Shown here piece after piece: positions 1 through 64,000 of a stretch of DNA of 64,000 nucleotides (positions are counted from its first letter, which is position 1; every line of letters starts with the position of its first letter). A program made the position numbers and the translations under genes. The notes under the pieces were generated by a model, which did not search any database, had not been told where the DNA came from, and saw nothing but the letters and a program-made list of their open reading frames with translations. The stretch comes from Chaetoderma sp. LZ-2023a (Eukaryota > Mollusca > Caudofoveata > Chaetodermatida > Chaetodermatidae). Location of the stretch: NCBI GenBank assembly GCA_034401795.1, contig CM067374.1:138660508-138724507 (forward strand). Reading direction: 5' to 3'.

Positions 1-1480
1 GCTTAGGGCTTCTATAAAAGAAGATCGAGTTCTGGGCCTCCTTGAGGAGAGAGTGGTAGGCTTGCATCACTAGTCGACGGACGTGACCAGCGAGATCAGG
101 AAGGGTTTATTTGGCTTCCAATCGAATTATTCTTAGGAGTATGCAGCTTGTGTCAGCCTCAGCACTATCAACAAAGTGCTCTTGTAGGGCGGTGCTAAGT
201 TGCAAAAACAATGGCGGGCCATTTGCACTCAAATCTGTTAGCATCTGATTGGCCTTTCCCTTGGCAGTCTCATTCCATCCATTTAGATCCACGATTAGGC
301 AGAACTAACAAAGGTAATTTTCCCAATGGGACTCTGTCATATTCCAGCAGTGTGACGATCTTGAGGCCCTGATGTCGGCAGGGCAGATCAGGCCGCTGGC
401 AGTGAGGGGTGGTGGGAGGCAGAATTTCGAGTTTCATTTTCCAGAATCGGTACCTTCGTTACTCGTTATCTTCAGTTGGGCATCTGCATATGGGATTTGC
501 TTTGTCAGGGTGGAGCATTTCGGCAGCATATCCTGTATCCTGTATACTAATGTGGGTAGCATGGCCCAGGCACGGCTGGCCAAATGTGGTGGTATTCTCA
601 TTCTTGCTCTAGATACGCAAGGCAGTAGAGGTAGGCATCCTCATATCGGGGCAGTGTCCAGCTGGTGGAACGGGCATAGATTGCCATTGCAGCCCACACA
701 TCTGGTGCCAGTTGTGGTCTGGCAGCCTCCATCTTGCACCTGTCTCCCTGGCTGCCGAGACTGGGTCTGGTGTCATGCGTAGGGACTGTGTAGTCAGTCA
801 TAACGAACGCATTCCTCGTCTTCATTCATCCAATCACTCGGTTGGCGTGCCACTTCGATGTGGCCACGTCACTGAAGAGAAGGCCATCCACGCCCAGTGG
901 TCCTTCCAGGTGGCTATCCGTTACTACTGATCTCAGGGTTTATGGTGCCGTCCCTTGGATGCTTTCTCAGAATCGTTTGCTGGCCGGAGCAGCCCACCAT
1001 CTCCTAGGAGACACAGGTCCAGTCGGGTATTCCCAACATGGTGGCGTTCCTGTACCAGATGGATCCGGGTGTTAGAGGCTGCCATCTGGATGGCCGGTGT
1101 TCGTTCTTGGGTCGGTTGTGCATGCCTTGTAGTAGCCTTCTTTTCAGTCAGAGCAGAGGATGGTGTGTACATTCGTACCGACGGTAGTAGTCCATTTGGC
1201 GGTGGCAGAGGTGCGGTTCTTGAGGCGGTGGTACTGGAGGTGGCAGCGGCTGTAGAGGCGGCAGTGGTTGTGTAGGTCGTTGTTATGGTGGTTCCGTCCG
1301 TGGCATCGTCGGTTGTTTTTGGTGTGTACAGAGGAGGAGTGCTCCCAGGCCTGCAGGTTTTTTCCTTTTAATCAATATGAAGTTTGGTCAGGTTATCCAT
1401 GGCACGAGGTAGGTGCGTGCCGGTGGATTGAATGCAAGGTGCGAGCTGAGCTCTTTTATGGGCCATCTTCTCTCGGGCAC
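1..1480 (-). pseudogene. Gypsy copy 1: decayed gag region
   Basis: Minus-strand remnant of a Ty3/Gypsy gag that runs off the left edge of the window. The tract at 107-292 reads as a capsid-like segment (GWNE, then MLTDLSANGPP, FLQL and LQEHF). The matching part of the plus-strand copy near 14970-15200 has SGWGQATRELYL and LTDLRTN in the same order. A second matching block, RPQLAPDV followed by W..PRYE, lies at 598-780 and corresponds to 14650-14740. Similarity continues to about 1400, where both copies share GATAACCTGACC. Stops and frame changes interrupt the reading, so no intact Gag is made. Family assignment rests on similarity to the second copy and on the general capsid pattern of Gypsy elements. 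Confidence 0.7.
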
Positions 1481-2690
1481 TAGTGTGGCAGGAACGTGAG
1501 AGGGAGAGGCGAGAGAGGAGTCGCGAGGGCAGTTTTACTGTAGGTTTTAATTTGGTGGCTCCGAGTGCAGTATTTTTATTTGGATGGTGATTTTCAGTTT
1601 AGGGCCTCAAGTGGCCACAGAAGGACGCAATCGATTAGGTTAAGTGAGAAGCTCTAGCCTCGCAAAGTTGGTTGGGTCTTTTGCACAGAGATGAAGACCA
1701 GCCTGAGTGATGTCAAAAAGGTTTTGACTAGGTTCGAGGAACGGGATTTCTGGGTTGCAGATGTGGGAATTGGCTCATGTAATTAGTTAAAGGAGGAAAG
1801 AGTTTAAGGAATCTCTGTCCAGTCATGGCACCTCTGAGTTCTAAAGCAACATCAGGCGGAAATTAGAATGGTGGATTGAAAAAAGATTCCAGGTGATGTG
1901 GCAGTTATACAGTTGATCACCTTTCAGCAATTTTAACCAGAGGATCGCTTAACTTAAAAGGTTTTATCCAGACCATGGGCCAAATGGTTAAAAAAGAAAA
2001 AGGTGTTGTGGTGGTTTTTCCTTCAAGGGTGCGATTAAGGCATATTAGTGCGGTATTCGAGGTGGCGAGACCTTCCATAAGTATAAGTGGGATGATGGTC
2101 GTCAGAGCCGTTGGAACAAGTCAAAAGGAAGGTGGAGATTTTCGAAGCCTTCGAGAATAATGCGTCCATGGTGAGGCATCTTACATAGCACGAATTAGGT
2201 CGTGGCATTAAGATCATTCGCAACATCGTGGGGAGTCAGCGACGGTATATCCTAAGAAAATTTGCTACTATAAGGCAGCTGAAACAGTGCGAATCATGGG
2301 AGCTAAGCGGGAGGCAGCAAGAATAATTTCCAAATCTTAGGGGAGGTTTCAAGTGCGTGTAAGGAAAAAGCCTTTTTGGCAGATGGTCAGGCATCTTCGA
2401 CCGCAGCGCTATTCTGAATCTTCATGTTGCGTGAAACATAAAGGATGTCTCCTGCAAATTTGGTGGCTAGGGCGGACATGCTTAAGTGTGAATCTTTCAA
2501 GATATCAAAAGAGTGAATCCACTGATGACACTATTTTATTTCTTCACGTCCAGTGGTGTGTGAGATTGTCGTCTACAAGTGATGGCTAAGATGATCAATC
2601 CATTTTCGAGATTTCTTGAGCGAAAAAGAAACGGCCACTAGAAGAGCAGAAGGAAAAACCATTGGTGCTAAGGATCTATAAGGAAAAGAC
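1481..2690 (-). mobile_element. Gypsy copy 1: long pre-gag leader with coding-like similarity
   Basis: Between the LTR-like block and gag, this stretch aligns with 12200-14080 of the plus-strand copy. A clear anchor is 2431-2486, whose reverse complement contains CCGCCCTA.CCACCAAATTTG, also present at 12370-12410. Short peptide similarities between the copies (SALATKF against SALTTKF; LDRDSLNSFL against LDRKSLNSFL) suggest this region once encoded protein upstream of gag. Every frame is now broken. I do not recognise a domain. Confidence 0.5.
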
Positions 2691-3780
2691 CACTTAGATT
2701 AGTAAATGCATTTAAGATTTAACACACAATTGCAATGTCTCAGTAGAGCGGTACAAAGTTCATAGTCGTAAAATGTTCCTGCAGTTGCGTGGTCTAGGTT
2801 TTGCTAATGCGGTGGTTGTCGTCCTCGAAACAGCCTTGGTAGATATATTCCCAAAGCGCAGTGTCACGTGGTGACTTAGTCCTCGGTGGGCTCAGATCAC
2901 AAAGCCATAGCTGGCGGGTGTGGGGAACTTCTCGCACCGTAGAGAGTCTGGGCGGATCCTCACAAGAAAGTGAGCACAGGAGCAGCAATGTTGAAAGTTT
3001 ATGTGAGTAGGTAGTTTAGTCACGAAGCGTCCTTTAGTTAACGGGAATTCAGTGGCACAAAGCAGGACTCGGTCGGCAATAGGTACCGAAATGGGAGTCG
3101 CACAGCTCTTCCGGGGGGTGGGGGGGGGGAGTTGTGTGTTCCTATTCAGTGGTTGTGGATGGAAGCAGTGCAGCAACGAGCAGGTTGGGATACAGTCCTG
3201 GTTGGTTCAGTCCCTCCTCTGTATCGAGGGGAAATGTGCAACGCTTCTGTACACAAGTCTCTTTGAGAAACACAAGGAGTGGTGGAAAGTTCTCTGTATG
3301 GCAAGATTCTTCGTCTTCTTTTAGGCTGTTAGTTTGGCTACTTTTCCTAGCGACCATAAAAAACTTGGTGTGAGCGGACTCTATGTAGATGTCGCCCACA
3401 TCAAGTGGTCAAAAAAGAAAGTTCCGCTATGGAATTCACAAGCAAAGCAGACGGAGCGGGAACAGTGAAACAGGACCATCGACTGGGGTTGTATCAAACC
3501 TGTCCACGCTCAGACCTTGATGCGGCTGAGTGTCAATGCAGATCCGGCTGCTTTAATACTGGTCAGCTCTGCATCTCATTATCTTTTGACGAATGGCTGT
3601 TTCCCTGTGTTTGTTCTTGTCCAATCAGGTGTCGCCTATACAGGCGCGGAGATCTGGCGTGGCCAAGCTACTGGTTACTTTATTCATGGTAACTTCGAGC
3701 TAGGTGTTTCCAGAAACCGGGATTCTCAAGCTTCCCAGCAGTACTGAACACTCTAAGGGGCATTGTGATCATAAGCCCTA
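2691..3780 (-). mobile_element. Gypsy copy 1: LTR-like 5' region
   Basis: The reverse complement of this block aligns with 11230-12190 of copy 2. Matches include the promoter area at 3551-3628 and the 3' part at 2740-2860 (ATTAGCAAAACCTA in both). The block runs from promoter to a presumed poly(A) region, as an LTR would, but no second LTR is visible, so the boundaries are approximate. The ATTAAA present in copy 2 is lost here. Confidence 0.5.
3551..3628 (-). promoter_or_regulatory. Conserved CCAAT/TATA promoter of Gypsy copy 1
   Basis: On the minus strand an inverted CCAAT box (CCAAT at 3621-3625 as read on the plus strand) lies about 65 bp upstream of a TATA-like AGTATTAAAG (3551-3560 complement). 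Copy 2 has the same order and nearly the same spacing (ATTGG at 11273-11277, TATAAAA at 11340-11346). The intervening CATTCGTCAA.AGATAATGAG is also shared. This promoter reads toward coordinate 1. Confidence 0.55.
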
Positions 3781-4026
3781 TCTCCGAGAAAGAAGTCATG
3801 CAAAGATGATTTGTACAATCTAAAAAATGTCTACCCAGTCAATGACACCATGCGTATGTGAACTTGTCTATGAAAAAAGCGGCCTATTACGTGGCTACTC
3901 CCAGTGGCCCAACGCATATGCAGAGGAGGCAAATCGGGTCGTAGACATTCTTGCCTGCATCTGTTCATCAGTCTTACTGCTTCCGGGTTGGCTAGTTCTT
4001 CCCATTACCCGTCCACAATCTATTGA

Positions 4027-4112
4027 CATATGCATGCATTCGTGTGTACGAGTGTGTGAATGCAAGCATGCTTGCATGCATGCATGTGTCCGTGTGTGCA
4101 TGCCGTGCGTGC
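4027..4112. repeat. GTGTG/GCATGC simple repeat
   Basis: Alternating purine-pyrimidine tract rich in GCATGC and GTGTG units, including a run of GCATGCATGC near 4070-4085. Low-complexity sequence. Confidence 0.7.
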
Positions 4113-4518
4113 GTGCAAACCTTAACCATAACGTTGGCATGACTTATTAATGGTGTAACATTTAACCCTACAATCGAGAGAGACTACTCAACACGTGCAT
4201 TGCTAGAGATCTGGGTACTTTGAAGATACGGTTAGGTGGCCAGAACAGAGGTCATTATAGAAGTTTCTTCAAGATGGGTCCTGGTACATATGGTATGTGG
4301 GCTTGACCATAAGCTCCCGATCCAATTAATTTCAAACTATTCAACATAATGTGTCTTATTCTTCAAGGACCAGGGCTGGCATGCGCCATGGCTGGTAGGG
4401 CACTTACCATACCAGTAAGTTGCCCAAAGATCGTTCGTCAAATCATGAAAATGCAAATATTATTTACTTGCTAGTCATTTAACCTACCAGACCAAATACA
4501 TCAACTAATTCTTTACAC

Positions 4519-4638
4519 TATAAAAATGTATCTGTTGAATATTCTGAAAGCGATTTGCTGGAAGCCATTGCTGCCTGGGACAGCAATGGCTTCCAACCAA
4601 ATGTCTTTCAAAATATTCAACAGATTTATTTTTATGTT
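4519..4638. mobile_element. Short palindromic element (MITE-like)
   Basis: An imperfect palindrome of about 120 bp. The outer arms are TCTGTTGAATATTCTGAAAG and its complement CTTTCAAAATATTCAACAGA. The inner arms are TGGAAGCCATTGCTG and CAGCAATGGCTTCCA, separated by 7 bases. The CTGTTGAATATTTTGAAA motif recurs at about 35965-36030, 36340 and 49270, suggesting a dispersed family. It has no coding capacity. Confidence 0.6.
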
Positions 4639-5405
4639 GTACAACAGATTTCGGGTATAATTGTATTGAAATTGAGAAACTGGTTTGCGGAGCTAAATTG
4701 TTAAATGATTCTGCGGTTGATGTTGAAAGAGAAGGCCAAGTAAGCCTAATTCTTATGATATTGGAAATATTCTGTTGAATAGACCTATTTTAGCAGAAAC
4801 CTGACTGGAAATTTAGTCAGCATTGCTTTCCAATTCAAATCTGTTTAATAAGCTGGGTAAAGTCTAATAAAATCTTGGATACAACATAATGATGTAGCTA
4901 ATCAGCAAGAATGCATGAAATGGCTTGTCAGAGGATCTAACTGTCACAATTTTCCGCGGAGGAAACACCGAAATCCCTAGGAGGGGAGGGGGCATCCTCT
5001 CGCAGTCCTCCCACATGCATTGTAGCTGCCGGCGGCCTTTAAGACATACAAGCCCTCTCCCTAAAGTCTTCGGATTGCTTCATGGCGCTGATTGTCGGGT
5101 AGCCCTGGGCGGCGGCCCATGTTCGGTAGGGTAAACTTTTAAGCGTTTTCTGTTGACGTTCGTTATCTGCTTTTGCAATATGGTGAATTTTTGCCTTCGA
5201 TACGCGCCAATGTGGGCCAGTGCATGAAAAATGCATTTTCACATGCAGTAAGCGTACGGCCGAGAAATGCAAGAAATGATTTGCATTTCTTCAAGATCTG
5301 CGAGACATTACATTGACGAAACATGCCTGCAAATTTGGTTATAAATGGACGCATAGTTTTAATACAACAAACCAAACTTCACTGTCGCTAAACTTTTTCG
5401 GCTCA

Positions 5406-7143
<1,738 letters not shown>

Positions 7144-7355
7144 GCAGTTATTCTGATTGGCCGAGCGGGTGATGACGTCATCTCATTTGCATATTAGGCC
7201 ACACCCACATTCCCATATATGTTCAGGGGACAGGCCCCTTTTAAACATCGATACAAATTACGCCCCACCACTCAGACCATATATGGGCATGTGGCCGCAG
7301 CCTAATATGCAAATGAGATTACGCTATCACACTCTCATCCAATCAGAACCTGCCC
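7144..7355. mobile_element. Palindromic MITE, copy 1 (family with 51921-52122)
   Basis: Inverted-repeat element of about 200 bp. Both arms start with GGCAG..TTCTGATTGG and continue through TGATGACGTCAT-like, CTCATTTGCATATTAGGC and CCCATATATG segments. Copy 2 at 51921-52122 has the same order (CTGATTGG, GATGACATTATCTCATTTGC, CCCATATATGG, then the mirror). It is non-coding and lies about 185 bp upstream of the acceptor of the ankyrin exon. Confidence 0.75.
7173..7192 (+). promoter_or_regulatory. CRE and octamer motifs inside the MITE arm
   Basis: A perfect TGACGTCA (7173-7180) is followed by ATTTGCAT (7185-7192); the octamer recurs in inverse form at 7307-7314. These match the CREB/ATF and POU binding consensuses. 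They belong to the MITE arm and are shared, with changes, by the second copy. Any effect on the nearby gene is speculation. Confidence 0.35.
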
Positions 7356-7520
7356 ATTCCGTCTTCCTTCTACTAACAGTCCAACTTTAAGTTATCTCAA
7401 TAGACTTGATGTTCTGGAAATCATGTTGCTGATACGCTGAATTTCTACTTGCACATTATATTTTAATGGATTACTGGTTTGGGGAAACTGAATACCTGAT
7501 AAATAGACATAACCATGCTT

Positions 7521-7539
7521 TCTTGATTTTATTTTCAGT
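7521..7539 (+). other. Splice acceptor of the ankyrin exon
   Basis: Pyrimidine-rich TCTTGATTTTATTTTCAG ends at 7538 and would open the exon at 7539 in phase 1. The frame is also open upstream to an ATG at 7466, so a start at 7466 without this splice cannot be excluded. Confidence 0.5.
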
Positions 7540-9959
7540 GAGAGACAGAAACAAGCATACATCTGACGTTGACATACAGAGCATAATGAGTGTGACTCGT
7601 GTATATGGCAACTATTCAGACAACGCATTGCATCAGTTAGTTAAGAATGGAAGCGTGTCAAAACAGATTGATGCACTGTGTGAGGCATCTGGAAATGGAA
7701 ATCTAAGACTTATGCGAGCTTTGTGTCAAAGTGGTATTTCTCCTCATGTTTTAGATGGCTTTCCGGAAAGAAGACCACTATTTATAGCATCAAAATGTCA
7801 ACATTCCCGTAGCAAACTACCATTAATGACGTGCTTAGTTAAAGCTGGAGCTAATATTAACTTACCAGATATGAACAACAAATCAGTCCTTCATTACGCC
7901 ATGTCAGATAATCCTGATTATGATCAATGCACCATGTCAGATAATCGTGATTATGATCGTATCATGGACCTCATACGATTGGGAGCTAATGTCAATGCTA
8001 AAGATAAAGATAACCAATCAGTGCTCCATTTAATGGTGCATAGTGATTCTTCCTATGCTAACATTAGACTGTTAATAGACAAAGGTGCTGACCTCTGTGC
8101 TGTTGATAATGATGGTAAGACACCTCTCCACATTGCGGCAATGATTAGCGATGAAGATATTGTTACGCTCTTGTTAGGCAAAGGTGCTAATGTTGCGGTT
8201 AAAGATAATAATAATAGGACACCTCTCCATGTAGCCGTGAAGTCTAGGTATAAAACCATTGCCAAGCATCTGATAGACAAAGGTGCTGATGTTTGGGCTA
8301 AGGATAATGATGGTAGGACACCTCTGCATGAAGCAATACAGTCGGTATATGAGGACATTGTTAGGCTTTTGATAGACAAAGATCGTAGGGTGTGTGCTAA
8401 CGATAATCCGGTTAGAATGCCTCTCCATGACTCACTTTTAAGATACAATGCAGTCCAGACTTGTGCAGAGACTAGATATGGAGCCACTGCTAAGCATCTG
8501 ATAGACAAAGGTGCTGATATTTGTGCTAAGGATAATGATGGTAGGACTCCTCTCCATGTAGGGGTAACCTCTGGGAGTAGAGACATTGTTAAACATTTGA
8601 TAGACAAAGGTGCCGCTGTTTGTGCTAAAGATAATGATGGTAGGACACCCCTCCATGTAGCAATACAGTTCATAAATGAAGACATTGTTAGATGGTTAAT
8701 ACACAAAGGCGTTATACTAGATTGCGTTTGTAGTAAATTAGAAAATGGTCATTTTGAAATTGTCACGCTAATGATTCAAGCAGGTGCCGATGCTAGCTGT
8801 CTTCATGGGACACGTATCCGTAATAATATCAAAGATGACAAATATCACAGCTGTGATATAATAGAGCTTCTGCTAGATAACGGGGCAGATGTCAATGCTA
8901 TAAATAAATCTGGCGAGTCACCTCTCAAGTACATGCTTCTTCACTACACCTATCTGAAGGGAAATATTGTGAAACTTTTAATTCGACATGGGGCTCTTGT
9001 TGGTGATTTAGTTAATGACTATGTTAGATTGCATCTACTCTGTGCCGTGAAGTACGAAGGGCGTCTGGCGGAACAAATTATCAAGTCAGCTACACCATCA
9101 GAACTTGCATATATTGAATGCATGTTAGATGCCATGGATAATGATATAATAGTTCATGTGTGTGATTGTCTTATTAAACATTTAAAGAAACAAACAGGAT
9201 CAAAAACTAAATTTGATACTGACCTTTTAAGAATTCTGATAGGTGCTGCAGATTTTAAAATAAGAAACCACATATTTCATTGCATAATAGACCATGATGC
9301 AGCTACGGAGTCCGTAGTTCACAGCATTCTCACTGAGCACAAATCTGATATTGATGGCAAAGATAGCCATGGGAAAACATTGCTGTATAAAGCAATTAAA
9401 CTGCATTATACAAAGATAGTGCAGTTCTTAGTTAAATCTGGAACCAATGTTAATACAATGGGTGATGAAAATAGCACTGCACTCCACCAAGCATGTACAT
9501 ATAGTCGGGTCAATCTAAGTGGATTTAATCACCCTAGATGGGGCATATTAGAAATTGCCAAGTGTCTAGTGAAAGCCGGTGCCAGTGTTAATGCAAAAGA
9601 TTCAAAGAATTCTACACCTCTTCATATCACATTGCTAGCAGGTAATGAGCTAAATGGTACATATGAAGAACTGTCTCAATTTTTGATTGAACATGGGGCT
9701 GACGCTAATGCACAAGATGATTATAAACGCACACCTCTTCACATCGCAACCAAATCAGGATGTTTATCTCTGACTAAAACGCTTCTCCATGATCATGCAG
9801 CAGATGTCAATAGAAGCGACTGCTATGGCACCACCCCTCTACACGAGGCTGCTAATTACGGCACTACAGAAATGATCAATTGTCTAATTAGCCATGGAGC
9901 TGATCTGTATGCAAAGGACTGTAAGGACAAGACACCTATGCAAGATGCAATTGACAGAA
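7539..9959 (+). CDS. ASB-like gene, exon with about 17 ankyrin repeats
   Basis: Large open exon encoding tandem ankyrin repeats, a protein-binding fold. Two arrays are visible. An N-terminal array (about 7690-8990) has many copies of the pattern LIDKGAD..AKDNDGRTPLH. A C-terminal array (about 9350-9950) has GA.VNAKD and TPLH motifs. They are separated by about 120 helical residues without clear repeats. Several N-terminal units are nearly identical in DNA, implying recent internal duplication. The first internal ATG in good context is 7586, followed by MSVTRVYG; the frame is also open to 7466. The only stop (9965-9967) lies inside a GTAAGT donor (9960-9965), so translation very probably continues into the exon at 36651. 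Exon phase (one base of a split codon) agrees with that exon. With the later SOCS-box exon the product resembles ASB-family ubiquitin-ligase substrate receptors. Confidence 0.85.
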
Positions 9960-9966
9960 GTAAGTA
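9957..9966 (+). other. Splice donor overlapping the stop codon
   Basis: GAA|GTAAGT places the intron start at 9960. The in-frame TAG at 9965-9967 is inside the donor. The exon ends after the first base of a codon, which the exon at 36651 completes with two bases. Confidence 0.7.
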
Positions 9967-9967
9967 G

Positions 9968-11220
9968 CAGCAAAATCATAGCCAAAATATCTACTTTCAT
10001 ATAATTGTTTTACATATTACTAAATTGTGATTATTCCTATCGCATGACCTATGATATTATAGAATGTATTACATTACTTGCAGAGATGCAGGTACCCAAC
10101 ATCCTATAAGACAGATTGTGCTATGGTCGGGAAATGAACAAGTTGCTAGATTAGCTTCTAAAATACAGTTTGTATTCAAACTGATTGCCGATGTATAATT
10201 GGTAATTTTGGAAGCAGAGAATTTTGTCCTCAGAGAGTTTAGGTGGCCCGAGTTGGGCGCTTCTCAACACACATAAAACAATTAACAGATTCTGTATATG
10301 AAGGATATGTCTAACCTGCCTTATTATTTGGGGGCAGCAGTCGGATCGAACCACAGGTGGTCTTCAATGGTAGGTTCACTGGCGCCCCATGAGATGTATT
10401 GGTGAGGGCCACAGACTACAGGTGGCTCCAACATCGGGTGGTCTTCACTGGTAGGTCCGCCAGCGCCACGAAAAGGTAGAGAGAATTCATCGACAGGGTA
10501 ATGTGAGGAGTTAATAGAATTACCCAGAGAATATGTAACCAGGTGGTTAATCCTCTGGCAAGAGGTAGTTGAGAATATGTGTTTTAATTTGTTTCTTTAT
10601 TTTTGGCTTGTTGTGCTGAGTTTTGATAGTTTTGGGTTTAGGCTTAGAAATTTACAATGTATTTTTGAAGTTTTAGTATATACATCGTTTATGTATTAGG
10701 TTTTATATATTGTTTAGGCCTAACTGGTTTAATTAACAGTTTTATCACTTAATATATATATATCTGGATTTAAAATGCGCTCACAGAAGAGTCACTCTCG
10801 AGGTTATGGTATTGTGGTCAGATAACAGGAGGGACTAGCCAACCCAGGACCAGTAAATACTAACTCTCAGCCCATACTACGGTTACAGATGGATGGCAAT
10901 ACGAATGCACAGCCGAAGGAGAACGTCAAAGGCACGATTTGCTTCCCCTTCGCATGCGCTGGGCCACTGGGAGGGTGGTTTCTCATAGGGAAGAACATGA
11001 CTAGGTAAATACCTTTCAGGATGTATATACTATTTTTGAATAAACCCTTCCTCGAATTATTGCCTATGATCACAATGTCACAAATGATGTTTGGTACTGT
11101 TGGAAAGCCCTGGATTCGCAAGAATATATTATGAACAAGCAATCGAAGAATCGACATCAAACGTAACCTACCTTTTCTAAAACGCACAGGATTTGGCCAC
11201 ACTATTAACTGGCTGACTTT
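9968..11220. other. Intronic sequence, no gene recognised
   Basis: Holds an 81-bp-spaced direct repeat (10356-10467) and AT-rich filler (10550-10780). A 111-codon minus-strand frame at 10867-11202 has no motif I recognise. Confidence 0.5.
10356..10467. repeat. Two-unit direct repeat, spacing 81 bp
   Basis: GGTGGTCTTCAATGGTAGGT at 10356 recurs as GGTGGTCTTCACTGGTAGGT at 10437, each followed by a GGCGCC- or AGCGCC-like block. A third partial unit, ACAGGTGGCTCC, lies between them. Confidence 0.6.
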
Positions 11221-12190
11221 ATCACCTAAATGCTGAGCACTAGAGCTCGCATTCTCAAGCCAACGACCTCTGATTGGCTAAGGGCAACTCTAAGAGGCTG
11301 ACCATTCGTCAATAGATAATGAGATGCAGAACCGATTAGTATAAAAGTAGTGGACTCTGCGTTGAACGAGACTGATTTCCACCAGACTCAGTGCTGCTTG
11401 TTCGGCAATGACTCCTCTGGTCGATGGGCTGCCTTGTTCCAGCTCCACTGGCTACGACTTGTGTGGCCACACTATGGAACGGTTAATGTGACAACTCGCA
11501 GTGATCAACAACTGCAAAGCTGCCAGCACTGAATCTCCTTTTTGAAAGGACCAACAGCCAAACTAACATACACAATTATTCCACTTTCCCTGAGGACTCT
11601 CCGCCCCTTCCCATACCACTCATAACACCTTGTGCACTGAACTTCGCATCCTTTGCCTGATACGGAAAAAGAAGGACTGAACCTGTGCCATCCTCACATA
11701 TGGACCTGTGTGTGCTTGCCTTCTGCCTAATACTTGTGGCCACTTGGCGACACTGTTTCCGCCATTCTGATTCCCACAGAAGAAGAACAAACTGGTACCT
11801 GCCTCTGATCGCGTTCCGCCCATGTGTCATTCCGCACCTGTGCTTTAAAGAAGAACTTTGTGATGAAGTATCTCGCATAACTTTACTTTTATCGTTCACA
11901 TCACCTGTTCTCAATTCAAGTCTATTCTTTCTCGAAGACACACATGAACCTTTACTGCCTAAGGAAGTTCCGCTTCCATCACAGTGGCATGGTGATCTCC
12001 GGCCATCGGGATTGAGTCATTGCTTGATACTGCACCTTGGGAACATATCTGCCAAGACTGATTGAGAGCCAACAGCAGCCGGATTAGCAAAACCTACACC
12101 CTGCAACGACGGGAAAACACTGACGAACTGTTTTACTGCCTTTGTTAATTGTACAAACTTATTAAAGATTTTTATTATCATACAGATCTA
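11221..12190 (+). mobile_element. Gypsy copy 2: LTR-like 5' region
   Basis: Aligns with the reverse complement of 2691-3780. It contains the CCAAT/TATA promoter and, near its end, ATTAAA (12161-12166) that could be a poly(A) signal, followed by TTATTATCATACA. A promoter-to-poly(A) layout fits an LTR, but without a second LTR the exact ends cannot be set. Confidence 0.5.
11271..11347 (+). promoter_or_regulatory. CCAAT/TATA promoter of Gypsy copy 2
   Basis: ATTGG (11273-11277, inverted CCAAT) lies 67 bp before TATAAAA (11340-11346). Order, spacing and the intervening AGATAATGAGATGCAGA-type sequence are conserved with copy 1 at 3551-3628, which supports function in the parental element. Confidence 0.6.
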
Positions 12191-14080
12191 ACACCGCCTT
12201 AAGCGCTCTCCTCTCCACTCTTACACCGCCTCTCTCTCACTTAGGGGTTCTCTCCCACTTAGGAGATCGAGAGTCTTAGCTGTCATATTCAGATGGTGAT
12301 ATCACGCTTCACATCAAAGTGAAGACATATATTAGCGTTGTCAGCAGTGTCACTTTTTCAATGGTTAATGGGACGTCCGCCCTAACCACCAAATTTGTGG
12401 GTGGCATCCTTTGCACTTCGCACAGTGTGAAAACATAAAATAGCGCTACGATCGAAGATGCCAGTCTTTCATTCAAAAAGGTTTATCTCCCCTTGGAAAC
12501 GTTAGGTCCTCTACACTACGTTTGGAACTCTTCACTAAAAACTAATGTTGCTAGTACACATTATTTCTGCTGCCTCCCTTAAAGCTCTCGTCCCGAATTT
12601 GCAAGGGCCCCTGCATGTCTCAGGCACTGCGATTCACATTGTCCCGGCAGGCCTTTTTGCCTCCTTGAGTAATGAATCATCAAAGGATAAGGAAAGCTGA
12701 GCCTGCGGTTTGCCCCGTTTTCAGCTCACCTTCGTTACACTTATTATGCCATTGTCATTTCCCCGCCCCCCGCTGCGAGCGATCTTAACACTGCAACCTA
12801 ATTCACACCACTTAAGACTTCTCCACATGGAGGCATTCCTTCTTGAAGGCTTCCACTTTTCCGCTCTCCCTCCAGCTTACTCTATGGGTAGAGTGACAAT
12901 TGTCCCATCTTTTGGGAAAACCTTGCTGCATAACATACTGCACTACAGCCACTAGCACGCACTAGGCACACCCTTGAGGAAACTCACTGGGACATGATCT
13001 TTTCCATCGACTAGCAACGCCTGTTCTTTTTAGACCACTTGGCTGGCAGTCAGGATAAACGTGTTAGTTAATCAATCCTGCTGCTATCACTTTTTGTCAT
13101 GCCCACCGAATCAGATAACCTCCATATCAACCAGGATCTTTTTTTAATCAACTGCGTCTTTCTCAGTCTGTAATTGTATTAGACAACAGTGGCGCCTAGA
13201 CTCGACAGAAAATCCCTAAACTCTTTTCTTTAGGTACACGAGTCAGCGTTGTTTGGAAACTCGAAAAGACCACCCTTGGATGGTGTCAAAAGCATTTTGG
13301 CATTGCTCAAGCTGATCGTCATCTCTGAGTAGCAGATTCGCCTGACTGTGCGAGATTAGAGGTTCTTGCGTAACCTGTCCTTCTGTGGCCGCCTGAGGCC
13401 TTAAACACAAAACATCTAAGTTCGTTTAAACTACCGCTCACGTGGGATCTCTTTAACCAGTTAGAGTTAGGTACACACCGAAGGGACACCTTAGGACAAC
13501 TCCAGAAAACATCTCTGTCAACCACTATGAAAAATCATCATCGAAGCGAAGATTCCCTTTTGACCACACACCAATGTAAGAAGCACTCCTCATGTGAAAC
13601 TTAGCCAATGACTTTATAATGGCTACTTACCACCTTATAAACTGACTGAACGATTTGCGACTGATAGCTAGGTAGCGACTGCCATGAGAATGTCGGCTGT
13701 CTCTCCCCCACCCCTCTCGCGAGAAGAGCTGCTGTCTGACGCCATCTGAACAGGCCCTCCCACCTCTTGAGTGACGACTTAGAGTTAAGGCCACATTGGT
13801 CAGATGACGAGGACCTGAATTGCTCCTCTCGGTGCCATATTTACACACTTTTGGCTGGCGGAAAATACCATGCATGGAGCCACTAAACTAGACCTAGTCC
13901 AATTACTGCCCCACGTTTCCACTTTGCGCTCTAGTTCTCTAGAGCGACTGGGCCTAAGAACCTAGTCCTACCACAGGCAGGTAAGAAACGAAAGCCACCT
14001 GTGGTAAAAGATTGACACCTCCTTCTTCCTCATTTCTTCCATACTCACACCTCCACTCACATGCACCTCCTGTGCCCCAG
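12191..14080 (+). mobile_element. Gypsy copy 2: long pre-gag leader
   Basis: About 1.9 kb between the LTR-like block and gag, similar over its length to 1481-2690 of copy 1 in inverse orientation. Anchors include 12370-12480 (CCGCCCTAACCACCAAATTTG region, then TAGCGCTACGATCGAAGATGCC) and 12560-12600 (CTGCCTCCCTTAAAGC). Peptide-level similarity to copy 1 persists despite stops in all frames. A leader this long is unusual for Gypsy elements. I recognise no domain. Confidence 0.5.
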
Positions 14081-16250
14081 GATAACCTGACCATAACCCT
14101 ATGAGAAGGACTGGCCGACCTGGGAGAATACTTCAACCGTGTGTATGAGCATGCCCATCACCATGCTCCGAATTAAAGAAACACCATCAGCCAAGATGGC
14201 CACTCCTGACTCCAACTGCTCTCACGCGGACACCAGCATTGAAGAAGATGCATCCATCATGGGAGGTTGCCTAGCTACCAGAGTTCAACATCTGCAAGCA
14301 CTATGCTGTATCAGGAATGTTCGACTGGACCTACACATCTCCAAGGAGATGGCTGGCCACTCCAGCCAGAAAACGCTTGTGGGGGAGCTCTGTGAAAGTG
14401 CCCATGAGACAGCATGGCAAGCCCTGAGAAATTTAATCGAGAGCCCCAGGAAGGACACGTTGGCATGGAAGCCACAGAATGAATTACCACACCACGCCAG
14501 ATTGACACCCCAAGCCAGAGCTCGAGGATTATTATGACGAGGACAGCCTTCGTGACAACCATATACATGGCCCCTCCCGATGATGCCACACCTCCCGACG
14601 ATGCCACACCCAGTCTCGGCTTGGCTTGGGTGACAGTCATGGAATTGCGGCCACCCGGCCACAACTGGCGCCCAATGTAGGGCCACAAAGGCATTTCCAG
14701 ACGACGATCCCACCAACTGGGTGCGGCCCAGATACGATGTTGCCCATTTCTATTCAGCAGAACCTAGAAGGGGATAGGACGTATCATCTGCCTTGCAAAA
14801 ATATGTCCAGGCAGTATCACCCTTGTTCACACACAGATCTTCCATTGGAAATGTTATGCCCTTACGAAGCTAACCTGGTATGGAGGGTACCATCTGAAGG
14901 CAATGAGGATTATCGATATCCACTTTGGAATATGTCGCCCCTGCTTTCACCTCTGGCAACACCTCGTCTCATGGCCTTAAGGTTATGCCACCTGGGTATG
15001 CTGGTGAGTCACCTTTGGGAAAACTACCTCTGCCAGTTCGCCTCATCACGGAACTCAGTGGCTGGGGCCAGGCCACTAGAGAACTTTACCTTGCCACATA
15101 CTTGAATGAGAAGACCCTGCAAGTGCTGACTGATCTGCGAACTAATCTTCCGCCCTCCTTCCTGCAGCTTCACTGTAAGAACGATTTGGTGACAGCGCCA
15201 AAACAGAGACTAGTCGATTTCTCCTATGCACTATCCACTGGGAGTCGAAGGAGACCCTGCCTGGGATGGCAGGCCATGTCCACCGACTTGTGATGCGAGC
15301 TTATAGCCCACACAAAACTCCATCCTAATAGACAGCTTTATTGAGGCACTAAGCAGCCAACCAGATCTAAAGGACCACTTGTAACAGGCTTATCTGTGAG
15401 ATAGTACAGAACTGACAAATGCGGCGATATGCATTAGCAATTTTCTGAACCACGAGGCCACCCACGCTCTGACCCATTGAGAACATTCATGACAGACAGA
15501 AAACTGCCGTCATAGTAAATAGGTTCTCCGGACCATGTGGACCCAGTAAAAGTACAACTAGCTATGCCCGCTGCCATGCTCCCACAGCTTTTGCTGATTC
15601 TGCCGCCTAAGCCACCGCACATCTTTCTGCCACCAGCTCCAACCCTGGCCCCCTCAGATGGAAGGCATTTTAAAGGATGGTCAGAACGCATCCACTGACC
15701 CCTGACTCTGGTCGACTACTGTTGGATGAGAATATCCGCATCACATCTATGCAGAACACAATGATGACTTGCTGCCTGGACTCAGTAAATCAGCAAGCCC
15801 TCAACATTCCTTAGTCTGCCATACCCGGTACCCACCAACCACAGCTGAGTCTCCAATATGCCCTTCTGTCCTCCCAAGGCACATGCACCACATCAAACCA
15901 AGTCAGATGCTTGTTTCCACTGTGGTCAAGCCAGACATTGGACTCACAGTTGCACCCACTCCGGATATCAACAGGAAGCCCCTCGTGTTGCTCGACCTGT
16001 AGACAGCACTGAATCTGCAGAATATATGGACCCCAAGCCTGGCCCAGAATGCCCGACAGATGATTTAACTCATTCCGATCTCTAGCCCAGAGCTTCGTAG
16101 AGGCCCCGCCCTCCCAATAAGCTCAGTGACCAATAACACCTGGAAATTAGTGCAGCAATGCCCAGACCACCACTGTCGCAATTGCTGCCAGACAGGACAT
16201 GAATGCTGACACTGTACGGACACTCGTAATGTACAACCACTGATTCCCCA
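14080..16250 (+). pseudogene. Gypsy copy 2: decayed gag with two zinc knuckles
   Basis: Gag packages element RNA into cytoplasmic particles. A capsid-like block (about 14960-15240) has PLGKLPLP, SGWGQATRELYL and VLTDLRTN, matching copy 1. A CX2CX4HX4C zinc knuckle, CFHCGQARHWTHSC, sits at 15912-15953. A second knuckle with the same spacing but an internal TGA lies at 16174-16215. The region passes through several frames with stops, so it is dead. The 14666-14683 segment that resembles a lysine-tRNA primer site falls inside conserved gag coding and is not treated as a primer-binding site. Confidence 0.7.
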
Positions 16251-17585
16251 ATCCTAGAGCAAGCTCAAGAAGTTTCACCCAATGAGTTAGTACCCATATG
16301 AAATTACCTTCTACTAAGTCTGCTGCCCCTCCTCGGCAGAAACCGACTAAACAGCCCAGCTATTTCGACCAGACTTCTGCCACTGAAAAGCTTAGGCAAG
16401 TGCATGTACATCCTAGAAGCACAAGCTGCGCCATCTGAATCCCCACCCAGTTTGGAAACTGTCTGTCTCGCACGCTCTAGCTCTCTTAGATGCCATTGTA
16501 CCATTCAACATACTCCCGCCCTCACCACTGACGATACTTGAACTACCATCATTTGCTCCCAGCTTTATGCTACTATGCCTAAGGGCATGCGACGCCCATT
16601 ACTAGAAGGTGAGCTGAAAACGGGGCAAACCGCACACTCAGCTCTGCGGTGCTGCAGGCACTCCTCTGGCAGTTGCTGGAATTCATCCAGTGGATCATCG
16701 CCACCAACATTGCAAATGAGGCACTGATCGCATGTGCACGAGAAATATTTGAATTTTTTAGATTGTTGCAATCCCGGATGACTACCGCCCCAGGACGAGT
16801 TTTTCCCTCCAAGAAGAAACTGGTTCTTCCCCTTCTCTACCTCCTCACATACAGGGCATGTATTCCCACGCCACAGAAGGGTTGAGCAGGGAATACAGTT
16901 ATCAAGTATATGCGTTTCTGAGTGAACATACAGACACCGTCCCCAGCAGTGATTTAGACCTAGGAGAAACCCACTTAGTGTGGCATACCATCGAAACAGG
17001 AGATTACTGCCCTGTTAAAGACCATGTCCGTAATCTTTCTATACATAAAGAACAGGAAGCACACCAACAAGTGACAGAGATGTTGCAATCCAGCATCATA
17101 GAACCGTCCACATCACCATGGCCATCCCCATTGTTTTAGCCAGTAAGAAAGATGGAACTTTCCGCTTTTGTATCGACTATAGATGCCTGAACGACCGCAG
17201 TCTCAATGAAGCCTACCATCTTCCACAAATAGGCCATGCCCTTGATTCCCTCACTGGCGCCACTTAAGTCTACACACTTGGTTTGGGCAGCATATACTGG
17301 CAAGTAGAGATAGATGACCGCAACAAGGAAAATACCCCCTTTGTTTGTCATGATTTTTAAATTTAGAACAATGCCTTAAGTCTTTGCAATGCCCATGGAA
17401 CCTTCGAACATTTGATGGAATGAGTATGCTAGACGATGTAATAGTGTTTGGAGCTACTTTTACTGCTGCAATGAATAATCTCCGCGAAATTCTCAACAGT
17501 TTTGCCACTGCCAATTTGAAACTAAAAACAAGAAAGTGTCATCTGATCTGCGAAGAAGTGGAATTCCTTGGTCATGATGGTTTCC
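16251..17585 (+). pseudogene. Gypsy copy 2: truncated protease-RT remnant
   Basis: The 16858-17139 frame has DLDLGETHLVWHTIETGD, followed by EAHQQV and SIIEPSTSPWPSP, the typical start of a Gypsy reverse transcriptase. Copy 3 has the same order at 58010-58170. The next codons, in another frame, give FCIDYR and a later L.DVIVFG block near 17430-17460 in place of YIDD. Similarity stops at VEFLGH (about 17576), where a C-rich tract begins. RNase H and integrase are missing. The protease stretch (16550-16860) is hardly recognisable. Confidence 0.7.
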
Positions 17586-18532
17586 CTCCTCATCCCCCCA
17601 TACCCACCCACCCCACTCTCCCTCCCTACATCCAAACCACATGGTGTAGCACATATCACTCAGTCATGTACACACCAGCCCAGTTTGTCCGGGTACTGGA
17701 TACTCCAGCCCCACCATAAAAATGCCTAACGTGCATGCGCATCAATAGGAGATAGCGCAGCTGTGAGGGTATGGGGCTATGAGTGGCCAGGTGCATACAA
17801 AATGAGCACAAGAGAATACAGCGAGTGAGTTGGTGCTTTGAAAATCACAGTCGTCTCCTAAGACAGCTCTTTTCTGTAAAAGAAACGAGCATTTTGTATA
17901 TATTGTTTTGCAATACATGGCCCCCACCTTGTGATATAAATCTTCAGTCTAAAACTCCATTAAAAATTGACAGAAGCTGAAACTCAAGCTTGATTTGTAA
18001 CCTCTTATAACATATTGGAGCATCTCGAAAAAACGTCCGGAAAACTGATATTTTTCGTGTTTCATAAGTCAGAAAAGGGGGGGGGGGGTGGGGGTGTGTG
18101 TGTAATTCTGTGAAACGCGAACCTGATCTGTAACTATTAATACTAAAGCAATGTACCAAGTTTCAGTTGAATATGTTGAAGCATCTCAATGTGACAAACA
18201 GGGAGGGCGATGGTTTGCAATCAATGATTGCTCTTGTTCTGGGACTATGTAAGTGTCATTTATGTGGAAGTGTCCTTTATATAGAGGTGTCATTAAGAGA
18301 ACGTTTGACTGTAACTATGTAATTATTTCAAAGGTACTATTATTGAATCTGGTGTGTATACTTAAAATAAGTAAGCCCACAAGTCATATCGATTCTAACT
18401 GTTGCTATAGTTAGCAGTAAGTGTGCACATAGTCTCCTCAACAAACTATTAAGATGTAAGACACTGGCTATTATTGTTCACCAAAGCACCAGTAACTTGA
18501 ATAGCTAGAGGGTGGAATTCAATAAGGCGATT

Positions 18533-18572
18533 TAGCTAGACGTGGTTTATGGAGATAAACCTGGTCTAGCTA
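18533..18572. repeat. Near-perfect 40-bp hairpin
   Basis: TAGCTAGACGTGGTTTAT and ATAAACCTGGTCTAGCTA are complementary except at two central positions per arm and are separated by GGAG. Possibly the core of a small MITE. Confidence 0.6.
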
Positions 18573-19189
18573 TTACTAGGTTTAAACATGCATTAACACC
18601 CAGGTCAAATATCGCTTTTAAGATTTTAAAAAATTGTTTAACGTACACGTAAGTAATATAATTATAAATGCCTACAAACCTAAATCTATTTGATGTGACC
18701 TATAGCTATCCTTTAAAAGGTTTACACATTTTTAACCGAGTACCAAAATAGGTAATAAATCTGCTAACAAGCTAAACCGATTGGCGTAAGGTGATTTAAA
18801 AGGTTAAACGGGTAATACACATTGCGAAAATTTAAACTACGTAGGGGCTAGGGTCTAGTTTATGACTCGGGTTTAAATCACATCGCTGAGACAAATGATG
18901 GAAGCATTGAGAGATGTTCGTAATTTACATGTTGCTAGATGGGCGATTCGGCGAGAGTAAATTTTGTGAGTTACACTCTCCCCATAGATGGATCTAGGTG
19001 CAAGTAAGGGTGGGTGGTATTGGAAAAACTGATAGCGGCTATGATATGAATTTCCATGCCGGTATAACCGTCATACCAGTATTAGGTCAGTGGTGGGTGG
19101 AGTATATCTGCGTGGACATTTTTACAGCTAATGTATCTTTCAGAAATACCTCTTTAGCAACAAAGTTAAATGAATGTTGTTACTGTTCG

Positions 19190-19443
19190 GATAACGTCAT
19201 GATGAATGAAATATCAATTGAAAAATGTTAACATTTACATAATTCTTGGTGAATAATAGAGACAGACAATAGACTACGTTCAGACCTTGAAAAAATGTTG
19301 AAAGTTTTTGAAAATCATATATTTCTCATGGTGGAGGATGGATGTAATGATGGTATAGAAGCATCCTGTGAAGTTTCATTGTGATTAGATAACCCTTTGA
19401 TGAATTAAATATCACTTGAAAAACTTAACATTTTGGGGGTTGG
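19190..19443. repeat. Diverged direct repeat, about 198-bp spacing
   Basis: GATAACGTCATGATGAATGA (19190) is echoed by GATAACCCTTTGATGAATTA (19388). Both are followed by AAATATCA.TTGAAAAA and TTAACATTT. Confidence 0.5.
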
Positions 19444-19613
19444 TCACGGAGGGAAACGGAACGGAGGAACGGACTAACAAATGCTCGTGTACACCCGCTC
19501 GCTTATCGCGGTCGCGGCTAATAATAATTGCAAAAGATGAAAACGTTTTTTAAAATGAATTCTTTATTTATATTTATTTGATCACTAGCACTCGGAGACA
19601 GCACTAAACAGGT

Positions 19614-19812
19614 TTAACCCTTTGACCCACATATTTCTCCGAGAAGATTTCAGTTTCTCATGAAATGTCCCTTTATGCACCAGGAGAAACATATTCCTGA
19701 AAAATTATCACGGGGGTGACTCACTCAGTTATCGAGACAGTCATTCCCATGGTAAAGTCTACAAGTAGGCAATTAATAAGACCACTCCGCATTGGTCAAC
19801 AGGGCGTGTTAA
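19614..19812. mobile_element. TTAA-ended MITE, diverged copy
   Basis: Starts TTAACCCTTTGAC and ends GTTAA near 19812. The middle carries diverged arms around ATCACGGGGGTGACTCACTC and GAGACAGTCATTCCCATGGT, the same plan as 19888-20075 and 42270-42437. TTAA ends next to CCCTTT suggest a piggyBac-derived element (inference). Confidence 0.45.
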
Positions 19813-19887
19813 GCGGCTATGAATCATTTTATTTCAACAATAATATCAGCGTAAATTTTAACCCTTAAACAAATGCAACTCATTTAA

Positions 19888-20075
19888 TTAACTCTTTAAC
19901 ACGACAGTCAAAAACGGCTTCTGTATTGGTATTGAGAAATGTCCATTTGCAGATCAAGAGGGCTATTTTTGAAAATCTACAACTGGAATGACTGGCGTGA
20001 TTATGTAGCCAGTCATTCTAGTGGCAAAATTTAAAAATAATCTCATGCTCTGCAAATGGGCATTTTCTAAGAGAA
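19888..20075. mobile_element. TTAA-ended palindromic MITE, second copy
   Basis: Begins TTAACTCTTTAACACGACAG. Its palindromic core is ACTGGAATGACTGGC facing GCCAGTCATTCTAGTGG, with outer arms AATGTCCATTTGCAGA and GCAAATGGGCATTTTC. The copy at 42270-42437 shares core and ends. Confidence 0.6.
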
Positions 20076-20114
20076 ACAGTTTACAAGCAAATATCTCCAA
20101 TTCTCTTTACAATT

Positions 20115-20745
20115 ATTTCAGAGCAAATTTTGGTAGATTAGCTGCCAGGAACGACAGCGTATTAACATTGTCCGGCTTTAGAGTGGCTCGTTTGGGTGAA
20201 ACAATTTGCCCTGACTTAGTAAAGAGTCTCTCAGCTGGACAGCTGGTAGTGGCAACACAAAGATATTTCCTGGCAAACTTAGCCAACGCAGGGAATGTCT
20301 TATAGTGTAAGTGCCATCAGTCTTCGAATCTTCATCGGGTTGGACAGATGACAAATATGTCTCTAGTTCTACCTCGATGTCTGATGTTACTATTAAGTTA
20401 AGCTGATCATCGTTAGTTACCTTGTTAGGAGTTCGGGAGAACAGACTACCAAGAGTTCATTTCTTAGGAGTGCTTGAACTAGCTGTATCGATCGATTCAG
20501 CTTGTTTATACACATGCATTGATTTCTGGCCAAGGATATAAGATTTAACGTCATCAGTCTCAGTATCTGTCAGGTAGTTACACTTAAACTTGGGATCTAA
20601 AAATGAACTACGCATTAAGAGTTCACGTATATAAACGTGCTGGTAACGTCCTTTAAGAGTCGCGTTAACAGTGTCTTTCATACGCGAGGTTAATGGCTTG
20701 GTATCATTGCCCGTGTTCAATAACCGTGCAAGTCGAAAATGGCGA
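20115..20745 (-). pseudogene. hAT-family (ZBED-like) transposase remnant
   Basis: On the minus strand 20457-20720 encodes LTSRMKDTV, RYQHVY, ELLMRSSFLDPKFK and YLTDTE, the pattern preceding the dimerisation domain of hAT transposases. After an in-frame stop (20457-20459) and a frameshift near 20300, the hAT C-terminal domain follows: FPALAKFARKYLCVATT, then CPAERLFTKSGQIVSPKR and LSFLAANL (20120-20295). Only the C-terminal third survives; no catalytic DDE region or terminal repeats are seen. It is antisense to the ankyrin gene and inside its intron. Confidence 0.75.
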
Positions 20746-20815
20746 GGGGTTCTCCTCTCTGATGCTCATGTTTATGTATGAAATTGGTATGCACCCATAA
20801 AATTTGGCATTTTTC

Positions 20816-21266
20816 TCTTTTTCTCTCCCACCCCATCCCACCACACTCCACCACCACCCACCCACCCCATATACCGGCTCTCCGCTACTTCACTACTCTC
20901 TGAGGTCTCTCCTCTCTCTTTCTCTCTCTCTCTCTCCCTCCCCCCCCCCCCCCCCCCCCCCGCTTTCAGCTCCCCTCCGTGCACATTCCCCACCCACTTC
21001 TGCCTCTCTCCGTCCCTCTATATCTCCCCTCCCCTCACCTGACTGTCTCTCTCCCTCTATCACCTCCATCCACCCTCCTCCGTTCGTCTATATCTCCCGC
21101 CTCCCCCTCTCTTCCTCTGCCACTTCCCCTTCGCTCCCCTCTCTCCATCTCCCTCTTCCCCTCTCTCCCCTCCTCTCTTGATGACCATATCTCACTCTCA
21201 CCCTCACTCCATCCTCCCGCTCCCTCTCTCCCCTCCCTCCCTCTCTCCCTCCCCCCCTCCCTCCCT

Positions 21267-21307
<41 letters not shown>

Positions 21308-21370
21308 CCACACACACTTCTTTCTCGCTCCCTCCATCCCCCACCTCTCTCTAGCGTACTCCCTCCATAT
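20816..21370. repeat. CT-rich low-complexity tract
   Basis: About 550 bp of CT, CCT and CTCC repeats with a poly-C run near 20940-20961 and a (CT)n run near 21272-21300. The proline- and serine-rich or arginine- and glutamate-rich frames on either strand are by-products. Confidence 0.9.
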
Positions 21371-21379
21371 GTCCTTTCT

Positions 21380-22389
21380 CCATTGCTCCCTCCAATGTAT
21401 TTTATTCATTTGTAACCGATCTGAGCTTTGATTATATCAGCGAAGAAGGTGTTGTGATCGAGTGCGTGGGTGAGTGTGCGTGCGGCGTACGAGCGGTCGG
21501 TCGGGCGGGCAGGGTATATAATTGCCCGTATTCCCCAAATTGTTAATACGAAGCCGATTTCATTCATCCTGGGATGAGTCTAAAACAGGATTCTTTCAGA
21601 ATCACGAATCCATTTACCAAATTAAAATTGGACTAGAAAGGACTGAGATATCAATTAATTAAACTCTTTGTCAAAATTGGCGCACATAATATTCTGGGTG
21701 GCACTACGCATGCTCCATGAAAGCTGGAGGGTGAAGGTTGCGTGAGGTAATAACCACGTGCTTTCTGCCTGCCATTGCTTTAACATGGGCAAGCGCTGAT
21801 TGGTATAGCCATGAACGGAGACCGTTGATTGGTTGCAGGACCGTATATAAGGACCCATTTCAGGCGGTTTACTTCAGTCGAGTCGAGGCGGTGGTCCGAT
21901 ACGGTAATATTACCTGAAAACCAATACTAAAAGGTACTGCGCAAAGCAGCTGTTTTGGCAATCTACACCAGCGTAATGTCCAGTGGTTCCTGTGTCTATG
22001 ATCTGGCACCGGCCTCGTCTAACCACGCCTACTAAATTGTGTGTTCCCCATACGGGGATTATAATGCTAAAGTGAATGTAAAGGCTCTCCCCACCATTCT
22101 TTCGGCTTAAATGGCGCACCAGAACATATTGGTGGCATCATAGTGATACACTTGTGAGAGGCCTTAGCTAAAGGCGCATCTAAAATTCAACTGTGGGCGT
22201 TCAGGCCATAACAAAAATCTCGGCAATTCTAGTCCGAACAAGCGCCATCAGCTAAGAGGCGTTCTAGAAACGTTATCTCTAGCTGTAAGATACGTGTTTA
22301 ATTAATAACTTAATTAGTGTAACCGCCGATGACTAAAAGGTGACCAATTATTATGTATTATATTCAGCGCTGATTACAAGTAGGCGCAG
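21380..22389. other. Intergenic or intronic stretch with a promoter-like block
   Basis: No coding region is recognised. A CCAAT/TATA cluster lies at 21799-21851. The following 500 bp up to the DIRS copy A end are unassigned and may belong to an unrecognised element. Confidence 0.45.
21799..21851 (+). promoter_or_regulatory. Promoter-like cluster: two inverted CCAAT boxes and TATATAAG
   Basis: ATTGG occurs at 21799-21803 and 21828-21832, then TATATAAG at 21844-21851. The layout is that of a polymerase II core promoter or an LTR promoter. No downstream ORF can be tied to it. Confidence 0.4.
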
Positions 22390-22411
22390 TAGCTTTACCG
22401 ACTCCTGGAAC

Positions 22412-22443
22412 CGGGTACTCGGCTCCCAACTGCCGAGTACCCG
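22412..22443 (+). repeat. Recombinase-site-like palindrome in DIRS A left end
   Basis: Twelve-base arms CGGGTACTCGGC and GCCGAGTACCCG flank the 8-base spacer TCCCAACT. The same arrangement occurs in both termini of copy B. Arm and spacer sizes resemble tyrosine-recombinase crossover sites. Confidence 0.6.
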
Positions 22444-22833
22444 TTTGCCATGAAGCCCATTCTTGTTTGCATAGCAACAATACATGCTTTTTTGTGCAGC
22501 TGGAGTCTTAAGTCTTTTTCTGTGTATTGTGATAGCTTTGTGCGCTCTCTAATGATTATTTTGGATTACCATGGATGGAGCCGATGAAAACCAGGTTGTA
22601 TAATTCCATGTTATTCCATAGTTAAAAGACTTAGGTCTTCAAAATTGTGTCTGTGTCGCATGTTCCAATTTCTGACCCCGAATCTGGGACGTGTGTTAAC
22701 AACGAAATATGCCAGATTGATCGCCTTCCTTTAACCCCAACAGGCGATCGGCAGATATGAAATAAGGTGATGGTTTTACGGTGTTTTAACACGAAAATCG
22801 GCTGACGTCGTTCTCCGTAAGATCCGAGCGGGG

Positions 22834-22841
22834 TGACGTCA
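22834..22841 (+). promoter_or_regulatory. CRE motif in DIRS A leader
   Basis: TGACGTCA in the context GGGTGACGTCACACCC, kept at 27530-27537 in copy B, within the leader intron. Confidence 0.35.
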
Positions 22842-23134
22842 CACCCGTGTTGTCTCAGATTTTTATGTGAAGAAAATGTTTCATTAATTCGTGCATCTGA
22901 TTCTTGGTGCTGCGTACTTTATTGGTACCAGAAAAACTTTGGAATTTTTTGCGTGTTATCACGATCTGTTTACAATGATCGATGGTTTCAAAATTCTTGA
23001 TTTAGATGTGTGGTCTGCGGTTTTACCGTGTGCTACAGCAGTTTGTTTACATTTTCTTGTTTCTTCACATATCGTTTTGGCCTTCGTTAGGAGTATAATT
23101 TATATTGATTAGTAAATATACCCCGAATGCTATG

Positions 23135-23768
23135 CGATATGATTCCTGGTTCCGTTATGCATCCTTGATGATCAGTTTATGGGTGTATTATTGCCCGCTT
23201 CGTGTGGTGCGGGAGGGTTAACACTTAATTTATGATCAAATTATTTGCAAATTAATTGCCTGCCTTCCATTCCTGTTTCGTTCCGCTTGCTTATTGTAGG
23301 TTTGTGCTTATTTATAGGCCAAGCCTGCCCCACCATCATGTGACGAGTGCCATAAATTCATGAGTGTTCTATTCAAGGACCATGTCTATTTCCGTTGTAC
23401 CAAATGTAATCTTGACAGTAGGTGTAACGATATGATTCCTGGTTCCGTTATACATCCTTGAGGATCAGTTTATGGGTGTATTATTTCCCACTTCGTTCTT
23501 GTCATCATAATCAATGCGATCTTTGCTGTAACGTTGCGGGGTGGGGTGCGGGAGGGTTACATTTAATTTATGATCAAATTATTTGAAAATTAATTGTCTG
23601 CCTTAAATTCCTGTTTCGTTCTGCTTGCTTATTGTAGGTTTGTGCTTATTTATAGGCCAAGCCAGCCCTGCCATCATGTGACGAGTGCCATAAATTCGTG
23701 AGGATTCTATTCAAGGACCATGTCTGTTTCCGTTGTACCAAATGTAATCTTGACAGTAGGTGTAACGT
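23135..23768 (+). repeat. Tandem duplication in DIRS A leader, 293-bp offset
   Basis: CGATATGATTCCTGGTTCCG at 23135 recurs at 23428. The duplicated unit includes the end of the leader intron, the acceptor (TTTATAG at 23312-23318, then 23649-23655) and the Cys-rich start of exon 2. The first unit lacks about 50 bp present in the second. Confidence 0.8.
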
Positions 23769-25770
23769 TTGTGCAGTGTGGTCGTCCGACATGATGGTCA
23801 AGTTCCTTGCCCAGAAGTACTTGGCAGGGTCTGACACGGGGTCAGGCGGACTGAAAGCAAATCATGGAGCGTCTGTTTCGGCCCTTGGGGTCGGTCTATG
23901 TCTGCAACCGGAGGTTGCTGAGATGGCACCGCCGGCGTGGTTTGGTACTGCTATGCAAGGCTTCTTGAATAGCGTTCTGCCTACGCTGGTGTCGTCCCTG
24001 CTTCCAAAAGTTGTAGGGCAGTCTCTTCCCGTGCTTGGTTCGGACCCTGGCCTTGGACAGGGTTCTGGACTGGCCACCGAGGGAGCCGTCTCGTATGGCT
24101 CCCTGGCAGTCCCGTCGGGCTCCGGCCTGATGGGCTCTGTCTCTCTGCGGCCACCCCCAGGTGGTCCAGTAGCGGTGGCCGGTCTGTCAGGCATGGGAGC
24201 CATCTGCCAGGATGGCTCCACGGTTTCCTCATCTAGTGACGACTCTTCAGGGTCTGAAGACGAGGAGGCCTGAGATGCCGTGGGTGGAGAGCATGGAGGC
24301 CGATTCCGTCCTCCATCTGTCTGGCTTGGCGCAAGCCAGGGCAGCAGCTCCGCCCATGGTTGAGGCCACTCCGGTACCGGGCACCAGTCCTGTGATGGTT
24401 GGTTTGCCGCCAACCGACATGGTGACGGGTGTGGCTGGGCAGGCGTGGTACTCATCTATCTCACTTGGTCCGGCAGTCAGGCATGGGGTGCCATTTGCGC
24501 CCGTGTTTGGCCACGGTTCTTTACCATTACGGGTCCGCACGGTTTTCCGTGTGGGCCTACTCCATGGACTGGTGTTTTTCATGGGATGGCGGCGGAATCG
24601 TACAGTACTGGAGTTCCTGGCATATCAGTAATGGCTCCTAGCCGGGAGGCTGTTGCTGGTAGGGCCGTGAACACATCAACGGGTGACGTGTTCATGGGAG
24701 TGTCCTCCTCGGAGACTGGTCAGAGGCTCTGGCCTGGCTAGCCAGGGTAGACCCGTCTGTGGTTTCGACCACGGTCGAGGAGGATGCACCCCATCCATTG
24801 GTGGCATCGAATAGGACGGGGATCTTGCCTGCAGCCTGGATCCAGTCTATTGGACTGGATCTAAGGTTTATGGAGTTATTGGATGCTATTTATAGCAAAC
24901 AACTCCTGACCAAGGGCCAGCTTCCTGCGGCCTCCAGGGAGGTGCGGGCGAGGTGTCGTATCCCACAAGGGGAATATGGCAGATATGGTGTTGTCCCAAC
25001 GGTCACCGAAGATGACCGCTTGGTGGTGGGTGTCCAGAGTGTTGGAGCAGGTGGCCCCACCTTGGCGCTGGTGGACAAGTCTCAGGTACATCATGACGAA
25101 GTCCTGTCCCTATGCGATGAAGGGGTAGGGCAGCAATGAGTGCTGTCAATCATTCTTATCGCCTTCTTCAGTCAGTGTGGGCTGAAGCAGGGGCAGGCCA
25201 CCATGTGCCACCCGTGGCACTTTCATGTGTCAATGACGGCCTGGTGCTGTCTATGGACGCATTGGCCAGGTTGCAAGCGCGAGTGATGAAGTCTAGGAGG
25301 CAGATGGTCCTTGACCATATGCATCAAGCTACTGCCTTTGGTGGCCAAGCAGGGGCCATCTTAGAAGACACTGCCAACATCGCGCAGAATCGTTTGGCGG
25401 TTAATCTACAGCTGGGGGTAGTGCGTCAGGCACACACACTAAGGGCTGTAGCCAAGCCGCTAACCGGGCAACCTTCTAAGAAGAAGAAGAAGCACAAAAG
25501 CAAGGCGAAAGCTAAGCCTAGTGTTGCTTCTGCTTCTACTGGGTCTTTTCAGCCGCATCCGGCGAAGAAGGCCAAGAAGGTTGTGGAGGCTCCTACCCTC
25601 CCCAATGTTGCTCCTGATTGCCCGAGAGGGGGGAAGGGGAAGTCCTCTAAGGCCGGAAAGAAGGGAGCGGATCGTACATGAGGGTACAAGGGCTCCATTC
25701 GTATCTGCCTGGATTGCACCTGTGGGACAGGAACAGCGGTGCCAGTTAGACCGGTCAAGCCAAGACCAAA

Positions 25771-26990
25771 ATGGTTCTCACTCTCTCTCGTCAAGAGAGG
25801 GGGGAGCGGATCGCGAGCCAGACACCCGCATTAGGCGTCGATGCATCTATAGTGGGTGGAAGGCTTATGTGTTTTGTCGAGGCTTGGCGAGGTGTGACGT
25901 CAGACAGTCTGGCCCTGGGATGGTTATCCCACGTGTACATGCCGGAGTGGTGGGATTTTCCACCACAGAATCTGTCTTTGGCACCTGTCTGGACACCCGT
26001 ACCAAGGGAACCAGACAAGTTAGAAGCCATTCAAAATGAAGTGGCAGGTTAGCTTCTGAAGGGAGCAATAAAACCAGCAAACCGGAACACTCCAAGCTTC
26101 TATTCAAACATGTTCCTTGTCCCCAAGAGCACAGGGGGGATGGAGACCCGTACTCAATCTCAGGCCATTAAATTTGTTTATCCATACGCCTCGGTTTCAG
26201 ATGGAAACTCCGAGATCGACAATGGCAGGACTGAGGAAGGGAATGTGGTGTGTATCAATCGATCTAAAAGATACATATTTCCATATTCCAATGAACAGAA
26301 GTTGTCACAGGTTTCTGAGATTTGCGTTTCAGAATCAAGTGTTTGTCGTCCTCCCATTTGGCCTGTCAACAGCTCCACGGGATTTCACCAAAGTGGTCCT
26401 TGCCGTGACAGCGTTTCTCAGAAAAGAGAATGTGGCGCTTCACACCTACATAGATGATTGGCTGATCAAAGCAGACACATCAGCCAGGTTAGAGGTGGAT
26501 ACTGCTCTGACTCTGAAGTTACTTTCAGATCTAGGCTGGATAGTCAACAAGGAGAAATCCGAGTTGACACCCACTCAACAGTTCGTTTATTTAGGGATGC
26601 GATTCGATTTTGAGGAGGGCAGGGTTTACCCGTCAGAGCCCAGAGTGGTGTCTCTGTTAGCCATCCTCAAGAGTTTTCGATTGGGAAACCACATTCACGC
26701 GAAGCTGTTTCTTCAGATGCTGGGCATGATGGTCTCCATGGAGCAGGTAATCCAGTACGCTGCTCTGATGCGAAGACCTATCCAGTTGTATCTGATGTCT
26801 CTGTGGAAGCAGAGAACAGAACCCCTGTCAAAGCTGGTGCCAGTTTTGGAGCCAATAATGTCACTTCTTGTATGGTGGAAAAAGCGTCAGAATCTCCTAG
26901 TAGGGGTTTCGCTGCACCTACCCCACCCCCAGCTGTCCGTGTACACGGATGCATCGCTGGAGGGATGGGGCCTGCCTGGGAGAACACCAG
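25771..26990 (+). pseudogene. DIRS copy A reverse transcriptase, truncated
   Basis: RT frames match copy B: FVEAWRGVTSDSL, WWDFPPQNL, then VSIDLKDTYFHIP (motif A), LPFGLSTAP (motif B) and YIDDW (motif C, about 26450). The start of RNase H (LSVYTDASLEGWG) is present and then the sequence jumps into the end of copy B at 26991. A run of six Gs at about 26133-26138 shifts the frame, an in-frame TAG lies near 26050, and two codons are lost before motif B. It is inactive. Confidence 0.8.
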
Positions 26991-27135
26991 TTCTCCTTCG
27001 ATCAATACTCACCATTCTGTTACTTCTGATATACAGCTGGCCTTGACAGCGGCTCTAGGATTATAGACTTAGAAAGCTTTACCGACTCCTGGGAACCGGG
27101 TACTCGGCTCCCGACTGCCGAGTACCCGTTTACCA
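26991..27135 (+). repeat. DIRS B left inverted terminal repeat
   Basis: Runs from TTCTCCTTCGATCAATACTC through ATAGACTTAGAAAGCTTTAC to the palindrome and GTTTACCAT. Its reverse complement, with differences, is at 33870-34047. Confidence 0.8.
27097..27128 (+). repeat. Recombinase-site-like palindrome in DIRS B left repeat
   Basis: Perfect 12-base arms CGGGTACTCGGC and GCCGAGTACCCG around spacer TCCCGACT. Confidence 0.65.
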
Positions 27136-27266
27136 TAGAGCTCATTCTTGTTTGCATAGCAACAAGAGCAATACATGCTTTTTGCATTAGGGATTTTAGT
27201 GTTTTAAATAATCTAAGTCTTTAATCGGTGATAGTTTGTGTGTTCTGAAAGGATTAACTAAGGACT

Positions 27267-30166
27267 ATGGAGAATACCGCCCAAGACAACCAGGTTGTAT
27301 TGTTCTTTATTATCCATAGTTAAAAGACTTAGGTCTCTAAATTTCGTTGTGTCGCATGTTCCAATTTCTGACCCCATAGAATCTGGGACGTGTGCTAACA
27401 ACGATATATGCCAGACGATCGCCTTCTTTAACCCCCAACAGGCGATCGGCAGATATGAAAATAGGTGTTTGCTACGGTATTTCTAACACGAATATCGGCT
27501 GACGTCGTTCTCCGTAGAATCCGAGCGGGTGACGTCACACCCGGTCGCTCGGATGTTTATGTGAAGAAAATTTTTTTCATTAATTCGCGCATCTTATTCT
27601 GGGTGCTGCGTACTAAAAATGGTACCGGAAACTTTAGAATGATCAAGTTTACGTGCGATCACGATCGGGTTGCAATGATCGGTGGTTTCAAAATTCTTGA
27701 GTAGATGTGTGGTCTGCGGTTTTACCGTGTGAGACAGCAGTTTGTTATACATTTTGTTGTTTTCTTCACATATCGTGCTGCTTTCGTTAGGAGTATAATT
27801 TATATTGATTAGTAAATATACCCTGAATGCTATGCGATATGATTCCTGGAGCCGTTACACATCCTGGAGGATCTATTATGGGTGTGTTTGTGCCCGCCGC
27901 GTACTTGTCGTCATAATCAATGCGATCGTTGTTGTAACGTGGCGGGGTGGGGTGCGGGAAGGTTACGGTTAATTTATGAGTCAAAATATTTGAAAATTAA
28001 TTGTCTGCCTTCCATCCGGGTCTCGTTCCGCTTGTTTATTGTAGGTTTGTGCTTATTTTATAGGCCAAGCCAGCCCCGCCATCATGTGACGACTGCCATA
28101 AGTTTGTCCGTGTAATGTTCAAGGACCATGTCTGTTTTAGGTGTTCCCTGTGTAATATAGATCATAGGTGTAATGTTTGTGCCGTGTGGTCCGTCGAAAT
28201 GCTGGTTAAGTTCCTTGCCCAGAAGGACTTGGCTGGGTCTGACGTGGGGTCAGGCGGTCCGAGAGGAAATCGTGGAGCGCCCGGTTCGGCCGGTGGGGGT
28301 GCTCCACGTCCCCAGCTGGAGGTGGCGGAGATGGCACCGCCGGCGTGGTTTGGTCCGGCTATGCAGGGTTTTCTGCATAGCGTTCTACCCACGCTGGTGT
28401 CGTCCCTGCTACCAAAAGTTGGGGGGCAGTTTCTCCCCATGCCTGGTATGGATCCTGTCCTCGGACAGGATTCTGGACTGGTTACCGAGGGGGCCGTCTC
28501 GTACGGCCCCCTGGCGGTCCCGTCTGGCTTCGGCCAGACGGGTTCTGTCTCTCTGCGGCCACCTCCGGGTGGTCCAGTAGCGGTGGCCTGTCCGTCAGGT
28601 GTGGGAGCCGTCCGCCAGGACGGCTCCACGGTTGACTCGTCTAGTGACGACTCTTCGGAGTCTGAAGACGAGGAGGCCGAGGAGGAGAGGTTGCTGCGGC
28701 CCGTGAAGCCGCAGGTGGAGAATATGGAGGTTGATTCCGTCCTGGACGGAACCGGCCTCGATTTGTCTGGTTTGGCGCAAGCCAGGTCAGCGGCTCCGCC
28801 TGTGGCTGAGGCCAATCCGTTACCTTTCACCGGTTCCACGCGGCTTGGTTTGTCACCAGCCGTCAGGGGAACGGGTGTGCCGGGCCAGGCGTGGTACTCA
28901 CCTATCTCGCCTGGTCCGGCAGCCGGACGTGGGGTGCCATTGACGCCCGTGTCCGGCTATGGTTCCGTGACTGTTACGGGTCCGTACGGTTTTCCGTGCG
29001 GAGTATTTCATGGGGTGGCGGCGGAACCGTGTGGTAGCGGAGTGCCTGGCGTGTCAGCCGTGGCTCCTTGCCGGGAGGCCGTGGCTGGCAGACCCATGAG
29101 CACGTCAACGGGTGACGTGTTTGCGGGGGTGTCTTCATCGGAGGTAGATTGGTCAGATGCTCTGGCGTGGCTAGCCAGGGTTGACCCGTCTGTGGTTTCG
29201 GCCACGGCCGATGAAGATGCGCCCCATCCGTCGGTTGCGTCGATTAGGACGGGGATTTTGCCCGCGGCCCGGATCCAGTCAGTGGGACTGGATCCACGGT
29301 TCATAGATTTGTTGGATGCTATTTATAGCAAACAACTAATGACCAAAGGTCAGCTCCCTGCGGCCTCCAGGGAGGTGCGGGCAAGATGTCATATTCCGCG
29401 GGGTGAATACGACAGGTATGGTGTAGTCCCATCGGTCACGGAGGATGACTGATGGGTACTGGGAGTCCAGAGTGCCGGGTCGGGTCGCCCCGGTCCGGCA
29501 CTTGTGGATAAGTCCCAGGTACACCAGGAAGAAGTCCTGGCCCTATGCGATGAGGGTGTGAGGGCAGCGATGAGCGCTGTCAATCTCTCTTATCGTCTCC
29601 TTCAGTCGGTGTGGGCTGAAGCGGGGGCAGGCCACCCTGTGCCACCTGTGGCGCTCTCGTGTGTTAATGACGGCTTGGTGCTGTCAAATGACGCATTGGC
29701 AAGGGTGCAAGCGCGAGTGACGAAGTCCAGGAGGCAAATGGTCATTGACCATATGCGTCCGGCTATGGCAGTCAGGGAGCGTCTTCTTGGGACGCCCCTG
29801 ACAGGGCCTAGCATCTTTGGTGGCCAAGCGCGGGCCATCTTAGAGGACACCGCCAGTATCGCGCAGAATCGGTTAGCGGTAAATCTACAGCTAGAGCTAG
29901 TGCGGCAAGCGCACGCACTAGGGGCTGTGGGCAAACCGCTAACGGGACAGCCTTCAAAGAAGCAGAAGAAGCATAAGAGCAAGGCGAAAGCCAGGCCTGT
30001 TGCGACTTCTGTTTCGGCTGGGTTCTCGGAGCCGCCGCCGGCGAAGAAACCCAGGAAGGTTGTAGAGGCGCCTACCCTCCCCAATGTTGCTCCTGACCGC
30101 CCTAGAGGCGGGAAGGGGAAGGGTAAGGCCTCAAAGGGCGGACAGAAGGGACCGAAGCATACCTGA
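27267..30166 (+). pseudogene. DIRS copy B gag (spliced), one nonsense codon
   Basis: Predicted particle protein of the element. Exon 1 (27267-27293) codes for nine residues, MENTAQDNQ, ending CAG|GTTGTA. The intron spans 27294-28063 and ends TTATTTTATAG. Exon 2 (28064-30166) opens in phase 0 with AKPAPPSC and a Cys/His cluster, CDDC.H, CFRC..C, CNVC, suggesting zinc binding. It continues with PPAWFGPAMQGFL, proline/glycine-rich and acidic serine blocks, a helical middle and a basic C-terminus (KKQKKHKSKAKA) that could bind nucleic acid or act as a nuclear signal. A single TGA at 29450-29452 interrupts an otherwise open frame. Copy A has an arginine codon there, so the stop is a late mutation. 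About 700 codons in all. Confidence 0.8.
27294..28063 (+). other. Intron in DIRS B gag leader
   Basis: Donor CAG|GTTGTA and acceptor TTATTTTATAG|GCC are conserved in copy A (22595-23655), and phase 0 is kept in both. The intron holds the CRE motif at 27530-27537 and a G-rich GTGGCGGGGTGGGG block near 27940. Confidence 0.6.
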
Positions 30167-30341
30167 GGGTACGCAAGCTCCCTTCATATCCGCCTGGACC
30201 GCGCCTGTGCGACAGGAACAGCGGTTCCAGTTATACCCGTCGTGCCTAGAACGAAATGGTTCTCACTCTCTCTCGTTAAGAAAGAGGGGGGGGGGGGGGC
30301 GGACTGCGAGCCGGACAACCCCGTTAGACGTCGAGGCGTCT

Positions 30342-32272
30342 ATGGTGGGTGGAAGGCTCATGCGTTTCGTCGAGGCCTGGCGAGGTGTGACGTCAGACAG
30401 TCTGGTCCTGGGATGGTTATCCCAGGGTTACATGCTGGAGTGGTGGGACTTTCCGCCACAAAATCTGTCTTTGGCACCTGTCTGGACACCCGTACCAAGG
30501 GAGCCAGACAAGTTAGAAGCCGTTCAAAAGGAAGTGTCAGGTTTGCTTCTGAAGGGAGCAATAAAACCAGCAAACCGGAACACTCCAGGCTTCTATTCAA
30601 ACATGTTCCTTGTCCCCAAGAGCACAGGGGATGGCGACCCATACTCAATCTTAGGCCATTAAATTGGTTTATCCATACGCCTCGGTTCCAGATGGAAACG
30701 CCGAGGTCGGTAATGGCGGGATTGAGGAAAGGAATGTGGTGTGTATCGATCGATCTGAAAGATGCATATTTCCACATTCCGATGAATCGGAGTTGGCACA
30801 GGTTTCTGAGATTTGCGTTTCAGAATCAAGTATGGGAGTTTACAGTTCTCCCGTTTGGCCTGTCGACAGCTCCGAGGGTTTTCACAAGAGTGGTCCTTGC
30901 GGTGACAGCGTTTCTCAGAAAAGAGAACGTGGCGCTACACACCTACATAGATGACTGGCTGCTCAAGGCAGACTCGGCAGCCAGGTTGAACGTGGATACT
31001 GCTCTGACTCTGAAGTTACTTTCAGATCTAGGCTGGATAGTCAACGAGGAGAAATCCGAGTTAACGCCCACTCAACATTTCGTTTATTTGGGGATGCGAT
31101 TCGACCTCGAGGAGGGCAGGGTTTACCCGTCAGAGCCCAGAGTGGTGTCTCTGTTAGCCATCCTCAGGAGTTTTCGAGTGGGAAACCACATTCAGGCGAG
31201 GCGGTTCCTTCAGATGCTGGGCATGATGGTCTCCATGGAGCAGGTTATCCCGTACGCTGCTCTAATGCGAAGACCTATCCAGTTGTATCTGATGTCTCTG
31301 TGGAAACAGAGAACAGAACCCCTGTCAAAACTGGTGCCAGTTTTGGAGCCGATAATATCGCATCTTCTATGGTGGAAACAGCGTCAGAATCTCCTAATAG
31401 GAGTTTCGCTGCACCTACCCCACCCCCAGCTGTCCGTTTACACGGATGCATCGCTGGAGGGGTGGGGTGCCTGCCTGGGAGAACACCAGGTCTCGGGCAC
31501 ATGGACTCTCCCGGAGAGTCAGCTGCATATCAATCTGTTGGAAATGATGGCAGTGGAACTGGCATTGGAAACGTTTCTTCCAAAAGTCAGGGGCAAGGCG
31601 ATATTGATATGGTCGGACAACTCGACAGTATTATCATACATAAATCGCCAAGGCGGGACCAAGTCAACCACACTATGTATGAAAGTGTGGCACTTGATTC
31701 AATGGTGCAGGAATTACTCGGTTGTTTTGAAAGCAGCTCACATTCCTGGGCGATTGAACATTCTGGCGGATGCTTTGTCTCAGTGACAGATAATTCTGCC
31801 AACAGAATGGTCTCTCAACACTCCAGTTCTTCACAGGATCTTCGAGCATTGGGGCAAACCCAACGTGGACTTGTTCGCCACGAAGGAAAATGCTCAAATC
31901 ATGACTTATGTCTCGCCGATTCCAGATCCAAATGCCATCGATACAGACACTCTGGCGATAAGCTGGGGACGGATGCATGCTTACGCGTACCCACCCACCA
32001 TTCTTCTGCCGAAGATATTGGTGAAGATCAGGGAGGAACTATGTCTGGTCCTGCTAATAGCGGCATTTTGGTCCAGCAGGGTGTGGTTCACGGATCTTCT
32101 AGATCTGCTGGTGGACAATCCAGTGCAGTTACCCGAGACTCTGAACATAATCTCCCAGGCCAAGGGATGCTTCCTACATGAGCGTCCCGAAATGTTTAAA
32201 TTGACTGCATGGATGTTATCAAACAACGTTCCATGTCGGAAGACTTTTCTCGACAAGCTGCGAATTTCATAG
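30342..32272 (+). pseudogene. DIRS B RT / RNase H / methylase-like polyprotein
   Basis: Copies element RNA into DNA and removes the RNA strand. The RT N-terminus (FVEAWRGVTSDSL, WWDFPPQNL) lies in one frame from 30342. A run of four Gs at about 30626 shifts into the frame carrying motif A (VSIDLKDAYFHIPM), motif B (LPFGLSTAPRVF) and motif C (YIDD at 30944-30955). RNase H follows with its acidic residues in VYTDASLEGWG, LLEMMAVELA, WSDNST and HIPGRLNILADALS. An in-frame TGA (31784-31786) precedes VDLFATKENAQ, DPNAIDTDTLAISW and AYAYPPTILL, which I read as the Dam-like methylase domain of DIRS elements, with YPPT in place of the usual NPPY-type motif. The start codon is uncertain because the frame overlaps gag. 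Confidence 0.82.
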
Positions 32273-33209
32273 CAGCTGCGAGAAGGAGGTCAACCTTCAA
32301 GTCATATAACAACAAGGTTAACAGATTTGCAGACTGGTGTGAAGGAAAGGGTATTGATACCTTTCAATCCACTATTCAGCAAATAACAGACTTTCTCTGT
32401 GAGCAGTTCTTTTCAGGACTAGCTCCTGTCACAATTGCTGGATACAAGTCAGCTTTGGCATCACTTATCCCTTGTCTAGCCAACAGGGATAGTCCAGAGG
32501 TGGTCCTTTTGAATGTGATGGTGAAGGGAATGAACAATCTCCGACCAAGACAACAGGTAGTCATTCCAGCCTGGAGTCTATCTTTAGTGCTTTCAAACCA
32601 TTGCGTTCGGCTAGTCTAAAGCATTTGACTCTAAAGGCGGCTTTTCTATTGGCAGCTTCCTCAGATAGAAGGCGCAGTAAGATCCATGTACTTTCAGCAG
32701 AGAGGGACCGAGTTATTGTCTCCAGAGAGAGAGTCTGTGTCTACTGCCAAAGAGCAGAGTTTATGTCAAAGAATCAATCTTTGAGATATCCCAGCAAACC
32801 GATCATTATACCGAAACTAACTAGGTTTGATCGTGATGCTAGTGTCTGGTGCCCAGTCCGTGCTTTGACTAAGTACAGAAAACGGACAGACTCGTTACGG
32901 TCGAATGATAGACATCTGTGGATCTGCCATAAGAAGCCATATGGTGCCGCATCCATGGATTCTATCTCTCATTGGGTAGTCGAATGCATTCAGACTACCC
33001 ATGAGATTGTGACTGGGCACCAGGTGCAATGGACAAGGGCACACAATGTTAGAGGAATAGCCGCCTCGACCGCCCTTTACAATGGTGTTCCATTAGAGGA
33101 CATCATGGCTGTTGCACAATGGCACTGTGAGTCCTCTCTCATGGATTACTATATGAGGGATGTGTCAGACTCTGCCAATCCACTCGCTTTTGAAACGATA
33201 GTTATATGA
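32209..33209 (+). pseudogene. DIRS B tyrosine recombinase, one frameshift
   Basis: Integrates the circular DNA intermediate. The N-terminal core-binding part (32209-32590) has STFKSYNNKVNRFADWC and LAPVTIAGYKSAL. The catalytic part (32601-33209) has the first arginine region LLAASSDRRRSKIH, the H-x-x-R box HNVR (33042-33053), the downstream W of AQWHCESS, and the nucleophilic tyrosine in MDYYMRD (33147-33152). A small deletion near 32590-32605, in CTTTAGTGCTTTC, breaks the frame between the two parts; otherwise all catalytic residues are present. It overlaps the end of the RT ORF by 64 bases, as in related elements. The protein ends at TGA 33207-33209. Confidence 0.85.
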
Positions 33210-33702
33210 CCACATTGCTCTTCTCCCTTTCTTGGCATTTGTAAGAAAGAATTAAGAAGCAGACATGGTCGAGCGAGAGGATGTCAACCAGATTGTGTCA
33301 CTGATGGCCGGACGAGTGAATGGTTGGAGACTCCACGTCTGAAATCCAAATATCATGAGGTAATTCAAGATTGAGAGTTTTTTGTATTATGTCTATGTAT
33401 CATGTTCATTCATCTTATATATTCATGCTCATTCCCAGGCTAATATATGCAAAGAGCAGTTAACCCTCTTGGCATATTTGTGTTTCAGGCGAGATGAATG
33501 TTCGTGAGTTCTCTTCCTTTTCTTAGGAGAAAGGGGTGGGGGGGGTGGGGGGCAGTGATGCGAATGTGGTTCGGTTCCGTTAACTTGATGGTCCTTTTAG
33601 TTCTCCATTAATCAGGTTTAAGTCTAGCTCTTTCTCCAAGGGGCAAAAGTAGCAATTGATGGCTTGCCCCTTCCCACCAGATTACTGTCTAAATCTGGTA
33701 TA
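33210..33702 (+). other. DIRS B 3' untranslated region
   Basis: Non-coding between the recombinase stop and the internal complementary region. It contains a G-rich GGTGGGGGGGGTGGGGGG tract at about 33534-33552. Confidence 0.6.
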
Positions 33703-33801
33703 TATCAGAAGTAATGGAATAGTGAGTATTGATCGAAGGAGAATGAAGGAAATTTCAATTTCCCTTTCTCCGAGATCTAACAATACTCACCATTCTATTA
33801 C
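33703..33801 (+). repeat. DIRS B internal complementary region
   Basis: The left part (33703-33746) is the reverse complement of the left end of the element (26991-27034). The right part (33747-33801) is the reverse complement of the right end (33996-34047). The two parts meet at GGAGAATGAAGGAAAT. This juxtaposition is the hallmark thought to template ligation of DIRS ends into a circle. The two halves are also complementary to each other, forming a long hairpin. Confidence 0.8.
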
Positions 33802-33869
33802 GGACCCAGCCTCCCAGCACCACGGAGGCAAGCCATGGGTATCTCTTGTTTGGTGGCTATGAAAACAAT

Positions 33870-34047
33870 ATCAGCTTCATGGCAAACGGGTACTCGGTAG
33901 TTGTGAGCCGAGTACCCGGTTCCAGGAGTCGGTAAAGCTTACTAAGTCTATAGTCATAGGGCCAGCTATCCACGATAGCTTGTATCAGAAGTAATAGAAT
34001 GGTGAGTAGTGTTGGATCTCGGAGAAAGGGAAATTGAAATTTCCTTC
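33870..34047 (+). repeat. DIRS B right inverted terminal repeat
   Basis: Reverse complement of the left repeat: TATGACTATAGACTTAG, AGCTTTACCGACTCC and the palindrome are all present in inverse order. The outer end is GGAAATTTCCTTC at 34047 by comparison with the internal region. The palindrome lies at 33887-33918, with spacer AGTTGTGA and one arm mismatch. Confidence 0.8.
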
Positions 34048-35144
34048 AACCTGTTGTAAATTCACTGTATAAATTGTACTACGCCGAGTGCCGTACTTAG
34101 ACTATGCTTTCGGTTATGTTTAGTTAGAAGTTAGTCTCATAAAAACCATACACTTGTTTATATTATACTACAGACTTTCAAGTAGCGCATCTCACCTAAA
34201 CTGTGTACTTGAACGGCTCCATATATTCACTAGGACCGTTTCTCGTGCCTGCATCAATAGACACGATAAACGGCATAAAATCCCTAACCTAAAGTATTAG
34301 CTCAGATATTTCAGCTAGGCCATTGAGCATCAGAGGAAGTTGCTATAAAGGCGTGCTGTTTATTGCAAAGCGCATTTTTACGGCGCCACTCCAATAACTG
34401 TGGACCACTGTCAAAAAGCCTTAGCACGCCGGTTAATTACTGTTATTCACAACTATCTCGGTCTGCGCCAATACTCCGGCCATTCTGGCCATTTAATTGT
34501 CTGGTAACTCCCTCCATCGGCTGGGTTAGAGCCGACCCTTTCTTGGTGGCTAGAATCTAAACGGCAATGCCTCACTCACCCGCTCTGTACCTTCACTTGT
34601 ACCTCTAGCCAAAGAAGGAATTCACAACGAAAATATAATTTGCCGAGATAACCATTATAGACGCTACAACGTCACTATAAAACTTAATAAGGCACGCCAC
34701 CATTGATGATGGGCCTGGAAACTGAGAGGATGCCCATACTTACTGACGTTTCTGAGTGATGAAAGTTCTACGGATTTCAAGCATCATTTACTGTGTTGAA
34801 TCCTATGGTGCATGATGCACGTACAGTTCTCATCCAAACGGCCATGCCAGTATATAGGGACGGTACAGAACCTATGTACAACATGAGAGGATGACTGCCT
34901 ACATTACGTATTGCGCTAATGTGCGACAACCACAATTCCAGCCTAAATGTTATAAAATTAAATAAGTGTAAATCTCGATTACGAATATCCCCTACGCTTT
35001 TATACTTGACACGAAGTAATCCATTTCTAAAGTTGATAAGAAAACGGGCAAGATTGGATGTTAAACTGTCTATTTATATTGTAACGGATTTGGAGTCCAA
35101 ATGTGTTGCAGGTGGCATAAGCTAACAGGTGTGTATAGAAATAG

Positions 35145-35183
35145 TATTGCTACGTATGATCGCGCGATCATATGATAGCAATA
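35145..35183. repeat. 39-bp palindrome with perfect 18-bp centre
   Basis: The centre TATGATCGCGCGATCATA (35155-35172) is perfectly self-complementary. It is flanked by TATTGCTA and TAGCAATA. Confidence 0.6.
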
Positions 35184-35936
35184 GTCGTAACAAGTATCTA
35201 ATAGAAGTTAAATAACTCTAAATTAAGTTTTCTTAGTAAATTATAGGTATTTTAGGCCAAACAGTTTGACATTGACCTTTACCTCGTCATCTTGACATAT
35301 AGATAATGAAGAAAACCTCTCCGATCTATGGAACGTACTAAAGATTATCATAATACATACCAGATTCACCAGAATCGGCCTATTATTAGCTAATATATGG
35401 CCATATTAGGTTTTCACCCATATCAGCAGCGGCCATTTTGAATTTACCCTAATTAGGGGATGTTGAGAAATTCCAAAAATTTGCCCATATCAGGATGTGA
35501 TTATTACCTATCAAAGATCATCCGTGCAAAATTTGGTGATTTCTTCCAAAAGTGAACATTGCAGCTGTTAGGACAGCGGATCATTTGTCTCTCGTTGATA
35601 CTTGTGTTCGATTGTAATCCCAACAGTGACCACTATATATGATGTGCAAGTTGCGACACATTTTCACCAATATGGAAATGAACGCACAGAACCTACTAGT
35701 CAAATAAACGTCAAGCGCTTCGACTGTTTTATCATACATTGACTATGCATATGTCATTAAATGTTGGCCCACACACGGGTTGTTCCTTTATTTGGGTGCT
35801 CAATTGATGAATCCAGTTTCTCAGTCAATCATATGACCTCATAATCAACTACGTCACATGTTGGCTGACGTCATAATCAATCACGTTACAAATAACGCGA
35901 CTTATCCATCAAAACACATACTAGTCTGTAAAGTTG

Positions 35937-36396
35937 TACGAATTGTATGTCTTTATTATTTATTAAATATTCTGTTTAATATTTTGAAACTATTTTGACT
36001 TGGCGCTGTTGCTCAAAATATTCAACAGCTTACCTGTATAGGTTTCTGGGACTTAAGATTCACAGATGTTTAAATTGAATGAGCCCAACACAGGCAACGC
36101 GTGGGTGGAGCTTAGCTAGAGATAGGCGGGGCAAGGCTAAAACTGTATACCTCCATTGCTCCGTCAAGTTGTGAATCTTTTGACAGTACGCTGGAATAGA
36201 GGGATCCATTTCTAGCTAAGCTCCTCCCACGTTGTGCCCTTGTTTCAAACTAATTTAACAAGTTGAATTATGAGGTATCAGAATCCTAAATTTCACTGTA
36301 ACTATACATTTAATCTGATGAATATTTTACAAATTAGTTTTTAAAAATTCAACAGAATGTTTATTAAATTGTAAATTCACAATAGACACACAATTC
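35937..36396. mobile_element. Palindromic MITE, about 460 bp
   Basis: The outer arms begin GAATTGTATGTCT on the left and, on the complement of the right end, GAATTGTGTGTCT. Both contain ATTCTGTTTAATATTTT-like sequence. An inner inverted pair, GGGTGGAGCTTAGCTAGAGA (36108) and TCTAGCTAAGCTCCTCCCAC (36211), surrounds the centre. A related fragment is at 49245-49345 and a related motif at 4519-4638. It has no coding capacity. Confidence 0.55.
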
Positions 36397-36650
36397 AGCC
36401 TGTCGTGATAGACTTTTCTACATTTGCGACAGACTTACATAATTTTAATTGTGATGCCAGCTAAATAAGTGATCATTTGATCATGACGTGAGGAACTTGA
36501 GTGACAGACAGATCAGATCCTTCCATTATGGGGTTATCTGTCTTTTGTGATCACAATATTATGCTCTCTAAGATGGATATTATTTTGACACCAAACTGGC
36601 CCAGTCTCAGACCGTAAGCTCACGGGTATGTGTTTGTTTAGTTCCAGTAG

Positions 36651-36846
36651 AATGTATGGAAATGTACGTGTTTGGAGAAACAGAGAGAGATATATTGTTG
36701 CCTTTCGTGGAACAACGCGGCTTCCCGGCTGATCTGATGACATCCTATATATATGGAGCTTGTGTGATGGAATATAATGAATATGATGATCATCGGGCTT
36801 TTGCTATGCTTCATCACCTTGTCCAGTTTGGCTGTGGAATAGACAG
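36651..36846 (+). CDS. ASB-like gene, middle exon
   Basis: Sixty-five codons linking the ankyrin exon to the SOCS-box exon. The acceptor is GTTTGTTTAGTTCCAGTAG ending at 36650 (or CAG at 36647, three bases earlier, same phase). The donor is ACAG|GTATCA at 36846. The exon starts with two bases completing the split codon of the ankyrin exon and ends with two bases completed by the G at 39185, so all three exons share one frame. It encodes FVEQRGFPADLM, then RAFAMLHHLVQFGCGID, which resembles a degenerate ankyrin helix pair. Additional small exons between this and the ankyrin exon cannot be excluded. Confidence 0.65.
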
Positions 36847-38076
36847 GTATCATTTTTTGTATATGAAAATGTGTGTCTATAATAGTTATTTGTTCAACAG
36901 GCTTTTGTCTTCTGTCTTTATTCTGTCCAATTGAAAACCATTGTACACAAATTTGGAAACTCGTGCCAGCAAGTCATGTTCATTCGATATTTCATTTGAA
37001 AACCTGATCGTAGGAAGCATGGTCATCAGAAACAAATCAAAGCATTATATTTGTTACCATGCGGAAAGTTTTATAGGAACAATTTTGATGAAAATTGTTG
37101 TTTTATATAGATGTTTTGTATGTCGATATTGATATGTGGATGTACATTTCAATGTTCCAGACAACTAAATGAGCCCGCCTGGATTGCTGTATTTCCCATA
37201 AATACTAGAGATAATGATATAATTTAAATTTTTAATTTAATTCATTTTAATTGGCAATCTTATATTTTTCGCTGTGGGTAGCAGCTCAATAAACCATCAG
37301 TCAGTCGGTCAGGTGGTTTGGTCGGTCAGTCAGTCACAAAAGCTTATTCTGGGCTGTTGTTTCAAGAGTCTTCGGTATACAATGATTAAACTTGGAAGAC
37401 AGGTTGCGCGTGGAGTTTTGAAGATCTGTGATAAATGTAGGCTCAAAACGTCAAAGGTCAAGTCAGCCGACCAGATTAAACATCATTATTTTACAAAATA
37501 ATTTAGTGAAGCTAATTGTGCTCGAGATGTCTTGAACAAACTGTGATGGAAGTTTACCGCTGAGGTCACGATTTGTGGTCAAAATCTCAAAGGTCAAGGT
37601 GATAAGATTAATTAAAATATCATTCTTTTGAAAAGCAATTTGTCAATAACGTGTGTTCTATTAAAGCGATATTTACCGGCTTGGGTGGAAGATTGCCTGG
37701 TACGGTCCGAAGAAGTGTGAGCAATTTGGGGTCATGAGATCAAATAGCAATGTCACAGTGACATAGTTAAAAAATATTCCAAACGTGAATGACGTGAGTA
37801 TTGTTTACATACGTAGATTGGTAGCTGGACGCATTAGACAGGTGTTCGACTGGTCATGCATATAGTATCTCATTAAATAGCGAATGACATAATTATTGCA
37901 GTGTTCTCTAACTATAGTTGTATTTACTATTATGGCAAATGAGCTTTTGGCTCTGGGGTGGGTTGGGGACTAGGGATGAAGCTACAGGTCGGGAGATAAT
38001 GATCAACAGACCGATGAATATAATTGAAGTCTATTACTGATGATTGACAGATTAACTGACAATCTTATCAATGACA

Positions 38077-38170
38077 GGTCCGTTCACTGGCTGGCTGACT
38101 GACTGGCTGGCTGGCTGGCTAACTAGCTGGCGGGCTGCCTGACTGACTGAGTCACTGACTGGCGGACGGA
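38077..38170. repeat. CTGG/CTGA tetranucleotide repeat
   Basis: Tandem CTGGCTGGCTGACTGACTGG-type units; simple sequence. Confidence 0.85.
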
Positions 38171-38223
38171 CTGGGAAGTTGTTGGTAAGCTTCAAGTCAG
38201 GAAAGTGATGACCCAGGCGAGAG

Positions 38224-38230
38224 TATAAAA
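38224..38230 (+). promoter_or_regulatory. TATA box-like sequence in intron
   Basis: GAGTATAAAAGGAGCCGACT followed about 30 bp on by CTCAGATCATTCAGACTTT. Good TATA context but no CCAAT box and no cDNA evidence. It could start a short transcript containing the SOCS-box exon. Confidence 0.25.
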
Positions 38231-38334
38231 GGAGCCGACTTTCAGAGCTCAGATCATTCAGACTTTTGGTCTCGCAACGATAACAAGCGTCAGGCACTCA
38301 TAGAGTTAGTCAAAGTTTTAGACTAAGTCGTTAG

Positions 38335-38519
38335 TACACCTGCCTGCTTGTCTGCCTGCCTGCCTGGACTCCTGGCTGGCTGACTGACTGACTGACTGCC
38401 TGCCTGGACTCCTGGCTGGCTGGCTGACTGCCTGCCTGCCTGAACTCCTGGCTGGCTGACTGACTGACTGACTGCCTGCCTGCCTGGACTCCCGGCTGGC
38501 TGACTGACTGACTGACTGA

Positions 38520-38562
<43 letters not shown>

Positions 38563-38710
38563 GACTCCTGGCTGGCTAACTGACTGACTGACTGACTGCC
38601 TGCCTGCCTGGACTCCTGGCTGGCTGACTGCCTGGACTCCTGGCTGGCTGGCTGGCTGGTTGGTTGGCTAGCTAGCTGGCTGGCTGGTTGGCTGGCTGTC
38701 TGTCTGGCTG
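38335..38710. repeat. CTGC/CTGA/CTGG tetranucleotide repeat
   Basis: Long composite tract in which blocks of (TGCC)n, (TGAC)n and (TGGC)n alternate. A higher-order unit of roughly 40-55 bp is punctuated by GGACTCCTGGCTGGCT, seen about seven times. The serine/glutamine-rich minus-strand frame here is a by-product. Confidence 0.9.
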
Positions 38711-39184
38711 ATCCTTTACTTTTAACTCTTAACAACACAACAAAATAAGCTTTACTGTAAACCATAAAAAATTAACAGGGCTATACAGACACTACCCTTG
38801 TGGGAATCCCCCACCAAAGATATTTGCCTATCCTATACAATACTAACCTTTTATATATTTTCTGACAATGGCTAAGTATGTAGATTAAAATATAGTTATC
38901 TTGGCAGCATGTGACATTAACATCGCATTACACTACACTATAAAATATGTCAGTGAACAGATAAACAATTACTGGCGAACCAAATGACAAACAGACGGTA
39001 ACATTTAAAATCAATAAAGTGGATTACTGAACAACTCTAAGTTAAAGGGCTGCCATCTATGCCAACATATCCATGAACATCTTAGATTGTAATCTATTAA
39101 ATTATTTCAGCATACGTCATTTAGATATAATGTATTTTTAAATATCTGATTCGTGAAAACTTGATTGATTTGTTTTCTTCACAG

Positions 39185-39851
39185 GAAAGATGAGTTGGAC
39201 AGATTTCTACCAATATTGTTTCGTATGAACAACCTTTATGTGCTGCTTTATCTGATGTCAGCAGGACTGTTTCCGACAATGTCTGTATATAGAATGGAAG
39301 CAGAACGCTTACAGGATTTTCAAATAAGAATGCAAACCAGATGTGAGAAGCAGGAGAAACCTAATAACGGCAAATCATTTCTAGACGTTCTCATGGATAA
39401 ATTCACCAAACCTCAGTCCTTGAAACTTCTGTGTCGTGATAACATCAGGCAGACATTATACCGAGCAGCGAATGGAACAGAAATTGTCTCAGTAATTGGT
39501 GATATGTCAGAGATACCAACAGTGATGAAGTCCTTCCTGTGCCTAGAAGGGCTTAACTCGATGCTAAGTCAATCTGCTGTTGATGATTATGATCAATATT
39601 TTACCTGTGGCTATCGCGATTACCATGCAGACAATGATGACCATAATGACTCTTTTGAGTATACTTATGCTTATACCCATGTAGACTCTGATGATTCTAG
39701 CTATGCTGTTTCTGACTACGGCTATGATGACTATAGTGAGTATACTGATGATGGCATCTTCAGTCTTTTCGATAGAAATTATTATAATTTTGATGGAGAT
39801 AATACTAATTATTATGATAGACATGATTCTGATTCTTCTGCTGGTTTTTAG
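39185..39851 (+). CDS. ASB-like gene, terminal exon with SOCS box and acidic Asp/Tyr tail
   Basis: The strong acceptor TTGTTTTCTTCACAG ends at 39184; the first base completes the codon from the exon at 36846. The exon opens KDELDRFLPILF and YVLLYLMSAG, a further ankyrin-like helix pair. At 39417-39550 comes a SOCS box: SLKLLCRDNIRQTL fits the elongin-binding BC box, and IPTVMKSFL occupies the place of the LPxP..LxxYL half that contacts Cullin-5 in ASB proteins. SOCS boxes recruit Elongin B/C and a Cullin-RING ubiquitin ligase, so the ankyrin part would bind the substrate. The last ~90 residues are highly acidic and tyrosine-rich (about 22 Asp and 16 Tyr), which I have not seen in ASB proteins. 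The stop TAG (39849-39851) lies at the edge of an inserted repeat. Confidence 0.78.
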
Positions 39852-40865
39852 CTCATCTGGCCTGCGGCTATCCATCGTCTGTCATCCGTCGTCTGTCCGT
39901 CCATCAAATCGCGTTTTCTCCTTAACGTTTTGACAGATTTCAACCAAATTTGGATAGAATGATTCTAAGCTGGTACCCAGCAGACGTTTTTTTCAGAATT
40001 TTGATTGATGAATTTTTTGGGTGAAATGGTCAAAATGCTACTCCTCCTTAGCTACTTGACATATTTCAACCAAATTTGACTTGACGTATTCTATGGTGGT
40101 AGGCTCTAGAACATCTTTTCAGAATTTTGATTTATCAATTTTTTGAGTGAAAATCTGAGATTTTGTGAAAAATCTACCGGATATGGTCAAAATGATACTT
40201 CACCTTAGCTACTTGACATATTTCAACCAAATTTGACTAGATGCATTCTATGGTGGTAGGCTCTAGAACATCTTTTCAGAATTTTGATTTATCAATTTTT
40301 TGGGTGAAAATCTGAGATTTTATGAAAAATCTACCGGAAATGGTTAAAATGCTACTCCCCCTTAGCTGCTTGACATATTTCAACAAAATTTGACTTGATC
40401 GATTTATGGTGGTATGGTCTATATCGGCTTTTCAGAATTTTGATTTATCAAGTTTTTGGGTGAAAATCTTAGATTTTATGAAAAACTAACCGGAATTGGT
40501 CAAAATGTTACTTTTCCTTGGCTGCTTGACATATTTCAACCAAATTTGATTAGATACAGTCTATGTTGGTAGGCTCTAGATCTTCTTTTTTTTTTTTTGA
40601 TTGATCAATTTTTGTGTGTGAAAATCTTAGATTTTATGAAAACTTTACCAGAAATTGTCAAAACGCATGCCATCCTTAACCGCTTCATGCATTTCCACCA
40701 AATTTGTTTGGAATAACTATAATGGTAGGCTCCAGAGCTTCCGTTCAGAATTTTGATTGGTCAATTTTTTCAGTCGCCACCATGTTTAATGTAAAGAAAC
40801 GTGTATCTTTAAATGCAAATGTTTCAAATGCTAATGGTTCAGGCCCTTTGGCCTCTTGCTTGTTT
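39845..40865 (+). repeat. Tandem array, about six units of 150-160 bp, with mollusc-type border
   Basis: Starts TTTTAGCTCATCTGGCCTGC, then TCGTCTGTCATCCGTCG-like sequence. Units follow that each contain TTGACATATTTCAACCAAAT (at about 39922, 40055, 40208, 40367, 40526 and 40683). The array ends near TTCAGGCCCTTTGGCCTCTTG. Both borders carry TGGCC/GGCC motifs that also bound the inverse array at 50690-51755. Non-coding. Confidence 0.75.
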
Positions 40866-41121
40866 TTATTCTGATGAATCACTATAGCTGGAGTAAGTGA
40901 TTGTCATTTATCAAGGTAATACCACTATCATTATACCAATCCATATACTATGTACCGCTAAATATAAATATATATAGGTTAATTTTAGTAATTGTTTCCC
41001 CGTCTCATACATTATTATTGGTTTTCAATCAGATTCGTCAGTAAATGGATATGTTTTGATTAGTAGTAGCTCTCGAAAAGAAGCACTCACAATTTCCTGC
41101 TACTGCATACGAACAGTCATT

Positions 41122-42030
41122 GTTTACATACGTCATAGAGACAGTGTGTTAATGTTCGTTGGCATTACTACATCGTTGAGACAGTGAGGTAATGCTCGTT
41201 GACATTACTACATCATAGAGCCAGTGTGCTAATGCTCGTTGACATTACTACATCATAGAGACAGTGAGCTAATGCTCGTTGACATTACTACATCGTAGAG
41301 ACAGTTTGCTAATGCTCGTTAACATTACTACGTCATAGAGACAGTGTGCTAATGCTCGTTGACATTACTACATCGTAGAGACAGTGTGCTAATGCTCGTT
41401 GACATTACTACATCGTAGAGACACTGAGCTCATGCTCGTTGACATTACTACATCGTAGAGACAGTGTGCTAATGCTCGTTGACATTACTACATCGTAGAG
41501 ACAGCGAGCTAATGCTCGTTAACATTACTACGTCATAGAGACAGTGTGCTAATGCTCGTTGACATTACTACACCATAGAGATAGTGTGCTAATGCTCGTT
41601 GACATTACTACGTCATAGAGACAGTGTGCTAATGCTCCTTGACATTACTATATCATAGAGACAGTGTGCTAATGCTCGTTGACATTACTACATCGTAGAG
41701 ACAGTGTGCTAATGCTCGTTGACATTACTACATCGTAGAGACAGTGTGCTAATGCTCGTTGACATTACTACACCATAGAGACAGTGTGTTAATGCTCGTT
41801 GACATTACTACATCGTAGAGACAGTGTGCTAATGCTCGTTGACATTACTACACCATAGAGACAGTGAGATAATGCTCGTTGACATTACTACATCGTAAAG
41901 ACAGTGTGTTAATGCTCGTTGACATTACTACGTCATACAAAACAGTGTGTTAATGAGTGTTGTCATTACTACATCATCGAGACAGCATGTTAATGATTGT
42001 TGACATTACCATGTTATACAAACAATGTGT
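41122..42030. repeat. 40-bp minisatellite, about 22 copies
   Basis: Unit ACAGTGTGCTAATGCTCGTT followed by GACATTACTACATCGTAGAG, repeated every 40 bp with point changes (TCGTAGAG or TCATAGAG; GTGTGCT or GTGAGCT). Phase is kept until about 41937, where AAACAG inserts bases; the last units are diverged. It lies 1.3 kb past the ASB-like stop codon. Confidence 0.95.
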
Positions 42031-42204
42031 TAATATGCAAACCCAATCGTTTTAGATTCAATTTTAAATGTTTCTTTTAATGATCTTAATTTTTAAACTG
42101 AACTTTAAATTGTATTTTAAAGAATTCTCAATGTTTTTAATAACAGAATATTTTATAGGGAATATAGATTGTATGATTTTTATCTTTATATATAAAGACA
42201 AATA

Positions 42205-42208
42205 TGTA

Positions 42209-42266
<58 letters not shown>
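42205..42266. repeat. (ATT)n microsatellite
   Basis: About twenty ATT units, abutting a TTAA-type MITE. Confidence 0.95.
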
Positions 42267-42268
<2 letters not shown>

Positions 42269-42269
42269 A

Positions 42270-42437
42270 GAGAAGACTATTTTTTGAAAATGTACCACTG
42301 GAATGACTGGCTCGGTTACCGAGCCAGTCTTTCTAGTGGTAAAGTTTCAAAAATAGTCTTCTCCTGGCTTGTCAATGGACATTCCTCAAGGCCACTGGTC
42401 GGTTTTGACTTGCCCGGCTTCGTCATGAAAGGGTTAA
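42270..42437. mobile_element. TTAA-ended palindromic MITE, third copy
   Basis: The core CACTGGAATGACTGGCTCGG faces CCGAGCCAGTCTTTCTAGTG, with flanking arms GAAGACTATTTTTTGAAAA and TTTCAAAAATAGTCTTC. The right end is CATGAAAGGGTTAA (TTAA at 42434-42437), matching the start of 19614 and 19888. The left end is lost in the ATT tract. Confidence 0.65.
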
Positions 42438-44125
42438 TATTGGCTATCTAATCTATATGATTGAGAACTGTTCCAATCAAATAAGATTCAAAATCTACAA
42501 CAAACGGCTTCATGTGAGAGGTTAGTTAACATAATATACACGATTACAACATTACACGATTAATATGTTTATTGTTCTTTTTTCTGTATTCGGATTTAGG
42601 GACCATTTACAGCTATTCCTTTCCCATTTCCTTTCTCATTTCAAAAAACTCCAACCACTTTGTTGCATGTGTTTGATTTAATTGCAAAGTCCGAACCCTG
42701 AACCTAAGTTTAAAGGTATCTATTCTGGTAAGATTTTGAAGATTGTAATACTAATTCGCCTGGGGTAGGGAGTTGTTTCTGCCTATGGCATCAACAGCTA
42801 AACTAATGTATATTTTAGTTGTATTTGGAGATGCTTGTTTTAAAAGTAGCAACAGTTCTTTCAAATGAGAAAGCACAATCTTTTCGTGTATTACGCACGA
42901 ATCTCGCGCTTGACCTATCTTGATCAAAGGGTTTGCTTGTAAATATAGGCCGACTATCTATTATTATTTGATCCCATCTTTCCCTGAATGCCTTTATTAT
43001 TGCTTAGGACGGTTAGTAATGCATGCCAGGCATGATGCATGTGTACTCTCATGCGACGACTAATTAAGGTGAAAACTAAATAATTGTCCTTTAATTAACC
43101 TAAAGATCAGATCTCCATCTGTAATATCAAATCACCCTCGTCCCACATTGTAATTTCGTCATTTTCGACAATTTGGAAATGGGGTTGGGGTGGGGGGGGG
43201 GGGTAGGGGTTCACTAATGGCAAGCCCCGTGACTACACAGCTCGGGCAACCAATATAGTATGCATTCAAATATTTGCTATCCATATGTCAATTTATGATC
43301 AAAATGCATATTTGGTAATCGATGAATATAATCGCAATTCCATCATGCACTTTCAATTTTCGGCAGTGAGGAATTCGAAATTTTTATTCTATTTTAAATA
43401 CACTTTTTTCAGATCAAAATAGTCCCGCTTGATGTAACTATTAACGAGAATACTATTATAAAATATTAAAACTGGCCACTCTGTATGTTTGGCACCTCAA
43501 TGGCACGTATCTCAGGCAAAGTAGTATACAGTTATCAACACAGTGAGAAGAAACCGCCCACCCGCATGCAACCTTTTGCGATACGCTTGCTAATACTCGG
43601 CCATTATTAAGCTAGTGCCTGTGGCAGTGTCTACGTTACACATCTTATTCCTACCATCGAGCTCTATGTCTTGGTATATTCTAAATACTGAGAAGCCTTG
43701 ACGTGGCAGACATTCTCCTGGATCATCAATGAGCATCCTGACTTGTCCTATTCGGGATTCTCTTGTTGAGGATTGTCGCTCTTTTTGTATGCTGCGCGCA
43801 AGATGAAGAAAGCGACGATTCTCGGTGGGAGAATCGTGGATGGCATGGGTCAGGGGGACTCCCTAAGGCATAAACCAGGGTCATATTCACGCTAAATACA
43901 CATCATGAGAATAGCATATACGTTTTTCAGAGCACGGGACGACGATTGGGTCTTTTAACAATCTGATTTGTAGATTCAGTGTTTTGTAATCCATTAGAAA
44001 GCTGTCCGCCTTAGGAAGGTTATTTCTATGTACAGTCATATTCATCTAATGTAATTTTTATTTAATCTTATTTTATTTTATTTTTTCCTTTTGGCTTTGT
44101 AGTCTTCCATATATGAGAACCTTCC
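42438..44125. other. Intergenic sequence, nothing recognised
   Basis: AT-rich, no gene seen. It contains a G-run near 43185-43203 and a small hairpin CGATTCTCggtgGGAGAATCG near 43815-43836. Confidence 0.55.
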
Positions 44126-44230
44126 CAGCGGGCACGGAGGTTGTTTCGGCATTCAATCAATGTTGAAATTACGGCATGGCGTAATTTCTGCATTGGTTCA
44201 ACGTCCATGCAATGGCAAGTGCCCGCTGGC
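44126..44230. mobile_element. Palindromic MITE with CCCAGCGGGCAC ends
   Basis: About 105 bp. The termini are CCCAGCGGGCAC (44126) and GTGCCCGCTGGC (44219-44230). The centre GAAATTACG..CGTAATTTC is perfectly paired around GCATGG. The arms between are imperfectly complementary. Non-coding. Confidence 0.65.
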
Positions 44231-44511
44231 TTATATACCACCCATATGCAACCATAGGTCAAGCAGCCGTGGATAAACACGACAGCACAACTGACATCAA
44301 TGAAAGCACCTGATATTTTTAATGTCTAACTACATATTGTCATACATTTTATTGTTTTTCAGCTTTGTAAATTTTTATGTACATACATATTTTTCATTTC
44401 TTTTTACTATATATCTTCCATTCTGTACTTGCTATTCTTTTCTAACTCTTCTTCTCCCTATCTGTATCTCTACCTTTGTGCTTTACTCGCCCTCTGTTCC
44501 TCGAGAGAGAT

Positions 44512-44514
<3 letters not shown>

Positions 44515-44577
<63 letters not shown>

Positions 44578-44600
44578 TATATTATATATTATATATTACA
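44515..44600. repeat. (TA)n microsatellite
   Basis: About 60 bp of TA followed by ATATTATATATTATATATTA. Confidence 0.95.
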
Positions 44601-44852
44601 TAGACAGGCAAATTGCAAAAACTGTATTTTCTAATATAGCCATGGCGACCCCATATAATTGTTCTAGCTGTCATACACATAATGGGTGTAACCTTCAGCA
44701 ATACAGCGCCGCCATAGGTTCATTTTATAGACTGTCATGCCCATGTCGTGTATACACGAGTCAAAGGCATACTCGCTTTAAAACGCTTTGTTCTTTGATA
44801 GAACTTATTTTACTTACTTCAGATATTTATTCAATATATAATCCTAGAAACA

Positions 44853-47581
44853 TATAAAAATAAAAGCATTTCCCGGAAGATTAATGCCAATTATCGTCTG
44901 TTTGAAATTCTAGTCTTATTCAATTTACAAGTTTACATACTATCCCTCTTCAGGACCGATAAGATTCCTTATCGAATTAATTTGTTATTATATGGAGATG
45001 TTGAATCCAATCCCGGTCCGCAAAGTGTGGCTGCTATAAGTGTATTTCACTTAAACATAGATGGCCGAATTCATATGCGACTACGACATTGTCTGTTTTA
45101 CGGAAACCAATCTAAACAATTCAGTATCTGATCAAGATCTGAAAATAGAAAATTACCACAAACCAATTAGAAAGGCTAATGGTAGGGTGTCGTAATCTAT
45201 GTCTCGAACATTTAAAATTACAAAATGTGTGCAGACCTGGAAACCGAAAATATTGAGCATATATTTGTCGAAATTAACTATGGTCACTTTTGTTTTCTAG
45301 TAGGGGTCTTCTATCGACCACCGAGTTCTCCGCAAATTTCTTGGTCTAACTTATCAAATGCATTTGGAAATGCGCTTGATACACCGCTTCCCTTAATAAT
45401 AACAGGTGACTTAAATGATGACTTGCTGAATCCAAACTATCACAAACTTAAAAGATGTAATTACACTATATGATCTCAAACTGGTAATAAAGGAGCCAAC
45501 ACGCATAACACACCGGACTGCAACACTTCTTGATCCAATACTAACTTACGGAAATATCGAGATAGTGTATTCCGGTGTGTTGCACGAGTATATGGAATAT
45601 AGTGATCATGCAGCGACATATGCAGCTATTAAACTAAACTCAAAGATTAAAAGAACTTTCAAGAGGAAAGTTTGGAATTACAAAAATGCAAATTTTGAGA
45701 AATTGAATAAAGAAATCTGTGATGCACTTTGGCAGCTCCTTTTCCACGTGCGATGATGTTAATGAAATGTGTAAATTGTTTAACACCCTATTTTTAGATA
45801 TGGCAACCGAATGTATACCTAACAGAATAGTCACTATCAGGCCAAATGACAAAGCATGGTTTGCCAGTTTTCTAAGGCGGGAACTACACCTACGGAAAAA
45901 GTCACGACGGACTCAGAACCAAGGTGACTGGTGTAAATATAAGACACAAAGGAACAAAGTAAACACTATAAAAAAGAGAGCAAAACAAGAGTTTATTGAA
46001 TCTGCTGACATCTTACTAGATGAACTATCAAATCATAACCTACGCCCATACTGGAAACTAGTAAAGAAACTAATACAAGGAGACTCAGTAACAACTACTC
46101 CACCTTTGATATACAATGAATACGGAACTCCAAATTTCGCCACCACAGATCTCGAAAAAGCAACATGCTTAAATAACTACTTTTCGTCAGTTTCGAATGT
46201 AGATGACCAAGGGGCACAACTACCAATGCTTGAAATGAAAACAAATTATACATTATCCGATGTTTCAATTCAGGAATCGGAAATAGTAGACGTTATAAAA
46301 ACACTAAAGCTAAACAACGCCTCGGGAAATGACGAAATAAGTCACAAAATGTTAAAAGGAACTGTGGATTCAATTGCTTTTCCACTATATCTGCTTTTTA
46401 ATAAATCTGAATCTGCTGTATTTCCGAATACATGGATAACCGCTACTATCTTTGCCCTGTTCAAATGAGGAGACCGTGAACGACCTGAAAATTATAGACC
46501 AATTTCCCTGTTAAGCACTGTTGCTAAAGTCATGGAAAGGATCATATTTAAACATGTCTACATCCACCTTATAGGACAAAATTTTCAGGATAAATTGCCT
46601 CTGAGACAGACTGGTGCTGGGTTTCTCCAGGGTTCGGTGCTCGGCCCTCTTCTATTCCTAATCTATATAAATGATATTTCGAAACATGTTGAAAGCATCC
46701 TAAGATCTTATGCCGACGATACTGCCTTATGCTTAGAGAGACGATTAAACGCAGACCTGGCTGTCATCTCTGCGTGGGCAAGGCAATGGCTGGTGCTAGT
46801 CAATGCTACTAAGACTGTAAATCTTACAGTCTCGAACGTAAATAATTTTCAACCATCAAATCTCTTTCTGAATCCCAGCAGTAAATACCTTGGAATAACC
46901 TTTTCAAATGATCTAAAATGCTCCTCCCATATAGAAACCAAAAAGGCTGGGAAAATATTATCTATGCGCCGATTGAAATACATTTTAAGCAGACGCACAC
47001 TATCCAAAGTTTATACTGCATATCTGCGCCCTGTTTTAGAATAAGGCAGTGAAGTTTGGGATGGCTGTTAGGACCGGGATGCTGATAAGCTTGAAATTAT
47101 CCAAAATGAGGCAATAAGAATAATTACAGGCCTGCCAAAATACACACTATTGAGAAAACTTTATGAGGAAACTGGCCAAATTTCACTACGCGAAAAGCGC
47201 AAACAAAAAAACCTTATCACATTTTACAAAATTGTTAATGGAAACTGTCCAGATTATTTAATAGATATTATGCCAAAACGATTGGGAGATGTAGCTGCCT
47301 ATGATATCAGAAATCCAGAGAATTTCGTCATTCACAGGCAGAGGCTTGAGATATTAAAAAAATCCTTTATCCCGAGCACTATTCAACTGTGGAATAACTT
47401 AGACACCACAATTAAAACATCTCCAACTCTGACTATCTTTAAGAAAAAGCTTATCAGCTCATATCAGACATCTCCACAGCAAATTCCAGTCTACTTTTCG
47501 CTTGGTAAAAGAGAAGATAACATTATTGTGTGTAAGCTTAGAAACAAATGCAGCCATTTAAATGCTGATTTACACAGATAG
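44853..47581 (+). pseudogene. APE-type LINE ORF: 2A motif, endonuclease, RT (decayed)
   Basis: Remnant of a non-LTR retrotransposon polyprotein. After a hydrophobic open stretch comes the 2A-like motif (44988-45020). The apurinic endonuclease domain follows (ISVFHLNI; DYDIVCFTETNLN; GVFYRPPSSP; LIITGDLNDD). RT begins around 45719 (KAWFASFLRRELHLRKKSRR; NNASGNDEISHKML; RPENYRPISLLSTVAKVMERI) and continues with GSVLGPLLFLIYINDI and the catalytic YADD of LRSYADDTAL. A deletion near 46600-46620 removes motif A with its first aspartate. The C-terminus (LREKRKQKNLITFYKIVNG, CPDYL) is of CR1/L2/Rex1 style. Stops occur near 45198, 46466 and 47042, plus frameshifts near 45058, 45470 and 45750. The exact clade needs phylogeny. 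Confidence 0.8.
44988..45020 (+). other. 2A-like ribosome-skipping motif, GDVESNPGP
   Basis: The codons at 44988-45020 read LYGDVESNPGP, matching the D(V/I)ExNPG|P consensus completely. The upstream frame is open for over 40 codons (to about 44853) and hydrophobic, and the endonuclease domain begins right after (ISVFHLNI). 2A motifs cause ribosomes to skip one peptide bond between G and P; they are established in picornaviruses and reported at the N-terminus of some APE-type LINEs. Confidence 0.8.
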
Positions 47582-48071
47582 CATCTTATAGACCAACCCG
47601 ATTACATTCATTGCCAAGACTTCATTTCTTCCTAATATGTCAAAAATGGGCTGATGAAAGACAAATTCTGGTGGACTTCCTACTTCAATTTGGCCCATTT
47701 AGTTTACTGGAAGTGATTTTAAATGGCAGCGACAATCTTTCGGCCGAGGTATACAATGATATAGCGACTATGGCATCGTTTTAAAGCAGACTGGCAGATT
47801 TTGACATATGTCTGTCTGTCTTATGGAGAGATGTACTTTTTGTAAGCATATTTCCAAGACTCCATCGATATTGGAAGAAGTGATGCGAATGAACTGGTAA
47901 TCTATTTTTCATTTATTTATTTGTATTATCATTGTTTGTATCATGCTCTTGTTATTGTTGAGAATATCAACATCATATTTACTATTGTCAAGATGATTGC
48001 CTTTACTAAATTTGTGTTATTGAACAATAATGTTATTGTAATTAGTATAACATAAAGCATCTCTCTAAATC

Positions 48072-48102
<31 letters not shown>

Positions 48103-48231
48103 GTGTATATATGTTTTAGTTTGAGTATCTTGGCGTGTTATTGATTATGTAGGGAGAGGGCCTAGATAAGTTGCTAGAACTTGTGCCAAATCCTGTTGTA
48201 TTATTAGTACAATAAAATATGTTTAAAACAA
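47582..48231 (+). mobile_element. LINE 3' untranslated region and end
   Basis: Non-coding tail. 47790-48231 recurs at 48682-49241, showing that it belongs to the LINE family. It contains a short CT tract (48065-48104) and ends ACAATAAAATATGTTT, with AATAAA at 48211-48216. Confidence 0.7.
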
Positions 48232-48681
48232 ATTCAGTGGTGGAGGGGGGTGCAGAGCTGAAAAAATTAATGTCTTAGACTAAGGAGTAATACTATATAG
48301 TTGTAACAATTAAATTTAAATTCTTTTCCAAAAAATGTTAATTTTCTAGCTTGACCAGTTAAAATATATTAGTCAATTTCTAAACAACCAAAATCGATTT
48401 CTGAAATCATGATCGATCGGTTGGTTGAACATGAAAACCAATCAATCATCGATCAAATCGATTAATCGGAACAACACTACACTGTAAGGTGTTTTTTTGG
48501 TCAGTTTGACCATTAAAGGGTTAAGTTGACACAAGAGGGGGTAAGTAATTCACACCTGAATGGTCATTGAGGCGTATCACCGATAGCGGGTTTTCATATG
48601 TAAAGTCAGCTTACATTTTCCTGTAATATTAGCCCACATAAATGTGGAACTCCCAAATTTCTGCTTGGGACCCCCATATTC
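48232..48681. other. Spacer between LINE copies
   Basis: Unassigned 450 bp containing a CAATCGATT-rich stretch near 48410-48470. No gene. Confidence 0.5.
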
Positions 48682-49071
48682 ACTGGCAGATTTTGACATA
48701 TGTCTGTCTGTCTTATGGAGCGATGTACTTTTCGTAAGCATATTTCCAAGACTCCATCCCTATCGGTAGAAGTGATGCGAATTAACTAGTAATTTATTTT
48801 TCTTTTATTTATTTTTATTATCATTGTTTGTATCATGCTCTTGTTATTGTTGAGAATATCAACATCATATTTACTATTGTCAAGATGATTGCCTTTACTA
48901 AATTTGTGTTATTGAACAATACTGTTATTGTAATTAGTATAACATAAAACATCTCTCTAAATCCGCCTCCCCTCTACCACTCTAATTTCTCTTTCCCTCC
49001 ATCCCTCTCTCTCCCTCCTCTCTCTCTCTCTCTCCCTACCTCCTTCCCTCCCTCCCTCACTCGCTCTCTCC

Positions 49072-49108
<37 letters not shown>

Positions 49109-49241
49109 CTCTCTCTTTAGTGTATATATGTTTTAGTTTGAGTATCTTGCCATGTTATTGATTATGTAGGGAGAGGGCCTAGATAAGTTGCTAGAACTTG
49201 TGCCCAATCCTGTTGTATTATTAGTACAATAAAATATGTTT
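48682..49241 (+). mobile_element. 5'-truncated second copy of the LINE (3' end only)
   Basis: Starts ACTGGCAGATTTTGACATAT, identical to 47790 of the first copy, and ends at the same ACAATAAAATATGTTTT. The internal CT tract is expanded to about 155 bp (48965-49120) against about 40 bp in the first copy. 5' truncation is typical of LINE insertion. Confidence 0.75.
48965..49120. repeat. CT-rich microsatellite inside LINE 3' end
   Basis: (CT)n and CCCTCCCT units within the second LINE end. Confidence 0.9.
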
Positions 49242-50689
49242 TAAAAAACCAGTTCCTAATCAAATTAGTTTCAAAATATTCAATAAACTGTAATTTAAAT
49301 TGTAAATCAACCAAAGGCATACAATTCGTACGTTTCAGGTTTTATGACGGAAAGCTCTACATCATTCAAATTGTGAATTGTTTATGACGGCATATACTTG
49401 TGTGCCAGATCAGCTTCCTATATTGCCATGCTTGCATTATGCTTCTATTCCCAGCCTGATATAATTATGGTTAGTATCCTAACATTTATTGTATCAGTTT
49501 GTCAGAGGGATTTTGTTTTATTTAATATAATGTAGTGAAAGCGGTAATATGAAATAATAATCATTGTAATAAACATTGCAATGTTATTTAGTTTGTTCGT
49601 GTGATTATGCAAACTGTCATTAATTATGGAATATGTAAAACAAACACTGATTTGCTCTCTCATCCACCAGTCTGCCGTGTTCCCCCCCCCCCCCCCCTCG
49701 CGACTAGATCATCAGTGAAATGCGAACATAGGAAATAATAGGATATAATCAGGATGTAGAGACATGTTCAATCAGAAGGACGCATGGTAGAGACCTTGGG
49801 ATCTGTGGATTAGAACCTAGGCTACTAGGTTTCCGAATTTGTATATAGAAATTTGATTGGACAAACATTTCCGATGGCTGTCTAACATTTTACAATACTA
49901 GTGTACTACTATATGATTGGATGAAAGCAGCTCTGTGACTAATTGTATATGGAGCATTCTGTTCATTTATCAATTGATGTGAAGAGTATAAATGGTCGTA
50001 ATGGGAGGTAACTCTCGTCATGAGTTAATAGGTTAAGCATACACGTAAACTAGTCCTTCTTGTGTTATGCCATTGCAGCTCTGATGGAGATATGCGTTGA
50101 TATCATCTTTAAATTTACATATATATCCTAGCCATAATGCAAAGCCATAAGTAAGGTCATGAAATGTGAAAAGCCAACACTTACTTAAACACCTAGTGTA
50201 GCCAGGAATAATAGGCAAAGAAAGTCCTATGTTGATGATCCACTTGTTACAAAGCTGTCTGAACAACAGAAAACTGCGACTACGCATATAACAAAGCAGG
50301 CGAAATGAACATCAAACTTAACTAAGACAGAATCGCAATAAGACCCCGCACTAGCTCGCAGATCTATTGAAAGAACTTGCCATCAAAAGAGCACATGACC
50401 TGGTAAACGAGACCACAGCCACCGATGATTGTCGAGAACATGTTCAGAGCATTAAAAGCAGTACTCCACAACAATCACTTGCTGTAACATAACTATCGTG
50501 GTCACTGCATCGTCTCAAACAAGGGAAAGTCTGCCATAATCAAGGAATGCCACATAAAACGAGCCTTTACATAGGTTTGAAGGCCAGCCACGGCCCCAAC
50601 AAAAGCAAACAAGAGGCACAAAGGCCTGCATCGCTCACACGGAACGTAGGCATTTCAACTAGAAACGTCATCGTCTATTAGTAGACCCC
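49242..50689. other. Intergenic sequence with MITE fragment
   Basis: 49245-49345 resembles the arm of the 35937-36396 element (TTTCAAAATATTCAATAAAC and ACAATTCGTAC). A poly-C run lies at 49681-49697. A minus-strand open stretch at 50033-50287 has no recognisable motif. Confidence 0.5.
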
Positions 50690-51755
50690 TAAGGTTTGAC
50701 CAGAACTGTAACAAGAATAATCTGTTCTACCAAATCTGCGGAAAATCTGTCAAGTAATTTTCGAGAAGATATTTTAAATCTCATGTTAGTTTAGTATAGG
50801 AAAGTTTTACGAGAAAATGTTCCAAAATGGCCGCCAAAAGATTTATCAGAAAGTTTTGAAAGTGACAAATGTAAATCGGCATATCCAAATATCCTACATA
50901 AAACAAATTTTGACTTCAAAGTTCATAGATTTTTTATTGGACAATGGTGCCTATGTTTTTGACGTATCAACTTCCCTTGAGCAAACATTAATGGCCCTTA
51001 GTGCATAATAATATCCCCAAATTTTACCTAGATCCGTAGTTCTGAAAGAAGGCTTTTGCAAAAATAGTTTATTCAAGATGGCCACCGAAGCATATGGACA
51101 ATCTAGTTCCCTTGAACAAACTTGGTTCAGCTGTTTCCCTAGATGATTATTCATGAATTCTTAATCGATCCCCAAGCGGTTTCGGAGAAGATTTTTAAAG
51201 ATGTTTCTAAATGGTTGACAAAATCCAAAATGGCCCTCGATTGGTCAATGGCGGCCATGTTTTTTACTTATCAATTCCCCTAGATCAAACTTTAATAACC
51301 ATAAGTGCATACTATATCTCCCAAATTTCATATCGATCCGTTCAACGGTTCTGGAGAAAAATTCATTTTCACAAAAATATGTCCTCCAGTATGGCCATAG
51401 CCTTTAGCCAATCTAGTTCGCTTGAACAAACTTGGTTCAGCTATTTCCTTAGTTGATCTTTCATGAGCTTTGAATCGATTCCCAAATGGTTTTGGAGAAG
51501 ACAATTTCTTTAGACGTTTCTAAAACTTGACTAAAATCCAAGATTACTGCCCACCAAACGAGGCGATTGGCTTCCTACAAAATATAATTGGCATCGACCA
51601 AGTTGTTCTTGAGAAGACGTCGTTTTAAGGAAAGGTTCATGGGAGATGAATGGATGATAGAAGGATGGACGATGGACCGAAGGACGATGGATGTTTACCA
51701 TGGCATAAGCCCACTTGGCCTTTCAGGTCAGGTGGACTAATAGGAGAAGCAGAAG
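50690..51755 (-). repeat. Inverse tandem array with the same mollusc-type border
   Basis: Read on the minus strand it begins near 51755 with CCACCTGACCTGAAAGGCC and GGCTTATGCCATGGTAAACA, then ATCGTCC/TTCGGTCC units. Repeated segments follow with CAAACTTGGTTCAGCT- and GGCCGCCA/GGCCACC-type motifs; the forward reading has TTCCCTTGAACAAACTTGG at about 51107 and 51417. Border style matches 39845-40865 in opposite orientation, but the internal unit differs. Non-coding. Confidence 0.6.
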
Positions 51756-51920
51756 TTAGAAGAGCTTTAACATCTCTAACGAATGGCTGTGCATACGGGC
51801 CTGACTGAATTAATAATGAACTCCTTAAATATGCAGATAATACCATCTCCACACAAATCGCACATATTATCAACTCTGCCTTTGAACAGCACGTGCCTAC
51901 CAATAGAAAGACGATGGGAT

Positions 51921-52122
51921 GGGCGGCTTTCCTGATTGGTCGAAGCAGTGATGACATTATCTCATTTGCATATTATGCCATCAGCACATGACCCTATATG
52001 GGCATTGGGTGTGACCTAGTTTTAAATGGGCACACCCCATGCCCATATATGGTCACGTGGGTGTGGGTTAATATGCGAATGAGATGACGTCATCACTCTC
52101 TCAACAAATCAGGAAAGCCACC
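51921..52122. mobile_element. Palindromic MITE, copy 2 (family with 7144-7355)
   Basis: Arms GGCGGCTTTCCTGATTGG and CAAATCAGGAAAGCCACC enclose GATGACATTATCTCATTTGC and its mirror GCGAATGAGATGACGTCATC. The middle has CCCATATATGG, as in the first copy. Confidence 0.75.
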
Positions 52123-52870
52123 CTTCTGGTCGCCAGCATTTTCTGGTGCCCATACCATCGCCATTGTGTTTGACATACATAATTAGTGGTGAAGGTGTTA
52201 TGGGCGTGGGCAGGTCACATGATCCCCGTGGCCAATCAGAACAGCCGCCCCAAGGGTCGCCAGCAAAAGGCATCCATATCGTCATCAACATTTTGTGACA
52301 GCATATGTTTGAAGAGTGGGGAGGGTTACGTGAACCCTCATGGCCAATCAGGTCAACCGCATATGCCGTCGCCAAAGCCGTACATATCGCTGCCAACAAA
52401 AGGCATCCATATCATCGCAAAGTTTTTGGGCAGCAGATGGTTTGTCAGGTGTAATGAGTAATGACGGCAGTATAGGGGTGGGGCCAACAGGAAGGTCACG
52501 TGACCCCTCGTGGCCAACCAACAAAGCTGCCCATACCATCGCCAAAGCTTCCATATCGTTGCCTACTTTTTGTGACAGCAGGTGTTAGCGGTGGGGTGGG
52601 TCATGTAGCCCCTCATAGCCAATTGCAAAAGCCACCCAAGGGTTGCCATTGTGTTTAATGGTTGACATGCATAATGAGTTGTAAACGTGCTAGGGGTGGG
52701 AGAGGGTCGCCTGACCCATCAGGGCCAATCAGCAAAGCCGCCCATATAATCGCCAACTTTTGTGGCAGCAGATGGTTTTCAATGTGTAATGAGTCGCGGA
52801 AGCGTTAAAGGGACGTGGCCAAATATGCAAACGATCTAACGTCATCAGCAAAGCCATCCATATCGTCGCC
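52123..52870. repeat. Degenerate tandem array, about 150-bp units
   Basis: Four to five units. Each contains GGCAGCAGATGG/GACAGCAG, GTGTAATGAGT, GGGGTGGG, GGTCACGTGACCCCTCGTGG and GCCCATATCATCGCCAA variants. It directly follows the MITE and may have arisen from it, since CGTCATC and CCATAT.CGTC motifs recur. Confidence 0.6.
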
Positions 52871-53440
52871 AACCTTTTAGTTGTATATCTATTGACAGCA
52901 TCTATGCAGAGCCTACTTAAAGTGCAGATTTGGACAGTATATTGTATATAAGTATACTTATATATAACAGTATATATGCAGATATATGCAGAGCATTGCA
53001 TATGTATCCATGACCCTGAAGGGGCACACAGGCATTTAGCTCGAAATGCAGACTTAGAGACAACACTTAAAACGCACACTCTGGCAGACAATTGTATATG
53101 TATATATAACAATAAATGGACATTTAGGCAGACAACTGTATATAATACATAACAAAACTAAATTCACAATCAGGAAGACAATGCTTAAAATACTGATTGG
53201 GGGGGCAGGACATACTGTGTATAAATATAGCACTAAATGCAAACTTTGCAAGAGAATGGTATATGTATTCACAACCCTAAATGGCCACGTGGTCAGACAA
53301 TGCTTAAAATGGGCACTTAGACAGACAATTCTTAAACTTGGGACATATCCAGACAATTTTGTATAGATGTATATAGTGTACATATGTAACCATAGCACTA
53401 AATACAAACTTTACAAGAGAATTATATACATATCCAATAG
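52871..53440. repeat. Degenerate tandem array, 55-75-bp units
   Basis: Repeats of AACAATAAATGGACATTTAG, GCAGACAACTGTATAT and AGACAATGCTTAAAAT-type sequence, about eight weak units. No coding potential. Confidence 0.5.
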
Positions 53441-55172
53441 ATGACTTAGATCAATGTTTAGGTCTATCGCATTGATACTTAGCATCAGTCCATCATCTTC
53501 GCCCCATAGATGAAAATAAACCCGATAATTGAGCTCTGGATGGCCACCTAGAAATTATCATACACGTTAGGTAAACCACATATATCAGTTGATATATCGT
53601 TCAGTGGGAGGTGGGGGGCGGGGTGGGGGGTATGAACACACAGTTTAGATAACATTGCTGAATAACACAGGGACAGGGACGGACAGGGAGACAGACAGGG
53701 AGATGGAAGAAGGAGACGGACAGGGAGACATACAGACAGGCAGCATATTCATTTCGGTAGATTATCCGTGACTCACTGGGGATAGTATTATTTTCCTGGG
53801 TCATTTGTGACCCTCTAGGTCAAATAAGGAACACTGCTAGATTATCTTGGAGCATCTGGGCCAAATATGCAACATGATAGCATTGTTCATATTATTGACA
53901 TCTGGACCAAATAGGTAGCTTCAGCAACGATAAGGTCAGTGGCGGCAGCAGTGGTTGTCTGTCTGTCTGTATGTATGTCTGTCTGTCTCCTTCCATCTCC
54001 ATGTCCGTCTCCCTGTCCGTCTGTCTTCCTGTCTGTCTCCCTGTCTGTCTCTATGTATGTTTGAATGTCTGTCTGTAGGCGGACTCGGAAACTACTAACC
54101 CGATTTGTTAACAATTTTAACTTCAACAAGATTCTTACAATAAACTAGGAATCCCAAACTTTGGCAATTATCTGAAAGATTAAAGAGGCATTGCCATAAC
54201 TGAGGACTTGCAAAGATTCGGACATCATCCGGATGCAATTCCCGGATACGGATTTGAATTAAATTATTGACGTATGGATTTTTAGAAAGTACTAAAACCA
54301 TATGGCTCAAATTTTAAAACCAGAGAGGTAATTACCATGCAGATGCAAAATTCAAATTTTGGTCATGATCTGGATTCTGTTCCCCCGGATCAAAATATGG
54401 ATCTACAATGGATATCTCAGAAACCACCGATTTTCCTGCTCTTAATCGAAATCTTGGATCTGGTTTCTCATCAACTTCAGACAAAGTTGACAGGGTTAGG
54501 GTATGTAATCTACGATTGCTCTAACATTCCTCCCAATGAATGCCTTGCCCCCACCCCACCCACCCCATCCTTGTCACTCTCACCATCGCCACCAACCCAT
54601 ATCACACACACGCACGCACACACACACCTTTGTAATGAAAAGCGACAATGCTCGTAGTTCTATACTCTGCTTATTGCTATCACACCGTGCACATGAGTAT
54701 GCATGTCTCTCTTCCCATCTGCGTGTGCATTTTAAATGTCGATACAGTCAAAACTGCTATTAAACCTATATTTATTAAGTGACCATCTGTCTTAAGAGGC
54801 CGAACATATCATGAAGATGGTCAGTTTGTACAAGAAGTCTTTCAAGGTTAATAGCTTTTGTGACCAAAAGATGATGAATCATTAAGTCTTAAATCATCCG
54901 TTTTAAAGAATCGCCAACCTTTGGCTCCAAAAGCATGTGGTCGTTATAGACATGTTTGACTGTATTGGCTATTAGCAGCAATTGCAGTTGTTATAAAAGT
55001 GGTTGAGGTGAGATCTCTTCTTCAGGAATTACTATCAATTCGGCTACTGGCAGATTCTGCTAGCTATGGTGGTGATGATGATGATACGCAATCAATAGGA
55101 CCGATCCACACAGCTTCGTGTGAAGAGTCCAGAGGAAGGGATTACATTGCCAACTGCTCCAAGTGATAGGTA

Positions 55173-55177
<5 letters not shown>
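53441..55177. other. Intergenic sequence with tetranucleotide repeats
   Basis: Contains GACA/GGGA repeats (53670-53745), TGTC repeats (53955-54075) and a CA-rich stretch (54600-54630). No gene is recognised. Confidence 0.6.
53955..54075. repeat. (TGTC)n tetranucleotide repeat
   Basis: TGTCTGTCTGTC units with TATG and CCTT interruptions. Confidence 0.85.

Positions 55178-55247
<70 letters not shown>
55178..55247. repeat. (TA)n microsatellite hosting a transposon
   Basis: About 70 bp of TA; the tract resumes as TATATATATATA at 56901-56912 beyond the inserted element. Confidence 0.95.
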
Positions 55248-55250
<3 letters not shown>

Positions 55251-56900
55251 CTGTGCAAAAGTTAAGCACCACCCTATTTTTACGCACATGCGAGGGTATA
55301 TTCATGTGCTATGAAGAAAGCAATAGCATAAACATTTATGTACCCATCCATCTTAGTGCAAGAGGTAATAATGCAACTAGAGGAATGCTGATTATGATGG
55401 TGGGGAAACACTGTATGTTTTTGTTTGAACTTGAAAACGAGGCCTGAATATGGTTACGTTGACACAACTGACAACTATTGCCCTACAGTTGACACACGTG
55501 GCTAGATTGTCATGAATGGTGTCTGAAAACGAAGTTTAACATCTGTGCACGGGTTTGAGACTGTCAGTATTAATACCGGGTATATCCACCTTGTGCCTGG
55601 ATGACGGCCTGGACACGACGTCTCATGCTGGTCATCAACCGACTGATACGCCATTGTGGTATTCGTTGCCATTCAAGATGGAGTGCGTCTGTTAATTCCT
55701 GTAGGTTCTGCACAGGAGGATCCCTCCTTCTCACCATGTTTCCCAGAATGTCCCAGATATGCTCAATAGGGTTCATGTCAGGGCTCCTTGCTGGCCATGG
55801 TAGGGTTTCGATGGCATTCTGGCGGAGGTATTCATGCACAGCTCTAGCACGATGTGGTCGGGCGTTGTCATCCATGAATATAGGGTGGGTTCCAGGTGCA
55901 TGATTTACAAAATGAGGGACCACAACTCTATCCAGTATGGAATCTTGATATCTTTGTCCATTTAGTGTTCCAGGTACAGTCAACAGATCCAGCTTACAAT
56001 CAAATGAGATGCACCCCCATATCATAACGGAACCTCCACCAAATGGAACTTCTTCCATGATGTTACGTTGGTCGTACGCCGTGCGTCTGGACCTCCATAC
56101 ACGAGTTCGACCATCTGTGGCATGAAGCAGGAACCGACTTTCATCGGACCAGTGTACCCGTCTCCAGGATCTCATGTTCCAGTTCTTTCGTTGCACCACC
56201 TCAGACGCTCCTCTTTGTGGTGTGCAGTGAGGAGAGGACGTCTGTCAGGTCTCCTAGCTTTCATGCCAGCAGCATACAGTCTCCTTTTGACGGTAGACAT
56301 TGACACTCTATTGCGCGTTTCCCATTGCTGGCTGAGCACTCTGCTGTTGGTGAATGGAGATCTCCTAACAAGGCGTACTAGGGCTCGATCATCACGGGCA
56401 GTAGTCTTCTTCGGTCTTCCAGATCTAGGCCTGTCCTTCACCTCGTTAGTTTGCCCATGTTTTGTAATCAAACGACTGATTACAGTATGGTTAATGTTAA
56501 GCTGTCTGCCAATCTCTCTGCATGACATACCAGTGGTATGCATGCCTATGATTTGCCATTTCACACGATCACTTAACCTTTGTCTTGCCATAGCGGTTCA
56601 CAATCAAGAGCTAATTCTCTCTGTACAAATAAACCACGGTCATGAACACAAAATTCCTAATCTTGTCGCCTAAATCTGTATGTAATGTTCTACACCTAAA
56701 ACTGGACTTTTACATAACTGAAGACGTGTGCTGTTTCCCGCCACGCACGGACATCAAGCGGCGTGAAGTCATGCATGCATGTGCATTTCGTACTTGGAAT
56801 TATGTCAGCTAACGCAGGGACAAAAAGTATGGCAGCCTAGTTGTACCATCATGTTTCTACGTTCTATTGTTTTTGCTGGTGCTTAACTTTTGCACAGGTG
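55248..56900 (-). mobile_element. Tc1-like DNA transposon, 1,653 bp, perfect 24-bp ends
   Basis: Terminal inverted repeats start CACCTGTGCAAAAGTTAAGC at 55248-55271 and mirror it exactly at 56877-56900, each next to a TA dinucleotide, the target of this superfamily. The single transposase gene lies on the minus strand. Perfect ends and only one frame break suggest a fairly recent insertion into the TA microsatellite. Confidence 0.92.
55570..56591 (-). pseudogene. Tc1-like DD34E transposase, single frameshift
   Basis: Cut-and-paste transposase. The N-terminal paired-type helix-turn-helix (56591-56175) has MARQRLSDRVKWQIIGMH, then SCREIGRQL, HTVISRL and the GRPKKT hook. The catalytic part (56199-55570) has VHWSDESRF (first D), FMDDNARPH (second D) and PDMNPIEHIWD (E), with 34 residues between the second acid and the E, the DD34E signature. 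The halves overlap in different frames near 56180, at CTCCTCTTTG..GTTCTTTCGTTGC on the plus strand, so one small indel separates an otherwise intact gene of about 340 codons. The stop is at 55570. Confidence 0.9.
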
Positions 56901-56904
56901 TATA

Positions 56905-57178
56905 TATATATAAAGTGACTCACACAGGTAGCCCTCATCCACGACCGCACCAGTCCTACCCGCACTATTGTATACACAAATTCACAGCATACTGAAACAG
57001 TGTCAACAACACCACCACTGCTACCCCCCCCCCAGCTCCGCCATTGCCTAAGGAATCACTGCAACAGCGATGACGAGTTGGCCCTTTCCTCACTCAGCCA
57101 CCAACAGCACTCACGGAAGCTATTCGGAAGCAGGCTGACTACATACAGGATGACACTACACCAAAAACAATTCCGCAG
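56905..57178 (+). other. Gypsy copy 3: 5' remnant before the protease
   Basis: Short stretch with CAACA/ACCACC-rich sequence, a poly-C run at about 57026, and no clear gag. The 5' part of this copy is missing. Confidence 0.4.
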
Positions 57179-57540
57179 GTGGTATCATTGGAAACTCTTC
57201 CACAGGCATACCGCAAAGTAATTTATAAGTGTGCTTGCCTGTTTAGTGGCGTTTCCATTAATGCCCCCGTAGACACTGGAGCTTCCATCACCGCTTTCAA
57301 CAACAGCTTGTATGAGAGCATCCCACCTCATAAGAAGCCAGCCCTTTTTACAAACAGATACCAGAGCCGATGTTCCTGTGGATGGTATAGTTAACCTCGT
57401 GATACAGATAGAGGAAATGCAATTCATACGGCGAGTTGTCATCGCCTCTATTCAAAACGATGCCCTGCTTGGTTCTGACTTCCTCAGTGCCAGCGAAGCC
57501 GTCATACACTGCAGACAACACGAACTAGATATACACAGCT
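57179..57540 (+). pseudogene. Gypsy copy 3: retropepsin protease
   Basis: Aspartic protease that cuts the element polyprotein. INAPVDTGASITAF carries the DTGAS active site (57272-57286). IQNDALLGSDFL (about 57450-57485) is the second conserved loop of retropepsins, normally followed by the RT linker. A frameshift near 57345 joins the two halves, so the protein is broken. Confidence 0.75.
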
Positions 57541-57682
57541 GACGCATACCACTGGGACCGGAATTATCACTATACAATACCTGTGCAGTAATTTTGGCAT
57601 CAACCACCACAGTTGAGCCGGGACAGGAGAAAATTGTATTGGCCACCCCACCACAGTTAGAAAACAACACACACACATAGCT

Positions 57683-59320
57683 ATGCTGGAACCCGACCCT
57701 GATTACATGATCGCCTCACAATGCGCCAGTCCCCGAATGGTCGTGGACACCACCAATAAGGATCACATACCCTTCTTGGTATTCAATGGAACAGCGCACC
57801 CAATAACACTAGTACCAGGGGTTTGTTGTGGCCATCTGGTGGATGTGATATCACTGGAGACACCCCCTGCCGCACCTACACCAGTAACACCTGATGATTT
57901 ACCGGAGAATCTGCATGACATATATTTGCATGCCACAGTTGGATTGGTGCAATCTCATAAACATGACGTGCGACAACTTCTATATAAATATCGTGACAGT
58001 TTCTCGGCTGGAGACATGGACCTGGGAGAAACTCATCTCATGCGACACTCCATCGATACTGGAAACAACCGACCCATTCAACAACCCGTTCGACATCTTC
58101 CCATTTACAAGGAGGCGGAGGCACATCAACAAGTGAACAACATGTTGCAGACAGGCATTATAGTACTAGCAGCCAAAAAGGACAGATCTTTGCAGTTTTG
58201 TATAGACTACCGCCGCCTTAATGATCTTAGCGTCAAGGATGCTTATCTGCTTCCATGGATAGATCAGGCTTTAGATTCCTTCTCCGGAGCCAAGTGGTTT
58301 TGTACCCTTGACTTGGTTAGTGGGTACAGGCAGGTAGCCATGGATGAAGCTGACAGGGAGAAGACCATGTTTGTGTGTAGAGATGGCCTTTTCCAGTTCC
58401 GCAAGATGCCCTATGGATTGTGCAACCTTCGTGGAATGTTCGAGCGTCTCATTGAACAGGTATTAACTACCCTGCAATGGGAGATCTGTCTCTGTTACAT
58501 CGACGACGTAATCCTCTTTGGCTCCTCGTTTGAGCAGACTCTGTCAAACTTAGACAAAGTCTTATTGCGGTTTCATACCGCTAATCTCACGCTCAAACCT
58601 AAGAAATGTCATCTCTTTAGACAGAATGTCGAGTTCCTGGGATACATCATATCCGGCGATGGAGTGGCTACTCAAACTTCAAAGACAAAAGCAGTAGCTG
58701 AGTGGCAAACCCCCACCATGTGCTCGGATACCCGGAGTTTCCTCGGTCTCTGCCAGTAATATTGTTGTTACATCGGTCACCTTAGTGAGATTGCATCACC
58801 ACTATATAGGATCACCGAAAATGGTCGACCATTCTAGTGGACGAGTGAGTGTGAAGATTCCTTCAGGGCACTGAAGGAACATTTGACGACTGCCCCAATT
58901 CTTGCTCATCCTAACCCTAACCTCGATTTCATCTTAGACACTGATGCATCTGCTTATGCAATAGGTGCAGTTCTATCTCAGGTCACAGAAGATGGAACGG
59001 AGCAGGTACTGGGTTATGGTTCGCATACTCTGAACAAAACAGAGAGCCATTACGTGATCACTAAGAGGGAATTGTTAGTTGCAGTACATTTCGTCAAGTA
59101 TTCCAAACACTTTCTGTATGGGCCCCCATTTACCTTGCGTACTGATCACACCTCCCTATGCTGGCTCAGAAACCTAAAAAAATCCAGAGGGCCAGGTGGC
59201 GAGGTGGCAGGAATCCCTGCAGCCCTTTCACTTCAACGTTGTTGATAGACCCAGCAAACTGCATGGAAATGCTGATGCCTTGAGCAGAATCGGGCTCGTG
59301 GATGAACAGGAAGTGGCCAC
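57683..59320 (+). pseudogene. Gypsy copy 3: reverse transcriptase and RNase H
   Basis: One frame runs from 57683 to about 59180, interrupted only by TAA at 58757 and TAG at 58835. RT shows GETHLMRHSIDTG, FCIDYRRLND, FCTLDLVSGYRQVAMD (first Asp), FRKMPYGLCN and CYIDDVILFG (YIDD at 58496-58507), then HLFRQNVEFLGYIIS. About 11 codons are missing before KKDRSLQFC compared with copy 2. RNase H follows with ILDTDASAYAIGAVLS, KRELLVAV and LRTDHTSL. After a frameshift in an A-run near 59178 it ends GNADALSRI (about 59260-59290). The order RT, RNase H, integrase is that of Ty3/Gypsy. Confidence 0.88.
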
Positions 59321-59438
59321 AACCGTGACACATACTACACAGCCATCTCCTGTGTTCCCCGAATTGTGATGCGCAGAGTGGGACATGGGGACAGTCACTC
59401 ACGAACAAGCAACAGATGCGCAAACATGAAATATATAC

Positions 59439-60410
59439 GTGTGGATCCAGGAGGGGGTGTGTCCTCCTAAGGAATCTGTTACACCACTTTCTGCGGCGGC
59501 AAAATGCTACTATCAGAGGTTTGGAGAGTGTCATATTCAAGGTGGCATTCTCTACATTAATAACTGGATAGTGATTCCTGAGTGTTATCGTGAAATCATT
59601 CTACAACAACTGCACGATAATGCTGGACACTTGGCCTTCGAATGGACAATAAGCAGAATTAAACAGAGATTCCACTGGATCGGGATATGCGATAGTGTGA
59701 AGGCATGGGTCGCCAATGCGTCTCATGCCAAAGATGTGCTGTTGGCCAGCAGCATTCTGCACCCCTACAAGTTAGAATGGTTGGTGCACCGTGGGAGCGA
59801 GTGGTTATTGATGTGCTCAGCCCCTTGAATACGATGGATGAAGGAAACAAGTACATCCTCGTATTACAAGATTATTTTGCGAAGTGGGTAGAAGCATTTG
59901 CTTTGCCAGACCAAGAGGCATCCACAGTAGCGGAGGTCCTGACTATCATTGTGTTTTGCCGCTTTGGTATGCCCTATGAATTGCACTCTGACCAAGGAAG
60001 TAATTTTGAGAGCCGGCTGATCTCCGAGCTCTGCAAATTGTTCCATATCGTCAAAACAACTCCGTATCACCCCCAAAGTGATGGAATGGGGGAGAGGTTC
60101 AACCGAGCCCTCATGGAGATGCTCACCAAAGAAACATGCCTTGATCTACTGTGATCTGCATCTCCAATATGAGCTCATGGCATACCGCACTTCGATACAT
60201 TCAAGCACGGTGTATACCCCTGCTCGGTTAATGTTAGGCCATGAATTAGACTTGCCCATGGATCTGGCTATGCCCAGAATTCCAGCAGAGAAAAATTCGC
60301 CTTCTCTCTATGTAGAGCTCATGCGGCGAAGGATAGAAAAGTCCCATGAGCTAGTGAGAGCAACATTATGCACTGCACACCGGCATCAGAGTGCATGGAG
60401 ACCCATATGA
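59439..60410 (+). pseudogene. Gypsy copy 3: integrase
   Basis: Inserts the cDNA copy. The HHCC zinc domain has HDNAGH, then CVSC in another frame (frameshift near 59700). The catalytic core has VIDVLSPL, HSDQGSNF and GERFNRAL. The D-to-E spacing is 33 residues, two fewer than the usual 35, from a small loss near KTTPYHPQ. A further frameshift near 60150 leads to ELMAYRTSIHSSTVYTPARL, LGHELDLP and a terminal stop at 60408. Domains and order are typical of Ty3/Gypsy. Confidence 0.85.
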
Positions 60411-60700
60411 GGCAGGAAAAATGTGCCAGCTGGACCCTTCTCCTACCAAGCCAGGAGTCCGGTGAACATATGACTAATGCTGAGGACGATGACGAGATAC
60501 GTACTCACCCTCTAACTCCTCCGAGTGGGTCTACACGATCTGGGAAGTCATATCTGAAGACTCTCGTTTGTGCTGTCCAAGGGGAAGGACGGAAAAGTTG
60601 TTCCGCTGACCGCTTCCCACTCCGACCCACTTCATATTATTACCCCAATTATAGAGTTACCACAAGCGGAAGCTGAGGCTGCCCCAGGCCATGATTCCTG
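60411..60700 (+). mobile_element. Gypsy copy 3: end of pol region
   Basis: GRKNVPAGPFSY and PLTPPSGSTRSGKSY in shifted frames resemble the tail of a Gypsy pol. No chromodomain is seen. No 3' LTR with similarity to the LTR-like blocks of copies 1 and 2 was found. Confidence 0.45.
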
Positions 60701-62524
60701 TGGGGTGGAACATGTAAAAAGAGCATGGAAGTGAAGAGGCTTGATGAGGCCTTGGCTTGTTTTAAAGAACAGCAAAACCGCACAACATGGTGTACACCTT
60801 CAACTCATAAAATCTTCGGAACTAGGAGGGATAGGCTCCTCGAAGGGTTCCAGTGAACAGGCGGCAGTTGGCTCACAAGAGTCCGGGGGGCACGTTAAAA
60901 ATATTTTATAGTGCATAGGAGATACTGAAGGCCTCCGTGTCTAACGAAGGATGAATTAACATCCTACTGTGGTACCGTCTAGTCGGTGCATTGTTCGGGC
61001 TGCTGAACTTGGTAATAGTAAGTGGACACGCATGGTAGGTGGATGACAGGCCACACCCAGGGCACTACAAGGCTCGGCAAACTCGTGAGAGACCGGTTTT
61101 TCAGAGATGCCCTGCAGGCAAGGCCAGGGAAAACGGTCAAAGTTCGTATACAGTTGGCAGATAGATGTGGATCAGACCGTCGGTTGCCCCTGCGCGTGAG
61201 CTCAGATGGTCATCACTATCGACTGGGTCACCAGCCAGTCGTCTTGATCATGTCAGTTCATCAACCCATTACTGATTATGAGTGGTCAAGGTGGCTCAAT
61301 GTACAGTCAGTCCATGGCAAGCATTCGTATTGTGAGTCATGTCTCCTGTGATCAAAGGTCATGAAAAGTGATTCTTTGGGAAGCAGGCGGGTATGTGCCT
61401 GAGATGGTGTAACCTGTCACTTGCTGGATGGGTGGAGCAGTCATTGATCCCAAGTATCCGCAGGATGAATGACCTGGCTAGTATGATCTGTGCGGGCCTC
61501 TTGCTAAAATGACATCCAAGAACGATCTACGCAGAGCCCTTAGCTAAAATGACATCTAGCAGGCATCACCTCCATGGTATGGCTCAGCCGGGCTGTGGCC
61601 CTCGCTAAGACGACTGCTTAATTAGCATCCAGTACTGTGTCCACTCGGGTCAGGAGTCAGCAGGGTGCGCCTTGACTGTGTCCCGGATTATGTTCCCCTA
61701 ACTTGGACAGGTCTTTATCTCAGGCATATACGGAGAGGTACCAAGCCTAGGCTGCATCCTGTGTGGAGAACTGGGCGGCCGTCCAGCGTGGTGGGGACAG
61801 GGAACCACACTGGGAAGGCCAAACGGTACAAGTGACCACCAACACTCCAATTTGCGCCCCATCCATTAGCAACACCACCCCACTCCAATTGGCGTCTCTT
61901 GTCTATGCACCAAGTTTGGACATTTCACACGCCACTCGTCGTCTGTTGACTGTCAATCTTCAGATATGAGAGAGTCAGCTGTTATAGAAAATGTGGCATT
62001 CCGCACCACAGCAAACCCCCCACACCCGCAACCTGCTGGTGGTGGGTAGGGAAGCAGCCTGTTCATCAGACTCTCAGCTGGAATATTCGCTTGAATATCT
62101 GCCAGCATAGGGGGCAGTATATCACCCTCACAACATTTGGGTTCTAAACTTTTGTTCAAACCAAGCAATCTAGGCATTATCCTTCTCTTCCAAATACAGA
62201 CCCACGACCCGGCATTACAAAGGTGTGTAAGCTATGCTCTATCACAAGGTATAAAACAGACCAACCAAAATGCTGCATTTGGCATTCACGTTGCACTTTT
62301 GTGTACATAAGTAAGTTTTTGTGAACAGGCTCCTAGTAGTTAAGTCTCTATGTGCTCGCGAATGCAAAGGTTTGGTGGACAATCCCTTCTTAGGCTGAGC
62401 TTTTTTTTTACATCACCACACCATGCATTTAATATGGAGAAAGGAAGCATTATCATTTGTCATGGGATTCGTCTTTTACATTCTGCAGGGGCCATCCTCT
62501 AATTAAAGAAAGAGATCATTTGAG
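60701..62524. other. Unassigned sequence downstream of Gypsy copy 3
   Basis: No domain is recognised. A purine-rich GAGTCCGGGGGGCACG (60880-60895) could be a remnant polypurine tract. A 109-codon plus-strand frame at 61022-61351 has no recognisable motif. TATAAAA occurs at 62250-62256, about 390 bp before the Cys/Gly repeat array. Confidence 0.45.
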
Positions 62525-62639
62525 ATGTTCCCTGACTCACAAACGGACTTAAAAGCGAAATACATCACCCATCAAATAGGATACTATGCCACATTTTTGT
62601 GTGTTTCCAAAAATCCCCCCCCCAAGCACACCAACCCCG

Positions 62640-63515
62640 CCCACCTGATGGAGCTGCTGTTGATGATGAAACATGCCCAAATACAATTTGCACTTGCCCT
62701 GGTGGAGCTGCTACTGGTGGATATAACACCTGTCCTGATGGAGCTGTTACTGGTGGATATAACACATGTCCTGATGGAGCTGCTACTGATGAATTTGGTG
62801 CTTGCTCTTGCAGGGCTACTACTGGTGAATATGGTTCCCTGATGGAACGGCTGGTGGTGGGTATAATTGCAGAGCTGCGACTGGTGGATACAGACATTGC
62901 CCTGATGGAGCCGCTGCTGATGAATACAACACTTGCCCTGGTGCAGCTGTTGCTGGTGGATACGATGTTTACCCCGGTGGAGCTGCTGCTTACGCGTATG
63001 GAACATGTCCTTGAGGAACTGGTCACTGTCCTGGTGCTGCTGACTGGTATGAAACATGATGGGACAAAACTGGCTCTGGACGATCTGACATCTGCCTTGG
63101 TGGAGCTCTTGCTGATGGATATAAAACATTACCTGACAAATCTGGCACTGGAGGATCTGGTACCTGCCCTGATGGAGGTGCTAATGATGAGTTCGGTGCT
63201 TGCGCTTGCAGAGCTGCTACTGGTAGATATGCTACTTACCCTGCTGGAATGGCTGTTGGTAGACGTGGGACTTGCTGAATACATTTGCCCTGGTGGAGCT
63301 GCTGTAGGTGGCTATTGCACATGACGTGATGGAACTGGTACTGATATATAATCAAATTTCCCTGATGGAATGGATGCTGGTGGATATGTCGATTACACTT
63401 GTGGAGCTGCTACTGTCAAACATGGAGCTTGCCCCAATTTGATTACTGTTGCTGTATATGGCATTTGCCCATACAGAAGGGTGGTTGCTGCACACGGTAC
63501 TTGCCCATGGGGCCT
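62640..63515 (+). pseudogene. Decayed array of 12-residue Cys-Pro-Asp-Gly repeats
   Basis: A 36-bp unit (TGTCCTGATGGAGCTGCTAC-type) repeated over about 870 bp. In the coding-like frame it reads as 12-residue units of consensus C-P-D-G-A-A-T-G-G-Y-x-T. Clear units include CPGGAATGGYNT and CPDGAVTGGYNT (62697-62770). Further units continue through 63300, and diverged ones (CGAATVKHGA, CPYRRVVAAHGT) run to about 63515. A two-base loss near 62832 and stops near 63014, 63058 and 63275 break the frame, so it is not translated as one protein now. The residue pattern (one Cys, one Tyr, several Gly per unit) resembles repetitive secreted or structural proteins, but I recognise no named family. A pure minisatellite is the alternative. 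No signal peptide or start is identified. Confidence 0.6.
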
Positions 63516-64000
63516 GTATATATTAATTAGTGTTTCTAGGTTAATACTGTTCTGCTCTAGCTGTGAATGCCTTGTGTATTCTGCAGCTGTAGTATCTTTG
63601 TTCCATTATGTCAAATTTCTCCTCAAAGATGTGATGCTGTTAACTATGTGGCTGCGGCTTGCTCTGCACATTAATTTGCGGTGAGTCAAGATGGGGAGTG
63701 CCTTCCAGTGTTACGATCCTCATTATTAGCAGCTGATTACTACTTTCTAAGTCTTTTATTCTGTTCTCTAGTGTCAGAATATATAAGTGCTACTGTCCGT
63801 GACATATCTATTTGATTTTCGTTATGCATGGCTTCTCTCTTCTTTAGTTCATCTTAGCACTTTCTGAGCCATTTTTCCTCCTCGTGGAGCAAAACAGAGG
63901 GATTGAGTCAAAAGCATACCCTAAAGCATTTTTTCCCGCTATGCCCACAGCAAACTAAAAAACTAAAGACCGTGTGTGATCTTAGAAATGCTAATGGATC
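63516..64000. other. Unassigned right edge
   Basis: AT-rich, no coding region or repeat recognised. Confidence 0.5.

Follow-up and report, generated by a model that had tools for sequence, protein, structure and literature searches.

The window, that is, the whole 64,000-nucleotide stretch of DNA analysed here, very probably carries one animal host gene in three exons, which spans a 26.7-kb intron filled with transposons and whose product combines ankyrin repeats with a SOCS-box-like end. Related copies in the same genome place the locus in a fast-changing gene family, and this family may tag other proteins for destruction. Taken as a whole, the reading of the locus as one host gene with at least three coding exons and a product of about 1,079 residues, including its role as a receptor for a ubiquitin ligase of the Elongin BC-cullin type, is one in which we have good confidence. 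The gene model of the preliminary description, made from the letters of the window, is thus supported as essentially right.

Exon structure and splice junctions

Re-reading of the window confirmed the exon, donor and acceptor letters and the phases of this model; coordinates are on the + strand unless marked otherwise. An AG acceptor (7537..7538) precedes the leader part of exon 1 (7539-7585) and the ATG, and TTGATTTTATTTTCAG is kept ahead of the ATG in all six relatives compared. Since the spacing between the two is 60 bases in five of these six and 47 in the window copy, the leader is probably non-coding. The coding part of exon 1 (7586..9959; 791 codons plus one base) starts at an ATG conserved in 6/6 relatives compared and holds the ankyrin stack (Ank_2, E 1.4e-88; Ank, E 1.2e-81 over 12 Pfam stretches). 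It ends one base into a codon, A|GTAAGTAG, at a phase-1 GTAAGT donor (9960..9965) that recurs, in the same phase, in the copies on C9, C7 and C16 (135.08 Mb). Reading on past the border gives AGT AAG TAG, so that the frame ends inside the intron and the stop of the ankyrin exon (9965-9967) does lie at the donor, as had been proposed.

Exon 2 (36648..36846; 199 nt) runs from phase 1 to phase 2 and ends two bases into a codon, CAG|GTATCA, at 36846; its acceptor place is found in the C9, C7 and C16 relatives. The preliminary description had placed its start at 36651, giving a protein of about 1,078 residues. This acceptor forms the latter half of a CAGTAG tandem, and the C9, C7 and C16:135.08 Mb relatives carry a CAG acceptor at the first position without the tandem. 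Because the CAG of the relatives lies three bases before the TAG, a start at 36648 with 1,079 residues is more likely, and 36651 with 1,078 residues may still serve as the alternative. Intron 2 (36847..39184) contains CTGG/CTGC tandem repeats at 38339-38710. Exon 3 (39185..39851), which starts directly after TTTTCTTCACAG, encodes the SOCS-box-like segment and an acidic, tyrosine-rich tail and ends with a TAG stop at 39849-39851; no AATAAA was found between the stop and 44859.

The joining of the exons had been argued from three independent phase matches, of which the model has room for two, one at each junction. Moreover, 285 of the 1606 AG sites of intron 1 open phase-1 frames of at least 196 nt. 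Phase matching taken alone is weak evidence for exon joining and was rejected as proof of the gene; the gene model is therefore carried by the paralogues.

Paralogous loci and the transposons of intron 1

The window's own genome (2.44 Gb) was searched for related exons. Among 33 places matching exon 3, 20 had a same-strand ankyrin exon upstream within 100 kb, against a rough chance expectation of 0.0008 per place; none had one downstream, two had one on the opposite strand, and 11 stood alone with no typed ankyrin match nearby. All six places matching exon 2 lay downstream of a same-strand ankyrin exon, and five of the six were flanked by exon 1 on one side and exon 3 on the other. Exon order, strand and phase are alike among the paralogous loci despite introns of widely different length, and the donor, acceptors and phases are preserved in the C9, C7 and C16:135.08 Mb loci. 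A copy of the whole locus on contig C9 retains the exons, phases and donor, although its frame ends earlier in the tail; some other copies of the family contain stops. For the joining of the three exons into one gene, this conservation weighs far more than the phase matches do.

Intron 1 (9960..36647; 26.7 kb) aligns blockwise with the C9 intron, with 85-95% identity in blocks of more than 500 bases. The Gypsy relic of the preliminary description comes down to a sub-threshold RVT_1 match (23.3 bits; Pfam cut-off 29.6 bits) in a reverse-transcriptase relic region at 12418..17776, which is present in the C9 copy too. A hAT relic was confirmed as a transposase fragment on the - strand (20116..20316; Dimer_Tnp_hAT, 46.9 bits), in a region without C9 alignment. 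As for the two proposed DIRS elements, which should combine a reverse transcriptase, a tyrosine recombinase and inverted ends, the block at 22391..34053 contains two reverse transcriptases (RVT_1, 65.8 and 75.7 bits) and inverted repeats at the ends, but the integrase-like N-terminal domain (Phage_int_SAM_1, 19.3 bits) is below the cut-off, as is RT_RNaseH (24.3 bits), and we call the elements DIRS-like. In C9 this 11.7-kb block is absent and about 16 bases stand in its place. Because the C9 copy lacks the block yet shares the reverse-transcriptase relic, the DIRS block was most simply inserted after the duplication of the locus, and the relic would have been in place before it. The locus illustrates that a gene can be argued for across a 26.7-kb transposon-filled intron from a single genome, with duplicated loci as natural controls.

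The C-terminal segment and proposed function

A SOCS box had been claimed for the last exon. The family taken together supports this call: with matches accepted up to E 1, SOCS_box was found in all 13 members (best E 0.00093), and every other Pfam family was matched by one member only; the window protein itself reaches 17.3 bits, below the gathering score of 23.5, and the segment is therefore described here as SOCS-box-like. The BC box follows the pattern (S/T)LxxxCxxx-hydrophobic, and a BC-box-like motif, SLKLLCRDNI (39417..39446), occurs in 12/13 members, the window included. Downstream lies an incomplete Cul5-box-like motif, IPTVMKSF (39513..39536), without the preceding LP. Against the consensus hydrophobic-XX-LP-hydrophobic-P-XX-hydrophobic-XX-(Y/F), as given in PMC2988792, the part after LP is retained in 11/13 members, the LP is missing in 13/13 and the full consensus is found in 0/13. 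Searches of a protein database gave 424 candidates for residues 780-1000 of the joined protein, none at E 0.001, and 1202 candidates with the exon-3 alignment as query, with no match. In the PDB, the C-terminal part gave three matches (best E 0.31), and the exon-3 profile gave 14 matches with no ASB or SOCS chain among them; the best of these, an LRRC8 repeat protein (E 0.053), was judged a chance match and rejected. AlphaFold modelling of exon 3 alone from one sequence was uninformative (pLDDT 34.7).

The layout of the predicted protein, with a long ankyrin stack from exon 1, a short variable segment from exon 2 and the SOCS-box-like segment and acidic, tyrosine-rich tail from exon 3, suggests that it works most likely as an ASB-like substrate receptor within an Elongin BC-cullin ubiquitin ligase. 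The transcript would be spliced from exon 1 to 2 to 3 and expressed. Judging from the architecture, the ankyrin stack and exon 2 would capture a target, Elongin C would be bound through the BC box, and a cullin-RING module would then ubiquitinate the captured protein. Since the Cul5-box-like motif lacks the LP, no particular cullin is assigned.

Selection, alternative explanations and known systems

An ankyrin gene that is complete in one exon and ends at 9965-9967, with exons 2 and 3 being parts of another gene or chance frames, is very improbable. Its frame does meet a stop six bases beyond the exon border, phase-compatible frames are frequent in the intron, and no exon-2 or exon-3 match was found near the ankyrin exons of similar sequence at C13:61.44, C13:61.48, C16:139.49, C1:98.67 and C6:80.98 Mb. 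However, several paralogous loci repeat the same order, strand and phase, the donor is retained although the intron has been rearranged, and exon-2 and exon-3 places follow ankyrin exons genome-wide (6/6 and 20/33), on which grounds this explanation was rejected. It is unlikely, though less so, that the window copy is a decaying duplicate whose structure comes from a real ancestor and whose selection is now lost. The dN/dS between the window and C9, 0.88, has a bootstrap interval of 0.60-1.31 and is indistinguishable from 1, exon 1 of the C7-C16 pair also gives 0.88, and the stops in other copies and the missing AATAAA near the stop point the same way. Against such decay, the comparison with C9 covers 872 codons with 177 changes, none of which creates a stop, where 4.8 to 7.5 stops would be anticipated in the absence of constraint (Poisson P 0.0006 to 0.009), the splice signals are intact, and more distant pairs give 0.56-0.57.

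The C-terminal segment might bind Elongin BC and yet not use Cul5, working with Cul2, for instance, or as an adaptor outside any ligase. We regard this as a tentative possibility, consistent with a BC box in nearly all members and a full Cul5 consensus in none; the second half of that consensus is nevertheless widely retained, as would be expected of a cullin contact. Exon 2 diverges from C9 far above its own flanking introns, mostly by amino-acid changes. This acceleration was not repeated in the C7-C16 pair (10/208 in the exon vs 67/1102 in the flanks, P 0.63), and a comparison of whether amino-acid changes avoid ankyrin framework positions gave 5/60 vs 14/105 (P 0.45; five repeats, framework positions chosen by ourselves). 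With exon 2 of the window copy outpacing the introns beside it, nearly all of its changes altering amino acids, and with the BC box staying fixed, the family could be a set of lineage-specific ubiquitin-ligase receptors under diversifying selection, as in host-pathogen conflict, with targets swapped and the destruction module kept; we consider this rather doubtful. If a fast-changing ankyrin family keeps its BC box without the Cul5 LP, conflict-driven expansion of E3 receptors and the choice of cullin become testable.

Titles and abstract openings reported no expansion of an ankyrin-SOCS family for molluscs, bivalves or invertebrates, which says little. ASB proteins are probably much shorter than the window protein. 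According to PMC4812663, the ASB family (ASB1-ASB18) comprises proteins with ankyrin repeats and a SOCS box that act as E3 substrate receptors; the window protein likewise has ankyrin repeats N-terminal to a SOCS-box-like segment that contains a BC box, and use as an E3 receptor would be expected. It differs from that family in the Cul5-box LP absent throughout, in the long tail after the box, and in the many dispersed copies in one genome. SOCS1 also has a SOCS box with an incompletely conserved Cul5 box, whereas CIS/SOCS proteins carry an SH2 domain (both PMC4812663) and the window protein carries ankyrin repeats. The best solved-structure match of exon 1, 4rlv (E 1.4e-82), points to the long ankyrins Ankyrin-1/Ankyrin-2 and is read as general repeat similarity; unlike them, the protein of the window has a SOCS-box-like segment at its end.

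Reading frame and splice signals

The gene under study lies on the + strand of the window (C16:138660508-138724507), with an ankyrin stack in exon 1 (7586-9959), a SOCS-box-like exon 3 (39185-39851), and exon 2 (36648-36846) behind a transposon-filled intron of 26.7 kb (9960-36647). Reading the border letters directly confirmed that the stop ending the exon-1 frame sits within the donor, as the preliminary description had claimed, and the exons joined at its borders, with exon 2 beginning at 36651, stay open over 1,078 codons; beginning exon 2 at 36648 gives 1,079 codons, also open. Exon 2 is open in one frame of three, the one required by the phases. The phases match as had been argued, but they are weak evidence, since open phase-1 frames of 196 nt or more follow 285 of the 1606 AG sites of the intron region (42 distinct frames). 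Independent evidence was therefore sought among paralogues.

The exon-1 donor, GTAAGT at phase 1, is identical in the copies on contigs C9 and C7 and at C16:135.08 Mb of the same genome, where read-through also stops immediately (xGT AAG TAR), indicating that the in-donor stop is a by-product of such a donor at that phase. The exon-2 acceptor reads TTTGCAG|TGAAATG in C9 and TTTTACAG|TCAAG in C7 and C16, which places the window's homologous site at TTCCAG|TAG (36647|36648); the acceptor at 36651 proposed earlier is instead the downstream member of a CAGTAG tandem. For exon 3, a homologous acceptor in the right phase was recognised by eye in 14 of the 15 sequences scanned, behind an ATT run in the relative L036 and not in the relative L037, with other AGs also given by the scan in several sequences. 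The ATG and its preceding acceptor are kept in all six relatives compared, and the leader is probably non-coding, judging from the distance between acceptor and start codon (60 bases in five relatives, against 47 in C9 and the window itself). On the 3' side, AATAAA is absent from the stop codon to 44859 (39852-44859 scanned). Two tandem arrays lie there: one of 157 bp with 4.8 copies (40023-40770), beginning about 170 bases past the stop codon, and one of 40 bp with 22 copies and 90% matches (41124-42009), to which similar DNA occurs at the C9 locus.

Paralogous exon sets

Searches for the three exons covered the whole 2.44-Gb genome, which by its general character and its repeats is probably that of a mollusc. 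Exon 1 gave at least 113 matches, with scoring confined to the best candidates, and other ankyrin genes probably account for some of them. Exon 3 gave 35 matches, and exon 2 seven at six places (weakest E 0.002, with a limit of 10). Positions were compared for 51 of the 113 exon-1 matches and 33 of the 35 exon-3 matches, omitting the second fragment of the exon on C9 and an overlapping match on C3. For 20 of the 33 exon-3 places, the nearest of these ankyrin matches within 100 kb lay upstream and on the same strand; for none did it lie downstream on that strand, for two it was on the opposite strand, and 11 places had none of these matches within that distance. By a rough estimate assuming about 39 ankyrin places, the upstream same-strand arrangement has a chance expectation of 0.0008 per exon-3 place. 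Because five of the 20 share one cluster (C3:44.775-44.782 Mb), they represent 16 loci. All six exon-2 places have an ankyrin exon upstream on the same strand, and in five (the window, C9, C7:82.29 Mb, C16:135.08 Mb and C3:44.76 Mb) exon 2 lies between exons 1 and 3 of its locus; the sixth, C7:81.41 Mb, is downstream of an exon-1 match, with no exon-3 match nearby. Exons 1 and 3 lie roughly 2 to 88 kb apart, depending on the locus. We consider the support for the gene structure, with its predicted splicing, to be close to the best that DNA sequence can offer by itself.

Close exon-1 copies with no exon-2 or exon-3 match nearby occur at C13:61.44, C13:61.48, C16:139.49, C1:98.67 and C6:80.98 Mb; some contain stops, and these may be dead or cut short. 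In the exon-1 relatives L005, L006 and L007, frames end after 259, 411 and 492 codons, making them possible pseudogenes or shorter forms. At C3:44774908-44782048, at least five exon-3-like places, some with stops, occupy about 7 kb of one strand, and a single ankyrin exon precedes this cluster of SOCS-type last exons by about 78-85 kb. Two ankyrin places on C11 (192771311-192774292 and 193013620-193016601), about 240 kb apart in opposite orientation, have near-identical match lists; either the region was duplicated in inverted orientation or the assembly contains it twice.

Divergence from the C9 copy

The whole locus is present as a copy on C9. The RT relic region (12418-17776) is common to both copies and therefore predates the duplication. 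C9 lacks the DIRS block (22391-34053), with about 16 bases occupying its place, an absence most simply read as insertion after the duplication. The hAT region does not align to C9, which has other sequence of similar length there, and 5.4 kb of C9 sequence is without counterpart in the window. Window positions 55242-56908 hold 1.67 kb that match, in inverted orientation and at 97.7% identity, the DNA directly 3' of the gene copy on C9. This match is closer than the locus duplication itself, and the stretch looks like a recently moving element.

The C9 exon-1 frame is open for 696 codons to the in-donor stop, and its exon 2 is open over 259 bases versus 199 in the window. Its frame ends sooner in the exon-3 tail, and codons past 160 of that exon were excluded from the comparison, which over 872 codons gave dS 0.078, dN 0.069 and a ratio of 0.88 (bootstrap 0.60-1.31). 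None of the 177 changes in the compared part is a stop, where 4.8 to 7.5 were expected (Poisson P 0.0006 to 0.009), and exon-1 length differences are whole codons in the codon alignment of the two open frames. For exon 1, dN/dS was 0.56-0.57 in more distant pairs and 0.48 to 0.92 in close ones, and changes were not clearly depleted at ankyrin framework positions (P 0.45); exon 3 gave 0.43, and 0.34 over its first 140 codons.

Exon 2 behaved differently in this single pair of copies, with 30 of 199 aligned bases changed versus 44 of 1039 in flanking intron (P 1.5e-7), and with 28.8 non-synonymous versus 1.2 synonymous changes (Nei-Gojobori; P 0.012 by Fisher's test after rounding). It is tempting to read this excess as diversifying selection, but such a reading is not a result. 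The acceleration was not seen in the C7-C16 pair (10/208 versus 67/1102, P 0.63). The excess may also have come from gene conversion or from the alignment near the 60 bases by which the two copies differ in length.

The SOCS box and likeness to ASB proteins

A family alignment was made of 13 members, including the window, from 15 exon-3 sequences; L036, whose frame stops within the box, and L037, whose box is open behind an unrecognisable first part, were omitted. The SOCS box proposed earlier was matched in all 13 (Pfam SOCS_box, E up to 1; best 0.00093), although the window's own exon 3 scored 17.3 bits, below the cut-off of 23.5; the seven other families listed were each matched by a single member. 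A SOCS box consists of a BC box and a Cul5 box, according to the review PMC4812663. The BC-box pattern is present in 12 of the 13 members; in two rows the first match of the script fell elsewhere, with the motif also at the aligned place. The full Cul5-box consensus, as published in PMC2988792, was found in none of the 13, and its second half is kept in 11. In PMC4812663, the Cul5 box of SOCS1 is described as incompletely conserved. Overall, most of what is seen here is usual for a gene family that is large and has been rearranged recently, and the more interesting point is an exon 2 that may be changing fast beside a fixed BC box.

The same review gives the ASB family 18 members, several acting with Cul5-Rbx2. 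We do not assign the window protein to this family, because both the full Cul5 box and a Pfam score above the cut-off were looked for and neither was found. From its architecture, the ankyrin stack would hold a target and hand it to an Elongin BC-cullin ligase, a predicted working mode like that of ASB proteins.
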